64,000 nt of DNA from Vreelandella malpeensis (GTDB lineage: Bacteria > Pseudomonadota > Gammaproteobacteria > Pseudomonadales > Halomonadaceae), in assembly GCF_020622355.1 (NCBI RefSeq), contig NZ_WHVL01000001.1, positions 372,001 to 436,000 on the forward strand. The letters run 5' to 3'. Position numbers and translations under genes: made by a program. Below the pieces are notes generated by a model. That model was not told where the DNA came from. It ran no database searches and was given only the letters and a program-made list of their open reading frames with translations. The stretch's first letter is position 1; each line of letters begins with the position of its first letter. Shown here one piece after another: positions 1 to 64,000 of this stretch.

Positions 1-398
1 TCGGCGTCGTAGCCCTTCTCCTTCATCACCGGGATGAGAATGGAGCCCAGCGCCGAGGTATCCGCCACCGCCGAGCCGGAGATACCGCCGAACAGCATCG
101 AGGAGCTGATGTTGACCATGCCGAGCCCGCCGCGCATCTTGCCCACCATGGCCGAAGCCAGACGCACCAGGCGCGTCGAGATCCCGCCATGCAGCATCAG
201 CTCACCGGCGAAGATGAAAAAGGGAATCGCCAGCAACGAAAACACCGAAATACCCGACAAGATTCGCTGAAAGGCAACGAACAGCGGGAGCCCCTCGTAC
301 ATGAAGGTGGCGACCGCCGCCAGCCCCACGGCGAACGCGACCGGCGCGCCGGCCACCAGGCCCAGAAAGAACAGTCCAAACAGAATGAGTAGCCCCAT
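1..398 (-). CDS. dctM: TRAP transporter large permease, DctM type (partial, N-terminal part only)
   Basis: Large membrane subunit (12-TM family) of a TRAP transporter, which couples sodium entry to uptake of a carboxylate delivered by the periplasmic binding protein. Only about the first 132 residues are present; the gene runs off the left edge. The N-terminus starts MGLLILFGLFFLGLVAG and continues with the hydrophobic segments and the GGISGSAVADTSALGS loop typical of DctM. It starts 3 bp after the stop of the small permease gene, so the two are translationally linked in a dctPQM operon. The substrate cannot be read from the sequence; the shared operator upstream suggests a sugar acid. Confidence 0.93.
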   Translation of the reverse strand, partial: MGLLILFGLFFLGLVAGAPVAFAVGLAAVATFMYEGLPLFVAFQRILSGISVFSLLAIPFFIFAGELMLHGGISTRLVRLASAMVGKMRGGLGMVNISSSMLFGGISGSAVADTSALGSILIPVMKEKGYDA

Positions 399-401
399 GG
401 C

Positions 402-938
402 CTAGGCCCTCTCGGTGGAGCGAGACGTGAGCCGCCGGAAAATATCGGCGGCGGCAAACAGCGCAATCAGCACGCCGCAGATCACCAGCGGCGCGGCGCG
501 AACACTTTCTGGCAGTCCAATCATGGGAATCGCTCGCTGCATATTGGTCATCACCAACTGCCATCCCTGAAAGGCCATGAAGACGCCAAACACGACGATG
601 AACAGATCAGACACGTGGTGCATCAGTCCACGCAGTAGTGGAGGAAGGCTTTCACGAACGAAATCGATATTGAGATGGCTGCGATAGCGCACTCCGGCCG
701 CGGCCCCCAGACAGGTGATGTACACCACCAGCACCAGCGAGGTTTGCTCGACCCAGGTGGGCGTATCGTTGAGCACGTAGCGCCCGAATACCAGCCAGCC
801 GAAGGTCACGATCAACGCGACCAGCATGATGCCGGCGATCCCGACGCACATACCGGCCACGGCGTCCAACACGCGATCGAGCGCCCCGCGAGAGGTCCTG
901 CTCTTCTGCTCGTCCGGGGTTTCAAGTTCTATACTCAC
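402..938 (-). CDS. dctQ: TRAP transporter small permease, DctQ type
   Basis: Four-helix small membrane subunit of the TRAP transporter. The 178-residue product has four hydrophobic segments (about 35-60, 70-95, 110-130 and 150-170), the arrangement expected for DctQ. Translation starts at a GTG; no upstream in-frame ATG is available. It lies between dctP and dctM, 60 bp after the dctP stop and 3 bp before dctM. In this family DctQ and DctM form the membrane complex that receives the substrate-loaded DctP. Confidence 0.9.
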   Translation of the reverse strand: MSIELETPDEQKSRTSRGALDRVLDAVAGMCVGIAGIMLVALIVTFGWLVFGRYVLNDTPTWVEQTSLVLVVYITCLGAAAGVRYRSHLNIDFVRESLPPLLRGLMHHVSDLFIVVFGVFMAFQGWQLVMTNMQRAIPMIGLPESVRAAPLVICGVLIALFAAADIFRRLTSRSTERA

Positions 939-998
939 GTCACCGACCCTCTTACTCCCCGACGGCGGCCCGCCGCCGGGAAACGTTCAAACGAAAGA

Positions 999-1991
999 TC
1001 ACTGCGCGGCGCGAATCTCTTCGATCAGCTCGCCGGTGCCGGGATTGTTGGCGATGAACTCCTCGTACATCGGCTCCATCAGGGTCTGGAACGCCTGCTT
1101 GTCGTCGACCTCGTTGATTTCGACGCCGGCATCCAGCACCAGTTGGCGGCTCTCCTCGGAGCTTTCGACCCACAGCGCGCGCTGCAGCTCGGAGGCCTTC
1201 ATGCCTTCGTCACGCACGATCTCCTGATCCTCTTCGGAAAGCGCGTCCCAGCTCGATTTGGCTACGCACAGGCACTCCGGAATGATCAGGTGCTCGGTGA
1301 GCGAGAAGTAGCCGGCCGCTTCGTAATGGTTGCTGGATTCGAACGACGGAAAGTTGTTCTCGGCACCGTCCAGCACGCCGGTGGTCAGGCTCTGGTATAC
1401 CTCGCCGTAGGCCATGGGGGTTGCGTTGCCGCCCAGCGCGGCCATCATCTGCACGTACAGGTCGTTGTTCATGACCCGAATCTTCAAGCCGCGAACGTCT
1501 TCCGGTGTACGAATGGGGCGCTGGGTGTTGTAGATACTGCGGGCGCCGGAATCGAACCAGGAGAGCACCACCAGCCCCTTGGACTCGAGCGCATCCGCGA
1601 AACGCTCGCCGATTTCGCCGTCCATCACCCGGTGCATGTGGTCGATATCGGTGAACAGAAACGGCAGCGAGAAGACGTCGGTCTCGGGCACGATCGGGCC
1701 CATCGGCCCCATGTTGAAGTTGGCGAAATCGAGCGCGCCGTTACGGGTCTGCTCGATGGCGTCGGACTGATCGCCCAGCACGGCATTGTTGTAGACCCGC
1801 GGCGTCACGCGCCCGTCGGTTCGCTCGGCCACCGCCTCGGAGAACGCCTCGAGTGCCTCGGTATTGGGATAGCCGTCCGGATGGATGTTCCAACCGCGCC
1901 AGTTGGCGGCCTGGGCGGAGACCGCCGCGGCAAGAAGAGAGACGCTGGCAATGACAGTGAAGACATGGCGCGGGATCGATACTGTTTTCAT
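999..1991 (-). CDS. dctP: TRAP transporter substrate-binding protein, DctP type
   Basis: Periplasmic binding protein of 330 residues with a signal peptide (basic start MKTVSIPRH, hydrophobic core, AQA cleavage region near residue 28). The body matches the DctP/DctB family: the TFxFxFTDIDHMHRVMDGEIG-type region, the conserved Arg in GLKIRVMNND that binds the substrate carboxylate, and LTTGVLDGAENN. A strong Shine-Dalgarno (AGAGG, 8 nt from ATG) fixes the start. It is first in dctPQM. An 18-bp palindrome shared with three other transport and catabolic units lies 255 bp upstream, which suggests co-regulation with aldarate use. The exact ligand is unknown. Confidence 0.92.
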   Translation of the reverse strand: MKTVSIPRHVFTVIASVSLLAAAVSAQAANWRGWNIHPDGYPNTEALEAFSEAVAERTDGRVTPRVYNNAVLGDQSDAIEQTRNGALDFANFNMGPMGPIVPETDVFSLPFLFTDIDHMHRVMDGEIGERFADALESKGLVVLSWFDSGARSIYNTQRPIRTPEDVRGLKIRVMNNDLYVQMMAALGGNATPMAYGEVYQSLTTGVLDGAENNFPSFESSNHYEAAGYFSLTEHLIIPECLCVAKSSWDALSEEDQEIVRDEGMKASELQRALWVESSEESRQLVLDAGVEINEVDDKQAFQTLMEPMYEEFIANNPGTGELIEEIRAAQ

Positions 1992-2245
1992 TACTGAAAC
2001 CTCTTGTTATATCGTTGGTTTTACAGCTTCACTAACGCAGGCTCTTGCACTCACCGCTTGAACTGGCGTTTGAAGAAACACTGTCGTTAAGGAAAGAGGG
2101 CATTTTTGCTCACGTGACCATGCGAGAGTTTTTGTTATTTTTGTCAACCTCGACCCTGTACTTATTCACCGGGCTGAAACAGCTTAAGAAGCTATTGCCC
2201 TAATGGCTTTATTCTTTAGTCAACAGGATCAAGAGCGCTGGCCCT

Positions 2246-2263
2246 TTGTCGTACATCATACAA
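2246..2263 (-). promoter_or_regulatory. Shared regulon operator, copy 1 (upstream of dctPQM)
   Basis: On the minus strand the site reads TTGTATGATGTACGACAA, an imperfect palindrome (TTGT...ACAA ends). It is 17/18 identical to the copy upstream of kdgD at 11165-11182. FadR-type GntR repressors of sugar-acid genes commonly bind sites of this size and symmetry; which protein binds here is inference. Confidence 0.7.
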
Positions 2264-2528
2264 GCTAATATCGTCAAATTAGCTAACAAGCGTTTGCGAA
2301 GCAAGCAATAAAAAGTCTAATAAGACCAAAGTCACACCTAAACTTCATAAACTAAAGTATATATATAAATAACCATGTATTTTTTAACAATAAAGATGGT
2401 TGCTTCAGTTTTGAGCACCGCATTTTTAAAAGTGATGAATCGTAGTCGATGATATTGATTTAAATTAGTCATAGTGAGAAATTATTATGTGGAAAAAATT
2501 TTCACTGAATTTAAATTCGAATAAATAA

Positions 2529-2560
2529 CCGTGTCACACTAATCAACCAGCGCGACACGG
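2529..2560 (-). terminator. Possible terminator after the yiaK-like gene
   Basis: A CCGTGTC / GACACGG inverted repeat (7 bp, 18-nt loop) is followed on the minus strand by TTATTTATT. The stem is short and the T tract interrupted, so this is tentative. Confidence 0.35.
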
Positions 2561-2670
2561 CATACGAAAACGGTCTGCTTGTTTGAAACAACTATCTAAC
2601 GCCTAACCTGCCCTGCCGACATCAGATGTCAAGACGAGAATTCGACGTTGATCCAGCAACCCCCGCCCTT

Positions 2671-3681
2671 CTATCGATGGGCCAGCTGGCTCACGCTCGC
2701 CCACAGCGTATCATCCAGCCTCAACACTCCCTGGCCATGTCGCTGGCGGTAGGTGGACTCGCCGGGATACCGAACGGGCTGCCCCGATGTGGCGGGCTCA
2801 GCAGCTGCGAGATGCTGCTTGATTCCTTCCACAATTGCGTCGCAAGTCGCTTGCCCGGCGATCTGCAACGGATCGAACACCATGAATATCTGACAGCTTC
2901 CACCACCACTGCCCTTCTCTACCTCATCGATGGCGTGGCTCGGCCGCCCGCTTGAAAGCAGTGCCGCCATCGCATCCAGCAGTATGGCGAGACCGGAGCC
3001 TTTCCAATAACCGGTCGGCAACAGTCGGCGCGTGGCAGCGATCGCCGCCGGATCGCGACTCAGCTCCCCTTGCATATCGAAACCACCGTCTACGGGCAGA
3101 GATTCACCCTTGGATGTCAGCGTCTGCAGTTTACCGTAGGAAAATTGCGACATCGCCATATCGAGCACCAGCGGCCCCTCTTCATGAGGCACGCCCATCA
3201 CGAGGGGATTGTTGCCAATGGATTGCGAAGTAGCTCCCCAAGCCGGCATGCACGACTCGGTATTGGTCCACATGATCGTGGCCATTCCCTTCTCGGCGGC
3301 GTGCCAGCCGTAACTGCCACCGCGCATCCAGTGGGTGGTGTTACGCAGCGCCACCAGCCCCATACCATGCTCTTTGGCAAGTTCGATGGCGCGCTCGGTA
3401 GCGTGAAGCGCATTGATGATCCCGATGCCCATATGCCCATCGAACACTTCGATCGCGCCCAGCGCATGCACGCGCTCCGGCACTGCTTTCACGTCGACCC
3501 ACCCCTTCTCGACATACTCGATGAAGCGTGGAATACGCCCGATACCATGAGAATGCACGCCGTCACGTGTGCTTTCAGCGTGCACCCGGGCGCATACCCG
3601 AGCATCCTCGGCCTCGAGCCCCGCCTTCAAAAGCGCTTTTTCGAGCGTATCGCGCAAGGTATCGAAACTGACCTCTGCCAT
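2671..3681 (-). CDS. yiaK: Ldh-family NAD(P)H oxidoreductase, YiaK-like 2,3-diketo-L-gulonate reductase
   Basis: A 336-residue member of the malate/L-lactate dehydrogenase (Ldh_2) family. Along its length it follows E. coli YiaK (332 residues), for example in SHGIGRIPRFIEYVEKGW, GLVALRNTTHWMRGGSYGW, LPVDGGFD and LPTGYWKGSG. YiaK reduces 2,3-diketo-L-gulonate to 3-dehydro-L-gulonate. In E. coli yiaK sits beside the YiaMNO TRAP transporter, and here it sits beside dctPQM, although 679 bp and a possible terminator lie between. The gene has its own leader with a strong Shine-Dalgarno (AAAGGAGG). The exact substrate could be another 2-oxo sugar acid. Confidence 0.8.
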   Translation of the reverse strand: MAEVSFDTLRDTLEKALLKAGLEAEDARVCARVHAESTRDGVHSHGIGRIPRFIEYVEKGWVDVKAVPERVHALGAIEVFDGHMGIGIINALHATERAIELAKEHGMGLVALRNTTHWMRGGSYGWHAAEKGMATIMWTNTESCMPAWGATSQSIGNNPLVMGVPHEEGPLVLDMAMSQFSYGKLQTLTSKGESLPVDGGFDMQGELSRDPAAIAATRRLLPTGYWKGSGLAILLDAMAALLSSGRPSHAIDEVEKGSGGGSCQIFMVFDPLQIAGQATCDAIVEGIKQHLAAAEPATSGQPVRYPGESTYRQRHGQGVLRLDDTLWASVSQLAHR

Positions 3682-3767
3682 AAAACCCTCCTTTATCTTG
3701 TAAACATTTCTTGTCTATGAAATCTGGTCGAAGGCAACCGACCAGAGTATCGCGACCGCGCGTCCCC

Positions 3768-3793
3768 AAAAAAGGCCACCCGAGGGCGGCCTT
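3768..3793 (-). terminator. Rho-independent terminator after KGSADH
   Basis: On the minus strand AAAGGCC, a GC-rich 10-nt loop, GGCCTTT and a run of six T in all form a classical terminator 34 bp after the semialdehyde dehydrogenase stop. It ends the kdgD-gudD-TTT-KGSADH operon. Confidence 0.8.
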
Positions 3794-3826
3794 TGATATC
3801 AACTACGCGTCGGGCAGGCGCCTGAA

Positions 3827-5404
3827 TTACTGTTCGCGCTTGCCATCCACCAGACGCCGCAGCTTGAGGGGGTTGTCGTTCTTGATCGCTTCGGGCAGCA
3901 GCCCTTCCGGCAGGTCCTGGTAGCAGACCGGACGCAAGAAGCGATAAATCGCGGCGGTACCCACTGACGTCGTGCGCGCATCGGAGGTGGCCGGGAACGG
4001 TCCGCCATGAACCATGGCGTCGCACACCTCGACACCGGTCGGCCAGCCATTGACCAGAATGCGACCGGCCTTGCGCTCGAGCGTGGGAAGAAGCGCACGC
4101 GCTGCGTCAAGATCGGCATCGTTCATTTGCAGCGTAGCGGTCAGCTGACCTTCTAGATGTTCGGCGACCTTCTTGAGTTCGGCCTCATCGACACATTCGA
4201 CCACCAGCGACGTCGAGCCGAAGACTTCGCCCTGCAGCGCTTCGCTGGAGAGGAAATCTGGGGCACTGGTCTTGAACAGGCCTCCCTGGCACTGATTGGG
4301 GCCTTCACCCTTCTGGCCGCGCGCCACTTCTTGCGCTTTGCCGCTCTCCTGGAGGCTTTGAACGCCCTGCTCGTAGGCTTCGAAAATGCCCGGCGTCAGC
4401 ATAGTCTGAGCACCACTTTGCGCAACGGCCTCGCCTGCGGTCTTGATGAAGGCATCAAGCTCGGGGCCCTTGATGGCGATCACCAGGCCCGGATTGGTAC
4501 AGAACTGGCCGGCCCCCATGTTGAGCGAACCCACGAATGCCTTGCCCATTTCCTCACCGCGCGACTTCAGCGCTGCCGGCAGCGCAAAGACCGGATTGAT
4601 CGAGCTCATTTCGGCGTAGAAGGGGATCGGCTCGGGACGCGACTGGGCGGCTTTCCATAGGGCAATGCCGCCGCTGCGCGAACCGGTGAAGCCAGCTGCC
4701 TTGATGCGAGCATCGCCCACCAGCGCGGTACCTACTTCACGGCCGGAACCGAACATCAACGAGAATACGCCCTCCGGCAGACCGCACTTCTTGACTGCGG
4801 CCTGGATGGCACGCCCCACCAGCTCACCGGTTCCCGGGTGCGCTGCGTGCGCCTTAACGATCACCGGGCAACCGGCGGCAAATGCCGACGCAGTGTCGCC
4901 ACCCGCCACCGAGAACGCTAGCGGGAAGTTGCTGGCACCAAAGACCACGACCGGACCCAGCGCGATGTGACGCTGGCGCAGATCGGCACGCGGCATCGGC
5001 TGACGGTCGGGCATCGCCGGATCGACGCGGACATCCAGCCATTCGCCGGCGCGTACGGTCTTGGCGAACATGCGCAGTTGGCCGCAGGTACGACCGCGCT
5101 CGCCCTGGATGCGTGCCTGGGGCAGCCCGGACTCCGCTACGGCGCGCTCGATGAGCGCATCGCCCAGCGCTTCGATTTCATCGGCGATGGTTTCGAGAAA
5201 CGTAGATCGATCTTCGAGCGACGTTTCGCGATAGCGATCGAAGGCTTCGCATGCAAGCTGACATGCTTGTTCCACATCGGCTTGAGTACCGCCAGCATAG
5301 CCGGGCTCCAATCGCTCGTTGGTCGCCGGGTTCATGGCATGAATGGGATCACGAGAGCCTTTGACGGCTTTCTGTCCGATCAGCATTTCACCTGTTAGAT
5401 TCAT
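3827..5404 (-). CDS. 2-oxoglutarate semialdehyde dehydrogenase (2,5-dioxovalerate dehydrogenase)
   Basis: Aldehyde dehydrogenase superfamily, 525 residues, of the hexarate-inducible KGSADH type. It oxidises 2-oxoglutarate semialdehyde to 2-oxoglutarate with NAD(P)+, the last step of glucarate/galactarate degradation. Visible features are the cofactor lysine in [14 protein letters not shown] (K184), the Rossmann motif FTGSRSGG (239-246), the general base in [10 protein letters not shown] (E265) and the nucleophilic cysteine in [10 protein letters not shown] (C302). It closes the operon after kdgD, gudD and tctCBA, 142 bp after tctA and just before a strong terminator. The context supports the specific function over a generic aldehyde dehydrogenase. 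Confidence 0.92.
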
Positions 5405-5546
5405 CTTGCCTCCTGCGATGAGAATGTTGCCCGGCGGGACGATTACCCAGCCAGGTACCCCGTATCAATATCAGCAACTTTGCACTTGACGCCATGTTGC
5501 CGATATCGACAGTGACACCGCACACTGTCAGGTGCCGTGATGGCGA

Positions 5547-7061
5547 TCAAACGCTGTCGTCGCCGGCGGGTGTGCTTTGTTGGTTTGAGCGATAGTTCTG
5601 CCACAAGGTTAGTGCCAGTAAGCCGATCGCTACGATCAGAAAGGCGACGCTGATCGGTCGTGTGAAAAACGGCGTCCAGTCGCCTTCGAAGGATTGAAGG
5701 CCTCGACGCAGATTGGACTCGGCGATCGGCCCTAGAATGAGCCCGAGAATGACAGGCGCGGTACCGAAGTTGTAACGATTGAGGAAATAGCCCAGCACCC
5801 CGAAGCCAAGCATCAGGTAGAGGTTGAAGACATCCCCATCGACACCGTAGACCCCGATGAAACAGAATACCAGTATGGCGGCCAGGAGCTGTTTACGCGG
5901 TACCATCAGCACGCGAATGAACAGCTTGATGCCCAAGCACATGATCAAGAGCATGAACACGTTAGCCAGCAGGTAGGCTAAAAAGATGCCGTAAACGGTG
6001 CCGCTTTGATCAGCGAACAGCAAGGGGCCCGGTGTGATTCCCTGGATCATAAGACCACCCAGCAATACTGCCGTGGCCGCTTCCCCCGGAATACCGAGTG
6101 CTAGTGTCGGAATGAGTGCCCCACCCAGCAGTGCGTTATTGGCGCTTTCGACGGACACGATACCTGGCGCGTGACCGGTACCGAACTTCTCCGGCGTTTT
6201 CGAGAAGCGTCGTGTCTGGTCATAAGCGACCAGCGAAGCGATGCTCCCGCCGGCGCCGGGAATGGGGCCCACGATCGAGCCGGAGATCACCCCCATCATG
6301 ACGGCTTTCCAGTGTTTCAGGGTTTCGATAAAGCGGGGACGCGCAATATCGATCCGATGACCACTCTCTTTCAATCGCTCGTTGGGATCGTATTCGAAGG
6401 TATCCTTGAGCACCTGAGAAACCGCGAAAAGGCCGATGAGCGCGGGTAACAGGTTGACCCCGGTCAAAAGCGATAGCTCGTTGAACGTGAAACGTCCCAC
6501 GCCAGTGATCGGGTCGGTACCGATCGTCGAGACAAGAAAGCCGATCATGCCGGCGATCAGCCCCTTGAGCAGCGACTTGCCTGCCACAGACGCGATGATG
6601 ACCAGGCCGAAAATGCTCAGCGAGAAGTACTCTGCCGGGCCAAAGCGTAGCGCAAATTCGGCAATGGGCGGTGCCAGCAAGCTGAGAATGACCATGCTGG
6701 CAACACCGCCGAAGAAGGATGCCACGATGGCCAGGCCTAGCGCCCGTCCGGCTTCGCCTTTCTGCGCCATCGGGAAACCATCGAAAGTGGTCGCCACTGA
6801 CGAAGGCGTTCCCGGAATATTCAAAAGAATGGCGGGGATCGAGCCACTGGCACCGGCGCCGCATAGAGCGCCCAGCAGCATGCCGATACCCGCTACTGGC
6901 GGCATGCCGAAGGTCACCGGCAAAAGCAGCGCGATGGCCATGGCCGAGGTCAACCCCGGCAGCGCGCCCATGACGATACCCAAGAGCGTTCCGCCCGCGA
7001 TCGCTAGCAGAGTGCTCAGCTGCAGCACCATTCCCAGGCCGTCGAGATAACCGGAAATCAT
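5547..7061 (-). CDS. tctA: TTT transporter large membrane subunit TctA (system A)
   Basis: A 504-residue polytopic protein of the TctA family, the 12-TM channel subunit of tripartite tricarboxylate transporters. The repeated family motifs are visible: GALPGLTSAMAIALLLP near residue 32 and GPIPGAGGSIASLVAYDQTRRF near 260, each a G-x-x-PG loop, plus IPGEAATAVLLGGLMIQGITPGP. It lies 34 bp after tctB. Because it sits between glucarate dehydratase and KGSADH in one operon, its substrate is more likely glucarate or another aldarate than citrate. Confidence 0.92.
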   Translation of the reverse strand: MISGYLDGLGMVLQLSTLLAIAGGTLLGIVMGALPGLTSAMAIALLLPVTFGMPPVAGIGMLLGALCGAGASGSIPAILLNIPGTPSSVATTFDGFPMAQKGEAGRALGLAIVASFFGGVASMVILSLLAPPIAEFALRFGPAEYFSLSIFGLVIIASVAGKSLLKGLIAGMIGFLVSTIGTDPITGVGRFTFNELSLLTGVNLLPALIGLFAVSQVLKDTFEYDPNERLKESGHRIDIARPRFIETLKHWKAVMMGVISGSIVGPIPGAGGSIASLVAYDQTRRFSKTPEKFGTGHAPGIVSVESANNALLGGALIPTLALGIPGEAATAVLLGGLMIQGITPGPLLFADQSGTVYGIFLAYLLANVFMLLIMCLGIKLFIRVLMVPRKQLLAAILVFCFIGVYGVDGDVFNLYLMLGFGVLGYFLNRYNFGTAPVILGLILGPIAESNLRRGLQSFEGDWTPFFTRPISVAFLIVAIGLLALTLWQNYRSNQQSTPAGDDSV

Positions 7062-7095
7062 GTAAGCCTCCTGAATCTCAAATTAGGTTATACGG

Positions 7096-7602
7096 TCACG
7101 TCGGGAGCGGAATCTTGAAAAGGTCGGTGAAGACGTAAAAAATCGTCACGGCAAGCACGACCGAAAAAACCAGTGCTCCCGCGAGCGCCTTGCTCTTTAC
7201 GGCGGTGGAAAGCGTGCCCCAGGTACCGCTTAGTACTGTAAGTCCAACGACGCAGGAAAAGGTGAACAGCGCCGTACTGATCATGTAGCCAAGCCGTTCG
7301 AAGGCGTAGACATAAGCGATCAACAACAGGATGACAAAAAGCCATTGGCTCGCGCCGCGAACGAGGCTGATAGAGGATGACGACACGGCCTGGCCGCCCT
7401 TTCGCCACTCTTGGAAATCCTTGATCAGACACGGGATGGCCAAGATGAAGATCAGCCCCGAAAGAAACTTTGGAAAGAAGGCAGCCGATAGGTCGCCCGG
7501 AATATTGACGTCGGGAAACGCTGATGCCGCGACAAATACACTCGCCGATACGATGATCAGCACAACATTGAATAAAGGCTTACCGATATCGCGTTGCGTC
7601 AT
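7096..7602 (-). CDS. tctB: TTT transporter small membrane subunit TctB (system A)
   Basis: A 168-residue protein with four predicted hydrophobic segments and poor sequence conservation, as usual for TctB. Its identity rests mostly on size, topology and position between tctC and tctA. It begins with a short hydrophilic tail, MTQRDIGKP, and is needed with TctA to form the membrane complex. The 89-bp tctC-tctB gap contains an imperfect hairpin. Confidence 0.85.
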   Translation of the reverse strand: MTQRDIGKPLFNVVLIIVSASVFVAASAFPDVNIPGDLSAAFFPKFLSGLIFILAIPCLIKDFQEWRKGGQAVSSSSISLVRGASQWLFVILLLIAYVYAFERLGYMISTALFTFSCVVGLTVLSGTWGTLSTAVKSKALAGALVFSVVLAVTIFYVFTDLFKIPLPT

Positions 7603-7691
7603 GTTAGCTGGTCACTCCCTAGCCAAATGAGTAGCCTCCGAAACAATCGCGCTGCCGGCAAGACCTGCCAGACAGCACGAGAGAGCTAGAC

Positions 7692-8630
7692 TTAGTTCGC
7701 CAAATCGCCCGCCGCTTCACGCATGGTAGCGGCCGACTCGTCGATGAAGGCTTCGAGCTCATCGCCGTAAAGCGGTGCAAGCTCAGTCCCCAGGTTGTTC
7801 GCCGTCTGCTCGTAGGAGCCATCCTCGACGATCTGCTGGATAGCGGCGACCCACTCCTTTTTCACCTCGTCAGGCAGGCCTTTCGGACCGGCGATGCCAC
7901 GCCATACGGTCAGCGTCAGGTCGTAGCCGGACTCCTGAAACGTCGGTACGTCGGGCAGGCTGTCGCTACGCTCGGCGTAGGTGGTGGCCAGCGCCTTGAG
8001 TCGACCTGATTCCAGCGCAGAGCGCAGTTCGGCACCACCCAGCACGACGGCTTCGACGTGTCCGCCCATCGCGGCCGACATCGCCTCCGAGCCACCAGGA
8101 TACGGAATCAGATTGAAGGTGGACTCGGTGCGGTTAGCAATCGCATTGGCCGCGATGTGGGCCGATGAACCTACGCCTGAGGCCCCCACGCGGACCGAGC
8201 CCGACTGAGCAGCCTCGACCAGGCTTTCGATATCCTGATAGGGGCTTTCGCTGCTTACCGCGATCAGGTAGGGCTCTTCGATGAGCTTGGCGATGAAGTC
8301 GAAGTCGTCGTGGGTAAATGGTACGGTGCCCATCGCCTCGAGGGTCAGCATCGCGTTGCTCGCGGCCAGCAGCGTGTAGCCATCGGCCGGTGATGCCACG
8401 GCACGCGACATGCCTACCGCCCCGCCGCCACCGGCGATGTTGCGGATGACCAGCGTGGTGTCCAGTTGCTCTTCCACCAGCGGCTGAAGTGCACGAACGA
8501 ACGTGTCGTTACCGCCGCCGGCCGAGAAAGGCACGATCATGTCGACGTTCTTCGTCGGGTACTCAGCGAAAGCTTGACCAGCGACGATGCAACCAATAGC
8601 GAGCGTGAAACCACCTAGTAGCTTTTTCAT
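7692..8630 (-). CDS. tctC: TTT transporter periplasmic substrate-binding protein TctC (system A)
   Basis: A 312-residue TctC/Bug-family binding protein. The ATG at 8630 (MKKLLGGFTLAIGC...GQAFA) is preferred over the upstream in-frame start because it opens a normal signal peptide and has AGAGGT upstream. The mature N-terminus carries the Bug signature VDMIVPFSAGGGNDTFVR, and AGGGGAVGMSRAVASPADGYTLL follows, covering the loops that bind the carboxylate. It follows gudD by 71 bp and shares that gap with an 8-bp hairpin. Substrate inferred to be glucarate or a related aldarate from the operon. Confidence 0.92.
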   Translation of the reverse strand: MKKLLGGFTLAIGCIVAGQAFAEYPTKNVDMIVPFSAGGGNDTFVRALQPLVEEQLDTTLVIRNIAGGGGAVGMSRAVASPADGYTLLAASNAMLTLEAMGTVPFTHDDFDFIAKLIEEPYLIAVSSESPYQDIESLVEAAQSGSVRVGASGVGSSAHIAANAIANRTESTFNLIPYPGGSEAMSAAMGGHVEAVVLGGAELRSALESGRLKALATTYAERSDSLPDVPTFQESGYDLTLTVWRGIAGPKGLPDEVKKEWVAAIQQIVEDGSYEQTANNLGTELAPLYGDELEAFIDESAATMREAAGDLAN

Positions 8631-8661
8631 TATTGATCTACCTCTTACTCGGGCTTTAGAA

Positions 8662-8689
8662 GCCGGGCACCGCGCACGCAATGCCCGGC
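8662..8689 (-). other. Intercistronic hairpin between gudD and tctC
   Basis: GCCGGGCA and TGCCCGGC (8 bp, 12-nt loop) lie between the gudD stop and tctC. No T run follows, so it more likely protects the tctC message from decay or sets relative expression than ends transcription. Confidence 0.5.
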
Positions 8690-8701
8690 CGAACTTAAAG
8701 T

Positions 8702-10042
8702 CTAGCGAACAAGCGCGGGGCGCTTGGGATCGAAGGTCCAGCCGTCGATCAGATACTGCATGGCAGTCGCATCGTTGCGTCCGCCGGCAGGCAGGCTGCG
8801 ATAGAGCTCATGCGCCTTCTCTATCTCGGCCATGTCGATCTCGACGCCGAGCCCGGGCGCATCGGTCACCGCTACCTGGCCGTTCTTGATCTGAGGCGGA
8901 TTGCGGGTCAGACGCGCATCGCCTTCCTGCCAGATCCAGTGGGTATCCAACGCGGTTGTACGGCCCACGGCGGCAGCACCTACGTGGGCGAACATCGCCA
9001 GCGAAATATCGAAATGGTTGTTGGAGTGGGACCCCCAGGTCATGCCATGATCCTGGCACAGCTGCGAGACGCGAACCGCGCCGGACAGGGTCCAGAAATG
9101 TGGATCCGCCAGCGGGATATCGACCGAGCGCAGCATCAGCGCATGGGCCATTTCACGCCAGTTGGTCGCGACCATGTTGGTGGCCACGGGCAAGCCGGTG
9201 GCGTGGCGGAACTCGGCCAGAACTTCGCGTCCGGAAAAGCCCTGCTCGGCACCACACGGGTCCTCGGCGTAGGCGATCACGCCACGGAGATCCTTGCAAA
9301 GCGCAATCGCCTCCTGCAGCGACCAGGCGCCGTTGGGGTCGATGGTCGTGCGCGCCTCGGGGAACGCCTTGTGCAGCGCCTTGACCGCCTCGATCTCCTG
9401 CTCACCGGGTAGCGCCCCGCCCTTGAGCTTGAAATCCTTGAAGCCGTAGCGATCCTGGGCCGCCTGGGCGAGCTCGACGATACGCTGAGGGGTCATCGCG
9501 GCTTCGTCGCGCTGACGGTACCAGTCGTGATCGAGCCCTTGGGTGCCGCGACGAAACTCCATCGGGGTGGCGTGGCCGTCACCGATGAAGAAGAGATAGC
9601 CCAGCACGTCCACGTGATCGCGCTGACGACCGTCGCCCAGCAAATCGGCCACCGGCACGCCCAAAAACTTGCCCATCAGGTCGAGCAGCGCGGCTTCGAG
9701 TGCCGCCACGGCGTTGACGCGCAGCTCGAACGTCCAGGAACCCTTGCCGAAATCCTCGAAATCCGCGCTGCGACCGGCCTTGTTCAAGGTATTAACCATT
9801 GCGCGCAGCTTGCCGATGGGTTGGCCCATCACCAATTCGCGGGCCTGCTCGAGGGATTGCTGAATGGTATCGCCACCGGGCGCTTCACCGACTCCAACGT
9901 TTCCGGCGCTGTCCTTGAGAATGACCAGATTACGAGTAAAGAACGGAGAGTGCGCGCCGCCGATATTGAGCAACATGCTGTCGCGCCCGGCAACCGGGAT
10001 GACGCGCATTTCAGTGATGGTGGGCGTGTTGTGGCTTGGCAT
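8702..10042 (-). CDS. gudD: Glucarate dehydratase
   Basis: Enolase-superfamily glucarate dehydratase, which dehydrates D-glucarate (and L-idarate) to 5-keto-4-deoxyglucarate. The 446-residue length equals E. coli GudD. Motifs include the KLKGG lysine pair, TIDPNGAW and AEDPC metal ligands, ATNMVATNW and [13 protein letters not shown] with the catalytic histidine. The ATG at 10042 is chosen because GGAG lies 6 nt upstream; the longer reading adds residues foreign to the family. It is the second gene of an operon starting with kdgD. A second, diverged copy is at 14464-15789. Confidence 0.94.
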
Positions 10043-10101
10043 GAACGTCTCCATCAGTCTATCGACACATAGGCCCTTATTATCAGAACACTCAAGTGGA
10101 A

Positions 10102-10117
10102 CCCGCACGCGTGCGGG
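10102..10117. other. Perfect 16-bp palindrome between kdgD and gudD
   Basis: CCCGCACGCGTGCGGG lies in the 105-bp kdgD-gudD gap. As RNA it forms a short GC-rich hairpin without a T run; an intercistronic stability element or protein-binding site is possible. Confidence 0.45.
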
Positions 10118-10147
10118 CTCGACTTGCAAGGTCTCGAGAAAGAACGA

Positions 10148-11065
10148 TTAGAGCGACTTGGCTTTCTCTACCAGACCCTTCAGCTGGATGAGCTGTTCGT
10201 TACTGGGCATGGTCAGCGGAGCACGTACATCGCCCCCTGAGTAGCCCACAATGCCCGCACCCGCCTTGACCAGGCTAACCGCGTAGCCCGGCATGGTGTC
10301 GCGCAGGGTCACGAAGGGAATAAAGAACTCACGCGTGGCCTTGGAGACGAAGTCGCTGTCGCCCTGACGCAACGCCTTGTAGAACTTCACCGCCATATCC
10401 GGTACGAAGTTGAACACTGCCGAGGAGTAGGTGCTTACACCGATCGCCAGATACGCTTCTGCGATGATCTCGGCCGTCGGCACACCGCCCACGTAGCCTA
10501 GGCGATCGCCCAGGGTCTTGATGGTGATGTTGAGCGCCTGCATGTCACCCTTGCCATCTTTCAGACCGATCAAGTTGTCGCAACGATCGGCCAGTGACTT
10601 GACCGCATCGACGTTGAGATAGCCGTTGGCGCGGTTATAGTAGATGACGCCCAGATCTGTGGACTGGCAGACACTCGCCGCGTACTCGACGATGCCCCCT
10701 TGCGAGCACTCGGTCAGGTAAGGAGGCATCAGCAGGATACCGTCGGCGCCTTCTTCCTGCGCGATGCGAGCGTGCTCCTTGGCAAGTTCGGCGCTCTGAC
10801 CGGCACTTGCGATGATCGGCACGTGACCGCCGATCGCCTCAACGGCCACCTTCACGATCTCGCGGAACTCGTCGAGGGTCAGGTTGAAGAACTCACCCGT
10901 GCCGCCAGCGACGAACAGTGCGGAAACCTCGTAACCCTTCAACCAGAGCAGGCGCTTGCGATAGCTTTCGGCGTCGAACTTGCCGTTGGCATCGAAGTCG
11001 GTCACGGGGAACGACAGCAGCCCGTCTGTGATGGAGGCTTTGAGCTCTGGTTTGGAAAAATGCAT
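10148..11065 (-). CDS. kdgD: 5-dehydro-4-deoxyglucarate dehydratase
   Basis: A 305-residue member of the DHDPS/NAL class I lyase family. It dehydrates and decarboxylates 5-keto-4-deoxyglucarate to 2-oxoglutarate semialdehyde, linking both GudD and GarD to KGSADH. Features are GGTGEFF (54-60), the catalytic tyrosine in VIYYNRANG (Y143) and the Schiff-base lysine in LIGLKDGKGD (K169). The GLKDGKGD context and the neighbours separate it from dihydrodipicolinate synthase. It is the first gene of the six-gene glucarate operon, and the shared operator lies 100 bp upstream. Confidence 0.94.
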   Translation of the reverse strand: MHFSKPELKASITDGLLSFPVTDFDANGKFDAESYRKRLLWLKGYEVSALFVAGGTGEFFNLTLDEFREIVKVAVEAIGGHVPIIASAGQSAELAKEHARIAQEEGADGILLMPPYLTECSQGGIVEYAASVCQSTDLGVIYYNRANGYLNVDAVKSLADRCDNLIGLKDGKGDMQALNITIKTLGDRLGYVGGVPTAEIIAEAYLAIGVSTYSSAVFNFVPDMAVKFYKALRQGDSDFVSKATREFFIPFVTLRDTMPGYAVSLVKAGAGIVGYSGGDVRAPLTMPSNEQLIQLKGLVEKAKSL

Positions 11066-11164
11066 TGGAAACTCCTCTTGTTCGATTAACGGACCATCAA
11101 GACCGGCAAGCCCATGACCGCCTGGGCACTCGCCGAAAGCATCGATAGGGATATCCCGACAATA

Positions 11165-11182
11165 TTGTCATACATCATACAA
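11165..11182 (-). promoter_or_regulatory. Shared regulon operator, copy 2 (upstream of kdgD)
   Basis: Reads TTGTATGATGTATGACAA on the minus strand, the most symmetric of the four copies. It sits 100 bp upstream of kdgD. Confidence 0.75.
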
Positions 11183-11217
11183 ATAAACCTCTAGACTTTA
11201 GACTAAGCGTTCGAAGT

Positions 11218-11255
11218 ACCCCACAACTTGTCCTTCGCAGGAGAGGTTGTGGGGT
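11218..11255 (-). terminator. Hairpin downstream of tctA (system B), possible terminator
   Basis: ACCCCACAAC and GTTGTGGGGT form a perfect 10-bp stem with an 18-nt loop, 61 bp after the tctA stop and before the kdgD promoter. There is no T run, so termination may be weak or Rho-dependent. Confidence 0.45.
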
Positions 11256-11315
11256 GAGTACTGAGGAGGAACACTGATCGTTCAGATCAGGAGGGTTTTC
11301 ACGTATCGATGTGTG

Positions 11316-12821
11316 TCAAAACTCCTTGGTGACCGCAACCCGCTTCTTTCGCACGGCGGAGATAATCGACCAGACGATTAGCGCTGCTATCATGGCAAAG
11401 AAGGCCGCGCTTACTGGTCTCTCCAGGAAAACCATCAGATCCCCTCGGCTGAGCAGCATGGCGCGACGAAAGTTCTCCTCCATCATTGGCCCGAGAATGA
11501 AGCCCAGAAGCAAGGGCGCGGGCTCGAATCCCAATAGCAAGAACACGCAACCGACAACACCGAACAGGGCCACCAGCATGATGTCCAGATCGGAATAATT
11601 GATGCTGTACACGCCGATGACGATGAACAGAATGATCGAGGGGTACAAGATGGGATAGGGGATCCTGAGCAGTCGCACCCAAAGCCCCACCATCGGAATG
11701 TTGAGAATCAAGAGCAGTACGTTACCGATCAAAAAACTGATCACCAGCCCCCAGAACAGGTCCGGGTTATCGGAAATCACGTTGGGCCCCGGGGTAATAC
11801 CGTGGATCAGCAGCGCCCCCAGCATGAGGGCCATGACCGCATCCCCCGGTATGCCGAGCGTCAAGGTGGGAATGAATGCCGATTGAGCGGCGGCGTTGTT
11901 GGCGCTTTCAGGAGCGGTAATGCCCTCAATGGCGCCCTTGCCGAATTTTTCCGGGTTCTTCGATACTTTCTTCTCTACTGCGTAGGCGATGAACGACCCG
12001 ATGGACGTGCCCGTGCCCGGCAATATGCCGATGCCCGTACCGATACCCGTCCCTCTCAACATGGGAAAAATGCTCTGCTTGAGGTCGCTCCGAGTGGGCA
12101 ACAGCGACCTGAACGTGATCTTCTGATCACTTTTGACTTGGATGACCTTGCCCACGTTGGCCATGACCTCGGTGACGCCAAAAATGCCCATGGCGATTGC
12201 CACGATGTTGAGGCCGTCGTAAAGAAACGTCAAACCGAAGGTGTAGCGCTGAATGCCGGTGCTCACGTCGGTACCCACGATACCCAGCAACAGGCCGAAC
12301 ACGACGGCGGCCAGGCCTTTTGCGGGGTTTCCCTGAACGAGGATGGCCGCCGCCACGAGCCCGAGCAGCATCATGGAGAAATAGTCGGCGGAGTTGAACG
12401 CGACCGCGAAATCCGCCAGGGGGGGAGCAAAGGCCGCCAGTACGACCACCGTGATCAGGCTTCCCACGAAGGATGCGATGGTGGTCATGAACAGCGCAAC
12501 GCCGGCACGCCCTTGCTTGGTCATCGGGTAGCCGTCCAGGCAGACCACCGATGACGACGGAGTGCCCGGCAGATTCAGCAATATGGCCGCGGTGGAGCCC
12601 CCGTACTGGGCGCCATAATAGATCCCCGCCAGCATGACCAGCGCCGTCGTCGCCGGTACGTAATAGGTCAGCGGAAGCAGCATGGAAATGGCGGCCAGGT
12701 GCCCTACCCCGGGAATCACGCCGATCAGCATGCCGATCGTCACGCCCAGCGCACAGTACATGAGGTTCTCGATCGTGAACGCGACCGAGAACCCCAGTGC
12801 CAGGTTATTGAGAATTTCCAT
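11316..12821 (-). CDS. tctA: TTT transporter large membrane subunit TctA (system B)
   Basis: A 501-residue TctA-family protein. The start at 12821 (MEILNNLALGF) has GGAG 6 nt upstream and overlaps the tctB stop by one base (TGATG), a sign of translational coupling; the longer reading would run deep into tctB. Family loops are VIPGVGHLAAISMLLP near residue 37 and ILPGTGTSIGSFIAYAVEKK near 264. It forms a stand-alone tctCBA unit between the two aldarate operons. Since the unit carries the same operator, its substrate is inferred to be an aldarate or related acid. Confidence 0.92.
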   Translation of the reverse strand: MEILNNLALGFSVAFTIENLMYCALGVTIGMLIGVIPGVGHLAAISMLLPLTYYVPATTALVMLAGIYYGAQYGGSTAAILLNLPGTPSSSVVCLDGYPMTKQGRAGVALFMTTIASFVGSLITVVVLAAFAPPLADFAVAFNSADYFSMMLLGLVAAAILVQGNPAKGLAAVVFGLLLGIVGTDVSTGIQRYTFGLTFLYDGLNIVAIAMGIFGVTEVMANVGKVIQVKSDQKITFRSLLPTRSDLKQSIFPMLRGTGIGTGIGILPGTGTSIGSFIAYAVEKKVSKNPEKFGKGAIEGITAPESANNAAAQSAFIPTLTLGIPGDAVMALMLGALLIHGITPGPNVISDNPDLFWGLVISFLIGNVLLLILNIPMVGLWVRLLRIPYPILYPSIILFIVIGVYSINYSDLDIMLVALFGVVGCVFLLLGFEPAPLLLGFILGPMMEENFRRAMLLSRGDLMVFLERPVSAAFFAMIAALIVWSIISAVRKKRVAVTKEF

Positions 12822-13267
12822 CAGAAACTCCAGGGAAAAAGGCGTATGGGCATGTTGAGGCTCAGGATGAACACCAGATACGACATGCCACACAGTGCCA
12901 GGGCCAGCATACCAAGCCTTACCGGCTGGAATCGACGTTCGCTGAGACCACAAAGGTAGACCAGGGAGATCGTCGCCAGGAAAAGGCCCGCCGGGCGCAT
13001 CAGCAGGGCGAACACCACGATGCCCGTTGTGATGCAGATCAGGGCCCGGTAATTCAGCGACGGGAACGCCATGGCCGTTCGTGCGGAGAAGACCATGGTG
13101 ATCACGCCGAGCACGGCCAGAGAAATACCGAGAAACCGGGGCAGATAGCCTGGCCCCATGTTTCTCAATGTGCCCATGTCATAAGCGTAGGCCTGCCAAA
13201 GCACCAGCGACGCTATGAGAAGGCATGCCAGTCCTGCCAGGAAATCCCGGTTGACTCTCGTGTACAT
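12821..13267 (-). CDS. tctB: TTT transporter small membrane subunit TctB (system B)
   Basis: A 148-residue, four-segment hydrophobic protein with the TctB start MYTRVNRDFLAGLACLLIAS and an RNMGPGYLPRFLG loop after the first helix, a feature often seen in TctB. Its stop overlaps the tctA start by one base. Identity rests on the loop, topology and position. Confidence 0.88.
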   Translation of the reverse strand: MYTRVNRDFLAGLACLLIASLVLWQAYAYDMGTLRNMGPGYLPRFLGISLAVLGVITMVFSARTAMAFPSLNYRALICITTGIVVFALLMRPAGLFLATISLVYLCGLSERRFQPVRLGMLALALCGMSYLVFILSLNMPIRLFPWSF

Positions 13268-13296
13268 GGTGTATATCTCGCATCACGGAGGACAGC

Positions 13297-13318
13297 ACCC
13301 TACCTTCGCAAGGCAGGG
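13297..13318 (-). other. Intercistronic hairpin between tctC and tctB (system B)
   Basis: CCCTACCTT and AAGGCAGGG form a short stem with one mismatch around a 3-nt loop in the 80-bp gap. Comparable hairpins occur at the tctC-tctB gaps of systems A and C. Confidence 0.4.
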
Positions 13319-13347
13319 CATCGGTGGATTCATGCTCGAGACCATCG

Positions 13348-14322
13348 TTACTGACGAATACCCGCGCTTTCGATGAAGCTTGCAAGCTCGCTCTTTTGCT
13401 CGCTCATCCAGGCCTTGAGCTCATCCGGGGAGGCGGAGGGCCGGGCCTGACCACCCTGCTCTGCAATCCGCGCCCGGATCTCTTCATTGGCAAGCACGGT
13501 GGCGAGTTCCGTCTGCAGGCGCTCGACGATCTCGGGCGGGCTGCCGGCGGTCACCAGGATGCCCTGGTAGGTGCCATCGAGATCGCCGGGAAGCCCCAAC
13601 TCACGAAACGTGGGTACGTCGGGCAGCTCGTCAAGGCGCTCCTCGCCGGTTACGGCCAGCGCGTTCATCTGACCGCTCAGCACGAAAGGCAGCGATGCCG
13701 TGGTGCCGTTGAGCAGCATGTCGCTTTCCCCGGACACGACGGCTCGCGTGGCATCGGAGCCACCGCGGTAGGCAATCACGGTCCAGTCCAGATCCTGGTC
13801 CTGAATCAATCGCTCCGTTGTGATGTGATTGTTGGCCCCGACCCCGGAGGTCGCCATCGAGAGCTGGCCGGGGTTTTCGCGAGAAAACGCCACCAGTTCG
13901 TCGAAGCTCGAGAAGTCGTTGTTCTGCGAAACGCCTAATACGTAAGGGGAGTAGGACACCATCGTGACGGGGGCCAGATCATTTTCGATATCGTAGGCGA
14001 CGCTAGGCAGTACGCTCGGGGCCGCCAGTAGCGCGGTGAGATCGGACAGCAGCAACGTATGTCCATTGGGGTCGGCCTTTGCCACGAAGTCCGCGCCGAT
14101 ATTACCTCCCGCCCCGGCCTTGTTTTCCACGATGACCGGCTGGCCGATCGCGTCGGAAAGCTCCGGCGCTATGTAGCGGGCCAGAATGTCGGACGTGCCG
14201 CCCGGCGCGAATGGAACGACGATACGCACCGGGCCTCTGAACTCCTGGGCCAGGGCCACATTGCCTGCCAGCAGCAGTGAAAGAGAGGTGGCACTGACGA
14301 GAAACGTATTGATCTTGTTCAC
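13348..14322 (-). CDS. tctC: TTT transporter periplasmic substrate-binding protein TctC (system B)
   Basis: A 324-residue Bug-family binding protein with a signal peptide (MNKINTFLVSATSLSLLLAG...ALA) and the signature RIVVPFAPGGTSDILARYIAPELS, followed by VIVENKAGAGGNIGADFVAKADPNGHTLL. Translation starts at a GTG with GGGGT upstream. It leads the tctCBA unit; the shared operator copy at 14380-14397 is 58 bp upstream. Ligand unknown, inferred to be a sugar acid from the regulon. Confidence 0.92.
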   Translation of the reverse strand: MNKINTFLVSATSLSLLLAGNVALAQEFRGPVRIVVPFAPGGTSDILARYIAPELSDAIGQPVIVENKAGAGGNIGADFVAKADPNGHTLLLSDLTALLAAPSVLPSVAYDIENDLAPVTMVSYSPYVLGVSQNNDFSSFDELVAFSRENPGQLSMATSGVGANNHITTERLIQDQDLDWTVIAYRGGSDATRAVVSGESDMLLNGTTASLPFVLSGQMNALAVTGEERLDELPDVPTFRELGLPGDLDGTYQGILVTAGSPPEIVERLQTELATVLANEEIRARIAEQGGQARPSASPDELKAWMSEQKSELASFIESAGIRQ

Positions 14323-14379
14323 TATTATTACCCCAAGTTATTGATGTTATCGGGTTCAGAAAAGCTTATTAAAGGTCAT

Positions 14380-14397
14380 ATGTATTTAATCATACAT
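14380..14397 (-). promoter_or_regulatory. Shared regulon operator, copy 3 (upstream of tctCBA system B)
   Basis: Reads ATGTATGATTAAATACAT on the minus strand. The outer ATGTAT/ATACAT arms are perfectly symmetric and the ATGTATGAT half matches the copy at 20658-20675. The centre is more diverged than in the others, so confidence is lower. Confidence 0.6.
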
Positions 14398-14463
14398 ATA
14401 CACGTTAGCGGCCGTTCCACGCCTTGAACATACGACATAAGTCCACTCGTTTACCGGCGTCGC

Positions 14464-15789
14464 CTAGCGCACCAGTGCAGGACGCTTGGGATCGAAGGTC
14501 CAGTCCGGAATCAGGTACTGCATCGCCATGGCGTCGTTGCGCTGGGTCACATCCAACGATTTATAGAGCTGATGCGCCTGATTGAGCTTGGCCTCGTCGA
14601 GTTCGACGCCCAGGCCCGGGGTGGTCGGCACCTTCAGCGTGCCCTCGCGAATCTGGAACGGATCCCGGGTGATGCGCTGGCCGTCCTGCCAGATCCAGTG
14701 GGTGTCGATCGCGGTGATCTCTCCCGGGCAGGCCGCGGCGACGTGGGTCATCATGGCCAGTGAAATATCGAAGTGGTTGTTGCTGTGAGACCCCCAGGTC
14801 ATGCCCCACTCGTTGCAAAGCTCCCCGACCATGACCGCGCCCTGCATGGTCCAGAAGTGGCAGTCCGCCAACGGAATATCGACCGCGTTGAGTTGGGTGG
14901 CGTACTGCAGCTGTTTGAAGTCGGTGGCGATCATGTTGGTCGCGGTGGGCAGCCCCGTGCGCTTCTTGAACTCGGCCATGGTTTCGCGCCCGGAGTAGCT
15001 CTCCTCCTGGCCACAGGGGTCCTCGGCGTAGCTGAGCAGGTGCTTGATCGGCTCGAGTACGCGCACCGCTTCGTCGAGAGTCCAGGCACCGTTGGGGTCG
15101 AGCGTCAAGCGCGCCTCGGGAAAAGCGTCGTTGAGCGCGCGGATGCAGTCGGCCTCCTCCTCGCCTCTGAGCACCCCGCCCTTGAGCTTGAAGTCCTTGA
15201 AGCCGTAGCGATCGAACGCGGCCTTGGCGAGATTGGCCACCGCCTCCGGCGTCAGCGCCTTCTGGTAGCGCACCTCGTCCCAGGCATCGACCGGGTCGCT
15301 CGCCTTAGGGTAGGGCAAATCCGTCTTGTCCGGGTCGCCGAGCAGAAACAGATAGCCAAGTGCTTCGACTTCGTCGCGCTGGCGACCGTACTGGCCCAGC
15401 AGGTCCGCCACAGGAAGGCCAACCGTCTGGCCGTAAAGATCCAGCAGCGCCGACTCGAGCCCGGTGATGACGTGAACCGCCACGCGCAGATCGAAGGTCT
15501 GGCGGCCGCGCTCTTCGCGTCCGTTTTTCGAAAGCGCCACGCGGGCGCTGTTCAGCGTGTGCTTGAATGCGTTGATGGTAGAGCCTTCCACAATAGCGCG
15601 GCACTGCTCCAGCCCCTTGAGAATCCCTTCGCTTGAGGGGATTTCACCGACGCCCTGATTGCCGGCGCTGTCTTCCAGAATCACGACACAGCGAATGAAC
15701 CAGGGCGCGTGACCGCCGCTTAGGTTGAGCAGGAACCCATCGTAGCCGGCAACCGGCACCACTTTCATCGACGTAATCTTGGGAAACAT
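14464..15789 (-). CDS. gudD: Glucarate dehydratase-family enzyme, second copy
   Basis: A 441-residue enolase-superfamily protein with the complete glucarate dehydratase motif set: DFKLKGG with K201 and K203, TLDPNGAW (D231), SYAEDPC (E256), ATNMIATD (N285) and [15 protein letters not shown] (H335). It lacks the N-terminal extension of the first copy and has a different 85-95 region. It is last in the tctCBA-garD operon, 61 bp after garD. In E. coli GudX is a near-inactive relative, but here all catalytic residues remain, so an active enzyme, perhaps with another stereo-preference (idarate, galactarate epimers), is likely. Confidence 0.9.
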
Positions 15790-15850
15790 GGCGATAGCTC
15801 TCTTGTCGTTTAGCGCTTTTGCGTTGTTGATGCGTTTTAAAGGCGGCAGC

Positions 15851-17419
15851 TCAGGTCACCGGCGCGGGATTGAACAGCACCAGGTCGTTGTGGATGCCGA
15901 GCCGGTCCGCGGCGGCCTGTTTGCGCCCGCTGGCAACGTCGAGGATCAGGTGGAAAAGCTCCCAACCCAGATCCTCGATGGTGGCCTCGCCGGTGGCGAT
16001 GCGCCCGGCGTCAAGATCGATGATGTCATGCCAGCGCTTGGCCAGATGCGAGTTGGTCGCGACCTTGAGCACCGGCACCATGGCAAGCCCGTAAGGCGTG
16101 CCCCGCCCGGTGGTGAAGACCTGCAGGTTCATGCCGGCAGCCAGTTGCAACGTGCCGCAGATGAAATCACTGGCCGGTGTGGCGGCGAAGGTCAGCCCCT
16201 TGCGGCGCAGCCGTTCACCCGGGCCGATGACATCGACGATCGGCGAGTTGCCGGACTTGATGACCGAGCCCAGCGCCTTTTCCACCACGTTGCTCAAGCC
16301 CCCCTTCTTATTGCCCGGCGACGGGTTGGCGCTGCGATCCGCCTGGCCCTGAAGCAGGTAGTCGTCGTACCAGGACATCTGGTCAATCAGCGCCTGGCCG
16401 ATCTCACGATCGACGGCGCGCGGCGTGAGCAGATGGATGGCATCGCGTACCTCGGTGACTTCCGAAAACATGACGCTGCCGCCGGCACGCACGATCAGGT
16501 CCGTGGCAAAGCCCACCGCCGGGTTGGCGGTCACGCCGGAAAAAGTGTCGCTGCCGCCGCACTGCATGCCCACGGCCAGCTCCGAGGCCGGACAGGTTTC
16601 GCGGCGTCGCTTGTTCAAGCGCTCCAGGTGGCGCTCGGCCATGGCGAGAATGCCCTCGACCATCTCGCCAAAACCCTCGAAGCTCTCGTCCTGCAGGCTC
16701 AGCACGTTGGCATCCGGGTCGGCGGCCTCGGTGTTTTCATAAATCTTCACCGGGCGGTCTTCGAGCAGTGTCGACGGCTGGAGCTTTTCACAACCAAGGC
16801 CGATCACCATGATCTCGTTGCCGAAGTTCGGGTTCAGCGCGATGTTCCTGAGCGTACGGATGGGTACGATCGCCGCCGGCGCGTTGATCGCCACCCCGCA
16901 CCCGTAGCTGTGGTTGAGCCCGACCACGTCGTCGACGTTGGGGAAACGCGGCAACAGCTCGCGCTTGATGCGTGCGACCACGTACTCCACGGTGCCGGCC
17001 ACGCACTGAACGCTGGTGGTGATTCCCAGCACGTTCTTGGTGCCTACACTGCCGTCCGGATTACGAAAGCCCTCGAAGGTGTAGCCTTCGAGCGGCGCCT
17101 GGGCCGGCGGCCGGCGAGTCGCCAGCGGAAGCTCGGAAAGCGCCGGGGCCGTCGGCAGGCGCACGTTGTGCTCGTTCACGTGCGCGCCTCGCTCGATGGC
17201 GGTGACCGCGGTGCCGATCACCTCGCCGTAACGCAGGATGTCATCGTTTTCCTTGATCGGCTCAAGGGCCACCTTGTGCCCCTGAGGGATCGGCATCAGC
17301 GTCGTGCACGACTCGTTGATTTTTACCCCTTCGGCCAGACCGTCGTGCTCGATCACGATGGCGACGTTATCGCTTGGGTGAACCTGAATGACGCGTGAGT
17401 TAGCCGTTGGTTGAGTCAT
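15851..17419 (-). CDS. garD: Galactarate dehydratase
   Basis: A 522-residue UxaA/GarD-family dehydratase, matching E. coli GarD (523 residues) throughout: [67 protein letters not shown] and [14 protein letters not shown]. It dehydrates galactarate (meso-galactaric acid) to 5-keto-4-deoxyglucarate, feeding KdgD in the neighbouring operon. It starts with ATG inside the end of tctA (20-bp overlap), so it is translationally coupled to the transporter, which ties that TTT system to galactarate. Confidence 0.96.
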
Positions 17420-18962
17420 GACGCTTTCCTGCAGTGGTGTTCGAAGGGGTATGCATCTGGCTCAACTCCATTTTCTGGCGAGCGCGCGATTTGAACCCCA
17501 TGGCGATCGCAAACAGCACCGACGCGGCGATCAGCGCCCAGAGCACCAGGGCGATCGGGCTCTTGGTGAAGAAGATGGAATAGGTGCCGAAGGATTCGAG
17601 GCTCTTGACGAAGTAGACCTCTGCCTGGCTTCCCAGGATGAACCCGATGATCAGCGGCGCGACTTCCAGGCCGATCTTCTGAATCAGATAGCCCAGCACG
17701 CCGAAGATCAGCAGCGTCCAGACATCGAACATGATGCCGTAGTTGATCGCGTAGGCCCCTACCACGCACATCATGACGATAAGCGGATAAAGGATGTGCT
17801 TGGGTACCATGACCACCTTGGCGATATGCTTGATGGCGAAGAACATCAGCACGAACATGACGAAGTTCGCCAGCACCAGCGCCGTCATCATGATGTACCA
17901 GGTCTCGTGGTTTTCCGGAATGAACAGCGGCCCCACCTGTATCCCTTGAAGGGTAAAGGCACCGATCAGCACGGCGGTGGTGGCATCCCCCGGGATCCCC
18001 AGCGACAGCAAGGGAATGAGCGCCCCACCGGTCAAGGCATTGTTGGCGGATTCCGAGGCGATCAGCCCTTGGGGGGCACCCTTGCCCATTTGCGAGGAGT
18101 CCTTCGCCAGGTTCTTCTCCTGGGTATAGGCGAGTACCGACGCCGCACTCCCCCCCACGCCCGGCAGCATGCCGACGAAGGTACCGATGAAGGAGGATCG
18201 GGTGAGGTTGGTGAGACTGCCCTTGAACGTGGACAAGGAAAATCGACCGGACGCGCCGATCTTGACACGTTCGCCGGCGACGTCGCGCTTCACGCCCTTC
18301 TCCGCCTCCAGCAAGATGGTGGAGATCCCGAAGATACCGATCAGCACCGGCAGCAGCGAAAAGCCCTCGAACAGGTACGGCTCCATGAAGTCGAACATCA
18401 AACGGGTATGACCATTGCCACCATCGGAAATGCTGTAGTCCCCGATCAGGCTGAGCCAGATGCCGATGACACCGCTGAAGATGCCAATCAGCATGCTGTT
18501 GGACAGCGAGGCGATGACGCTCAGGGCGAGCAGGATGATCAAGAATTTCTCGACATAGGAGAACTTGATCGAGAAATCCGCCAGCAGCGGTGCGAACAGA
18601 AACAGCACCGCAGCGCTGATGAGCCCGCCGATGACCGAGGCGATCACGCAGATACGCAGCGCCTTTTCTCCCTCGCCCCGACGCGCCATGGGGTAGCCAT
18701 CGAAGGTGGTGGTGATGGAAGACGGCGTACCGGGAATATTGAGCAGCACCGCCGGCACCATGCCGCCGGAAATACCCCCGACATAGAGCCCCAGCAGCAG
18801 CGCCAGCCCGTTATTCAGGCCAAGCGCATAGGTCAGCGGCAAACACACCGCCACTGCCATGGTGGCCGTCATGCCGGGAATCGCGCCGAAGATGATGCCA
18901 ACCAGCGTGCCGAAGCCTACGAGCAGGAAAAACGAAACATCGAGAACAGACAGAAATTCCAT
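17400..18962 (-). CDS. tctA: TTT transporter large membrane subunit TctA (system C)
   Basis: A 520-residue TctA-family protein; [18 protein letters not shown] at 18962 is the family-like start, while the longer reading overlaps tctB. Conserved loops [17 protein letters not shown] and [20 protein letters not shown] are present, as is [25 protein letters not shown]. Its last 20 bp overlap garD. The direct coupling to galactarate dehydratase makes galactarate (or glucarate) the best guess for the substrate. Confidence 0.92.
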
Positions 18963-18979
18963 AGCGGTACCCGCCTCGG

Positions 18980-19414
18980 TTACGGCAGTGTGATGGTGAA
19001 GAGCTTGGCGAGCACGAACCAGGCAAGGCTTGGCGCGACCACGGCGTTGACGACAACGATGACCAGTGCTTTCTTCGTCCAATCATGCAGGTAAAGCAGC
19101 GACATGCAGAGCACGAAGGCCATCGAGACGAACAAGAAGCCGTAGCCCGTGTAGGGAAACAGGTCCCCCACTATCGCCATCAAGGCGAAGTACGCCGGGA
19201 TCAGGGCCAGGGTGGCGAAAAAGCGCAGGTTGTCCCGGGACTCCGAGACGATAGGCAAGGCACGCTCGCCGCGTTTGACCGCTGCCAGGAAAGGGGCGAC
19301 CTTGGTGATCAGGATCAAGGCCAGCAAGCCTCCCAGGATCCAGTGCACGAGAGTGGGAAAGAACAGATGTGACGTTTCGAAGTCGATCGAAACGTCAAAC
19401 AGATCAGACGCCAT
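18980..19414 (-). CDS. tctB: TTT transporter small membrane subunit TctB (system C)
   Basis: A 144-residue protein with four hydrophobic segments and an extended hydrophilic N-terminus (MASDLFDVSIDFETSHLFFP). It is 17 bp upstream of tctA and 71 bp after tctC. As usual for TctB there is little motif evidence; the assignment rests on size, topology and operon position. Confidence 0.82.
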   Translation of the reverse strand: MASDLFDVSIDFETSHLFFPTLVHWILGGLLALILITKVAPFLAAVKRGERALPIVSESRDNLRFFATLALIPAYFALMAIVGDLFPYTGYGFLFVSMAFVLCMSLLYLHDWTKKALVIVVVNAVVAPSLAWFVLAKLFTITLP

Positions 19415-19437
19415 ATCCGCTCCAGAAATAGTGACGT

Positions 19438-19479
19438 GGCACGCCCTCGTTGCCGCCTGAACACCGGGGCGGGCGTGCC
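19438..19479 (-). other. Intercistronic hairpin between tctC and tctB (system C)
   Basis: GGCACGCCC and GGGCGTGCC form a perfect 9-bp stem in the 71-bp gap, immediately downstream of tctC. No T run follows on the minus strand. It could stabilise the tctC message so that binding protein exceeds membrane subunits. Confidence 0.5.
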
Positions 19480-19485
19480 GGACGC

Positions 19486-20541
19486 TTAGTTGATGTTGTC
19501 GATGATCTCTTGATAGCGAGACATCTTTTCCTGGAGGTAATCGGAAGCCTCTTGAGAGGGTTTGAAATCAGGAATGAAGAACGCGCTCAACTGGGCCTCC
19601 TGGATATCGCCCTCGGCGTAGATCGCCTCGAGCGCCTCGTCGATCTGATCGACAATGCCCTGATCCATCTCCTTGTTGTAAAGGAAGAAGAACTCCTTAT
19701 CGAAGGTGAAGTTCTCGTCATCGCCCATGGTGACGGTGACGTTGGGCTCGACGTACTCCAGAAGCTGATCGCGAGTGGTCTGACCCAGCCCCTCTTCCGG
19801 TGCCTGCTCGATGGTGTCCTGACGCGCGGTCAACCAGACGAAACGCATCGCTTTCTGGTCGCTTTCGGGCAGGCGGGTATACTGCTCGTTGGCCTGCACG
19901 CTACCGTTGATGACATCGGCCTGACCGTCGAAGAGCTGCTGGTTCTTGTCGGACTGGGAGCCGGTGTTGACCGCGACCAGATTGTCCTCCTGGCCCGGAT
20001 GCTCGATAGCGATCGCGTTCTTGAGCGCACTGAAGCCGATTTCCGACACCCCACCCGGCTGTATGGCAACGCGCACGGTTTCACCGCTGCCCACCGCCTC
20101 TATGATGTCATCCAGGCTCTGGTACGGGGAGTCCATGGGCACCAGATAAGCGTTGCCCGGGTTGATGGCGATGGTCGGGCCGATGGTGTATTTCTCAAAG
20201 ATGTCGTCGTAGCCCTGAACGCCGTACAGATGCCCCAGGTAAGACTGGTCGTGGAAGATCATCAGAGTATTGCCCCGAGAGTCCCGATCCAGCGTGCGAA
20301 ACGCGGAACTTGCGCCCACGGCGTCGACCTTCATGTTGACACCCAGGTGCTCGGCCAGGCGGTCGACCACGATGCTGGCGTTCTGATAGGTATCGCCACC
20401 GGTAGAGGTCGAGCCGATCACGACGCGAACGTTGCCGCGAAGCTGGGCGTCCTGGGCCATGGCGACACTGGAGCCTAGGGTGGCCCCCATCATGGCAGCG
20501 GCGACACTGACGTTCATCAGCGTTTTTCTGGATAGCAGCAT
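19486..20541 (-). CDS. Divergent TctC-like periplasmic binding protein (system C)
   Basis: A 351-residue secreted protein placed exactly where tctC is expected. The start at 20541 (MLLSRKTLMNVSVAAAMMG) has AAAGG 7 nt upstream; an upstream ATG at 20562 adds 7 residues but is poorly spaced. The signal peptide ends near SVAMAQ. It lacks the usual VPF-x-x-GG-x-D signature of TctC, having RVVIGSTSTGGDTYQNAS instead, and is about 35 residues longer than average. The fold is probably the same, but ligand contacts are likely different. It heads the tctCBA-garD-gudD operon; the shared operator is 117 bp upstream. Confidence 0.78.
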   Translation of the reverse strand: MLLSRKTLMNVSVAAAMMGATLGSSVAMAQDAQLRGNVRVVIGSTSTGGDTYQNASIVVDRLAEHLGVNMKVDAVGASSAFRTLDRDSRGNTLMIFHDQSYLGHLYGVQGYDDIFEKYTIGPTIAINPGNAYLVPMDSPYQSLDDIIEAVGSGETVRVAIQPGGVSEIGFSALKNAIAIEHPGQEDNLVAVNTGSQSDKNQQLFDGQADVINGSVQANEQYTRLPESDQKAMRFVWLTARQDTIEQAPEEGLGQTTRDQLLEYVEPNVTVTMGDDENFTFDKEFFFLYNKEMDQGIVDQIDEALEAIYAEGDIQEAQLSAFFIPDFKPSQEASDYLQEKMSRYQEIIDNIN

Positions 20542-20657
20542 AAGCTTACCTTTAGCGTTCATTGTGAGTTATAGCCTTTCGGAACGACTTTTCGGCGCGC
20601 GACTCGCAAAGACGGCAACCGATTGCTGGCGGTTCGCGTATTACCCTGCTCAGGTAT

Positions 20658-20675
20658 TGGTAATACATCATACAT
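20658..20675 (-). promoter_or_regulatory. Shared regulon operator, copy 4 (upstream of tctC system C)
   Basis: Reads ATGTATGATGTATTACCA on the minus strand. The 12-base core TGTATGATGTAT is identical to the copy upstream of kdgD. Confidence 0.72.
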
Positions 20676-20854
20676 TTAGAGGTTAAGAAGAAGCGCGAGA
20701 GCGAGCAAGGTTAAACAGTCAAAACGCGACCAAAGTTCTATACTTGATCAAAGTTAAAGTAGGAAAGCAGGTATTGTTGGTTGAAACGATAAGTTTTTAT
20801 ATGCAGTAATACGTAACAAATACGTTGTACTTATATAAGTAATCATGAAACTAT

Positions 20855-20900
20855 ACTGCTCTTGCCTGCTCACCTGTAAAGGCGCTGAGACAAGAGCAGT
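20855..20900 (-). terminator. Inverted repeat after poxB, possible terminator
   Basis: ACTGCTCTTG and CAAGAGCAGT form a perfect 10-bp stem with a 26-nt loop 9 bp beyond the poxB stop. The downstream T content is modest (ATAGTTTCAT), so it is an imperfect terminator. Confidence 0.45.
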
Positions 20901-20908
20901 CGTATCGT

Positions 20909-22621
20909 CTAACGCTTCAAGAAATTGCTTTTCACCAGATGGACGACCTCATCCATGCGCCCGCTCAGCACCGCCTTGGCGGAATAGAGCGCGGTGGCAC
21001 CGATCTGGCCGGCCTCCACCTTTGGCGGCATGACCAGCTCCATCGGGTTGGTCATCACGTCCAGAAGCGCAGGCCCCGGCTGGGCGAGCCATTCGGTGAT
21101 CGCGCTCTCGAGCTCGTCTTCGCGCTCGACGCGTTTGCCCCAAAGCCCTGCAGCGCTGGCCACCTCGCCGAAATCGGGGTTTTCGAGCTCGGTGTAGGCG
21201 TCGAGCATGCCCTCCACCTTCTGCTCGAGCTCGACGAAGCTCAGCGACTGGTTGTTGTATACCGCGATCTTGAGCGGGATCTTGCGCTGCACCAAGGTCA
21301 GAAGATCACCCATCAGCATCGAGAGCCCGCCGTCGCCGCACAGCGCGATTACCTGGCGCTCCGGGTAGGCGATCTGAATACCCAGCGCCTGGGGGTAGGC
21401 GTTGGCCATGGTGCCGTGCTGCAGGCTCGAAAGCGTCTTGCGCTCGGCCCCGGCATGGATATGGCGCAGCATCCAGACGTTGACGCTACCGGTATCGGCG
21501 GTAAAAAAGGCATCTTCGTCGCTCAGCCGATCGATGGCGAGCGTCAGCTCCTGGGGATGGATCGTCGTATTGCTCTTCGTGTCGTGGGCGGACTTCTCGA
21601 GTGATTTCTTGTAGCGCTTCAGGCACTTCTCGAGCCAGCCGGTGTGCTCGTTGGGCTTGACGGTCTGATGGAACGCCTCGCAGGTTTCGGCGACGCTACC
21701 GACGATACCCACGTCCACCGGATAGCGCTTGCCGATCTGGCCGGGATCATGGTCGACCTGGATGATCTTCGCGCCATCCGGGTAGAACTGGGCAAACGCG
21801 AAACTGCAGCCCAGCAGCAGCAGCGTGTCGCACTCCGCCACCGCGTGATAGCCGCCCTCGAGCCCATAGACGCCGGTCATGCCGACCTGGTAAGGGTTGT
21901 CGTACTCGATGTAGTTCTTGGCCCGTGAGGTCCAGGCAATCGGCGCATTGAGCCTTTCTGCCAGGGCGATCACCTGCTCGCGGGCGTTTTCGCAGCCGGC
22001 ACCGGCGAAGATCGTGATCTTGCCGCCCTTGTTGAGCTCGCGCACCGCCGGTACCAGCGCCTCGGCGCCGGGGCGAATAGAGTAATCGAAGGTGTGGGCC
22101 TGAAAGTCGAGTTTGCTCTGCGGCGTCTGCGTCATGACATCGCCGGGCACCACCAGCACCGCCACGCCACGTTTGGCAAGCGCGGCCTGGGCAGCCATGG
22201 CGGCCATGCGCGAGGCCTGCTCCGGGGAGACGATGGTTTCGCAGAACACGCTGCACTGCTTGAAGATGTCGGTCTGATCCACTTCCTGGGGGAACTGGCT
22301 GCCGATCTCGCCAAGCGCGATATGGCTTGCGATCAGCACCACCGGGGCATTGTTGCGGTGGGCGTCAAACAGCCCGTTGACGAAGTGCAGGCTGCCCGGC
22401 CCGCAGGAGCCCGCGCACAGCGCGAGCTCGCCGGTCATGTACGCCTCACCGCCGGCGGCAAAACCGCCCACCTCCTCGTGGCGCACGCCCACCCACTCGA
22501 TCTCGCTTTTCCTGAGCGCATCGGTGAAGTGGTTCAGTGAATCTCCTACCACCCCGTAACAGCGCTTGGCGCCGGCATTTTGCAGGGTATGGACCAGAAT
22601 CTCGGCGACGTTCTTGCTCAT
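20909..22621 (-). CDS. poxB: Pyruvate dehydrogenase (quinone) / pyruvate oxidase
   Basis: A 570-residue thiamine-diphosphate enzyme that decarboxylates pyruvate to acetate and CO2 and passes electrons via FAD to ubiquinone at the inner membrane. The start at 22621 (MSKNVAEILV) has AAGGGAG upstream. Visible are the TPP glutamate region GVRHEEVGGFAAGGEA, the FAD domain in the middle, the TPP motif CGDGGLSMLMGDLL...YNNQ and a C-terminal amphipathic tail ending MDEVVHLVKSNFLKR like the E. coli PoxB lipid-binding helix. It appears monocistronic. Confidence 0.93.
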   Translation of the reverse strand: MSKNVAEILVHTLQNAGAKRCYGVVGDSLNHFTDALRKSEIEWVGVRHEEVGGFAAGGEAYMTGELALCAGSCGPGSLHFVNGLFDAHRNNAPVVLIASHIALGEIGSQFPQEVDQTDIFKQCSVFCETIVSPEQASRMAAMAAQAALAKRGVAVLVVPGDVMTQTPQSKLDFQAHTFDYSIRPGAEALVPAVRELNKGGKITIFAGAGCENAREQVIALAERLNAPIAWTSRAKNYIEYDNPYQVGMTGVYGLEGGYHAVAECDTLLLLGCSFAFAQFYPDGAKIIQVDHDPGQIGKRYPVDVGIVGSVAETCEAFHQTVKPNEHTGWLEKCLKRYKKSLEKSAHDTKSNTTIHPQELTLAIDRLSDEDAFFTADTGSVNVWMLRHIHAGAERKTLSSLQHGTMANAYPQALGIQIAYPERQVIALCGDGGLSMLMGDLLTLVQRKIPLKIAVYNNQSLSFVELEQKVEGMLDAYTELENPDFGEVASAAGLWGKRVEREDELESAITEWLAQPGPALLDVMTNPMELVMPPKVEAGQIGATALYSAKAVLSGRMDEVVHLVKSNFLKR

Positions 22622-22742
22622 GAGCGACTCCCTTCGCAAGCGATGACAGATCATCCAAGCCTAGCTGCTGTCACGGGCCTTGCCGAACTTGATCGCTGCT
22701 TCATGCAAAAAAGCGCATGCTGCACCGCAACAAGAAAACAGC

Positions 22743-22748
22743 TATACT
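22743..22748 (+). promoter_or_regulatory. Putative -10 element of the small gene at 22776
   Basis: TATACT (5/6 to consensus) lies 28 bp before the start codon. The CTGCAC at 17-bp spacing is a poor -35, so the assignment is tentative. Confidence 0.4.
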
Positions 22749-22775
22749 AGGGCGGTTCGTACAGGAGGATATGCG

Positions 22776-22889
22776 ATGACCCAACCCCTAGTCGCGCGTC
22801 AACGCGAAGAAGAGGTGTGGTGCTTCTGGGGCCTGCAGGCCCAGTGGCAGCGTCTGGCAGCGGAGCAGTTCGCCGCGCATGTCGGCTGA
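22776..22889 (+). CDS. Small protein of 37 residues, Trp-rich, function unknown
   Basis: A short reading frame with an unusually good translation signal: AGGAGG 7 nt before ATG. The product starts MTQPLVARQREEEVWC, contains three Trp (residues 15, 18 and 24) in a stretch that could form an amphipathic helix (FWGLQAQWQRLAAEQF), and has no signal peptide. A promoter-like TATACT precedes it and a strong terminator follows 32 bp after the stop, so it looks like a self-contained transcription unit between poxB and speG. Trp codons next to a terminator recall leader peptides, but no same-strand gene follows for 2 kb. I do not recognise a family. Confidence 0.6.
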   Translation: MTQPLVARQREEEVWCFWGLQAQWQRLAAEQFAAHVG

Positions 22890-22921
22890 AACCCACCTCG
22901 AATCGATGTACGACGCCACCG

Positions 22922-22948
22922 AAAGCCAGCGCCCTGCGCTGGCTTTTT
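22922..22948 (+). terminator. Rho-independent terminator after the small gene
   Basis: AAAGCCAGCGC and GCGCTGGCTTT form a perfect 11-bp stem with a 3-nt loop, followed by a T run. It may also serve speG from the other side. Confidence 0.88.
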
Positions 22949-22986
22949 CTTGCCCACACGTTCTTGCCCACACGGTGCTTTCAGCG

Positions 22987-23505
22987 CTAAAGGGCAGCCA
23001 AGTATGCCGACTGAAGCACGTACATTCTCTTCACGTCGCGGTACTGGCCGTTGATGAAGAACTCCTCGACCAGGTGCCCCTCCTCGATGAAGCCGCACTC
23101 CTTGTAGAGATGCACCGCCTTGATGTTCTCCACGGCGACGATGAGATACACCTTGTGCAGGTTCAATATGGTGAAGGAGTAGTTGAGCGCCTGGTGGATC
23201 AGCGAGCGGGCGAAGCCCCGCCCCTGGTGCTCCGGGGCGACGATGATCTGGAACTCGGCGCTACGGTGGATGTAGTCGATCTCGATCAGCTCGACCAGGC
23301 CGATGGCGCAGGCATTGGCGTCCTGGGCGACGAAGCGGCGCTCGGCGTTATCGTGGATATGCTTGTTGTAAAGTTCCTCGAGTTCGTCAAAGGATTCATA
23401 AGGCTCCTCGAACCAGTAGGACATCACACTCTGGTTGTTGTTGAGTTCGTGAACGAAGCGCAGGTCGCTGCGCTCAAGCGCGCGCAGATACAGTGTCGGG
23501 CTCAT
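22987..23505 (-). CDS. speG: Spermidine N1-acetyltransferase
   Basis: A 172-residue GNAT acetyltransferase that follows E. coli SpeG closely: [62 protein letters not shown] (acetyl-CoA loop) and [14 protein letters not shown]. SpeG acetylates spermidine/spermine in the cytoplasm, limiting polyamine toxicity. The first 32 bp overlap the end of the upstream FAD oxidoreductase gene, so the two form an operon. Confidence 0.92.
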
Positions 23506-24724
23506 GGGAGGGCTCGCTCAAGCGGTGAAAGGAGAAGAACTCTGAAAGCTCATGATCGCGCCCTTCGATCAAGGCGCGCAACAGCCCCGCCCCCATCATC
23601 GAGTAGGTGATGCCGTTGCCGCCGTAGGCCATGGCGAAGTGGACATGCGGCCCCTGGCTCTCATGAGGGCCGAAGAACGGCAGCCCGTCATCGGTCTCGG
23701 CGAAGGTGCCGCCCCAGCTGAAGGTCGGGTTAATGGAAAGCGAAGGCCAAATCGACTCCACCTTGCGGGCAAGCCCGTGGGCCTTGTCCATCACTTGCGC
23801 GTCGCGGCGCTTGGGATCGTCATGGTCATCGTCGTCACCGCCCACCAGCAAGCGTCCCTCGTCGGTGGAGCGCATGTAAAGGTAGGGGCGCGCAGACTCC
23901 CACACCAGCGTATGGCGAAGCTCGCCGAGCACCTCTGGCGCGAGGGGGTCGGTGACGAAGGCGTAACTGCTGCGATTTTTCGCCACCGGCTCGGGCAGCC
24001 ACGCCTGGGACTCGTAGCCTGCGGCCATCACCACCTTGCCGGCGCTGATCGTGGCGCCGTTTTTCAGCGTGACGGTCACGCCCGCATCATGGGATTCGAT
24101 GTCCGCCACCTCGGTGCGATCGAACACCTCGCCGCCGTGCTCGAGCACCCGCTCGAACAGCCGGTAGGCCATGCGGTAAGGGTCGAGGCTTGCCGCGAGC
24201 TTCGACAGGATCGCGCAAGGTGCCTCGATCCCGTAGCGCGCCGACAGCGCCTCGCGATCCAGCCACTGCATGTCGAAACCGTGCTTGTCGCGCAGCGCGT
24301 ACTCGGCCTCGAGAGAGACGGCATCCTCGTCATTGGAGGCGAAATAGAGACTCTCGTGACGCTCGAAGGAGACATCGCCGAGCTCACTGGCCAAGGTCTC
24401 GAGCGCGCCGATCGCCTCGGCGCACCCCTGGTAGGCCAGCACGGCGCGGGGCTCGTCGTAGCGCCGGGCGAGCTCCACCAGATGGGTATCGATCTCGTAC
24501 TGTAAAAGTGCCGTGCTCGCCGCGGAGCTCCCCCAGCCGATGTCGCGGCGCTCCAGTACCACCACGTGATGATCGTGGCGGGCAAGTTCGTCGGCGATCA
24601 GCGCGCCGGTGATGCCGCCGCCGATCACCACGACGTCGCACCGGTGGTCGTGGGTCAGCTGAGGAAAGGAGACGAGCAGGCCGTTTTTCACCGCCCAGAA
24701 CGGATAACCGCTTTTAAGATCCAT
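23474..24724 (-). CDS. FAD-dependent oxidoreductase, DadA/PuuB-like (DAO family)
   Basis: A 416-residue flavoprotein with the dinucleotide-binding motif [20 protein letters not shown]...VVLERR starting near residue 31 and the DAO-family C-terminal pattern [18 protein letters not shown]...[19 protein letters not shown]. Such enzymes oxidise amino acids or amines. The gene overlaps speG by 32 bp, which hints at an amine or gamma-glutamyl-polyamine substrate, but this is inference. An in-frame glycine-oxidase or sarcosine-oxidase role remains possible. Confidence 0.82.
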
Positions 24725-24823
24725 TTAATTGCCTTCTAAAGGTTGTCCAGAGAGCCGACCCTCCTGTAAACATAGCGGTTCGCCATCATATTGCTCGCCC
24801 ATCAGACCGGGCCGCCAAGAAAC

Positions 24824-24886
24824 TAAAGAACGTTAAGAAAGAACGTTAAGAAAGTACGTCGAGAAAGTACGTCAAGAAAGCACAGG
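24824..24886. repeat. Imperfect 13-bp tandem repeat in the ltaE leader
   Basis: Units AAGAAAGAACGTT (24835), AAGAAAGTACGTC (24848), GAGAAAGTACGTC (24861) and AAGAAAGCACAGG (24874) follow each other, preceded by a partial unit at 24824. The last unit supplies part of the ltaE Shine-Dalgarno (AGGAG). Confidence 0.85.
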
Positions 24887-24896
24887 AGCCCACCCC

Positions 24897-25901
24897 GTGA
24901 TCGATTTACGCAGCGACACCGTCACCCGGCCAAGCACCGCCATGCGCGAGGCGATGCTGGCCGCCCCCGTCGGCGACGATGTCTGGGGCGACGACCCTAC
25001 CGTCAACGCCTTTCAAGACACCCTGGCCGAGCGCGCTGGCAAGGAAGCCGCCCTGCTCTTCCCCAGCGGTACCCAGAGCAACCTGGTGGCCCTGATGGCC
25101 CACTGCGAGCGCGGTGACGAGTACATCGTCGGCCAGAACGCCCACACCTATCGTTATGAAGGCGGCGGCGCGGCGGTGCTGGGCAGCATCCAGCCTCAGC
25201 CTCTCGAGAACGCGCCGGACGGCTCGCTTCCGCTCGAGAAGATCACTGCCGCCATCAAGGCCGATGATGTCCACTTCGCTCGCACCCGCCTGCTGGCGCT
25301 GGAGAACACCATCGGCGGCAAGGTCCTGCCCGAAGAGTACGTGACCCAGGCCGTTGCCCTGGCCCGTCAGCACGGCCTGGCCGCCCACCTCGACGGCGCT
25401 CGGCTGTTCAACGCCATGGTGGCCACGAACACTTCTCTGGAGGCGATGTGCCAGCCCTTCGACAGCGTGTCGCTGTGTTTCTCCAAGGGGCTCGGCGCGC
25501 CGATCGGCTCGGCCTTGGTGGGCTCGCACGCGCTCATCGACAAGGCGCGCCGCTGGCGCAAGGTGGTCGGCGGCGGCATGCGCCAGGCCGGCATCATCGC
25601 CGCGGCCTGCCAGCACGCGCTGGATCACCATGTGGCGGGGCTGGCCGACGATCATCGTCGGGCGGCGCGGCTGGGCGAAGGGCTTTCCGCCCTGCCCGGC
25701 CTCGAGGTCACCTCACAGGCCACCAACATGGTGTTCGTACGCGTGGACCAGGCCCACGTGGCACCGCTCGCCCGGTGGCTCGAGGAGCACGAGATCCTGC
25801 TCAACCTGGTCGACAACACCCGCTTCGTGGTGCACCGGGACCTCGATGACGCGGACATCGAGCGCGTCATCGAGGTGATGACCGACTACTTCGCGCGCTA
25901 G
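24897..25901 (+). CDS. ltaE: Low-specificity L-threonine aldolase
   Basis: A 334-residue fold-type I PLP enzyme that cleaves L-threonine and L-allo-threonine to glycine and acetaldehyde. Motifs are the N-terminal [23 protein letters not shown], the PLP aspartate in [10 protein letters not shown] and the Schiff-base lysine in [12 protein letters not shown] (K197). The start is GTG with AGGAG 8 nt upstream; the initiation region abuts a 13-bp tandem repeat. It ends 7 bp from the convergent fhuB stop. Confidence 0.94.
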
Positions 25902-25908
25902 CTCCCGC

Positions 25909-27909
25909 TTACAGGCGGCGCAGCCCCCACATGAAGTAGGCGCCGCCGATCAACGAAGCGACCAGCCCCGCCGGTATCTCGTAAGGGAAGATCACCTGCC
26001 GACCTACCCAGTCCGCCAACACCATCAAGAGCATGCCGATCAGCGCGGCGCCCACGAGATGGTGGCGGGCGCGGGAAAACCCGGCCAGGCGCGCCATGTG
26101 CGGCGCCAGCAGGCCGATGAACGAGAGCGGGCCCACTACCAGCGTCGCGCAAGCGGTCAACAGCGCCACCAGCAGGAGCAGCACCAGCCGGGCCCGGTTC
26201 AGGGTCACCCCCAGCGCCTGCGCCGTGGGCGCCCCCAAGGGCAGGATGTCGAGCCAGCGGGTGAAAGGCAGAATCAGCACCGTCAAGAACGCTGCGATCG
26301 CACCGATCCACAGGGCACTGGTCACGTCCACGTAGTAGGTGGAGCCGGCAAGCCAGGCGATCACCTGCTGACCGCGCGGATCGCCGCCGGCCAGCATCAC
26401 GTTTCTCACCGCATCGAACAGCGCCGTGATCGCCACCCCGGTCAGCAGCAGCCGCTCCGGCACGAATCCACTCTTGCGATTGATACCGACCAGCACCAGC
26501 AGCGTGATCATCGCCCCCAGGGTGCCCATCGCCACCAGCAGGGGCTGGGTGGGGCTGGGCAGCAGGTAGATGCCCAGAATCAGGGCGATGGCGCAGCCGC
26601 CGCTGACGCCCAGTACTTCCGGGCTCGCCATGGGGTTGGCGGAAAGTCGCTGCAAGATAGTGCCGGCCATGGCCAGCATGATGCCGCTGGCAGCGGCGGC
26701 GAGCACCCGGGGCAGGCGCCACTCGACCACTTCCCACTGGGTGGGAGCCAGCCAGTACCAGCCATCCACCCCTTGCCCCAGCAGCAGCCCAAGAAGCGCA
26801 AGGACCACAAGCCCCAGCGAGAGCTTAACCGCCAGGCGTCCAGGCGCTGGATGACGCGTTGCGAACACGCCGGCGCCCTTGGGGGGCTGGCCGCTTGACA
26901 GGCGCAGGCGTGGAATCAGCCATAGCAGCAAGGGCGCGCCAAGTGCGCCGGTGATGGCGCCAGTGGGAATGAAGGCGGCGGTCGCGCCAGAGAAGAATTG
27001 CAGCAGCTGATCCGTGGTGGCCAGCAGCACCGCCCCCAGAAGCGTGGACCACACCAGCCGCGCGCCGAGTCGGCGAGCGCCGGCCATGCGCACGATATTG
27101 GGCGCGGCCAGGCCGATGAATCCGATGATGCCCACCACGCTCACGATGCTGCCGGTCAGAAAGACCGCCAGCCCCATGCCCGCAAAGCGCAGCCCCGACA
27201 GCGAGACCCCGAGGCTCTTGGCGCTGGCATCGTCGAGCTCGAGAACCGCCAGCGGGCGCAGCAACCACCAGGCGAGCACCGTGCCGATGGCGAGCCTGGG
27301 CGCGAGCATCGCAGCGCCGTCCCAACCGTTCTGGGCAAGCGACCCCGCCCCCCAGATCAAGAGCCCCGCCAGGGTTTCGTGATTGAACAGCAAAAGCGCC
27401 GTGGCGAGCGCGCCGAGATACAGATTGACGACCAATCCCGCCAGCACGACAACGATAGGCGAAAGCCCTCGCCGCCAGGAGAGCAGAAACACCAGCCCGA
27501 CCGCCAGGGCCCCGCCGGCCAGGGCAATCCACTCCCGCCCGATGACCAGCAACCCCGGCGTCAGCACGGTGGCCACCATCAGCGCCAGGTTCGCCCCGGA
27601 GGCGACGCCAAGGGTGGTGGGCGAGGCAAGCGGGTTGCGCAGTACCTGCTGCATCAAGACCCCGGCAAGCCCCAGCCCGCCGCCGGCCAGCAGCGCCACC
27701 ACCAGCCGAGGCCACCAGGCGAAATAGAGCAGCAGTTCCTGGGGGTCAGCGAAGGTCGGGGTGATCAGAACGCTGATGGCATCGATCACGCCGCCCTGGG
27801 CCTGAAGGCCGAGTATCACCAGCACTGCCAGCGGCAGGCTGAGCAGTAGACACGCTGTTCCGGGGGAGACGCCCCCTCTTTTCTTAGCCCACGGCGCATT
27901 GCCCGGCAT
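25909..27909 (-). CDS. fhuB: Fused Fe(3+)-siderophore ABC permease, FhuB type
   Basis: A 666-residue permease made of two homologous FecCD-type halves (about 1-340 and 350-666), each with the GxxLxxxGVxxQxxxxNPLAxPxxLG-type motif ([19 protein letters not shown] near 88 and [18 protein letters not shown] near 423) and the ATPase-contact loop ([24 protein letters not shown]). It imports hydroxamate-type ferric siderophores with the FhuC and FhuD proteins encoded at 29.7-31.3 kb. ATG at 27909 is favoured over the GTG two codons upstream by AAGG spacing. It is divergent from the SIP gene, with a Fur-like box between. Confidence 0.93.
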
Positions 27910-28026
27910 AGTCACTACCTTACTGTATCGACCCGCCCAGAGCGCTTGTAGCCTGGCCCGGGCGACTCGCGAAATTGGCCGATCATGTTCATCGACCGCT
28001 TTGCTGCCGCGTAGCGGCGGGGTATT

Positions 28027-28045
28027 TTAAATGATAACCATTAGC
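28027..28045. promoter_or_regulatory. Fur box between fhuB and the SIP gene
   Basis: TTAAATGATAACCATTAGC matches 14 of 19 bases of the Fur consensus. It lies 118 bp upstream of fhuB and 39 bp upstream of the SIP gene, so it can control both. Confidence 0.75.
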
Positions 28046-28083
28046 ACTACAATTGAGCCTTCGATACGACGAGACGCGAAACC

Positions 28084-29010
28084 ATGGCAGGCAAGCAGGC
28101 CTATCGGCTTTTCGACATCACGCTGGTCAAGCGCACCCAGGTCAGCGCATCGCTGGTCCGGTTGACCTTCACCGGTCCTCTGGTCCATCAAATGGACACC
28201 TACGCCCCGGACCAGCGCATCAAGCTCTTCTTCTCTCGCCCCGGCGCCACCCTGGACGAGCTGCTCGCGCTTGCCGAGCCGTCAGCAAAGGATTGGTACG
28301 GCGCCTACCTCGCCCTGCCCGACGCGACAAGGCCGTTCATGCGGACCTATACCATACGCGCCCTGCGTCGGGAGCAAAGCGAGGTCGACGTCGAATTCGT
28401 CCTGCACGGCGACAGTGGCCCTGCCTCTCGCTGGGCGATGACCGCGTGCCCCGGCGATCGCCTGGCCATGGTCGCGCCGGTGTTCGGCGCCCCGCCGCCG
28501 CATCTCGGGTTCGAATGGAAACCGCCCCGGGGGGTGAAGCGGGTGCTGCTCATCGCCGATGAAACCGCGGTACCCGCGGTGGCGGGTATTCTGGAAGCGC
28601 TCGAGCAACAGAGCAACCCGGTGGAGGTCGAGGCCCTGCTCGAAGTGCCCTGCCACGACGACGCCCAAGCGCTCTCCTCCCAGGCGCGGCTTTGCTGGCT
28701 GGCCCGAGACACCGGCGCCCGGGATCACGGCGAGCTTCTGCTCGACGCCCTGCGCCAGATCACCCTGCCCTCGGGGATCGCCACCCCGGCGGCGCTGGAA
28801 GCCCCAGGCGATATCGACGATCGTGACCCTGGCGACGAGCCCTTCTGGGAGCCCGCCGACGCCGACGATAGCGCCCCCTTCTACGCCTGGATCGCCGCGG
28901 AAACCAAGGTCGCCATGCGCCTGCGACGCTACCTGGTCAAGGAGCGCGGCCTTCCCAAACGCTATGTGGCCAGCATGGGCTACTGGCGCCTGGGCAAGGC
29001 AAGTACCTGA
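28084..29010 (+). CDS. Siderophore-interacting protein (SIP family ferric-siderophore reductase)
   Basis: A 308-residue FAD-dependent protein of the ViuB/SIP family, which reduces imported ferric siderophores in the cytoplasm to release Fe2+. The FAD-binding motif RTYTIR lies at residues 87-92, GPASRWA at 112-118, and the C-terminal NAD(P)H-domain signature AAETKVAMRLRRYLVKERG...VASMGYWRLG is present. An acidic insert (about 245-270) breaks the C-terminal domain. It starts the plus-strand iron operon under a Fur box. Confidence 0.93.
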   Translation: MAGKQAYRLFDITLVKRTQVSASLVRLTFTGPLVHQMDTYAPDQRIKLFFSRPGATLDELLALAEPSAKDWYGAYLALPDATRPFMRTYTIRALRREQSEVDVEFVLHGDSGPASRWAMTACPGDRLAMVAPVFGAPPPHLGFEWKPPRGVKRVLLIADETAVPAVAGILEALEQQSNPVEVEALLEVPCHDDAQALSSQARLCWLARDTGARDHGELLLDALRQITLPSGIATPAALEAPGDIDDRDPGDEPFWEPADADDSAPFYAWIAAETKVAMRLRRYLVKERGLPKRYVASMGYWRLGKAST

Positions 29011-29039
29011 CCCTGCCACTGACAAGAAGATAGCCGCTC

Positions 29040-29628
29040 ATGACCTCCACGCCTCTCGCTGACGCTGGCCTGCCCACTCGATGCCGCCTTCGGGACACGC
29101 CCACTGCCTACGGTATCGTCAGCCGGGTTCTGCACTGGGCAACCGCCGCCCTCGTGCTCTTTCAGTTCACCGTGGTGCTGTCCTGGCGTGCTCTGGGGGA
29201 AACGCCGTTGACCTTGACGCTTTCCACCCTCGGCCCCCATGGCTCACTGGGCGTGCTGCTGCTGGTCACCAGCGTGTTGCGCGCAGGCTGGGCCTTTTTC
29301 AATCGCCACCGGCGCCCGCCGGCCAAGAACGCGCTGGCCCGCATCGTCCATTTGACGCTCTACGGGCTCTTGATCGCGCTGCCCAGCCTCGCCATCCTGC
29401 GCCAGTACGGGCGAGGTGGTGCGCTGCGGGTCTATGGCCAGCCTTTGTTCGAAGCCGCCGAGCGTGACATCCCCCTGGATGGTCACGCTGGCCAACGCCT
29501 TGCACAGTCCGCTTGCCTGGTTGCTTCTGGTACTGGTGCTGGGTCACGCCGCCATGGCACTGGTCCATCGCATCGGGCTCAAGGATGACACGCTGTCGCG
29601 CATGGCCGGCCCCTTGAACCGGCGCTAG
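29040..29628 (+). pseudogene. Cytochrome b561, interrupted by a +1 frameshift
   Basis: The first frame encodes a b561-type protein (MTSTPLADAG...AYGIVSRVLHWATAALVLFQF...GPHGSLGVLLLVTSVLRAGW...LRQYGRGGALRVYGQPLFE) up to about 29470. The remaining helix and C-terminus (WMVTLANALHSPLAWLLLVLVLGHAAMALVHR) continue in another frame to 29628. Removing one C from the run CCCCC at 29471-29475 restores one continuous 195-residue family-like protein. The last two haem-ligand histidines lie in the shifted part, so the uncorrected product would be non-functional. It may be a real inactivation or an assembly error; the intact homolog at 36246-36803 could compensate. Confidence 0.8.
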
Positions 29629-29631
29629 CTG

Positions 29632-29650
29632 TCAAATGATAATTATTCAC
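29632..29650. promoter_or_regulatory. Fur box upstream of fhuC
   Basis: TCAAATGATAATTATTCAC matches 13 of 19 bases of the Fur consensus, including the ATGATAAT core. It is 47 bp before the fhuC start. Confidence 0.72.
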
Positions 29651-29696
29651 GATACAATCCCGGCGTCGTACGTCCTCGGGTCACCAGGAGCTCCCC

Positions 29697-30464
29697 ATGT
29701 TCGAGGTTAAAGGCGCCACGTTCGCCATCGATGGCAAGCCCCTTCTCCAGCCTATCGAGCACACCTTTCACCAAGGCAAGGTCTACGGGCTGATCGGCCA
29801 CAACGGTTCCGGCAAGTCGACCCTGATCAAGCTGCTCGCCCAGCAGCAGCCGATCAGTCAGGGGAATATTCACTTCGATCACCGCCCTCTCGATGACTGG
29901 GGCAATCGCGAGTTCGCGCGTCAGGTAGCCTACCTGCCCCAGCACCTGCCCGGCGCGGAAAACCTCACCGGGCGCGAACTGGTCGCCTTCGGCCGCTACC
30001 CCTGGCACGGGCTTCTGGGCCGGCATACGGTAAAGGACAAGGAAGCGATCGAGCGGGCCATCGCGCTGACCCACACCGAAGCGTTCGCCGACCGACTGGT
30101 CGATACCCTCTCCGGGGGCGAGCGCCAGCGGGTGTGGCTGGCCATGCTCCTGGCCCAGGGCAGCCGCTTTCTGCTGCTCGACGAGCCCCTGGCCGCGCTG
30201 GACATCGCTCATCAAATGGAGGTGCTCGCGCTCATTCGCAAGCTTTGCGACGAGCTCGACCTGGGCGTGATCATCGTGCTGCACGACATCAACATGGCCT
30301 CGCGCTACTGCGACGAGCTGATGGCGCTGCACAGCGGTCGCCTGCTCGCCCACGGGGCGCCCCGGGAAATGATGCGCGACACCACTCTGGAAGCGATCTA
30401 CGGCCTGCCCATGCAGGTCATGACCCACCCCAACGGGCAACACGCCATCGCCGTTGCCCAATGA
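29697..30464 (+). CDS. fhuC: Ferric-siderophore ABC transporter ATPase, FhuC type
   Basis: A 255-residue ABC ATPase with Walker A GHNGSGKST (K40), signature LSGGERQ (138-144), Walker B LLLDEP (159-164) and the switch histidine in IVLHDINMA (H196). The GRYPWHG segment is typical of FhuC/FepC ATPases. It powers import of ferric siderophore through the FhuB permease. The ATG of the binding-protein gene overlaps its stop (ATGA), so the two are coupled. Confidence 0.94.
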   Translation: MFEVKGATFAIDGKPLLQPIEHTFHQGKVYGLIGHNGSGKSTLIKLLAQQQPISQGNIHFDHRPLDDWGNREFARQVAYLPQHLPGAENLTGRELVAFGRYPWHGLLGRHTVKDKEAIERAIALTHTEAFADRLVDTLSGGERQRVWLAMLLAQGSRFLLLDEPLAALDIAHQMEVLALIRKLCDELDLGVIIVLHDINMASRYCDELMALHSGRLLAHGAPREMMRDTTLEAIYGLPMQVMTHPNGQHAIAVAQ

Positions 30465-31321
30465 GTCGCGCTCGTAGGCCTTGGTGGGCGCTGGCATGGC
30501 TTGCCGCCCTCGCCCCGCTTCACGTCACGGCAAACGAGCTCGTGACCCTGGACTGGACCGTCGCCGAAACCCTGACCGCCCTTGGCACTCCGCCCGTGGG
30601 GCTGGCGGAGCTTCCCCAGTACCAGCGCTGGACCGGCGCCGAGGCGGTTCCCGACGTCACTCGGGACATCGGCCTTCGGGCCCAACCCAATCGCGAGCTG
30701 ATCGCCCAGCAGTCCCCGGACCATATCCTGTTATCGCCGCTGTTCATGCGCCTCAGCGACCAGCTAGGTGGCATTGCGCCGGTCACGGGGCTTTCGACCT
30801 ACGCGCCCGGGGGCTCGCTTTGGCAGCGCCTGGCCCGAACCACGCATACCCTGGCCGCCCTCGGAGGCGACGAGAACGCGGCGAGCGCGCTGATCCAGGA
30901 TGTGGAAGCGTCCCTGGCACGCCACAGGGCCGCGCTGGGTGAGCAGCCTCCCTTGATCGTGCTGCAGTTCATCGATGCTCGCCACCTGCGCGTCTTCGGC
31001 GAGCAGAGCCTGTTCGAGGCAGTGATGGAGCGCATGGGGCTGGTCAATGCCTGGCGCGAACCGACCAATCAGTGGGGATTTTCGACGGTGGCGCTGGAGG
31101 AACTTCTGCACCATCCGGAAGCGACCCTGGTGGTGGTCGAGCCGCTACCCGCCAGCCTGCAGGCGGGCTTCTCCGGTAATGCGCTATGGCAGCATCTGCC
31201 CGCAGTACGCCAGCAGCGCGTCATCCAGCTGCCGGCGGTGTGGAGCTTCGGCGGTTTTCCATCGGCGGCGCGCTTCGCCGATCTTCTCGGCGACGCGTTG
31301 ACGGCGTCCGACGCGACCTAG
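30461..31321 (+). CDS. fhuD: Ferric-siderophore periplasmic binding protein, FhuD type
   Basis: A 286-residue periplasmic binding protein (type III, long-helix family) with a signal peptide (MSRARRPWWALAWLAALAPLHVTA). Family landmarks are VTLDWTVAETLTALGTPPVGLAEL near the mature start and PDVTRDIGLRAQPNRELIAQQSPDHIL, as in FhuD. It overlaps fhuC by 4 bp. Its stop interlocks with that of the convergent receptor gene in a CTAG tetranucleotide. Confidence 0.9.
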   Translation: MSRARRPWWALAWLAALAPLHVTANELVTLDWTVAETLTALGTPPVGLAELPQYQRWTGAEAVPDVTRDIGLRAQPNRELIAQQSPDHILLSPLFMRLSDQLGGIAPVTGLSTYAPGGSLWQRLARTTHTLAALGGDENAASALIQDVEASLARHRAALGEQPPLIVLQFIDARHLRVFGEQSLFEAVMERMGLVNAWREPTNQWGFSTVALEELLHHPEATLVVVEPLPASLQAGFSGNALWQHLPAVRQQRVIQLPAVWSFGGFPSAARFADLLGDALTASDAT

Positions 31322-33483
31322 AAGTCGAGCGCAGCAGACAGTTTGAGCGTACGCGGCTCGCCCTGGCTCAGATATCCCCCGGTCGCGGAGGCCCAATAGT
31401 TTTCATCCGTGAGGTTCTCGAGGTTGGCCCGCAGGGTCAGCGTGGTCGTATCGAGGTCCGTTGAGTAACGCACCCCCAGATCCCAACGGGTCCAGGGCTC
31501 GACCTCGAGCTGGTTGGCCGCATCCAGGTACTGATGGCCGTTGCGTATTGCGCGGCCGCTGAGCGTCCAGCCCGGCGCCTGGGGAATATCCCACTCGCTG
31601 CCCACCACGAGACGATAGCCCGGCACCCCGACCGCGTCGTTACCCTCGAAGGCGCCGTCGTCGGTGCGAGTCAGCTCGGGGTCCATCCAGGTGGCGCTGC
31701 TCAAAAGCCGCCAGCCGTCCACCGGCTCGCCGTAGACGCTGAGCTCCACGCCGCGATTGCGCTGCTCACCAAAGTAGCCGTAGACACCGCTGTCGGCATC
31801 GGTGAAGGCGTTGGGCTGCTCGATGTCGAACAGGCTCAGGCTGCCGCCGATGGTACCGAGGTCGAGCTTGGCGCCGATCTCGTCCTGGCGGGCCTCGATC
31901 AGGCCGATGCTCTGACCGGCATTTACCGCCGTGGTGGGTGCCGTCTCTCCGGGCTGGAGCGCCTCGACCCGGTTGGCGTAGAGCGCGAGCGCATCCGTTG
32001 CCTTGAACACGAGCCCGTACACCGGTGAGAGCCGGGTATCGCTGAAGCGATTGTCGAAATCACCGTCGTAGTCGAAGTTGGAGACCTCGACGTCCTGATA
32101 GCGCGCCCCGAAGGTCAGCAGCAGCCGATCATCGAACACGCCCAGCGTATCCGAGAGCGAGACGCCGTTGTTGCGGGTTCGGCTTCTCAGATTCGGGTCT
32201 CCCATGTCTCCCCCGGCGAAGACCGGCTCGCGAAAGGCGATGTCCGCCGGACGATAGAGGTTGGTCGGTAGCGCCGGAGACGCCATGGTGTAGGCGGACC
32301 GGGTGGTGCGGTAGGCGCTGGAGTAACCGAGATCCAGCTGATGACTCACGACCCCGGTATCGAAGGCGCCACGCAGGCCGAGCTGGCTGCCCACCCCTTC
32401 GGCGCGATAAGGCACGCTCATCTGCCCGACCGTGGCCGAGCCGTCCAGGTCTCTCACCGTGGGCGAGCCATAGATACCGCTCTCCCGGGTGTCGCTGGCG
32501 CCCAGGGCGGCGTAGGCGGTCCAGGTATCGGTCACGTCGATCTCCCCGCGCAGCATGACGAAGTTGGTCTCGAGGGAGGTGGTCGCCCAGGAAGGAGCGT
32601 AGTTGGTACTGGACGACGGCGCCTTCGGCACGCTGCCTACCCCGGCCCCCACATGAACCACGGACCGGCCGTTTTGAATGTCATGCGCCTGATGACCGAT
32701 ATCCAGCGACGCCCGGCTTCGCTCCCCCCGGTAGTCGAGCCCTACCACCGCCGAGGTGGCGCGGCGCTGCTCGTGGTCGATGGCGCTGTCTCCCCGGCCA
32801 CGCTCGACACTCGCGCGCAGACCGAACTGGTGGTCGTCGCCGAAGCGCTGCCCGAGATCCACACCGCTTTGCACATAGCCGTTATCGGTGATGGAGGTCG
32901 TCAAGCGGGTGAGCGGTTCATCCGCAGCGCGCTTGGGCTCGATGTTGATCGCGCCGCCGATGCCCGACCCGCTGGGCGAGACGCCGTTGGCGAAGGCGTT
33001 GGCCCCCTTGAACAGCTCCACGCGCTCGGCGATGTTGGTCGCCACGATCTGGCGCGGCAACACGCCGTAAAGCCCCCCGTAGGCGATATCGTCGCCATCG
33101 AGCTCGAACCCGCGGATCTGAAACTTCTCGGCGAAGTTGCCGTAGCCGAAGCCGCTTTGTACCGAGGCATCGTTGGTGAGCACCTCCCCGAGGGTGCGGG
33201 CCTGCTGGTTGTCGATCAATGTCGAGGTGAAGCCGATCACGTTGAAGGGCACGTCCATCGCCTGACGTTGCCCCCAGGTACCGACCCGCGCGCCGGCGGC
33301 CACCTGCCCTCCGGCAAAGGCCGGGGCCAGGGTATCGCCCTGGGCTACGGCCTCGCCGATGACGGTCACGGTATCGAGCGTGGCTTCACCTTCCGGCGCT
33401 TGTGCATAGGCCGTGGCCGGCAGCATCGAGGCGCCGAGCAGCGCAAGGGTGAGAGAGCATCCACAGGAGAAAGGCAGCGACAT
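31318..33483 (-). CDS. TonB-dependent siderophore receptor
   Basis: A 721-residue outer-membrane receptor with signal peptide (cleavage near ATAYAQA), TonB-box-like LDTVTVIGE near residue 38, plug domain (VPFNVIGFTSTLIDNQQARTLGEVL, FQIRGFELDGDDIAYGGLYGVLP, VELFKGANAFANGVSPSGSGIGGAINI) and a 22-strand barrel ending in a C-terminal Phe. The plug resembles FhuA/FoxA-type ferri-hydroxamate receptors, matching the FhuBCD genes. Two Fur-like boxes lie in the divergent region shared with fhuF. No siderophore synthesis genes are in the window, so it may import foreign siderophores. Confidence 0.93.
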   Translation of the reverse strand: MSLPFSCGCSLTLALLGASMLPATAYAQAPEGEATLDTVTVIGEAVAQGDTLAPAFAGGQVAAGARVGTWGQRQAMDVPFNVIGFTSTLIDNQQARTLGEVLTNDASVQSGFGYGNFAEKFQIRGFELDGDDIAYGGLYGVLPRQIVATNIAERVELFKGANAFANGVSPSGSGIGGAINIEPKRAADEPLTRLTTSITDNGYVQSGVDLGQRFGDDHQFGLRASVERGRGDSAIDHEQRRATSAVVGLDYRGERSRASLDIGHQAHDIQNGRSVVHVGAGVGSVPKAPSSSTNYAPSWATTSLETNFVMLRGEIDVTDTWTAYAALGASDTRESGIYGSPTVRDLDGSATVGQMSVPYRAEGVGSQLGLRGAFDTGVVSHQLDLGYSSAYRTTRSAYTMASPALPTNLYRPADIAFREPVFAGGDMGDPNLRSRTRNNGVSLSDTLGVFDDRLLLTFGARYQDVEVSNFDYDGDFDNRFSDTRLSPVYGLVFKATDALALYANRVEALQPGETAPTTAVNAGQSIGLIEARQDEIGAKLDLGTIGGSLSLFDIEQPNAFTDADSGVYGYFGEQRNRGVELSVYGEPVDGWRLLSSATWMDPELTRTDDGAFEGNDAVGVPGYRLVVGSEWDIPQAPGWTLSGRAIRNGHQYLDAANQLEVEPWTRWDLGVRYSTDLDTTTLTLRANLENLTDENYWASATGGYLSQGEPRTLKLSAALDF

Positions 33484-33587
33484 GAAAATTCCTTGTTCGA
33501 TGACCGCCTTGATACCGGAGGGAGAACCGTGTCTTGGGCGGAGGGGTCTGATATGCGAGGCACAGGGTCCCGCATACTACATCAAAA

Positions 33588-33606
33588 AAGAATCATTTTC
33601 ATTTAA
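33588..33606. promoter_or_regulatory. Fur box upstream of the TonB receptor gene
   Basis: AAGAATCATTTTCATTTAA matches the Fur consensus at 12 of 19 positions on the minus strand. It lies 105 bp before the receptor start. Confidence 0.65.
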
Positions 33607-33637
33607 AACATGAACCTATTTATCGCCAAAAGCCTAT

Positions 33638-33656
33638 TTTACTGATATGCATTATC
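33638..33656. promoter_or_regulatory. Fur box upstream of fhuF
   Basis: TTTACTGATATGCATTATC matches 14 of 19 Fur consensus bases, with a full right arm GCATTATC. It is 49 bp before the fhuF start and may act with the neighbouring box. Confidence 0.68.
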
Positions 33657-33704
33657 GTTTACACTTTCAATTCGCCCCTTTCGTGTCAGATCCTGGAGCT
33701 TGCC

Positions 33705-34472
33705 ATGTCTCTTGCGGTAGAACGAACGACGACCCCTTCGTCGCTTGCGGACTGCTATCAAGGCGCCTTGGTTCTGTTCACCCCGCCGTTGATCGGCGGC
33801 ACTCCTCCCGTCGGGGCGATCAAGGCATCCCGCTGGCGAAACCCGGCGCTGCTCGAGCAGGACATGCAGCGCTACGCTGCCCGTTACCCCGGGGGCGACA
33901 AGCGCGCCATTGCTTCACTTTGGTCGAAATGGCACTTCATTGCGCTCACCGTACCGACCCTGGCCGCTCACCTGCTGCTCGACCGGGACCTGCCGGTGGC
34001 TCTGGACGACGTGTACGTCCTCTTCAACGACGACGGCTGCACGCGCCAGCTCTGGCTGCCTGAAGAGGGCACGCACCTGCATGGCCAGAGTACCCACAAG
34101 CGCTTCGCCAAGTTGATCGAGCACCACTGGGCCCCGCTGATCGAGCGCCTGGCCGCTCTTTCCGGCGTCGCACCCCGGGTATTCTGGAGCAATGCCGGCG
34201 GCTATCTGCATTACTACGTCAACGAACTGGCCGGGCATCCGGACGTGAATCCGGGCGCGCTTCAGGCCGCCCGGGCCCTGCTGGAATCTCGGGAACTGGG
34301 CGGTAAACGCAATCCGCTGTTCGAGCCGGTGCGCACCTATACCCCGAAGGGCAGTGACGAAGTGAAACGGGTACGCAAGCTTTGCTGCCTGCGCTATCTG
34401 CTGGACGAGTTCAGCGTTTGCAGCAACTGTCCTCTGGAAGGGTGCGACCGACAAGCACGCCGGTCGCGTTGA
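33705..34472 (+). CDS. fhuF: FhuF-type siderophore-iron reductase [2Fe-2S]
   Basis: A 255-residue protein with the FhuF C-terminal cluster motif KLCCLRYLLDEFSVCSNCPL, giving Cys 227, 228, 239 and 242 as ligands in the unusual CC-x10-C-x2-C pattern. FhuF reduces ferric hydroxamate siderophores (ferrioxamine, coprogen) in the cytoplasm at the membrane. The start has GGAG 6 nt upstream. With the SIP protein encoded 5 kb away, the island has two different ferric-siderophore reductases. Confidence 0.93.
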   Translation: MSLAVERTTTPSSLADCYQGALVLFTPPLIGGTPPVGAIKASRWRNPALLEQDMQRYAARYPGGDKRAIASLWSKWHFIALTVPTLAAHLLLDRDLPVALDDVYVLFNDDGCTRQLWLPEEGTHLHGQSTHKRFAKLIEHHWAPLIERLAALSGVAPRVFWSNAGGYLHYYVNELAGHPDVNPGALQAARALLESRELGGKRNPLFEPVRTYTPKGSDEVKRVRKLCCLRYLLDEFSVCSNCPLEGCDRQARRSR

Positions 34473-34484
34473 GCCACCGGCCCC

Positions 34485-36146
34485 TTAATCCTGGGCGCTG
34501 ATCTGTGCCACTGCGTCTTCACTTGCCCGCTCGCGCTGGGCGCCGGTCAGCTCCTTGAGCTGGCCTTTCGACATTTCGAGCAGCCGGTCGGCGTGCACGA
34601 AGTAGCCATCGTCGTGGCTGATCGCGAACACCGTCTTGCCCATGTCGCGTAAAAGCGGCAGCAGCTCCCGGTAGAACAGCCGGCGAAACTGCGGGTCCTG
34701 GTCCGCGGCCCACTCGTCCAGCATCAGGATGTCCCGCTCCTCGCAGATTGCCAGCAACAGCGCCAGGCGCTTGCGCTGGCCTTGGGACAGCTGGGTATTG
34801 ATCACCCGCTCCCCTTCCCACTGAAGCTTTTGCGTCATGTGCAGCCGCTCGAGCCAGGTATCCACCAAGGCCGGGTTTGCCGGTGCGCCCCCGGGGCCCA
34901 TGGCGGTATCGAACTGATGAAAATCCGTGAACACGCTGGCAAAGCGTGCGCGAAAGCTTTTCCACTGCGCCGGGGTCAAGGGGTGGCCGTCGACCTTGAT
35001 CTGGCCGCTCTGGGGCTGATAGAGCCCCGTGAGCAGCCGCGCCAGGGTGGACTTGCCGCTGCCGTTGCCGCCGATCAAGAAGACCTGTTCGCCGCGTTCG
35101 AGCACCAGATCCACCGGCCCGACCTGAAAGCCCTCCTGCGCGCCGCTCGCGGGGTAGTGATAGCTCACCCCGACGAGTTCGAGGCGCTGCCAGCCGGCAA
35201 AGGCGTCATCGACCTCAAAACCCGGCTCGAACGCCGCAAGCTCGAGGCTTGCCAGCTTGTCGAAGGCGACCTGGGCGCTGATCAATGTTGGCCAGGCGCC
35301 GATCGCCTGGATCAGCGGCGTGCGCAGAAACAGCAGCGCCAGCGCGAACGTCGTGGCCACTGCCGGGCTCGCCCAGCCAAGTCCGTTGGCCATGAAGAAC
35401 ACCACCCCGATCGCCCCCAGCATCATGATGTTCGACCAGTTGCCGGCACTCAGGTGGTAGGAGTCGGCGCGAATGATGTGATGGCGATACGCCCGGGCGT
35501 TCTTGGTGAAGCTCTCGTCGAAAAAGCGCCGTGCCCGGTCCCGGTTGAGGGCGAGCTCCTTGCGGCCTTCGATGGCGGACTGAAAATCCTTGTAAAGATG
35601 ATCTTCGCTTGCCCGCACCAGATGAAAGTGACGGTACACCCTCGAGATCAGCACCCAGCCCACGGTCATGGTGCTGGCGATCCAGACCACGGTCACCGCG
35701 ACCATAGAGGGGGAAAGCCAGGCCAGATAGGCGATGGATGCCAGGGTCAGCACCGCCCCCTGCACGAGCTCGGGCAGGCGCACGAACCCGACGGTGATGT
35801 TGCGCACGTCGCTTGAAAGGCTCGCCAGAAGCGTTGCATTGCCCAGCCGCTCCAGACGCTCGATATCCGTGTCCAGGATGCGCTTGACGAGCCTGGCGCG
35901 CAGATCGAAGACGAAATGATGGCCCAGCAGCGTGAGCGACACCTGGGTGGCGAGCGTCACCGCCAGCAGCACCGCGAGCAGGCCGAGAAACTGGGGAAGC
36001 GCCGAGAGCGGGCTACCCACCTCTATCAAGCGCTGGTTGATGAAGGCGATCACCCCCACCCCGAGCCCGGCGCTGACAAGACTCAGCAGGATGGCCCCCA
36101 GAAAAGGCCAGCGGTAGTGCGTAAAGACCACCCGCAACAGTTCCAT
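34485..36146 (-). CDS. yojI: ABC exporter, YojI-like (cyclic peptide exporter family)
   Basis: A 553-residue half-exporter: six TM helices followed by an ATPase domain with Walker [12 protein letters not shown], signature [13 protein letters not shown] and Walker [14 protein letters not shown]. It parallels E. coli YojI (547 residues) over the whole length ([21 protein letters not shown]-type loop, [27 protein letters not shown]). YojI expels microcin J25 and belongs with PvdE/SyrD exporters. The Fur-like box upstream and island location suggest export of a siderophore or related peptide here; this is inference. Confidence 0.9.
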
Positions 36147-36207
36147 GCTCCACTCCCTATCGACTTAGGCGGCGAATTGTGACGCACTCACCGCCCAAGT
36201 CAATAAA

Positions 36208-36226
36208 GAGAGTGATTTGCATTCAG
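36208..36226. promoter_or_regulatory. Fur-like box upstream of the YojI-type exporter
   Basis: On the minus strand CTGAATGCAAATCACTCTC matches 12 of 19 Fur consensus bases. It is 62 bp upstream of the exporter start and downstream of the cytochrome b561 gene. Confidence 0.5.
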
Positions 36227-36245
36227 ACCGTGGCTCGGGGCGCTG

Positions 36246-36803
36246 TCAGTCGAACAGGCTCATGCGGGTCATGACGCCATCACGCTTGATACGCCAGTGA
36301 TAGAGTGCGCCGAGCAGGTGCAGTACCAGAAGCACGACGATCGCCCAGCCCAGAAAACCGTGCCAGGCGAACAATGTGCTCGAGAGCTCGGGATGCCGAC
36401 CCACGAGCCCCGGCAGATGCCAGACGAAAAACTCGACCGGATAGCCGCCGGTGGCGGTGGCCGCCCAGCCGAGCAGCGGCATCAATACCAGCGCAAGATA
36501 GAGCAGATGATGAACGCTGGTACTGAGGATACGCTCGAAGAGGTTCAGGGGCGGATCGTGATCCGGCACCACGAAGGCCAGGCGCGTGAGGATGCGCAGC
36601 GTCATCAGCAAAAGGATCAGTACGCCCATCGTCTTGTGAGTGGTGTACATCACGTTGGTCGTCGCGCTCCCTACCATCTCGGCGGTGCGCTCGAACCCCA
36701 GGGTGCCCAGCGTGAGGCCCGTGGCCAACGAGACGAGCACCGCGCCCGCCACCAGCCAGTGCAGAACCCGGTGGGGGTAGATGTAGTGGTCCAGCTCGTG
36801 CAT
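36246..36803 (-). CDS. Cytochrome b561 family protein
   Basis: A 185-residue four-helix di-haem b561 protein of the bacterial YodB/CybB type. Conserved histidines are visible in YPHRVLHWLVAG, TTHKTMGV, LSTSVHHLLYL and WHGFLGWAIVVLLVLHLLGALYH. It probably moves electrons between quinol and a periplasmic acceptor. It is intact, unlike the homolog at 29040-29628, and starts an operon-like pair with the exporter gene across a 99-bp gap containing a Fur-like box. Confidence 0.88.
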   Translation of the reverse strand: MHELDHYIYPHRVLHWLVAGAVLVSLATGLTLGTLGFERTAEMVGSATTNVMYTTHKTMGVLILLLMTLRILTRLAFVVPDHDPPLNLFERILSTSVHHLLYLALVLMPLLGWAATATGGYPVEFFVWHLPGLVGRHPELSSTLFAWHGFLGWAIVVLLVLHLLGALYHWRIKRDGVMTRMSLFD

Positions 36804-36854
36804 CGATCGCTCCTAACGCCCTGCTGCGTTGTGAATTTTACCCGTCCATTCACC

Positions 36855-37727
36855 TTATAACGCTTCGCCGATCGCCGCTAGCTGTTCGCGAATCAATTCC
36901 CCCAGCCGGCGCGCGGGTTCGGTGGGCCGATGCGGTGCCCGATGCAGCGCCAGCTCGATCGTGGGCAGCGCCGGCAGCCCGCTCGATTCATCCAGCGGGC
37001 GCAGCGACGGCGTCAACATGCTGCGCGTGACCACCACCACCGCCAGCCCAGCGGTCACGATGGGTGCAAGCCCCGCCATCGACTGGCTGGTGTAGGCTAC
37101 GCGCCAGTCGCGCCCCGCCGCCTGCAGCGCCTGCTCCGCCACCTCGCGAAACACGTCCGCCCCGGGCGAATAGAGAGCCAGGGGAATGGGGTCGCTCAAA
37201 AGCGGCTGCTGATTGATGCCCACCGCCCAGAGCAGCGGCTCGCGTCGGATCACGTCGCCGCCGGGTGAGTTGCGCTGGCGGGTGACCAGCGCCAGATCGA
37301 TCTCGGCGGCCTTGACCTGCTCGACCAGGTGCGCGCTGGTGCCGCAGATCACGGTCAGCCCCACCGCCGGGTAGAGCTGGTGGAAGTAGGCGAACACCGA
37401 CGGCAAGAGCGAGGCGTAGTCCTCGGGGATGCCCAGTACCAGATCGCCGGTGACCTGGCGCGCCTGCATGTCGCTGAAGGCTTCATCGTTGAGGGCGAGC
37501 AACCGCCGGGCGTGAGCCAGCAACCGTTCGCCTTCCGGGGTGAAGCGCAGCCGCCGCCCCTCGCGTTCGTGCAGGCTCAACTCGAGCTGCGCTTCCAGGC
37601 GTTGAAGCTGCATGCTGACCGTGGACTGGGTATAGGCCAGCCGCTTGGCAGCCGCGGTGACGCTGCCGGTATCGGCGATGGCCACGAGCGTGCGCAGCAG
37701 GGTCAGGTCGAAGGTCGGCGCGCGCAT
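36855..37727 (-). CDS. LysR-family transcriptional regulator
   Basis: A 290-residue LysR protein: winged HTH at the N-terminus (LTLLRTLVAIADTGSVTAAAKRLAYTQSTVSMQLQRLEAQL, residues 8-48) and a co-inducer domain after residue 90 (DLVLGIPEDYASLLPSVFAYFHQLYP). It is divergent from the exporter gene at 37846 with a 118-bp shared region and is the likely local regulator. Effector unknown. Confidence 0.92.
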   Translation of the reverse strand: MRAPTFDLTLLRTLVAIADTGSVTAAAKRLAYTQSTVSMQLQRLEAQLELSLHEREGRRLRFTPEGERLLAHARRLLALNDEAFSDMQARQVTGDLVLGIPEDYASLLPSVFAYFHQLYPAVGLTVICGTSAHLVEQVKAAEIDLALVTRQRNSPGGDVIRREPLLWAVGINQQPLLSDPIPLALYSPGADVFREVAEQALQAAGRDWRVAYTSQSMAGLAPIVTAGLAVVVVTRSMLTPSLRPLDESSGLPALPTIELALHRAPHRPTEPARRLGELIREQLAAIGEAL

Positions 37728-37845
37728 ATATCACCAATGTTGATAGGTTACATCACAAAAGATCAATATCGTGATGAGTACTTTCTGAGTATGCTTGGCA
37801 TCACTCACACAAAGCAAGGTTCGCTTTTATAGAAGGAGAGGTGTC

Positions 37846-38724
37846 ATGCATCCCGTTCACTCCCCGTTGGTGTCATCGCGTTGGTACAGTGTGGGCGCTG
37901 CGCTGGTGGCGGTGATGTTATGGAGCGCAGCGCCGCTTTTGGCCGAGATGGCGCACACCTCGACGCCCCTGCAACTGACCGCCTTGACCCTTCTGGCCGG
38001 GGCGCTGGCCACCCTGCCGCTGAGCCGGCGTACCGGCGTCGAGCGCTTGAGCCGGGGCTGGCAGTTCAGCATCTGGCTGGGCGTGCCGCTTTTGATCTTC
38101 GGCGCGGTGAGCAGCTACTTCATCGGCATGCGTCTGGCCCCCGCCGCAGAAGCGGCGCTCATCACCTATACCTGGCCGGTGCTGTTCGTGCTGCTGAGCC
38201 AGTACAGCCGCTTTCGCCGGCTGCGCATCGAGGGGGTGATCGGCGCGCTGATCGCCTTCGCCGGCGCATCGCTTCTGATGCTGCCCCAGGCACTTTCCGG
38301 CGGTTTCAGCGGTGAAATGATCGGTTACGGGATTGCCCTTCTCTCGGCGTGCTGCTGGGCGCTCTACTCCTGGTTCGGCCAGACCGCGCCGGTCGCCCTT
38401 ACCCCGCTGCTGCCGCGCCTTCTGCTGATTGCCTGCGCCGTGGCGACCGGCGCGAGCCTCGTGCTCGAACCAAGTCTTGAACTTCCCAGCGGCAACGCAC
38501 TGATGGCCGGTATCGCGCTGGGCCTAGGGCCCTACGGTATCGCCATGGTGGCCTGGGACAAGGCGCTGCGCTTTGGCCCGTCGAGCCTGGTGGGCAGCCT
38601 CGCCTACGGCGTGCCGATCCTGGCCGGGCTGCTGCTGGTGCTGGCGGGCATGAGCGTACTCGACTGGCGCCTGCCCACCGCGGCGATCCTGGTGGTCGTG
38701 GGCTGCCTAAAGGCGGGCCGCTGA
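37846..38724 (+). CDS. EamA/DMT-family exporter, YddG-like
   Basis: A 292-residue ten-helix drug/metabolite transporter. The start at 37846 has AAGGAGAG 5 nt upstream; the longer reading adds a basic tail without support. The LGLGPYGIAMVAWDKALRFGPSSLVGSLAYGVPILAGLLLV region matches YddG-type aromatic amino acid exporters. It is divergent from the LysR gene, which likely controls it, and its last 18 bp overlap the convergent Nudix gene. Confidence 0.85.
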   Translation: MHPVHSPLVSSRWYSVGAALVAVMLWSAAPLLAEMAHTSTPLQLTALTLLAGALATLPLSRRTGVERLSRGWQFSIWLGVPLLIFGAVSSYFIGMRLAPAAEAALITYTWPVLFVLLSQYSRFRRLRIEGVIGALIAFAGASLLMLPQALSGGFSGEMIGYGIALLSACCWALYSWFGQTAPVALTPLLPRLLLIACAVATGASLVLEPSLELPSGNALMAGIALGLGPYGIAMVAWDKALRFGPSSLVGSLAYGVPILAGLLLVLAGMSVLDWRLPTAAILVVVGCLKAGR

Positions 38725-39147
38725 TGACGGCGTGTGACCGTCACTGGCGATCACACGCTCCAGAAGCTCCGGCAGCCAGGCTGGCTTGAGCTGCCCGACC
38801 GGCGCCTTGCGAAGCTCGTCGAGCGACCACCACCGCCCCGGCATCTCGCGTCGCGCCTGGCTTGCCGGGTCGTGGCGCACCAGAAAGTAACGCTCGCGCC
38901 ATCGCCCGGGCAGCTGCTCGCCGGGCACCTCGCACTCGTGCAGCAGCGGGCCAAGCGGCCCCGCAAGGCCGGTGGAGGCTTCGAGTGTGCGCCGGGCGGC
39001 CTCGCCAAACCCCTCCTCCAGGCACAGTTCGCCCCCGGCGGGTCGCCAGGGGGCGGAGGCATTCGGGTGATGAATCAGCAGCAGGCGATGGTCGGCGCTG
39101 ACCACGAAAAGCTGTGCCCATTGGCGCGTGTTGTTATCGGTATCCAT
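38707..39147 (-). CDS. Nudix-fold protein with a degenerate Nudix box
   Basis: A 146-residue Nudix-like protein. The box aligns as GELCLEEGFGEAARRTLEAS then TGL, so the expected REUxEE part is RTLEAS: three glutamates that bind Mg2+ or act in catalysis are lost. The rest (PWRPAGGELCLEEGFGEA, LPGRWRERYFLV) fits the fold. It may be inactive as a hydrolase or serve as a ligand sensor. It converges with, and overlaps by 18 bp, the YddG-like gene. Confidence 0.8.
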   Translation of the reverse strand: MDTDNNTRQWAQLFVVSADHRLLLIHHPNASAPWRPAGGELCLEEGFGEAARRTLEASTGLAGPLGPLLHECEVPGEQLPGRWRERYFLVRHDPASQARREMPGRWWSLDELRKAPVGQLKPAWLPELLERVIASDGHTPSSAARL

Positions 39148-39246
39148 AGACGTCCCACTCCTTGAAGAGCGGCAGCACCGGGCGAAGGCGCTGCCTTTGG
39201 CGTGCTCGCGGCTTGCGCCGCCTTCAAAGCGTAGACGTCGATCCCC

Positions 39247-40026
39247 TTACCGCGCCACGAAACGTGGCTTGGCGATGCCGTTCAAGGCCTGCCGGGGAAT
39301 CGTCAGGACCGGCTGGCCCTCGGCGTAGGGCGCGATGTCGTAGACGTCGTACTTCACCTGCCAACCCTCTTCCATGGGAGCGATGTTGTCGCTCGGGGTG
39401 AACGGCCAGTTGGCGGCGAAGCCCGCCTCTCTGTCCGACTCGCGCGACCAGCGCTGGTGCGCCTCGCGAAGCGCGGCCTGGAAATCGCCTTCGCGCCCCG
39501 GGGTGATCATCTCGCCGGGCTCGACGATGCGCGCCTCGCGCTCGTCGATGACCAGATAGCGCGTTGCCGGCAGGCCGTGTGCCTGGCCCGAGAAGTAGGT
39601 GTAGCTGTTGAGTTCGAGCACCAGCAGATCGTCGTGACGGGAAACCACGTCCGCCTCGAGCACGGCGCTGCTCGCGCCCGCCTGGGGCGAGGATACCCCG
39701 CTTTCCCGGGCCTGGGCGAAGAAGTCATTGGCGAAGCGCTCCCAGGTGACGCGCCTCGCTTCCACACCTTCATCGCCTCCATCCAGCCCCGCCAGGGCAA
39801 CGAGCCGGGCGCGCAGCTCGCGGGTCAGCGCCTCGGACGTGGGAAACTCGAGCGACGACACGCGCACGTCATCGCACTGTTCGTCCTGGCAGCCGGGCGC
39901 GACGAAGTACTTCTCCTCAGCCAGCGTCACCATGGCGTAGGGTTCGACGGGCCGGCTTTCCATGCTATGGCAGCCCGCCAGCATGATGGCCACCACGCCC
40001 AGGGCACTCGCTTGAATGGGTTGCAT
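39247..40026 (-). CDS. DUF3298-domain lipoprotein
   Basis: A 259-residue lipoprotein: signal sequence with lipobox LAGC (Cys 19) followed by a DUF3298-type domain, recognisable from TYFSGQAHGLPATRYLVID and the preceding DUF4163-like segment. The domain occurs in RsiV and in PdaC-type cell-wall proteins; no catalytic residues can be assigned. The Ser after the lipobox Cys suggests outer-membrane sorting. Function unknown. Confidence 0.78.
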   Translation of the reverse strand: MQPIQASALGVVAIMLAGCHSMESRPVEPYAMVTLAEEKYFVAPGCQDEQCDDVRVSSLEFPTSEALTRELRARLVALAGLDGGDEGVEARRVTWERFANDFFAQARESGVSSPQAGASSAVLEADVVSRHDDLLVLELNSYTYFSGQAHGLPATRYLVIDEREARIVEPGEMITPGREGDFQAALREAHQRWSRESDREAGFAANWPFTPSDNIAPMEEGWQVKYDVYDIAPYAEGQPVLTIPRQALNGIAKPRFVAR

Positions 40027-40105
40027 AACGCCTCCTCTTGTCGATGTTCGTCCTTGAACGGCCCCGGACGCTCTTTCGCCGCCCGGGTGTCGGCTTTAAA
40101 TGTAA

Positions 40106-40137
40106 ACGCCCTTGCCGCACAAAGCGAACAAGGGCGT
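40106..40137 (-). terminator. Terminator after the repeat-protein gene
   Basis: ACGCCCTTG and CAAGGGCGT (9-bp stem, 14-nt loop) are followed on the minus strand by TTTACATTTAAA. It lies 32 bp after the stop of the gene at 40169. Confidence 0.65.
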
Positions 40138-40168
40138 GGTCGATCAAGACGCTGAAGCGTTCAACAAC

Positions 40169-41605
40169 TCAGGCGTCCGGCTCCATCTGGGTCGGCTCGG
40201 CCTCGACGCCGACCTCGAACAGGCCGCTGCCGTAGGAGCCATAGCCCCGGGCGTGGATGGTGTAGGTACCGGGCAAAAGCGGCGCGCTTAGCAGCGCGTT
40301 GGAACCCTGGCCGCCATCGTCGTCGGAGAAGGAGACGCCTTCGCCTGAAAGCTCGAGGTAAGCGTCGAAGTCCGTGGAATCCATGCGAATGGTCACCTCG
40401 GAGCTCTCCTCCAGGGTGAGCTGGTAGTTGACGTCTTCGCCGCTATACCAGCCGGTGGCGCTGTCGCCCGGGGCGAGCTCGCCGCCGTTTTGCAGCTCCA
40501 CGCCTTCGGGAAGCTCCCGCTGTGCCACGCCGAGCGAGAACATTCCGGCGCCGGATCCGTAGGCGGTACGCGCGGTGATGCGGTAGGTGCCCGGCGCGAG
40601 GAAGTCGGCGATGCGCGCATCCAGGCCCTCGCCCCCGTCGTCGTCTTCACGGTAGTAGTTGTCGTCGCCTTCGAGCTCTAGAAAGGCATCGACGTCATCG
40701 GAGGTCATGTCGATCTGGTACATGCCGGCCTCTTCTACCTCGAAGGTGTACTCGAGCGCCTGGCCGCTGTACCAGCCATTGAGCGATTCGCCCGACGCGA
40801 TGGGGCCGTCGTTGCGTAACTCGCCGCCGGGGAACTCCTTGGTCTGTGCCGACAGCGTATATACGCCGTTGCCGCTGCCGTAGGTCTGGGCGCGAACGGT
40901 GTAGTCGCCGGGCTCGAGAAAATCGGTAATCTGGGCGTCGAGATTGCCGCCACTGTCGTCGTCCTCACGCTGGTAGCCGTTTGGGCCCTCGAGGGTGAGG
41001 TAGGCATCGAAGTCATCGGAGCGCATGTCGATCTGGTACATGCCGGCTTCTTCGATGGTAAAGCTCACGGCGCGCTCATCGCCCTGCAGCCAGCTGTCCA
41101 TGGGTTCATCGAGGGTCAGCGTATCCGAGTCGCTGAGCTCCATCAGGCGAGGGTAGAGAGTGAACGGGCCGTAGCTGCTGGCGTCGTAGCCGCTCACAGT
41201 CACCAGGTAGTCGCCCCCTTCCTCGATGCGATAGCGCAGGGTCTCGGCGCTGTCGAGCAGTTGGAGCTGATCGTCGAACAGTGACACGACGCCGTTGAGC
41301 GCGCCGCTCAGGCTCAGTTCCACCAGCGCGTCCTCGTCGAGACTCAGCCCGTAGGAGAGAAAGCGACTGCCGTTGTTGCCGTTGAGCTGAGCACTCGAGG
41401 TGAGCTCACCGCGCGTGCGTTCGTCGAGCGCCAGGTAGTCGAGCCCCTCCAAAGCGCTGGATGCCTGCGTATCGTCGGTCTTGCCGCTCTGGTCGCCAAC
41501 CTTGTCGCTGGAGACCGCATCGGGTATGGACAGGGCAATCATGAAGCCAATCAGGGCGCCGCCTGCGACACCAGTGACAAGCATTAACGAAGAACTTTTA
41601 GTCAT
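40169..41605 (-). CDS. Acidic exported protein with four PPC-like repeats
   Basis: A 478-residue, strongly acidic protein with an N-terminal membrane anchor or uncleaved signal (about 7-27, MLVTGVAGGALIGFMIALSI). The rest is four domains of about 100 residues (roughly 63-154, 155-257, 260-362 and 369-468). The best conserved unit is EEAGMYQIDM-x-SDD-x-DA-x-L-x-LEG ... REDDD ... LDA-x-I-x-DFL-x-PG-x-Y ... YGSG. This resembles bacterial pre-peptidase C-terminal (PPC) beta-sandwich domains, but no peptidase is attached. Asp clusters may bind Ca2+. Function unknown; a periplasmic or surface adhesive role is possible. Confidence 0.75.
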   Translation of the reverse strand: MTKSSSLMLVTGVAGGALIGFMIALSIPDAVSSDKVGDQSGKTDDTQASSALEGLDYLALDERTRGELTSSAQLNGNNGSRFLSYGLSLDEDALVELSLSGALNGVVSLFDDQLQLLDSAETLRYRIEEGGDYLVTVSGYDASSYGPFTLYPRLMELSDSDTLTLDEPMDSWLQGDERAVSFTIEEAGMYQIDMRSDDFDAYLTLEGPNGYQREDDDSGGNLDAQITDFLEPGDYTVRAQTYGSGNGVYTLSAQTKEFPGGELRNDGPIASGESLNGWYSGQALEYTFEVEEAGMYQIDMTSDDVDAFLELEGDDNYYREDDDGGEGLDARIADFLAPGTYRITARTAYGSGAGMFSLGVAQRELPEGVELQNGGELAPGDSATGWYSGEDVNYQLTLEESSEVTIRMDSTDFDAYLELSGEGVSFSDDDGGQGSNALLSAPLLPGTYTIHARGYGSYGSGLFEVGVEAEPTQMEPDA

Positions 41606-41916
41606 GGCAGATCCTTATCGCGTCACTTGAACGAACAAGATATTAGCACGCCGACCGTTCTATCAGCAGTTGCTTATCGATCGAACAGGGCCCGCTTTAT
41701 CCGGTGAAGTACACCGCGATCCGCGCTTCAAGTAAATCGCTTTAACTTACTGACCAGACTAAAAGAGTTGGCCAGTGAACTAAAATCGCGATTTGGTGTA
41801 CATCGTCGCCGATCGTCGCAAAGCTTGCCGAACATCAAACGGGACGTTACCATCGCGAAGCCTTTGTCGGGCACCTCACCAATGAAGTCCGGTTCGATAC
41901 TCAACGAGGTACTCCA
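41606..41916. other. Divergent intergenic region without recognised genes
   Basis: A 311-bp gap between the divergent repeat-protein and RlpA-like genes. I see no credible reading frame and no convincing promoter or operator. Confidence 0.6.
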
Positions 41917-42294
41917 ATGGGAGCCTATGGAAGACGCATCAAGACAAGCATGTTCGCGGTTTTATTGAGTGTAGTGTCGACGGGCGTATTTGCCCAAGAG
42001 ACCGATTTCCAGGAAGGCGTGGCCTCCTTCTACAGCGACCGATTCCAGGGTGCGACCACCGCCAGCGGTGAAGCCTTCGACCAGCAGGCGCTGACCGCCG
42101 CCCACCCAAGCCTGCCCTTCGGCAGCAAGGTGCTCGTGACACGGCCCGATACCGGTCAGGAAGTGGAAGTGCTGATCAACGATCGCGGCCCCTTCGTCAA
42201 GGGACGCATCATCGATCTTTCCAAGAGCGCGGCACGACAACTCGGCATGGTTCGTCGCGGCACCGCCCCGGTCATGCTGACGCTGATCAACTAG
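41917..42294 (+). CDS. RlpA-like double-psi beta-barrel protein
   Basis: A 125-residue secreted protein: signal peptide ending VSTGVFAQ, then an RlpA-type DPBB domain with [37 protein letters not shown] and [22 protein letters not shown]. The catalytic-type Asp and His of RlpA lytic transglycosylases (the NDRGP Asp, AAHPSLPFG His) are present. The SPOR domain of full RlpA is absent, so it is a short paralog likely acting on peptidoglycan. Confidence 0.9.
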
Positions 42295-42382
42295 CGCCCG
42301 ATCGGCCTGCAACAGGACTTAACGGCTAGCACACATACCCGTGTGATACCCCTTGAGCCACCGCCCGTTCTCGCGATACTCC

Positions 42383-42413
42383 AAGCGGCCCTCTTCACGA
42401 GGGCCGCTTTTTT
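42383..42413 (+). terminator. Rho-independent terminator after the RlpA-like gene
   Basis: AAGCGGCCCTC, loop TTCAC, then GAGGGCCGCTT and further T residues: an 11-bp stem with T run. Confidence 0.85.
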
Positions 42414-42500
42414 ATTTGTTGAGTATCTCGAACTTGCTTCACCGCGCAGGGTCATTACCTTCGATAAGGAGTGAATCGAATCATCACGCAGGAGGCCACG

Positions 42501-43505
42501 ATGCAATCACGCTACTTCACGCTGACCGACTACCCCACCGGCTTGCCCCGCCGCGAGCTGTTTGCGCTCGAGACCCAGGAGCTGCCCGAGCTTGGTCCCA
42601 ACGAGGTGCGCATTCGCAACCACTGGCTCTCGGTCGACCCCTACATGCGCGGTCGCATGAGCGGTATTCGCACCTACGTCACGCCCTTCGAGCTCGGCAA
42701 GCCCATGGAAGGCGGCGCCATCGGAGAAGTGATCGAATCGACCGACGCCAAGGTCAAGGTAGGTGACCGAGTCAGCCATATGGGCGGCTGGCGCGACATC
42801 GCCCAGCTTCCCGCCCAAGGCGTCACGGTGCTTCCCGACCACGACGTGCCCGAGCAGGCGTACCTGGGCATTCTCGGCATGCCGGGCATGACCGCCTGGA
42901 CCGGCCTCAACCGCATCGCCGAGTGCAAACCCGGCGACAACGTGCTGGTGAGTGCGGCGAGCGGCGCGGTGGGTTCGCTCGCCGTACAGTTGGCCAAAGC
43001 CAAGGGATGTCACGTGATCGGCATCGCCGGCGCCGCTCACAAGCTCGCCTGGCTCGAGTCCGTCGGCGTGGAGCCCGTGACCTACAAGGATCGCACCGCC
43101 GGTGAACTGAGTGACGCCATCCAGCTGGCCAGTCCCGAAGGCATCGATGTCTACTTCGAGAACGTCGGCGGCATCTGCCTGGAGGCAGCACTTTCCCAGC
43201 TCAACGAAGGCGCGCGCATCGCGGTATGCGGCATGATCGACAGCTACAACGCCGAAAAGCCCGCCCCGGGGCCGAGCAACCTTTCGCAACTGGTGGTACG
43301 CAAGGCGAAGATGCAGGGCTTCATCGTCGCCGACCACTGGTCGAACTACGGCTACTTCCTCAACGAGGTCGCCCCCCAGGTTGCCGCGGGCAAGTTCGAT
43401 TACCAGGAAACCGTCAAGGAGGGGCTGGAGAGTACCCCGGAAGCGTTCCTCGCGCTGTTCGAGGGCGGCAATACCGGCAAGATGCTGGTCAAGCTCGAAG
43501 GCTAG
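42501..43505 (+). CDS. curA: NADPH-dependent curcumin/dihydrocurcumin reductase-like oxidoreductase (MDR family)
   Basis: A 334-residue zinc-free medium-chain reductase of the leukotriene B4 dehydrogenase/CurA group. The start at 42501 has AGGAGG 5 nt upstream. Motifs include NHWLSVDPYMRGRMS, GMPGMTAWTGL, the NADPH-binding VSAASGAVGSLAVQLAK and FENVGG. Such enzymes reduce alpha,beta-unsaturated ketones or aldehydes; the physiological substrate is unknown. Terminators lie on both sides, so it is monocistronic. Confidence 0.88.
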   Translation: MQSRYFTLTDYPTGLPRRELFALETQELPELGPNEVRIRNHWLSVDPYMRGRMSGIRTYVTPFELGKPMEGGAIGEVIESTDAKVKVGDRVSHMGGWRDIAQLPAQGVTVLPDHDVPEQAYLGILGMPGMTAWTGLNRIAECKPGDNVLVSAASGAVGSLAVQLAKAKGCHVIGIAGAAHKLAWLESVGVEPVTYKDRTAGELSDAIQLASPEGIDVYFENVGGICLEAALSQLNEGARIAVCGMIDSYNAEKPAPGPSNLSQLVVRKAKMQGFIVADHWSNYGYFLNEVAPQVAAGKFDYQETVKEGLESTPEAFLALFEGGNTGKMLVKLEG

Positions 43506-43545
43506 CCGCCACTCGCGTTAACAACGCCTTTTCAACACCCAGCAG

Positions 43546-43573
43546 GCCGCCGCGTACCCACGGCGGCTTTTTT
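43546..43573 (+). terminator. Rho-independent terminator after curA
   Basis: GCCGCCG, an 8-nt loop, CGGCGGC and TTTTTT. Confidence 0.88.
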
Positions 43574-43638
43574 CGTGATAAATCTCAAACCCGTTCGACC
43601 AATATCCTATTGACGATTAAAATGTCTTCTAAAGAGCG

Positions 43639-43711
43639 TGCGCTAACCCATTGCCCTCTCTGGCCACCGAATGAAACGTCCTGTCGGCGCCCTGGCCGAT
43701 GGGTTAGCGCA
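43639..43711. repeat. Perfect 13-bp inverted repeat upstream of gcd
   Basis: TGCGCTAACCCAT (43639-43651) and ATGGGTTAGCGCA (43699-43711) are exact reverse complements, 47 bp apart, 61 bp before the gcd start. They could be two operator half-units for looping or a structured leader RNA. Apart from a T-free end there is no terminator signature. Confidence 0.8.
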
Positions 43712-43772
43712 TCAAGCGGGCGAGGACCCTCACGGGTCGCTTGCCCATCATGCGTGGTAACGGGGATATGGT

Positions 43773-46334
43773 ATGAACGAATATAAACGCGCCTACAGCG
43801 CTTGGCCGGCCGTGATTCTCGGGGTCGTGCTCGCCCTTGCGGGTCTGGCGCTGGCCGTGGGCGGCGGCAAACTATTGAGCCTGGGCGGCAGCGCCTACTA
43901 TCTGATCGCCGGTATCGCCGTGCTGGCCACGGGCATTCTGCTCGCGCTGCGCAAGGGCACGGCACTTTGGCTGTACGCTGCCACCCTGCTGGCGACCCTT
44001 GTCTGGGCGCTGTGGGAAGTGGGCCTGGACTGGTGGCAGCTGGTACCACGGGTGGCCATCCCGTGTCTGATTGCCATCGTCATGCTGCTGCCCTGGTGGC
44101 GCAAGCCGCTGCATTCACGTGCCGGAAGCCTGGCGTTGGGGCTTGGGGTGATTGCCTCTATCGCGGTGGCGATTGCCAGCCAATTCACGTCGCCTGGTGT
44201 GGTCGAAGGCTCGCTTGCCGATAACCGCGCCAACGCCGAGGCCAACCCCGCCCAGGTCGCCGGTGACGACTGGGCCGCTTACGGCGGCACCAACGCTGGC
44301 ACCCACTACTCGTCGCTCGATCAGATCACGCTCGATAATATCGATAAGCTCGAGGAAGTCTGGCGCATCCAGACCGGCGATGAGCCCGGCCCCGACGCGC
44401 CGCCGGAGATTACCAATCAGAACACGCCGCTGAAGGTCAACGACCACCTCTATATATGCACCTCGCACAGCCGCGCCATGGCGCTGTCGCCGGAAACCGG
44501 CGAAACGATCTGGGAGTTCGACCCCGAGATCAGCACCCAAGGCGCCGAGAACTTCTCCAACTGGGCGCACATGACCTGTCGCGGGCTCGCCTACTTCGAC
44601 GCGGCCAACTATTCCGGCAACGATGTCGATAACGATGCCGATAACAACGTCAACAGCGAGTCGAATGACGTCACGAACAGCAATGTCGCCGACGATGAGC
44701 GTCCCGCACCTTCGCTCTTGTTCGCCGAGCGCGACGCTTTCACCATCGACGTGGCGATCCTCGAGTGGCTGAGCTTCCCGACGGCCACCCAAGATGATGC
44801 CGCGCCGATGCTGAGCCAGACCGATGTGATGTGCCCGCGCCGGCTCTATCTGCCCACGGCGGACGCCCGCCTGATCGCGCTCGACGCCGACACCGGCAAG
44901 CCCTGCGAAGGCTTTGGTGAAAGTGGCGAAGTGGATCTGACGCAAAACATCGGCGGCTTCGATCCGGGCGGCTACTACTCTACCTCACCGCCCACCGTGA
45001 CCGAGAACCTGGTGATCCTGGGCGGTCACGTGACCGATAACAGCTCGGTTGACGAGCCTTCTGGGGTGATTCGCGCGTTCGATGTGCGCACCGGGGAGCT
45101 CGTCTGGAACTGGGACAGTGGCAACCCGAATGAAACCGCCCCCATCGCCGACGACGAAACCTACACTCGCAACTCGCCCAACGTCTGGGCGCCGATCAGC
45201 GTCGACGAGGAGCTGGGGCTCGTCTATCTGCCCATGGGTAACGCCACGCCGGACCAGTTCGGTGCCAACCGCAGCGAAGACGATGAAACCTACAGCGCGG
45301 GGCTCGTGGCGCTCGAGCTCGAGACCGGCCAGGTCGCCTGGGTCTACCAGTTCGTTCACCACGATCTGTGGGACATGGACATGCCCGCCCAGCCAGTGCT
45401 GATCGATCTAAACACCGCCGAAGGCGTGCAGCCTGCGGTCATCCAGCCCACCAAGCAGGGCAGCCTCTACGTGCTGAACCGGGAAACCGGCGAGGCGATC
45501 GTACCGATCGAAGAAGTGCCCGTCCCCCAAGGCGCGGTAGAAGGCGACTGGACCGCAGAAACCCAGCCGCGATCACAGCTGAACCTGTTGCCCGACCCGC
45601 TCACCGAGCGCGACATGTGGGGTGCCACGCCGTTCGATCAGATGATGTGTCGTATCCAGTTCAACTCGCTGCGCTACGAAGGCCAGTACACGCCGCCATC
45701 GCTCGAGGGCAGCATCATCTACCCGGGTAACGTCGGCGTGATGAACTGGGGCGGTGTTGCGGTCGACCCCGAGCGTCAGACGCTATTTACCGGCGCCAAG
45801 TATCTCGCCTTCGTTTCCCGCCTGATACCGCGCGAGGAAGTGGAAGACGAGCAGGGCTCGGCCAGCGAACAGGGGCTTCAGCCCAACGCCGGCGCCCCCT
45901 ACGCCGTCGAACTCGGCCCGCTCTTGTCGATCTTCAACCTGCCCTGCCAGGCGCCCTCCTGGGGTGACGTGGCCGGTATCGATCTGCAAAACGCCGAGGT
46001 GGTCTGGAAGCATCCCAACGGCACCACCCGTGATAGCATGCCGCTGGGCCTGCCGATCGGCCTGCCGGTCGGGGTTCCGGCGCTGGGTGGCCCGCTCACC
46101 ACGGCGGGCGGCGTCACCTTCATGAGCGGCACGCTGGATCAGTACCTGCGCGGCTACAACCATGAAACCGGTGAAGAGATCTTCAAGGCACGCCTGCCCG
46201 CCGGCGGCCAAGCAACGCCCATGACTTATACCGGCGCCGACGGCCGCCAGTACGTGGTAATCAGCGCCGGCGGTCACGGCACCTTCGGCACCAAAATGGG
46301 CGACTACGTGATCGGCTACGCGCTGCCACAGTAA
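43773..46334 (+). CDS. gcd: PQQ-dependent membrane-bound glucose dehydrogenase
   Basis: An 853-residue quinoprotein with five N-terminal TM segments (about 10-140) and a periplasmic eight-bladed PQQ propeller. It oxidises glucose to gluconolactone and feeds ubiquinone. Family landmarks are DWAAYGGTNAGTHYSSLDQI, NQNTPLKVNDHLYICT, ALSPETGETIWEFDPEI, NVWAPISVDEELGLVYLPMGN, FVHHDLWDMDMPAQPVL and GGQATPMTYTGADGRQYVV. Compared with E. coli Gcd there is an extra D/N-rich stretch of about 55 residues (279-350). It is convergent with a PqqU-like receptor gene and no pqq synthesis genes are in the window. Confidence 0.94.
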   Translation: MNEYKRAYSAWPAVILGVVLALAGLALAVGGGKLLSLGGSAYYLIAGIAVLATGILLALRKGTALWLYAATLLATLVWALWEVGLDWWQLVPRVAIPCLIAIVMLLPWWRKPLHSRAGSLALGLGVIASIAVAIASQFTSPGVVEGSLADNRANAEANPAQVAGDDWAAYGGTNAGTHYSSLDQITLDNIDKLEEVWRIQTGDEPGPDAPPEITNQNTPLKVNDHLYICTSHSRAMALSPETGETIWEFDPEISTQGAENFSNWAHMTCRGLAYFDAANYSGNDVDNDADNNVNSESNDVTNSNVADDERPAPSLLFAERDAFTIDVAILEWLSFPTATQDDAAPMLSQTDVMCPRRLYLPTADARLIALDADTGKPCEGFGESGEVDLTQNIGGFDPGGYYSTSPPTVTENLVILGGHVTDNSSVDEPSGVIRAFDVRTGELVWNWDSGNPNETAPIADDETYTRNSPNVWAPISVDEELGLVYLPMGNATPDQFGANRSEDDETYSAGLVALELETGQVAWVYQFVHHDLWDMDMPAQPVLIDLNTAEGVQPAVIQPTKQGSLYVLNRETGEAIVPIEEVPVPQGAVEGDWTAETQPRSQLNLLPDPLTERDMWGATPFDQMMCRIQFNSLRYEGQYTPPSLEGSIIYPGNVGVMNWGGVAVDPERQTLFTGAKYLAFVSRLIPREEVEDEQGSASEQGLQPNAGAPYAVELGPLLSIFNLPCQAPSWGDVAGIDLQNAEVVWKHPNGTTRDSMPLGLPIGLPVGVPALGGPLTTAGGVTFMSGTLDQYLRGYNHETGEEIFKARLPAGGQATPMTYTGADGRQYVVISAGGHGTFGTKMGDYVIGYALPQ

Positions 46335-46369
46335 TCCCCTTCCCTGGCCGTGCATGACGCATGGCCTTC

Positions 46370-46409
46370 AAAACAAGACGGGCAGCCCTTGGGCTGCCCG
46401 TCTTGTTTT
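46370..46409. terminator. Bidirectional terminator between gcd and the PqqU-like receptor
   Basis: A perfect 19-bp stem, AAAACAAGACGGGCAGCCC against GGGCTGCCCGTCTTGTTTT, with a 2-nt loop. The A and T ends make it usable from both convergent genes. Confidence 0.92.
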
Positions 46410-46425
46410 ACTGCATTCAAGCGAC

Positions 46426-48477
46426 TTAGAACGCAAGTTCCACGCCGGCGTAGACGCTGCGCCCCGGCGCCGGTTCGAAATAGCGCCCGAAGGTGCCGTT
46501 GAGGCGCGTATTGTCGTAGTACTCGCGATCGAACAGGTTGCGAAGCCCCACGTAGGCGCTCAGGTTCGACGCCTCGCTCAGCTGCCAGCCATCGCCCACG
46601 CGAAGGTTCACCAGCCAGTAGCTCTCCACCTCAACCTCGTTGGCGTTGTCGGCCAGCAGATCCCCGACGTACTGCGTCTCAAGGGTGGCGAAACGCTCGC
46701 CCATGCCCTGCCAGGTGAGTTGGCTGATCCAGGTTCGCTCGGCAAGCCCGGGAATGCGGTTGCCGTCGAAACGCGCCTCGCCGCTTTGGAACTCGTCGAA
46801 ATCGTAGCGCGCCAGGGTCAAGGCGCTGTCCAGTCGCCAGGCATCGGCGAACTGCCAGCCAAGCGATAGCTCCACTCCGTCGCGGTCGGTATTGCCCGCG
46901 TTCTGGTAGAAGGTGCGCCCGCCCTCATCTAAGGGCACCAGCTCGTCGCGCACGCGTACCGAGAAAAGCGCCAGATCATAATCCAGCGCAAGTGGTGCTA
47001 CGTAGCCGCGAAGCCCGACCTCGCGATTCCAGGATTTCTGCGGCTCCACGGCCGGGTTGAAGCCGCCGCCAGCCGGGTTGGCGAACTCGGCAAAGGTGGG
47101 CGTCTCGAAGGCCGTGCCGGTGTTGATGTAGGCCTGATGCTGGGGCCGGTAGCGATAGCTCAAGCCTGCAGAGCCGCTCCATTCGTTGAAGGTCTGGTCG
47201 CCGCTTTGATCGCCATCGTCGAAATAGCGATCATCCACCTTGAGCTCGACCCGGTCGAAGCGCGCTCCGAGCGACAGCGTGAGCTGATCCGTCAGGCCAA
47301 GATCCCCTTGGGCAAACACGCCGGTAGAGGTCGCGGTCTGTTTCTCATCCGCCACCTGTTCGCCGACCGCCCCGAACGCACTGACGTCGTTGCGAAACCG
47401 GTCGTCCTGCTGGCGGGCGACGTCCACGCCGACGATGTAATCTAGCGGCAGCGCCCCCAGCGCGATGGATTGGTGATACTCACCGCTCGCCCCGAAATAG
47501 TCGCGATCATAGCCCAGCCGGCTGTCGCCCACGTAGGGCAGCTGCTGCTCGAAATTTCGGCGGGCATAGAAGCCTTTCACGTAGAGCTCGCCGGGGCCCG
47601 CACTGAGATCTTCGTACTGCAGACCGAGAACCTGCTGGTCCACGTTCTGGTGGGCATCCAGCGCGACCGAATTGGGCGCCGCCTGGTCGCGGCCGCGGGC
47701 GACTTCCCGAGCGTTGAGCGCGCCGGGGTCTTCCGAGCGCGGGTTTTCCAGCAGATTCACGATCGCCGTCAACGCCCGCTCGCTGCCAAGCTCGCGACGA
47801 AGTTTGGCGTTGAGCAGGTACTTCTCGGTGGAGCTCTGCTCGCGGTAACCGTCCACGTTCAAGCCGGAAAGACTCACGTGGTGGGACCACTCGCCGTTTT
47901 GACCGCCGTTTTGAAGCGAGAGTTTCTGGTAGCCGTCGCTGCCCGCCTCGACCCGCACTCTGGAGCCTGGATCGCTGCGCCCGTCGGCAGTGGTGATGTC
48001 GATCACCCCGCCGGCGGCGTTGCCGTATAGCACCGAAGAAGGCCCGCGAATCACCTCGATGCGCTCGGCGCTGTCGAGATCGATGGCATCGAGCGCCGCC
48101 TGACCGTCCGGCAGTGTGTAGGGAATGCCATCCACGCGCACGACAATGCCGCGCACCCCGAACGGCGCCCGCGCGCCGAAGCCGCGAATGGCGATGCGCT
48201 GACCCTGGGCGAAGTTGTCGCGGTTCTGCAGAAAGACCCCCGGCACGCGTGACAGCGACTCGTCCAGACGCACCCGCTGCTGCCCTTGGCCGATCGCCTC
48301 CCCGTCGAGGATCGAGATGGCCGCCGGCGTCGCGTAGAGCTCCCGCGAGAGGCGGGGGGCGCTCACTTCGATAGGCGCGAGTACGGTCGCATCGGCAGTG
48401 GCGGGGGCCTGCGCCAGCGCCGGGGCGCTCGCAGTGACGCCGAGCAGCAGCACGGAGGATGACAAACGCTTGTCCAT
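46426..48477 (-). CDS. TonB-dependent receptor, PqqU/YncD-like
   Basis: A 683-residue outer-membrane receptor. The start at 48477 (MDKRLSSSVLLLGVTASAPALAQ) is a normal signal peptide; the longer frame begins at a TTG. It follows E. coli YncD (PqqU) region by region: ELYATPAAISILDGEAI, LSRVPGVFLQNRDNFAQGQRIAIRGFGAR, VRVDGIPYTLPDGQ, VIRGPSSVLYGNAAGGVIDITT, TAFETPTFAEF and the end GRYFEPAPGRSVYAGVELAF. E. coli PqqU imports the cofactor PQQ. Convergence with gcd, a PQQ enzyme, supports the same role here. Confidence 0.85.
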   Translation of the reverse strand: MDKRLSSSVLLLGVTASAPALAQAPATADATVLAPIEVSAPRLSRELYATPAAISILDGEAIGQGQQRVRLDESLSRVPGVFLQNRDNFAQGQRIAIRGFGARAPFGVRGIVVRVDGIPYTLPDGQAALDAIDLDSAERIEVIRGPSSVLYGNAAGGVIDITTADGRSDPGSRVRVEAGSDGYQKLSLQNGGQNGEWSHHVSLSGLNVDGYREQSSTEKYLLNAKLRRELGSERALTAIVNLLENPRSEDPGALNAREVARGRDQAAPNSVALDAHQNVDQQVLGLQYEDLSAGPGELYVKGFYARRNFEQQLPYVGDSRLGYDRDYFGASGEYHQSIALGALPLDYIVGVDVARQQDDRFRNDVSAFGAVGEQVADEKQTATSTGVFAQGDLGLTDQLTLSLGARFDRVELKVDDRYFDDGDQSGDQTFNEWSGSAGLSYRYRPQHQAYINTGTAFETPTFAEFANPAGGGFNPAVEPQKSWNREVGLRGYVAPLALDYDLALFSVRVRDELVPLDEGGRTFYQNAGNTDRDGVELSLGWQFADAWRLDSALTLARYDFDEFQSGEARFDGNRIPGLAERTWISQLTWQGMGERFATLETQYVGDLLADNANEVEVESYWLVNLRVGDGWQLSEASNLSAYVGLRNLFDREYYDNTRLNGTFGRYFEPAPGRSVYAGVELAF

Positions 48478-48674
48478 GGAATCTCGTCTTGTGAGCAATG
48501 AAGGGAAAAGCCGTGGCTCAAGGGTAGCCCTTAATGCCGCCTCGAACGATACCTTGGATCAAATCGAGGTCGATGCCGCGTAGATGCAAATGACTCGCAC
48601 AGCGCGCGGCCAATAGCTACACTTTCAGGTGTCAGACGACAGGTAGTGATTTCGCCGCAAGCAAAGGAGGCTTT

Positions 48675-48848
48675 ATGGCACTGACCGCCACCGACCCGAT
48701 CAAGATGATTTTCGCCGTTCTGCTGCCGCCGCTGGGCGTCTTTCTGGAGGTGGGATTGAAGGGCCACTTCTGGCTCAATATCCTGCTGACGCTGTTTGGC
48801 TTCGTGCCCGGCATCATCCATGCCTTCTACGTGATCCTGAAGTACTGA
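48675..48848 (+). CDS. Pmp3/YqaE-family small membrane protein
   Basis: A 57-residue protein of the UPF0057 (Pmp3/YqaE) family: two hydrophobic helices and the conserved LPPLGVFLEVGLKGHFWLNILLT and PGIIHAFYVI segments. AAAGGAGG sits 4 nt before the ATG. Family members are membrane proteins linked to salt or cold stress and membrane potential. It stands alone between the receptor gene and a terminator. Confidence 0.92.
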   Translation: MALTATDPIKMIFAVLLPPLGVFLEVGLKGHFWLNILLTLFGFVPGIIHAFYVILKY

Positions 48849-48884
48849 TTCTGAAGTAAGTACTAGCAATTTCCTGTCTGCACC

Positions 48885-48922
48885 CGCCTCGGGGCGCCTT
48901 GACGGCGCCGTGAGGCGTTTTC
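48885..48922 (+). terminator. Terminator after the Pmp3-type gene
   Basis: CGCCTC..GGCGCC and GGCGCC..GAGGCG form a two-part stem, followed by TTTTC. Confidence 0.7.
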
Positions 48923-48925
48923 GAA

Positions 48926-50206
48926 TCAGCCCTGTTCACCGGGCGAGAGCTCCGTTCCCTCTTCCAGGCGCTGGCCTTCGCTGCGGGCGATGATCGAGGT
49001 GCCCACCAGGTCCCCGGTCACGTTGAGCGCCGTCGCCCCCATGCCGACCAAGGCATCGATGGCGGTCAGAAGCCCGACCACCTCGATGGGTAGTCCCACC
49101 TGGGTGAACACCGTGGAGATCATGATGATGCCCGCCCCGGGTACACCCGCGGTCCCCACGGACACCAGGGTACCGATCAGCACGATCTGCACCATACTGG
49201 CGAAATCCAGCGGCACGCCGATCACGTTGGCGGCGAACACTGCAGAGATCGCGATGCGAATCGCCGCACCGTCCATGTTCATGGTCGCTCCCAAGGGCAG
49301 GCTGAAGCCATAGATGCTTTTCGGAATGCCCAGGCGCTGGGCAGCGTTCACCGTGAGCGGCAGTGTCCCGGAGCTGCTTTGGGTGGCAAAGGCGGTGACC
49401 ACCGGTGCCCGCGCCTCACGAAAGAAACTCGATAGCGTCACGCCGAACAGGCGCATCGCCACGCAGTAGAGCATTAGTTGCACCGCCAGCGCCGCATACA
49501 GCACCAGCACCATATCACCCAAGGCCAGTAGCGTTGCGAGCCCCTGCTGGCTCACGGTGCCTGCGACGATGGCGAACACCCCGATCGGCACGTAATGAAG
49601 CACGCCGGCCATGACCTTGAGGGTCAGGTCGTTGAGCGCCTCGACCACTCCATAGAGGCGCTCCCCTGCCGCTTGCTGGGCAGGCGTGCGACGCATCCGG
49701 GCAAGGGCGATCCCGAACACCAGCGCCGTGAAGATGATGCCCAGCATGTTGAGTTCGGTGAAGGCGCCGAACAGGTTGTCCGGCACGATGTTCAAGAGGG
49801 CATTGACCACCCCTGGGTTGTCGGGCACCGAAAAGTCCATGCTCTCGTCCGGTACGGTGCGGCTGCCGGGGTTCAGGAGGGTGGCCACCGCAAGCCCCAC
49901 CACGATCGCGAAGGCCGACGAGGCCAGGTAATAGGCCAGTACCTTGACGCTGATACGCCCGACGCTTCCCTCCTGAGTCTGGTTCACCCCCACCATCAGG
50001 GTGAACAGCACGATCGGCACGATCAGGAAGGTCAAGAGGCGCAGCAACAAATCGCCCAAGGGGGCAAGCCAGGTGGCGATCCACTCGCCGCCGATGAGTC
50101 CCACCACCACGCCGAGCATGAGCGCGAGGGTGATGCGCAGTATCAATGAAGCGCGCAGATATCCCTTTAATAGGGTCGTCATGAGGGCCGTCACGAGAGT
50201 GGTCAT
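48926..50206 (-). CDS. Dicarboxylate/amino acid:cation symporter (DAACS family)
   Basis: A 426-residue GltP/DctA-type symporter. Signature elements are the serine-rich hairpin TAFATQSSSGTLPLTV, the binding motif GATMNMDGAAI and the second hairpin GTAGVPGAGIIMI. It imports aspartate, glutamate or C4-dicarboxylates with Na+ or H+. It lies 127 bp downstream of the TTT system D tctA on the same strand, so it may be part of that unit. Confidence 0.92.
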   Translation of the reverse strand: MTTLVTALMTTLLKGYLRASLILRITLALMLGVVVGLIGGEWIATWLAPLGDLLLRLLTFLIVPIVLFTLMVGVNQTQEGSVGRISVKVLAYYLASSAFAIVVGLAVATLLNPGSRTVPDESMDFSVPDNPGVVNALLNIVPDNLFGAFTELNMLGIIFTALVFGIALARMRRTPAQQAAGERLYGVVEALNDLTLKVMAGVLHYVPIGVFAIVAGTVSQQGLATLLALGDMVLVLYAALAVQLMLYCVAMRLFGVTLSSFFREARAPVVTAFATQSSSGTLPLTVNAAQRLGIPKSIYGFSLPLGATMNMDGAAIRIAISAVFAANVIGVPLDFASMVQIVLIGTLVSVGTAGVPGAGIIMISTVFTQVGLPIEVVGLLTAIDALVGMGATALNVTGDLVGTSIIARSEGQRLEEGTELSPGEQG

Positions 50207-50333
50207 GTCGCTGATCCTTCCTATGGAGTTCCCCTGGCTCGAGCCCAGGCAGGCCCGCCGCTAGGCGGGCCGAGGAAGAAAGGATAACGAAAAGCGCCGC
50301 CGGGCGCCCGCCCGGCGAACGCCTCGGCGTGTA

Positions 50334-51827
50334 TCAGGCGCGTCGGCGCCAGCAGCTTCGCACCAGGCGTGGGGCGATGGAGAGCAGTAGCAGCGCCAGA
50401 AAGAGCAGCGTGATGGGACGGTCCAGCACGAAGGCCAGGTTCCCGCCGCTGATCTGCATGCTGCGCACGAGCTCCCCTTCCGCCATGCCGCCTACCAGCA
50501 GCCCCACCACGGTGGCGGCCACCGGAAAGCCGTAGAGTCGCATCAGCCATCCGACGATGCCGGCGGCGACCACGGTGATCGGCCCCACCATGTTGCCGGT
50601 GATGGTGTAGGCACCGACGACGGAAAGCACCATGACCACGGGAATCATCAATCGCAGAGACACCTTGACGATATACCCCGCCACGAAGATGAACCCCAGC
50701 CCCACCACCAGCAGCAACAGCGCCTGGGCCATGTTGCCCAGGATCAAGGCGTAGACGATATCGGTGTTCTCGCGAATGAAGCGCGGCCCGCCGGTGACGT
50801 TGTGCAACGCGAAGGCGCTCAAGAGCACCGCGGTACCCGCTCCGCCGGGCAGTCCCAGCGCCAGCAGGGTGATCATAGACCCGCCCTCGGAGCTGCTGTT
50901 GGCGGATTCCGCGGCGATCAGCCCGTCCGGGTTGCCTTGGCCGAAGGACGCGGGCTCCTTGGACTGGCGCTTCGCCGTGGCGTAGGCCGCCAGGTTGGCG
51001 ATACTGGCGCCGACCCCGGGGATGGCCCCGATCAAGGCCCCCATGGCGCCGCCTCGCAGCATCTGCAACGGCCTCGCCAGGGCATGCCCCATGCCCGAGA
51101 GGATATCGCCAAAGCGCACGGTGCGCTGCTGCTGGTCGTCGACGATGTAGCGCCGCCCCACCAGGTTGAAAAGCTCTGAGGCGGCGAAGAAGCCGATGAG
51201 GGCGGGAATGACCGGCACGCCGTCGAGTAGGTACATGCTGCCGAAGGTGCCGCGCATCTGCCCGGCGTCGCTGTAGCCCACGGTGCTGATCAAGATGCCT
51301 AGGGTACCTGCCGCCAGCCCCTTGGCGACGCTGGCATCGTTGAGCACGGCGATAAGCGTGATGCCCCAGAGCGCGATGACCAGCATCTCTGTCGGGCCCA
51401 GCTTCAACACCCAATGGGACACCGACTGCACCGTCAGCAGCAATAACAGGTAGCCGACCAGGGTCCCCAGCACCGAGGCCATCAGGCCAATGCCGAGCGC
51501 CTGGGCATGGCGTCCTTGACGAGCCATCGGGTAGCCGTCGAAGGCGGTGGCCACCGACGAGGAGGTACCGGGAATGTTCATCATGATGGCGGGAATCGCC
51601 CCGCCAAAGCCGCCCCCGGTGAAGATTGCGGTGAGAAACAGGATCGCCGGCAAGAAATCCATGTAGAGAGTAGCGGGCAGAAAGACCGCCATGGCGATCG
51701 AGATGGAAAGCCCGGGAATGGCGCCGAAGAAGAGGCCGATGAGCAGTCCCGGCGGCACCACCCACCACGCTGCCGGCGTACTGGCGAGAAGCTCCACCGC
51801 TCCCTGGAAAGCCTGGGTATCGATCAT
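50334..51827 (-). CDS. tctA: TTT transporter large membrane subunit TctA (system D)
   Basis: A 497-residue TctA-family protein. MIDTQAFQGAVELL at 51827 is the family-like start, 11 bp after tctB; the longer reading overlaps tctB. Loops GAIPGLSISIAMAVFLP and AIPGVGASIANLAAYATAKR are present, and LGLPGGAGTAVLLSAFALHNVTGGP near residue 310. Controlled, most likely, by the divergent HutC-type regulator rather than by the aldarate operator. Substrate unknown. Confidence 0.92.
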   Translation of the reverse strand: MIDTQAFQGAVELLASTPAAWWVVPPGLLIGLFFGAIPGLSISIAMAVFLPATLYMDFLPAILFLTAIFTGGGFGGAIPAIMMNIPGTSSSVATAFDGYPMARQGRHAQALGIGLMASVLGTLVGYLLLLLTVQSVSHWVLKLGPTEMLVIALWGITLIAVLNDASVAKGLAAGTLGILISTVGYSDAGQMRGTFGSMYLLDGVPVIPALIGFFAASELFNLVGRRYIVDDQQQRTVRFGDILSGMGHALARPLQMLRGGAMGALIGAIPGVGASIANLAAYATAKRQSKEPASFGQGNPDGLIAAESANSSSEGGSMITLLALGLPGGAGTAVLLSAFALHNVTGGPRFIRENTDIVYALILGNMAQALLLLVVGLGFIFVAGYIVKVSLRLMIPVVMVLSVVGAYTITGNMVGPITVVAAGIVGWLMRLYGFPVAATVVGLLVGGMAEGELVRSMQISGGNLAFVLDRPITLLFLALLLLSIAPRLVRSCWRRRA

Positions 51828-51838
51828 GGCATGGGCTC

Positions 51839-52306
51839 CTAGAAAAGCAGGGTAGGAAGACGAACGTTGAGCAGATGCACGAAGACGAGGGTCACGCCGG
51901 TGGCCACCAGCGCGGCCACCACGAGAAGCCGCCATCCACGGCGCTCGCCCTGCAGGTAGAGCGCGAGGGCCACGAAGACCATACTGCCCAGATCGAACCC
52001 GGTGACGGGTAACAGTGCCACGTAGAGCGCCAGCAGCACGATGAACAACAGCGTTTCCCGGGTCACGGCCTGATGGGCATCGACGACCTCACCGCCCTGG
52101 CGATACCAGTCGATGACCTTGGTGCCCGCCCCGATGGTCAGTGCCGCGATTCCGATCCCGGCCACGGGAATCACCAGCATCCAGTCCGTCGCCCTCCGGG
52201 CGTCGGCATACACGCCGTGGGCGTAGAACAAAAAGGCGCCCGCAAGCGCCAGGGAAAACAGGACGTTACCCCAAGGAAACGTCCGTGAAAGAGATGACGA
52301 CGCCAT
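51839..52306 (-). CDS. tctB: TTT transporter small membrane subunit TctB (system D)
   Basis: A 155-residue protein with four hydrophobic segments, between tctC and tctA. ATG at 52306 has AGAGG 9 nt upstream; a second ATG at 52312 is only 3 nt from it. Assignment rests on topology and position. Confidence 0.84.
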   Translation of the reverse strand: MASSSLSRTFPWGNVLFSLALAGAFLFYAHGVYADARRATDWMLVIPVAGIGIAALTIGAGTKVIDWYRQGGEVVDAHQAVTRETLLFIVLLALYVALLPVTGFDLGSMVFVALALYLQGERRGWRLLVVAALVATGVTLVFVHLLNVRLPTLLF

Positions 52307-52334
52307 GTCCATCGGCCTCTTGAAACGGTGAACG

Positions 52335-52373
52335 GTAGGACTACTTAGTAGGACTACTTGGCAGGACTACTTG
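52335..52373. repeat. 13-bp tandem triplication spanning the tctC (system D) stop codon
   Basis: Three units in a row: GTAGGACTACTTA (52335), GTAGGACTACTTG (52348) and GCAGGACTACTTG (52361). The tctC stop lies in the last; because the unit is 13 bp, the copies offer a stop in each reading frame downstream. Confidence 0.88.
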
Positions 52374-53407
52374 ATCAGCGGCGCGTACTGCTGGATGGCC
52401 TCGTAGGCGGCATCGATCAGCGCCTGACTCTCTTCCGGGCTCACCCAGTCTGCCCCGATGGCCGCCTGGTCGGCCCAGGTCGTGAACTCGTCGCTTTCAA
52501 GGGTCTCGCGGTAGGCCTTGAGCAGGCGCGCGTAGCGTTCGGGGTACTCCTGCTCCAGAGAGGCGTGGACCATGAGGCCGGTGACATTGCCGCCCACCAG
52601 CGGCAGCGCCTCGACGCCAAGATCCGCCAGTGCGTCGTTGAGAAGCGGCGCGTCCCAGTCATCGCTTTGCTGATCGTGCACTACCGCAAGTGGGCGGATC
52701 TCCTCCTCGATGGTGAGCGCCGCTTCGGCGGCGAGAATCTCGAAGTCCACCTGGTTGCCCGCCAGCGCCGTGCGCAGCGGGGCACCGCCGCTGTAGGTGA
52801 CAAAACGCACGTTGTCATGGTCGATCTCCAGAGCGTCCATCATCATCAGGGTCTGGATATGCCCGCCGTTGCCGACGATGATGCCGGAGCTGACCTGGCC
52901 CGGCTCGCGCATCGCCTCGATGAGCTGCTCGAGGGTGTCGTAGGGGCTTTCGTCATGAACCGCGACAATGCCGTAGTCGTTCCACTGGGCGCTGAGCAGG
53001 GCGAAATCCGACCAGGTCACCGGTGCGCCGCTCACCTCGATGGCGCTGGCCAGATACGGTGCGGCCTGCATGACCAGAAGCGTATCGCCATCGGCGGGCT
53101 GCTGCTGGAAATAGGTCGCTCCCAAGGCTCCCGCGCCGCCCGGGCGGTTGAGCACGGTGACCGGAACGCCAAGACGCGGCGAGAGGTGCTCGGCCAGGCC
53201 CCGGGCCAGCCGGTCGGCGCTGCCGCCGGCATCGAAGGGCACGATGATCTCGATGGGCCGGTCCGGCCATGTCTCGGCCTTCGCCTGGGGCGAAAGGCCG
53301 AGTGCCATCCCCCCGAGCGCAAGACAGGACGCGGCGCCCAGGGATGCGAAGGCACGCGGGGAAGTACCACGCGAGAATACTGAGAAAGCGGCTAGAGCAA
53401 GGGGCAT
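52367..53407 (-). CDS. tctC: TTT transporter periplasmic substrate-binding protein TctC (system D)
   Basis: A 346-residue Bug-family binding protein. The ATG at 53407 has GGAG 6 nt upstream, while the upstream in-frame start is TTG. The signal peptide is long (MPLALAAFSVF...LSPQAKA), then the signature IEIIVPFDAGGSADRLARGLAEHLS and VTVLNRPGGAGALGATYFQQQPADGDTLL. It heads the tctCBA unit divergent from a HutC-type regulator. Its 3' end and stop codon are triplicated in 13-bp units. Confidence 0.91.
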   Translation of the reverse strand: MPLALAAFSVFSRGTSPRAFASLGAASCLALGGMALGLSPQAKAETWPDRPIEIIVPFDAGGSADRLARGLAEHLSPRLGVPVTVLNRPGGAGALGATYFQQQPADGDTLLVMQAAPYLASAIEVSGAPVTWSDFALLSAQWNDYGIVAVHDESPYDTLEQLIEAMREPGQVSSGIIVGNGGHIQTLMMMDALEIDHDNVRFVTYSGGAPLRTALAGNQVDFEILAAEAALTIEEEIRPLAVVHDQQSDDWDAPLLNDALADLGVEALPLVGGNVTGLMVHASLEQEYPERYARLLKAYRETLESDEFTTWADQAAIGADWVSPEESQALIDAAYEAIQQYAPLIK

Positions 53408-53519
53408 GGACGTCTCCAACGGTCTACTTGTTATGAAACGGGCGAGATCTGGGTCTCGTTAGCAGGATCCTGCGGGCCTTAGGGCCGGGGCGGCGTATTG
53501 TGTTATCGGTTGCCACCCG

Positions 53520-53560
53520 ATGCATTGATGCATGCGTCTTTTGTCATGTCAATAAGACAA
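53520..53560. promoter_or_regulatory. Candidate GntR/HutC operators in the tctC-gntR intergenic region
   Basis: Two symmetric elements lie in the 236-bp divergent region: ATGCATTGATGCAT (53520-53533) and TTGTCATGTCAATAAGACAA (53541-53560), whose inner GTCAATAAGAC is a palindrome. HutC-type regulators usually bind palindromes between their own gene and a divergent target; the assignment is inferred. Confidence 0.45.
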
Positions 53561-53643
53561 ATGCTCGACTCAAAGTGGTTTCAAGGTCGGCCTGGACACG
53601 TTACAAAGGGGCCATCCCCCGCCTTTTCGAGCAAGGAGTTGCC

Positions 53644-54420
53644 GTGCACGTGACGTCACCCGCCAAGGAAAACGCCGACGACCCTTGGCCCAAGCATCAC
53701 CGGGTCTATCTGGTGCTGCGTCAGGAGATCCTCGACGGGCACTACCCCCTCGACCAGTCGTTGCCCAACGAGATCGCCCTGGCGGGACAGTTCGGGGTTT
53801 CTCGCATTACCATGCGCAAGGCAATGGAGCGGCTCAACCGAGAGGGGCTCGTCGAGCGCTATCGCGGCAAGGGCACTTTTCCCGTCCAGGCTCCTCACTC
53901 GCCAGTGCAGGCAAGCATTTCCGGAGTCATCGAGAACCTGATCGCCATGGGGCTCAACACCGACGTAGAGGTGCACGCCTTCGACTACGTCGCCGCGAGT
54001 GCGGACATCGCCGCCACCCTCGAGCTCGCGCCCGGCGCCCAGGTACAAAAAGCCGTGCGTATTCGAAGCCTTCGGGGTACGCCCTTCTCCTTGCTCATCA
54101 CCCACGTGCCGCAAGACGTGGGCCAATGCTTCACTCGAGAGGACCTGGCGACCCACCCTCTTTTGCTGCTCTTCGCCCGGGCCGGGCATCCGGCTACCCA
54201 CGCGCGCCAGACGATCACCGCCAAGCTCGCCACCCCTGAGCAGGCTCGCCTGCTTGACATGCAGCCCGGCGACGCCTTGCTGTGCATCCGGCGGGTCGTC
54301 TTCGATGCCGGGCAGCGCCCCCTGGAGTTCGTCGAAGGGTTCTATCGCCCGGACACCTACGAGCACCAGGTCTCGCTGGGGGTCAAGATGCACAACGACC
54401 AGCAGGTGTGGGACACCTGA
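53644..54420 (+). CDS. GntR-family regulator, HutC/UTRA type
   Basis: A 258-residue regulator: wHTH at about residues 18-85 (HHRVYLVLRQEILDGHYPLDQSLPNEIALAGQFGVSRITMRKAMERLNREGLVERYRGKGTF) and a UTRA ligand domain after 95. GTG at 53644 is taken as start because AAGGAG is 5 nt upstream; the longer frame adds an unrelated 48 residues. It is divergent from the tctCBA system D and probably represses it until the substrate is present. Confidence 0.9.
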   Translation: MHVTSPAKENADDPWPKHHRVYLVLRQEILDGHYPLDQSLPNEIALAGQFGVSRITMRKAMERLNREGLVERYRGKGTFPVQAPHSPVQASISGVIENLIAMGLNTDVEVHAFDYVAASADIAATLELAPGAQVQKAVRIRSLRGTPFSLLITHVPQDVGQCFTREDLATHPLLLLFARAGHPATHARQTITAKLATPEQARLLDMQPGDALLCIRRVVFDAGQRPLEFVEGFYRPDTYEHQVSLGVKMHNDQQVWDT

Positions 54421-54656
54421 TCACCGGACTCTCTTACGCATTGAAGAAGCCTCGTAAAGACAAAAAACGATGAAAAGCTTTGCTTCGCAGCAACAAACGT
54501 GACACTGTTGGAACCAGTTGGTTAGCAAGCAGCATGGTTTCAGTAGCGTACGATCTTTTCGGCAGCCTGATAGCGTCTTCCTTGTTTCACCCGCTACTTC
54601 AATCTGGGTAATACCAGGAATTTCACGACAGCGCTTCGGCGCGAAAGGATTTAGAC

Positions 54657-54863
54657 ATGGCAACTGGCACAGTCAAGTGGTTCAACGATTCCAAAGGTTT
54701 CGGCTTCATCGCTCCGTCCGACGGCGGTGATGACCTGTTCGCTCACTTCTCCGAGATCCAAGCCGACGGCTTCAAGACTCTGCAGGAAGGCGCAACCGTC
54801 TCCTTCGACGTCACCCAGGGCAAGAAAGGCCTGCAGGCGTCCAACATCAAGCAGACTTCCTAA
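54657..54863 (+). CDS. Cold-shock protein, CspA family
   Basis: A 68-residue OB-fold RNA chaperone with both RNA-binding motifs, KGFGFI (13-18) and DLFAHF (26-31). The start has GGATTT-like leader and is preceded by a 236-bp region without a gene, consistent with the long regulated leaders of csp genes. A hairpin follows. It is convergent with rlmA. Confidence 0.95.
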
Positions 54864-54900
54864 CATTCGTTAGCAACCTGCTCGGGCGCAAGCCCAACCA

Positions 54901-54924
54901 CAAGGCCCGCTCATGCGGGCCTTG
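54901..54924 (+). terminator. Terminator-like hairpin after the cold-shock gene
   Basis: CAAGGCCCGC, loop TCAT, GCGGGCCTTG; the T tract is weak (TTGCG). It may serve rlmA as well. Confidence 0.65.
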
Positions 54925-54943
54925 TTGCGTCTGGGGCAAGCCC

Positions 54944-55813
54944 TCATGCGTGAGCGGTCTTGACCCAGGTTTGCAGGCGCACATCCACCGTGAGGCTCAG
55001 CGTCTTGAGTGCCTGCGCGCGCTCCCGGCCTCGGGCACTCGCCCGGTAAAGATGCGGCGTCATGGCCAGAAGGTCGGCAATCGCCGCCTGATCGTCGAGG
55101 GTGATGGTCTCGCGAATACGCTGCTCGTCTCTGACTGCGAACCCCGTCGGGGGCTGTGGCGGCGCGCTGCGTTCGGGTTTCAGGCTAGGGTAGATGATCT
55201 CGCGCAGCTCGCGAAGATGATCGCCTCCCGCTTCCGCTTGAATCCACACCCCGCCCGGGGCCAGCACCCGGGAAAACTCTTGAACCACCGGGAAACCGAA
55301 CAGGCACAGCAGGCGGTCGATGCTCTGGTCCTGAATCGGCAGGTTGGCGTTGCTGCCGACCAGCCAGTGGGCCTCCCTCAGGTGATCGTTGCCGATTGCC
55401 CGCGCCTGCCGCGCCCCCTGTTGCACCGCCCACTTGGAGATGTCCAGCCCGACGAGCGCCAGCGGCACGTCACCGGCCTGCTGGGCAAGCTCGCGCAGGT
55501 AGTACCCCTCACCGCAGCCGGCGTCCAGGCAGCGCATTGGCGCACTCGCGGCGCCTTCGAGCACGGCTTTGCTTACCGCCTCGGCGACCCTTCGATAATG
55601 TCCCGCATTCAGAAAGCGCTGGCGCGCCGCCACCATCTCCTTGCTGTCGCCGGGGTCCGCGGAGCGCTTGTTCTGCACCGGCAGTAGATTGACGTAGCCT
55701 TGGCGCGCGATATCGAAGCTGTGCCCCGCCGGGCAGCGCCAGTTCGACTCGAGGCGATGGAGGGGCTGGCCATCCAGCGGGCAGGCCAGCGCCTGGAAGG
55801 AAGTCAACGACAT
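54944..55813 (-). CDS. rlmA: 23S rRNA (guanine-745 N1)-methyltransferase
   Basis: A 289-residue SAM-dependent methyltransferase. After an N-terminal zinc-ribbon-like segment comes GYVNLLPVQNKRSADPGDSKEMVAARQRFLNAGHY, as in E. coli RlmA, then the SAM motif CLDAGCGEGYYLREL. In the ribbon (CPLDGQPL ... RCPAGHSFD) the second E. coli zinc cysteine is Asp, so metal binding may be altered. It modifies G745 in 23S rRNA helix 35. Confidence 0.92.
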   Translation of the reverse strand: MSLTSFQALACPLDGQPLHRLESNWRCPAGHSFDIARQGYVNLLPVQNKRSADPGDSKEMVAARQRFLNAGHYRRVAEAVSKAVLEGAASAPMRCLDAGCGEGYYLRELAQQAGDVPLALVGLDISKWAVQQGARQARAIGNDHLREAHWLVGSNANLPIQDQSIDRLLCLFGFPVVQEFSRVLAPGGVWIQAEAGGDHLRELREIIYPSLKPERSAPPQPPTGFAVRDEQRIRETITLDDQAAIADLLAMTPHLYRASARGRERAQALKTLSLTVDVRLQTWVKTAHA

Positions 55814-55910
55814 TGCAGAACTCTGGAAAAAGGAGGTAAGTCGCGGTGATACCCCACGCCATCGACGTGCAGCCGCGCCAGGGTATCAAATGTACCCACG
55901 GCTGGCGCGC

Positions 55911-55970
55911 ACGCTTTTAACGAGCACGCTTTTAACGAGCATGCTTTTAACGAGCATGCTTTTAACGAGC
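55911..55970. repeat. Four 15-bp tandem repeats over the 3' end of the HTH regulator gene
   Basis: ACGCTTTTAACGAGC twice (55911, 55926) then ATGCTTTTAACGAGC twice (55941, 55956). The gene's stop codon and last codons lie in the final unit, and the three others repeat the in-frame stop downstream. Confidence 0.92.
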
Positions 55971-56693
55971 ATAGTTCTGGAACAGCCCGTGCTGCCACTG
56001 GCGTACCGCCAGCACCGAGGTGGTGCCGAAGCGCTGGGTGATGGGCAGCACCTGCTCGCGCTCGCACAGGGCGTGAAACTCCTTGGCCAGGCGCTGGACG
56101 ATCTGCTGCCACTCCTGATTGCCGGCGCGCGACAGCAGACCGTTGAGCACCACGAGCTTCTCGCTGTCGGCCTCGAAGCGCGAGCGGAAGAAGTCGCCGG
56201 CGATGTGCGCCTGGAAGAACTGCTGGATCGGCCCGCCGGGACGCCAGCGAAAGTTGGCCGCCACCCGGCGCTTGATGCGATTGCCCGGCAGAAGCTCGAT
56301 CAGCCCCAACTTCTCAAGGACGAGCAGATGCGTCGTGCACTGCGCCTCGCTGAGCTGGTACTGACGGTGAATATCGTCGAAGCTGTAGCCGTTAAGCACG
56401 CACACGGCGACCAGGAAGAGCTCGCGATCGTCGGCGATACGCTGCTCCTGGGTATGAGTGAGCTGCTGCAGACGGTGCATCTCGGCCTGCATCATTTGGG
56501 TCAGTTCGAAAAGCTCCATCCCCAGGTGCCCGCAGATGCACTCGAGCCGGGCCAGGGTGAGGTGGCGCTCGGCGAACAGGCGCTTGACCGAGGCTTCACT
56601 CAGGTCGAGCCAGCGGGCCACGTCAGCATAGGTCTTGCCCTGGGCGCGCAGCTGGCGCTTCAGGGTGGCGAGCAGCGAGGCGGTCTGTGACAT
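55962..56693 (-). CDS. XRE-type helix-turn-helix transcriptional regulator
   Basis: A 243-residue regulator with an N-terminal Cro/C1-type HTH (residues 8-62: LKRQLRAQGKTYADVARWLDLSEASVKRLFAERHLTLARLECICGHLGM) and a C-terminal domain of about 170 residues with a second predicted wHTH (FDDIHRQYQLSEAQCTTHLLVLEKLGLIELLPGNRIKRR). It is divergent from the phospholipid-remodelling gene at 56827, its plausible target. Its 3' end consists of repeated 15-bp units. Confidence 0.85.
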   Translation of the reverse strand: MSQTASLLATLKRQLRAQGKTYADVARWLDLSEASVKRLFAERHLTLARLECICGHLGMELFELTQMMQAEMHRLQQLTHTQEQRIADDRELFLVAVCVLNGYSFDDIHRQYQLSEAQCTTHLLVLEKLGLIELLPGNRIKRRVAANFRWRPGGPIQQFFQAHIAGDFFRSRFEADSEKLVVLNGLLSRAGNQEWQQIVQRLAKEFHALCEREQVLPITQRFGTTSVLAVRQWQHGLFQNYAR

Positions 56694-56826
56694 GCCGGTC
56701 TCCCGAGGAAAGTAGCGTATAAGGATACTCGAGCGGGCCCATGGCGCAACTTCTCACGCCAAGGTTGCGCGATATGCAGCGCTCACCGACAGTCGCTTCA
56801 CGACAAGGACACACAAGGTTCACCCC

Positions 56827-59800
56827 ATGCAACGACTCTACCGAATGCCGGGCGCCTGGCCCTACCTGGCGGCGATCTTTCTCAACGCCTTCGTGGACCT
56901 GGGCCACAAGATTGTCATCCAGAACACCATCTTCAAGAGCTTCGACGGCACGACCCAGGTGGTGCTCACCGCCGTGGTCAACGGGCTGATCCTGCTGCCG
57001 TTCATCCTGCTGTTTCGTCCGGCGGGGTTCGTCGCCAGCACCTATCCCAAGGTACGCGTGCTGCGCGCCGCCGCCTGGGGGGCGGTGGGCATCTCGCTGG
57101 GGATCACCGCGGCCTACTACCTCGGCCACTTCTGGCTCGCCTTCGCCATGACGCTGGCACTGGCGGTACAATCGGCCTTCTACTCGCCGGCCAAGTACGC
57201 GCTGGTCAAGACGCTGTTCGGCAAGCCGCGCCTGGCGGAAGCCAACGGGCTGGTGCAGGCGGTGACCATCGTGTCGATCCTGGCCGGCACCCTGGCGTTC
57301 ACCGCGCTGTTCGAGGTCATGCTCGGCGTCAGTGACGGCGACCCGAGCGCTCTCCTGCACCAGGTCGCGCCGCTGGGCTGGCTGCTGGTAGGCAACAGCC
57401 TGCTCCAGGCGCTGCTGCTTTACCGCCTGCCGCTGGACGCCGCCCCCATCGCCGAGCCGGATGCGCCGCTTTCGCCCCGCTCCACCCGCGAGACGCTGAG
57501 TGCCATCGCCCGTCAGCCGGTGCTGAGGCTCTCGATCATCGGGCTTGCGACCTTCTGGTCCGTGGGTCAGGTGCTGCTGGCGGCGTTTCCTGCCTACGCC
57601 AAGCAGGCGCTTGCCATCGACAATACCTTGGTGCTGCAGGGCATTCTCGCCGCCAGTGGCGTGGGTATCGCGCTGGGCTCGATGCTCGCCAGCCGCTTTT
57701 CGAAAAACCGCATCGAGACCGGCCTGATTCCGGTCGGGGCGCTGGGCGTGGCGCTGGGGCTCGGCGCGCTGTCGTTTCTCTCGACGCCGCTCGCCCAGGC
57801 GCTGAATTTCGTGTTCATCGGCATGATGGGCGGGCTGTTCATCGTCCCGCTCAACGCCTTGATCCAGTTTCACGCCGAGGAGCGTACGCTGGGCACGGTG
57901 CTGGCCGCCAACAACTGGTTCCAGAACCTGTCGATGCTCGGGTTTCTCGTTGTCACCGCACTGGTGGCGCTGGCGGGGCTGGACAGCCGCTACCTGCTCT
58001 GGCTGATCACCGCCGTGGCCCTGGTGGGCGGCGCCTACACCGTGGTCAAGCTGCCCCAGAGCCTGGTGCGCTTCGTGCTGAGCTTTTTGCTCACCCGCCA
58101 CTACCGCGTGGCGGTGCACGGGCTCGAGAACATGCCCGCCCAGGGCGGCGTGCTGCTGCTGGGCAACCACATCAGCTTCGTCGACTGGGCCATGGTGCAG
58201 ATCGCCTCGCCCCGGCCGGTGCGCTTCGTGATGCTCAAGAGCGTGTTCGATCGCTGGTACCTGCGCGGCTTTCTCAAGGCGCTGGGCTGCATTCCCATCG
58301 AACGGGGCGAAAGCGCGGCGGCCTCCCTCGAGGCGGTGGCCGAGCAGCTCAACGCCGGCGAGGTGGTGTGCCTGTTCCCGGAAGGTGCGATCAGCCGCAC
58401 CGGCCAGCTCGGCGAGTTCCGTCGCGGCTACCAGCGCGCCTGCGAGAAGGCGAACCCGGACGTGGTCATCGTGCCGTTCTACCTGCGAGGGCTGTGGGGC
58501 AGCCAGTTCTCGCGCTCCTCTCAAAAGCTCAAGACCCTGCGCAACGCCCCGCTGCACCGCGCGGTGACCGTCGCCTTCGGCGAGCCGCTGTCCAAAGACA
58601 CCCCGGCGGACGTGCTCAAGCGGCGCATCTTCGAGCAGGCCACCCGCTCCTGGCAGCACGCCCTGGAGGATCTTCCCACTCTCGGCGAGGCGTGGATCAA
58701 GAGCGTCAAGCGTCGCCCCGGCGAGCTCGCTCTGGTCGATTCGATCAGCCGTCCGCTCTCGGCGGCCAAGGCGCTCAGCGCCAGCCTGCTGCTCGCCCGA
58801 CGCTTTCGCGCCCTCGACCCAAGGCAGAACCTGGGTCTTCTGCTGCCCACCAGCAGCGCCGGGGTGCTGGCCAACATGGCCACGCTGCTGGCGGGCAAGA
58901 CGGTGGTCAACCTGAACTACACCGCAGGCCTCGAGGCGCTGGGCTCGGCACTGAAACAGGCCGAAATCACGACCGTGATCACCTCCGAGCGCTTCATGGA
59001 GAAGCTCGAGGCACGGGGGCTCGATACCCGGGCGCTGCTGGCCGACACCCGCGTGGTGACCCTCGAATCCTTGCAGGCGCAGATGAGCGGCGTGGCCAAG
59101 GTGGCGACCTGGCTTGGCGTGCGCCTGCTGCCTGCCCGAGCGCTGTGCGCGCTCTTCGACCGGGCACGCGGCGCCGAGCAGACCGCGGCGATCCTGTTCT
59201 CCAGCGGCAGCGAAGGCGCTCCCAAGGGGGTGATGCTCAACCACCGCAACCTGATGGCCAACATCCAGCAGACCTCGGATGCGCTCAACACCGAACATGA
59301 CGACGTGATGCTCGGATCGCTGCCGCTGTTTCACGCCTTCGGGCTGACCGTCACCCAGTTTTTGCCGCTGATCGAGGGGCTGCCGCTGGTGTGCCACCCG
59401 GACCCGACCGACGCTCCCGGCATCGCCAAGGCGGTGGCGCGCCACCGAGCGACGATCATGTGCGCCACCTCCACCTTTCTGCGGCTTTTCAATCGCAGTG
59501 CCAAGGTGCATCCGCTGATGCTGGAGAGTTTGCGCGTGGTGGTCGCCGGCGCCGAGCGCGTCGACGACGACGTGCGCCGCGCCTTCCAGGAGAAGTTCTA
59601 CAAGCCGATCTTCGAAGGCTACGGCGCGACGGAAACCGCGCCGGTGGCGGCGGTGAACCTGCCGGACGCCCTGGATCTCAACTACCTGCAGGTGCAGCGC
59701 GGTGCCAAGGCGGGCAGCGTCGGCATGCCGCTTCCCGGCACCAGCGTCAAGATCGTCGACCCGGACACGTTTGCAGAGCTGCCTACCGGCGAGCCGGGCA

Positions 59801-60294
59801 TGGTGCTGATCAGCGGCCCGCAAGTGATGCAGGGCTACCTGAACGATCCCGAACGCACTGCGGAAGTCCTCGTCACCCACGAGGGCCAGACCTGGTACGT
59901 CTCCTTCGACAAGGGCGTGCTCGACGAGGACGGGTTTCTGACCCTGATCGACCGCTACTCGCGCCTGGCCAAGATCGGCGGCGAGATGGTCAGCCTGTCG
60001 GCAGTAGAGCGCGCGGTGAAGGCCGCCCTGCCCGACCCGGACATCGAGGTGATGGCGGTGAACCTGCCGGACAGCGCCAAGGGCGAGCGTATCGTGCTGC
60101 TCTCGACGAGCCCGCTCGAGGCGCAGGCAGTGCGGGGCGCGATGCGCGATCAGGGCGTCTCCTCGCTGATGATTCCCTCGCACTGGCTAAGTGTCGAGGC
60201 GCTGCCGCGCCTGGGGGCCGGAAAGCCCGACGTGGCGGCGGCCAAGCGGCTGGCCCGCGAGCGCCTCGAGACGGAGGATTTTATCGACGGGTAG
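56827..60294 (+). CDS. aas: Fused lysophospholipid transporter / acyltransferase / acyl-ACP synthetase (LplT-Aas type)
   Basis: An 1155-residue three-domain protein. Residues about 1-410 are a 12-TM MFS domain like LplT; about 430-610 a PlsC acyltransferase with NHISFVD (H-x4-D motif near 448) and FPEGAISRTGQLGEFRRG; about 640-1150 an AMP-binding synthetase with FSSGSEGAPKG (near 792) and FEGYGATETAPV. Such proteins flip lysophosphatidylethanolamine inward and re-acylate it in inner-membrane repair. In E. coli LplT and Aas are separate; here all is one chain. The divergent HTH protein may regulate it. Confidence 0.93.
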   Translation: MQRLYRMPGAWPYLAAIFLNAFVDLGHKIVIQNTIFKSFDGTTQVVLTAVVNGLILLPFILLFRPAGFVASTYPKVRVLRAAAWGAVGISLGITAAYYLGHFWLAFAMTLALAVQSAFYSPAKYALVKTLFGKPRLAEANGLVQAVTIVSILAGTLAFTALFEVMLGVSDGDPSALLHQVAPLGWLLVGNSLLQALLLYRLPLDAAPIAEPDAPLSPRSTRETLSAIARQPVLRLSIIGLATFWSVGQVLLAAFPAYAKQALAIDNTLVLQGILAASGVGIALGSMLASRFSKNRIETGLIPVGALGVALGLGALSFLSTPLAQALNFVFIGMMGGLFIVPLNALIQFHAEERTLGTVLAANNWFQNLSMLGFLVVTALVALAGLDSRYLLWLITAVALVGGAYTVVKLPQSLVRFVLSFLLTRHYRVAVHGLENMPAQGGVLLLGNHISFVDWAMVQIASPRPVRFVMLKSVFDRWYLRGFLKALGCIPIERGESAAASLEAVAEQLNAGEVVCLFPEGAISRTGQLGEFRRGYQRACEKANPDVVIVPFYLRGLWGSQFSRSSQKLKTLRNAPLHRAVTVAFGEPLSKDTPADVLKRRIFEQATRSWQHALEDLPTLGEAWIKSVKRRPGELALVDSISRPLSAAKALSASLLLARRFRALDPRQNLGLLLPTSSAGVLANMATLLAGKTVVNLNYTAGLEALGSALKQAEITTVITSERFMEKLEARGLDTRALLADTRVVTLESLQAQMSGVAKVATWLGVRLLPARALCALFDRARGAEQTAAILFSSGSEGAPKGVMLNHRNLMANIQQTSDALNTEHDDVMLGSLPLFHAFGLTVTQFLPLIEGLPLVCHPDPTDAPGIAKAVARHRATIMCATSTFLRLFNRSAKVHPLMLESLRVVVAGAERVDDDVRRAFQEKFYKPIFEGYGATETAPVAAVNLPDALDLNYLQVQRGAKAGSVGMPLPGTSVKIVDPDTFAELPTGEPGMVLISGPQVMQGYLNDPERTAEVLVTHEGQTWYVSFDKGVLDEDGFLTLIDRYSRLAKIGGEMVSLSAVERAVKAALPDPDIEVMAVNLPDSAKGERIVLLSTSPLEAQAVRGAMRDQGVSSLMIPSHWLSVEALPRLGAGKPDVAAAKRLARERLETEDFIDG

Positions 60295-60413
60295 CGCTGA
60301 ATTTTCGCCATGGATGGCACCAGCGACTTGGGGTAGATTATTGAAACCTAAAGTGGACTCGCGAACCAACGAGTCCCCATCGATTCGCACGCGTTACTCA
60401 AGGAGAGAATCCA

Positions 60414-61013
60414 GTGGCCAATTCTGCCATCGAAGCATTCGAGAACCGTCGTAGCCAATACGCCATTGGCAAGGACATCCCGCTCGACCAGGACGCGACC
60501 GCCGAGCTGATCCAGAAGGCGGTTAAGCTGGCGCCAACCTCGTTCAACTCGCAAAGCTCGCGCGCGGTGATTCTGTTTGGCGATCACCACGACCGCTTCT
60601 GGCAGATCGTTCTGGACACCCTGCGCGAGATCGTGCCTGCCGATGCCTTCGCGCCGACCGAGAAGAAGATCGCTGGCTTCGCTGCCGGCGCCGGCACGGT
60701 GCTGTTCTTTGAAGACCAGGACGTGGTCAAGAGCCTGCAGGAGAAGTTTCCGCTCTACGCCGACAACTTCCCGGTATGGTCGGAGCACGCCACCGGCATC
60801 GCCCAGTTCGCGGTATGGACGGCGCTGTCCGATGCTGGCATCGGCGCCAGCCTGCAGCACTACAACCCGATCATCGACGAGGCGGTGGCAAAAGAGTGGG
60901 ACCTGCCCGCCACCTGGACGCTGCGCGCACAGATGCCGTTCGGCTCCCATGAAGGCGAGTTCGGCGAAAAGACCTTCATGGACGACAGCGAGCGCTTTCG
61001 CGTCTTTGCCTGA
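60414..61013 (+). CDS. Nitroreductase-family protein (HBN1/FRM2-like)
   Basis: A 199-residue FMN-binding nitroreductase-like protein with LAPTSFNSQSSRAVILFG near residue 40 and FPVWSEHATGIAQFAVWTALSDAGIGASLQHYNPII, as in the fungal Frm2/Hbn1 branch and bacterial relatives. It starts at GTG with AAGGAG 8 nt upstream. Likely a NAD(P)H-dependent reductase of nitro or quinone compounds; physiological substrate unknown. Confidence 0.85.
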   Translation: MANSAIEAFENRRSQYAIGKDIPLDQDATAELIQKAVKLAPTSFNSQSSRAVILFGDHHDRFWQIVLDTLREIVPADAFAPTEKKIAGFAAGAGTVLFFEDQDVVKSLQEKFPLYADNFPVWSEHATGIAQFAVWTALSDAGIGASLQHYNPIIDEAVAKEWDLPATWTLRAQMPFGSHEGEFGEKTFMDDSERFRVFA

Positions 61014-61054
61014 GCGTCCATGAGCTGAGCCGACGCCTCACGCGCGTCACCAAG

Positions 61055-61086
61055 AGCCCCGCTGGCGCCTGCCGGCGGGGCTTTTT
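61055..61086 (+). terminator. Rho-independent terminator after the nitroreductase gene
   Basis: AGCCCCGC, GC-rich internal pairing, GCGGGGCT, then TTTT. Confidence 0.85.
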
Positions 61087-61091
61087 CATGC

Positions 61092-62828
61092 TCAGTCGTC
61101 GCTTTTCGGCTTCGGCTCGGAGGTAGCCATGATGGTCTTCTGCATCTTGGCACCCTCGCCCTTGGCGATGTCATCGTGGCTCATCACCATGATATCGCGC
61201 GGCCACCACTCCGGATGATGATCGCGGATGAAGGTGAGCATCTTCTCGCGCAGTTCGACCTCGGTGTACCAGCCCAGCAGCGGCTCGGCGGTGACGAAGT
61301 AGCAGGTCAAGGTCTGCTGCGAACCGTTTTGCGCCGTCACCGCACACATCAAGCGGTGGTTTTCGACCACGTGCTCCTGCTGCTCGGCGTACTCCATGAA
61401 CTTCTTGCGCAGGGTGTTGATGTTGGCGCTGATATGCAGCGTCAGCTCCACGTAGCGGTAGAGCTTGGAGCTCTTGACCGAGAGGTTCTCGAAGGGTTTG
61501 GAAACGAAGTAAGTTACCGGCACGATCAGGCGCCGCTCGTCCCACACCCGCAAGCGAATGTAGGTATAGAAGATCCCCTCGACGTAGCTCCAGTGCCCCT
61601 CGAACATGACCAGATCGCCCACGCGGATGGGCTTTGCCAGCGACAGCTGAAACGACGACAGAATGTTGCCCAGCACCGCCTGCCCCGCGATACCCACCAG
61701 CACCGCCAGCACGCTTGCGGACGCCAGGATGGAGAGGCCCAGCGTCTCGAAGAGCTGAATCTGGCCCAGTACGTAGAGCGATACGCCCACCACGGTGAAC
61801 AGGATGATCGCCCGGCGCGCGGCGTAGAGCGAGGTCAGAAAACGGCGCTCGTCGCGGGACTTGGTGTCGTCGATTTCACCCACGAGCTTGCGCGCCATGT
61901 TGAGCATGATGGTATCGACCAGGCGCAGCGCGATGGAACCCAGACTCCAGGCGATGATCATCACCAGCAGCACCCGGAACGTGGTCGTGGCCATGGCGGA
62001 AAACGACACCACGTAGTCCAGCATCGTGCGCGTGATGAAGGCGATCACCAGCAGCGATACGGGCAGCTTGATGCGCATGACAAAAATCGTGATGCCCCCC
62101 GAGGGCAGCAAGTGTGCCAGGAACTCGACGATCTTGATGATGATCCAGCCCAGCGTTGCGATCAGCAGCAAGAACAGCGGAATGGCGATCCACTCCCACA
62201 CCATGAGCGGCCCGAGCGACACCTTCAAACGCTCGGGAAGCTGCTGCTCGAACCAGGAGGGGCCGTAGGCGTCATACAGCGTTGAAATGGACGCCACGCT
62301 TTCCGGCATGATCAACCAGACCGGTTCGTCGTCCTCGAGGGAGTAGCGGCCCATGCGGATATCGTAGGCCTCGCCGCCGGACTCGAGGGCGGTCAGTTCG
62401 ATGTCGCGGCGCGGCTGGCCGGCCAGAGGATTCTCCCCGGCGGTGCTCTCGATCGCCGCGTCCTGGCGCGAGGAGAGGCTCGAGGCGGTCAACCAGTCAC
62501 CCCGCTTGAACACCTCGGCGAGCTGCCTGGCGAGTTCGGCGCCCCGCTCGCGCTGATCGACGGCGTCGATGTCCGCCAGGTTGAGGATATGCGCCGCATC
62601 GGCATACTCCTCCTGGTCGGTGAGGGTCAAAAAGCTTCTGATCGCCTCCCTCGGGGTGGAGCGGCTCACTTCCTCGGGTGGCTCCCCCAAGCCCTCGTTG
62701 AGGGTATCGACGTTGAACCACAGGCCATCGCTTTCGCCTTCGGTCTGCGCTTGGGCCTGGGCGATGCCCAGCAGCAGGCAGGAACTCATGCCAAGCGTCA
62801 TGACGACTCGCCAGATACTTCGTCTCAT
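61092..62828 (-). CDS. Mechanosensitive ion channel family protein (MscS type)
   Basis: A 578-residue inner-membrane protein: signal peptide (AQAQA near 28), a periplasmic domain to about 205, then TM helices from about 210 to 400. The pore helix and beta domain are recognisable from LAVLVGIAGQAVLGNILSSFQLSLAKPIRVGDLVMFEGHWSYVEGI. The C-terminal cytoplasmic part ends at residue 578. It releases solutes on hypo-osmotic shock, fitting a halophile. Confidence 0.92.
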   Translation of the reverse strand: MRRSIWRVVMTLGMSSCLLLGIAQAQAQTEGESDGLWFNVDTLNEGLGEPPEEVSRSTPREAIRSFLTLTDQEEYADAAHILNLADIDAVDQRERGAELARQLAEVFKRGDWLTASSLSSRQDAAIESTAGENPLAGQPRRDIELTALESGGEAYDIRMGRYSLEDDEPVWLIMPESVASISTLYDAYGPSWFEQQLPERLKVSLGPLMVWEWIAIPLFLLLIATLGWIIIKIVEFLAHLLPSGGITIFVMRIKLPVSLLVIAFITRTMLDYVVSFSAMATTTFRVLLVMIIAWSLGSIALRLVDTIMLNMARKLVGEIDDTKSRDERRFLTSLYAARRAIILFTVVGVSLYVLGQIQLFETLGLSILASASVLAVLVGIAGQAVLGNILSSFQLSLAKPIRVGDLVMFEGHWSYVEGIFYTYIRLRVWDERRLIVPVTYFVSKPFENLSVKSSKLYRYVELTLHISANINTLRKKFMEYAEQQEHVVENHRLMCAVTAQNGSQQTLTCYFVTAEPLLGWYTEVELREKMLTFIRDHHPEWWPRDIMVMSHDDIAKGEGAKMQKTIMATSEPKPKSDD

Positions 62829-62861
62829 TGCTGTCCATCCCTGGTGTACTCAAGCGGTAAC

Positions 62862-62885
62862 GACGCCCGGCCGTGGCCGGGCGTC
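62862..62885. other. Perfect 11-bp hairpin between the channel and glutamate-synthase-like genes
   Basis: GACGCCCGGCC, loop GT, GGCCGGGCGTC; no T run on either side, so its role is unclear. Confidence 0.5.
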
Positions 62886-62940
62886 TCGCATCGCGCCAAG
62901 GTTAGCGCATTTCGGCCTCGCTCGCGCTCTCGCCCGGGGC

Positions 62941-64000
62941 CTATTCGAGCTTGGTCATGCGTAGTCGCGCGATCTGCGCGGGCGGCTGGAAGGAGTCGGT
63001 GCGCGCCTGCTTCCAGTAGTGGCTGAAGACCGTATGTTCGGGTTCACCCTCGAGCAGCTCGTTGGGCTTGAGGAAGGTGAAGATCTGATCCAGCGACTGC
63101 ACCTCGTTGTCCGAGACGCGGCGAATGATGTGCTCCGGGCCCAGCTCCAGCGGATGCTTGAGCCCCGCGGCGGCGAGCATTTCGGCCAGTGCCCGCAGCG
63201 TGTTGTCGTGGAAGTGATAGACCCGGGCGCTCTTGTCCTCCACGTCCAGGTGCCGGCTGCGCCGCGGGTTCTGGGTCGCCACGCCGCTTGGGCACTTGTC
63301 GGAGTGGCAGTTGAGCGCCTGGATGCAGCCCAGCGAGAACATGAAGCCACGAGCCGCGTTGCACCAGTCAGCCCCCAGCGCCAGGGTTCGGGCGATCTGG
63401 AAGCCGGAGGTGATCTTGCCCGCCGCACCGATACGGATCTCCTCGCGAAGCCCCGCCCCCACCAGGGGTGTTGTGAACAAGCGTGAGCGCCTCGGTCAGC
63501 GGCACGCCGAGGCGGTTGATGAACTCCAGAGGGGCGGCGCCGGTGCCGCCCTCGCCCCCATCCACGACGATGAAATCCGGCCGCTGGCCGGTCTCGAGCA
63601 TCGCCTTGACGATGGCGAACCACTCCCAAGGGTGGCCGATCGCCAGCTTGAACCCCACGGGCTTGCCGCCGGAGAGCTCACGTAGCCGGCCGATGAAGGC
63701 CATCAGCTCGAGCGGCGTGGTGAAGGCGCTGTGCGCCGCCGGCGAGATCACGTCCTGGCCCATCGGCACCTCGCGCGCCTCGGCGATCTCGCGGGTCACC
63801 TTGGCAGCGGGCAGAATGCCGCCGTGGCCGGGCTTGGCACCTTGGGAGAGCTTGATCTCGATCATCTTGACCTGATCGGCGCGCGCATTCTCGGCGAAGC
63901 GCTCTGCGTTGAAGGTGCCGTCGTCGTGGCGACAGCCGAAATAGCCGGAGGCGATCTCCCACACCAGGTCACCGCCGTGCAAGCGGTGGTAGCGCGAGAT
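62941..64000 (-). pseudogene. FMN-binding glutamate synthase-family protein, partial and frameshifted
   Basis: The 3' part of a GltB-like FMN/Fe-S domain protein; the 5' part lies beyond the right edge. From 64000 to about 63468 the frame encodes LVWEIASGYFGCRH, IEIKLSQGAKPGHGGILPAAKV and FIVVDGGEGGTGAAPLEFINRLG; it then shifts into the frame of 62941-63480 (LVGAGLREEIRIGAAGKITSGFQIAR, CNAARGFMFSLGCIQALNCHSDKCPSGVATQ). Removing one G of the plus-strand GGGG at 63465-63468 restores VHNTLVGAGLR. The 3Fe-4S cysteines (LGCIQALNCHSDKCPSG) are intact. Either a disrupted gene or a sequencing/assembly error. Confidence 0.82.

Follow-up and report, generated by a model that had tools for sequence, protein, structure and literature searches.

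The sugar-acid cluster and its four sites

The window, a stretch of 64,000 nucleotides from Vreelandella malpeensis (C9:372001-436000), opens with a cluster of sugar-acid transport and catabolic genes, arranged in four minus-strand runs that are each preceded by a similar 18-mer on the same strand. The first of these runs continues beyond the left edge of the window.

Gene run 1, left of the window, C9:364227-372000 (L022:9728-17501), minus strand: rest of dctM, gci, gli, udh, regulator, aldehyde dehydrogenase and Ldh2-type dehydrogenase (ORFs, Pfam, PDB relatives)
Regulator gene in run 1, genome C9:366964-367683 (L022:12465-13184), minus strand: likely GguR-type GntR/FCD regulator of 239 aa (Pfam FCD 1.6e-22, GntR 1.9e-18)
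Gene run 1, part in the window, 1..1991, minus strand: dctP, dctQ and the start of dctM (ORFs, Pfam)
Site 1, 2246..2263, minus strand: TTGTATGATGTACGACAA, 255 bp from the head of dctP, FadR-type core GTACGAC
Gene run 2, 2671..11065, minus strand: kdgD, gudD1, tctC, (tctB), tctA, aldehyde dehydrogenase and Ldh2-type dehydrogenase (ORFs)
Site 2, 11165..11182, minus strand: TTGTATGATGTATGACAA, 100 bp from the head of kdgD, core GTATGAC
Gene run 3, 11316..14322, minus strand: tctC-tctB-tctA, system B (ORFs, TctC Pfam match)
Site 3, 14380..14397, minus strand: ATGTATGATTAAATACAT, 58 bp from the head of tctC (system B), without the FadR core
Gene run 4, 14464..20562, minus strand: tctC, (tctB), tctA, garD (galactarate/altronate dehydratase-like) and gudD2, system C (ORFs, Pfam)
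Site 4, 20658..20675, minus strand: ATGTATGATGTATTACCA, 96-117 bp from the head of tctC (system C), core GTATTAC

Run 1 presumably forms a single operon; its gci-gli gap of 384 bp is AT-rich and could hold a second promoter. PDB relatives of its products include 3ay3, 3rft (named uronate dehydrogenase), 4ggb, 4mup and 4p1l. Among these, we take 4ggb and 4mup to be relatives of likely galactarolactone enzymes. The best PDB matches of the dctPQM binding protein are 4p1l/4p3l, presumably a hexuronate-binding TRAP protein, and the likeliest role of dctPQM is hexuronate transport. In run 2, kdgD scores above the cut-offs of both the KdgD model (383 bits, cut-off 374) and PRK13260 (376 bits, cut-off 316), and both gudD1 (725 bits) and gudD2 of run 4 (688 bits) fall below the cut-off of 829 for the glucarate dehydratase model. 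The names of tctA and tctB in run 3 come from the first-pass annotation and from position. The product of the system-C tctC is divergent: it shows a profile match to other TctC proteins, a Pfam search up to E 10 returned one chance match (E 0.17), a PDB search up to E 1 returned none, and its AlphaFold model has a mean pLDDT of 41. The first-pass annotation had called the cluster an aldarate island. This term is too narrow, because a relative of uronate dehydrogenase and likely galactarolactone enzymes are encoded in the dctPQM run, which brings hexuronates into the set alongside aldarates.

Re-reading the window confirmed the letters and positions of the four 18-mers, as well as the distances first reported; the last of these, 117 bp, depends on an ATG at 20541 and becomes 96 bp with the longest frame start at 20562. 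Allowing up to three mismatches, the pattern WTGTATGATGTATKACAW matches the window four times, against 0.01 expected, and none of 100 shuffles gave at least four matches. The same search of the whole genome (3,607,821 bases) returned these four matches and nothing more, all inside the sugar-acid cluster within a span of 18.4 kb, and the reversed-pattern control gave none. This genome-wide count comes from the pattern search, and the matrix scan covered 81.5 kb and the FCD loci. A sigma-70-like promoter scan placed no match over a site, with 7 matches in the region against 6.6 expected.

An EM motif search that was given no pattern drew its upstream regions from the own genome and 20 chosen relatives. 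Once the inner transporter genes tctA, dctQ, dctM and gli, upstream regions shorter than 60 bp and regions holding N had been dropped, 124 regions were left, and 45 of them yielded the same motif. The relatives were hand-chosen among regulator-positive genomes, with the site already listed by place for 18 of them (not for L109 and L110). In all 20, a site with at most two mismatches lies directly before a kdgD gene. Sites 1 to 4 score 26.8, 34.0, 23.3 and 29.5 against the resulting PWM; the values for sites 2, 3 and 4 are partly circular because these three trained it, and site 1 lies outside the training regions. Within the 81.5 kb, the next match after site 3 scores 9.7, and the top scores of 10 Markov shuffles range from 4.6 to 15.7.

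A candidate regulator gene past the window edge

The first-pass annotation had proposed a FadR-type GntR repressor, found no matching gene in the window and placed it elsewhere. The absence is correct for FCD-type GntR genes, of which the genome has 17 and the window none, and a protein of the proposed family is indeed the best candidate. The location does not hold up: a GntR/FCD gene linked to udh lies 4,318 bases left of window base 1, in the minus-strand gene run of dctPQM, so that a window reaching 4.3 kb further would have included the regulator. Its product belongs to the FadR/FCD subfamily, with 66.3 bits for PF00392 (cut-off 27) and 80.7 bits for PF07729 (cut-off 24.3). Among NCBIfam models, NanR scores highest, yet reaches 119 bits against a curated cut-off of 260, and ExuR (110/396), LldR (108/311), UxuR (106/442) and PdhR (86/330) likewise stay under theirs. 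A plasmid search for the regulator gave no match at E up to 1e-40.

Across 151 family genomes, with the site defined by at most one mismatch and the regulator by a homologue at E up to 1e-30, site and regulator occur together in 92, the regulator alone in six, the site alone in none, and neither in 53. Accordingly, all 92 site-positive genomes have the regulator and none of the 53 regulator-negative genomes has the site; these counts are not independent, because the genomes are related, and co-occurrence cannot tell the regulator apart from enzymes of the same cluster. Of the six genomes with the regulator alone, four have weak homologues only and two have good ones; in two site-positive genomes the GguR homologues are only weak (37 and 39%). 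The reversed pattern, at the same single mismatch, matches none of the 151 genomes. At three mismatches the search becomes unspecific in relatives, with matches in 144 of the 151 genomes and reversed-control matches in many.

These genome counts come from the full per-genome table, and placement was counted over 150 listed sites, with more in existence. No more than 30 kb separates 105 of those 150 from the regulator, and 97 of the 105 are upstream on its strand; the other 45 are on another contig or further away. Site-bearing genomes fall in 15 of the 24 genera sampled, and the surrounding gene orders differ. When the best 80 of 380 relatives were kept, 14 of these 80 named regulator loci had no site at up to two mismatches within the flanks covered.

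Shape of the probable operator

The four sites had been described as one shared 18-bp palindrome. Their strong similarity stands, but their symmetry is weak, with 5, 5, 6 and 4 of 9 positions pairing in sites 1 to 4. A proper 18-bp palindrome found no clear support: 11015 of 20000 column shuffles equalled the best dyad over all centres, and 1314 of 20000 equalled the dyad at the middle of the 18-mer. The best 7-bp direct repeat stands out (equalled by 407 of 20000). Site 3 is the outlier of the set, with three mismatches to the pattern, no FadR-type core and a better outer dyad. As a side observation, some relatives carry triple runs of the 7-bp repeat.

A better description of the 18-mer is a FadR-type core of 9 bp, TGTATKACA at site positions 9-17, with a half-site 7 bp upstream. 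A GTM-N-KAC core at position 10 is present in three of the four window sites (not site 3) and in 36 of the 45 de novo sites, and such a core arises in 1.3% of 100000 permuted consensus strings. In shuffles, a local four-pair dyad at position 13 is equalled 175 times in 10000 when the centre is fixed there and 2950 times in 10000 when the best centre anywhere counts; the assignment of the core therefore rests on the published FadR consensus and not on this statistic. According to PMC4494728, operators of the FadR subfamily combine a core GTM-N0-1-KAC with a second, weaker half-site that lies 7-12 nt away from the centre, and the sites described here resemble them in the extra half-site and, except for site 3, in the core. 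None of the words glucarate, galactarate, hexuronate, Halomonas and GguR appears in that paper.

Tentatively, the arrangement may form a compound operator, in which the core and a half-site exactly 7 bp upstream make a tandem repeat TGTATGA-TGTATKA that overlapping dimers would bind asymmetrically and cooperatively, as opposed to one dimer on an 18-bp palindrome; we regard this as possible but doubtful. Binding of this kind is described for E. coli NanR (PMC8012715), a FadR-subfamily GntR repressor that acts on tandem repeats; its repeat unit, spacing and pathway differ.

A probable GguR-type regulon and its alternatives

The four sequences are best explained as predicted operators of a GguR-type regulator (GntR, FadR/FCD subfamily) encoded in the run headed by site 1, a reading to which we give a probability of about 0.92, with binding, repression and effector inferred. 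The gene content agrees, since a GntR regulator is linked to udh, gli, gci, UxuPQM and to gudD/garD/kdgD with TctABC. Hexuronate regulons in Proteobacteria, by the title the same pathways, are the subject of Bouvier et al. 2019 (J Bacteriol 201(2)), which reportedly treats GguR. PMC5507952 (Leyn et al. 2017) describes GguR as a GntR-family regulator of a galactarate/glucarate and hexuronate regulon in Halomonas sp. HL-48 and HL-93, whose sites are given in its Supplementary Table S2. As in these strains, a GntR-family regulator accompanies a galactarate/glucarate operon with a TctABC transporter; Udh, Gli, Gci and UxuPQM belong to another regulated operon, as they do in HL-93. A difference is that V. 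malpeensis has four sites and three Tct systems. The name GguR is likely, on the strength of this gene-content match.

It is improbable that the sites are read by another, distantly encoded member of the 17 FCD-type GntR proteins and that the udh-adjacent one answers to something else. Many GntR regulators do act in trans, and a control FCD regulator of the same genome likewise shows an association with the sites in the family (Fisher p 3.9e-5; for stronger homologues alone 74/14/18/45, p 3.8e-12, in the order both, regulator only, site only, neither). However, the sites track the udh-linked regulator more tightly (92/6/0/53) than this control, the one tested of 16 others (84/37/8/22). When the 17 FCD loci were scored over about 3.4 kb each, the best motif-like value also fell at the GguR locus, at 9.2, which is weak and within the shuffle range.

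Shared descent, with upstream regions copied by operon duplication and no operator function, would fit the duplicated genes of the cluster (three Tct systems, two gudD and two aldehyde dehydrogenases), but it is more improbable still, given that the 18-mer precedes different genes (kdgD, dctP, gudD and tctC) and recurs in those 15 genera despite their differing gene orders. Least credible of all is chance resemblance among AT-rich 18-mers: isolated weak palindromes of such size are common and the three-mismatch pattern is noisy in relatives, but the counts in the window, in the genome and in the family all contradict it, and this explanation was rejected.

With the GguR-type regulon as the preferred reading, a GguR dimer on the core TGTATKACA would block transcription of the four operons when no substrate is present. 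Upon entry of hexuronate or aldarate, an effector, either the aldarate itself (glucarate, galactarate) or an intermediate, would bind the FCD domain and GguR would leave the DNA. Release would switch on hexuronate uptake by UxuPQM, followed by oxidation to the aldarate by Udh, Gli and Gci, together with aldarate uptake through the three Tct systems, whose substrates are presumed; GudD, GarD and KdgD would then carry aldarate breakdown to 2-oxoglutarate.

Because the likely repressor is encoded in one of the gene runs, just past the window, the four operons are an ordinary, well-conserved regulon of a regulator type already described. The case illustrates how a regulator encoded nearby can seem to be lacking when a window stops short of it. 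To the field it brings confirmation and a modest refinement of operator shape. An apparently orphan operator set gains a candidate regulator, and the prediction follows that a single GntR protein jointly controls the uptake of hexuronates, their oxidation to aldarate, the three Tct transporters and the degradation of aldarate.

The four sites and the probable regulator gene beside them

Four 18-mers precede operon heads in the window, and a divergent protein discussed below follows the last of them:

2246-2263, minus strand: site 1, before dctP
11165-11182, minus strand: site 2, before kdgD
14380-14397, minus strand: site 3, before tctC of system B
20658-20675, minus strand: site 4, before tctC of system C
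19486-20562, minus strand: TctC-like protein of system C

Re-reading of the sequence confirmed the places and letters of the sites and their distances to the genes; the 117 bp for system C holds for a start at the ATG at 20541 and becomes 96 bp with the longest frame, which begins at 20562. At up to three mismatches, the pattern WTGTATGATGTATKACAW, which covers all four sites, has four matches in the window against 0.01 expected, and these same four are the only ones in the whole 3,607,821-base genome, where the reversed-pattern control has none. The genome-wide scatter of sites, which the first-pass annotation had named as evidence against its reading, is thus absent at this threshold.

That annotation had also proposed a GntR-type repressor encoded elsewhere. 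None of the 17 FCD-type GntR genes of the genome lies inside the window, as it had stated, and GntR control was right in kind; the regulator is local, however, since one such gene lies only 4,318 bases left of window base 1, on the strand of dctPQM. Read in the direction of transcription, the run comprises dctP, dctQ and dctM, genes for an enolase-superfamily enzyme, for an amidohydrolase and for an SDR dehydrogenase, and then this gene (gguR, 239 aa), followed by an aldehyde dehydrogenase and an Ldh2-type dehydrogenase. The closest solved relatives are 4ggb, presumably a galactarolactone cycloisomerase (Gci), for the enolase-superfamily enzyme; 4mup, presumably a galactarolactone isomerase (Gli), for the amidohydrolase; 3ay3, presumably a Chromohalobacter uronate dehydrogenase, and 3rft, named uronate dehydrogenase, for the SDR dehydrogenase; and 4p1l/4p3l, presumably a Chromohalobacter hexuronate-binding protein, for DctP. 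These relatives make a hexuronate operon (UxuPQM, Gci, Gli, Udh) the most likely identity of the dctPQM-headed unit, which would bear the regulator of the whole set. Histidines 155, 205 and 227 of the FCD domain are invariant among 19 aligned homologues; such residues are presumably metal ligands in FCD proteins.

Left of the window and inside the supposed operon, a 384-bp AT-rich gap separates gci from gli (contig positions 369575-369958; L022:15076-15459 in the left-hand stretch). It holds one weak motif-like match (score 9.0) and may contain a second promoter, driving gli-udh-gguR.

Shape of the probable operator

An expectation-maximization search without prior pattern, covering 124 upstream regions from 20 relatives and the own genome, recovered the same motif in 45 of them. 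The 20 relatives' regions were picked among regulator-positive genomes, 18 having a site already listed by place. A site with up to two mismatches stands directly before kdgD in all 20, and the regulator lies inside 17 of the fetched stretches, the other three ending short of it. Across 81.5 kb of own sequence, the resulting matrix scores sites 2, 4, 1 and 3 at 34.0, 29.5, 26.8 and 23.3 (site 1 outside the training regions, the other three within them) and the next match at 9.7, with maxima of 4.6 to 15.7 in ten Markov shuffles.

The 18-bp palindrome originally described receives no support from column shuffles, whereas a direct repeat of period 7 does, being reached by 407 of 20000 shuffles. 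Positions 10-16 of the consensus W-TGTATGA-TGTATKA-CAW, GTATKAC, fit the published FadR-subfamily core GTM-N0-1-KAC (PMC4494728). This core is present in 36 of the 45 de novo sites and in three of the four window sites; site 3, the weakest, lacks it and has the better outer dyad. That paper also describes FadR-subfamily operators with additional half-sites that are weaker and lie at a distance of 7-12 nt from the operator centre, a description that the upstream TGTATGA fits. Asymmetric binding to GGTATA repeats is described for E. coli NanR (PMC8012715).

Overlapping site pairs, 7 bp apart and amounting to three tandem WTGTATG units, occur in relatives' regions (L096:2979-3003, L104:10499-10523, L105:10643-10667); such triple runs hold 3 of 76 sites in named loci of the best 80 of 380 relatives. 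About 90 bp before gguR lies a degenerate site, TCGTCATATGTATGATAA, whose matrix score is within the shuffle range, and a similar stretch precedes gguR in the relatives' regions L109 and L110. gguR may regulate itself through this site.

Site and regulator across the family

Of 151 genomes from 24 genera, 98 (17 genera) carry a regulator homologue (E up to 1e-30) and 92 (15 genera) a site with at most one mismatch; at the same stringency none is matched by the reversed pattern. Both occur in 92 genomes, the regulator without a site in six (four of these with just weak homologues, 34-42% identity), a site without the regulator in none, and neither in 53. For homologues of at least 47% identity, 90 genomes have both, two the regulator only and two the site only. 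Three mismatches render the pattern unspecific in relatives, 144 of the 151 genomes matching and the reversed control matching in many.

These counts are not independent because the genomes are related. A control FCD regulator (contig position 330401) is itself associated with the sites (84 genomes with both, 37 with the control alone, 8 with a site alone, 22 with neither; p 3.9e-5), more so for its stronger homologues (74/14/18/45; p 3.8e-12), as expected from shared ancestry and genome content. Eight site-positive genomes lack the control regulator and none lacks GguR. The cluster enzymes would match the site distribution as well as GguR does; GguR is preferred as the sole transcription factor recognised in the cluster gene runs, whose small frames were partly covered.

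For 105 of the 150 sites listed, the regulator is no more than 30 kb away, and 97 of these 105 stand upstream on the regulator's strand; another 11 are farther off on its contig and 34 on a different contig. Named regulator loci were taken from the best 80 of 380 relatives, which belong mostly to Halomonas, Vreelandella, Chromohalobacter, Salinicola, Kushneria and Billgrantia, with Halomonas sp. 707D7 in first place (99% over the regulator). In the flanks covered, a site with up to two mismatches accompanies 66 of these 80 loci and is absent at the other 14, while the reversed pattern matches at none.

The cluster as a probable GguR regulon

In the other units, kdgD scores 383 bits against a cut-off of 374, and two relatives of glucarate dehydratase reach 725 and 688 bits, each below their cut-off of 829; a galactarate/altronate dehydratase is encoded there as well. 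The TctC-like protein of system C matches no Pfam family and, at E up to 1, no PDB sequence, and it is 68-83% identical in 11 relatives. With a probability of 98.7 and an E-value of 1.9e-16, profile comparison connects this protein with ordinary TctC proteins; it is, by this sequence criterion, a divergent Tct binding protein. The pair of aldehyde dehydrogenase and Ldh2-type dehydrogenase occurs twice, after gguR (L022:9728-12416) and at the end of the kdgD run (window 2671-5404). A long adjoining frame (window 20909-22654, minus strand), judged by eye to resemble a thiamine-diphosphate-dependent pyruvate oxidase, has no site before it at up to three mismatches.

GguR would most likely sit as a repressor on all four operons and be freed from its operators by an aldarate, a mechanism proposed by analogy because of its FCD family and of pathway logic, hexuronates and aldarates converging at the aldarate. 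Bouvier et al. 2019 reportedly deals with hexuronate regulons. In some relatives, two GguR homologues lie in or near one cluster (L100:196-912 and L100:15739-16452 in one fetched region; contig C7 of genome G142), which raises the question of whether the sites are common to both.

For Halomonas HL-48 and HL-93, PMC5507952 describes a novel GntR regulator, GguR, whose target is a galactarate/glucarate operon that includes a TctABC transporter; in HL-93 it additionally controls an operon encoding Udh, Gli, Gci and UxuPQM. The TctABC assignment recurs in a review (PMC5812351). The system of V. malpeensis is made up of these parts too and, judged by gene content, is a further example of an already known regulon type.
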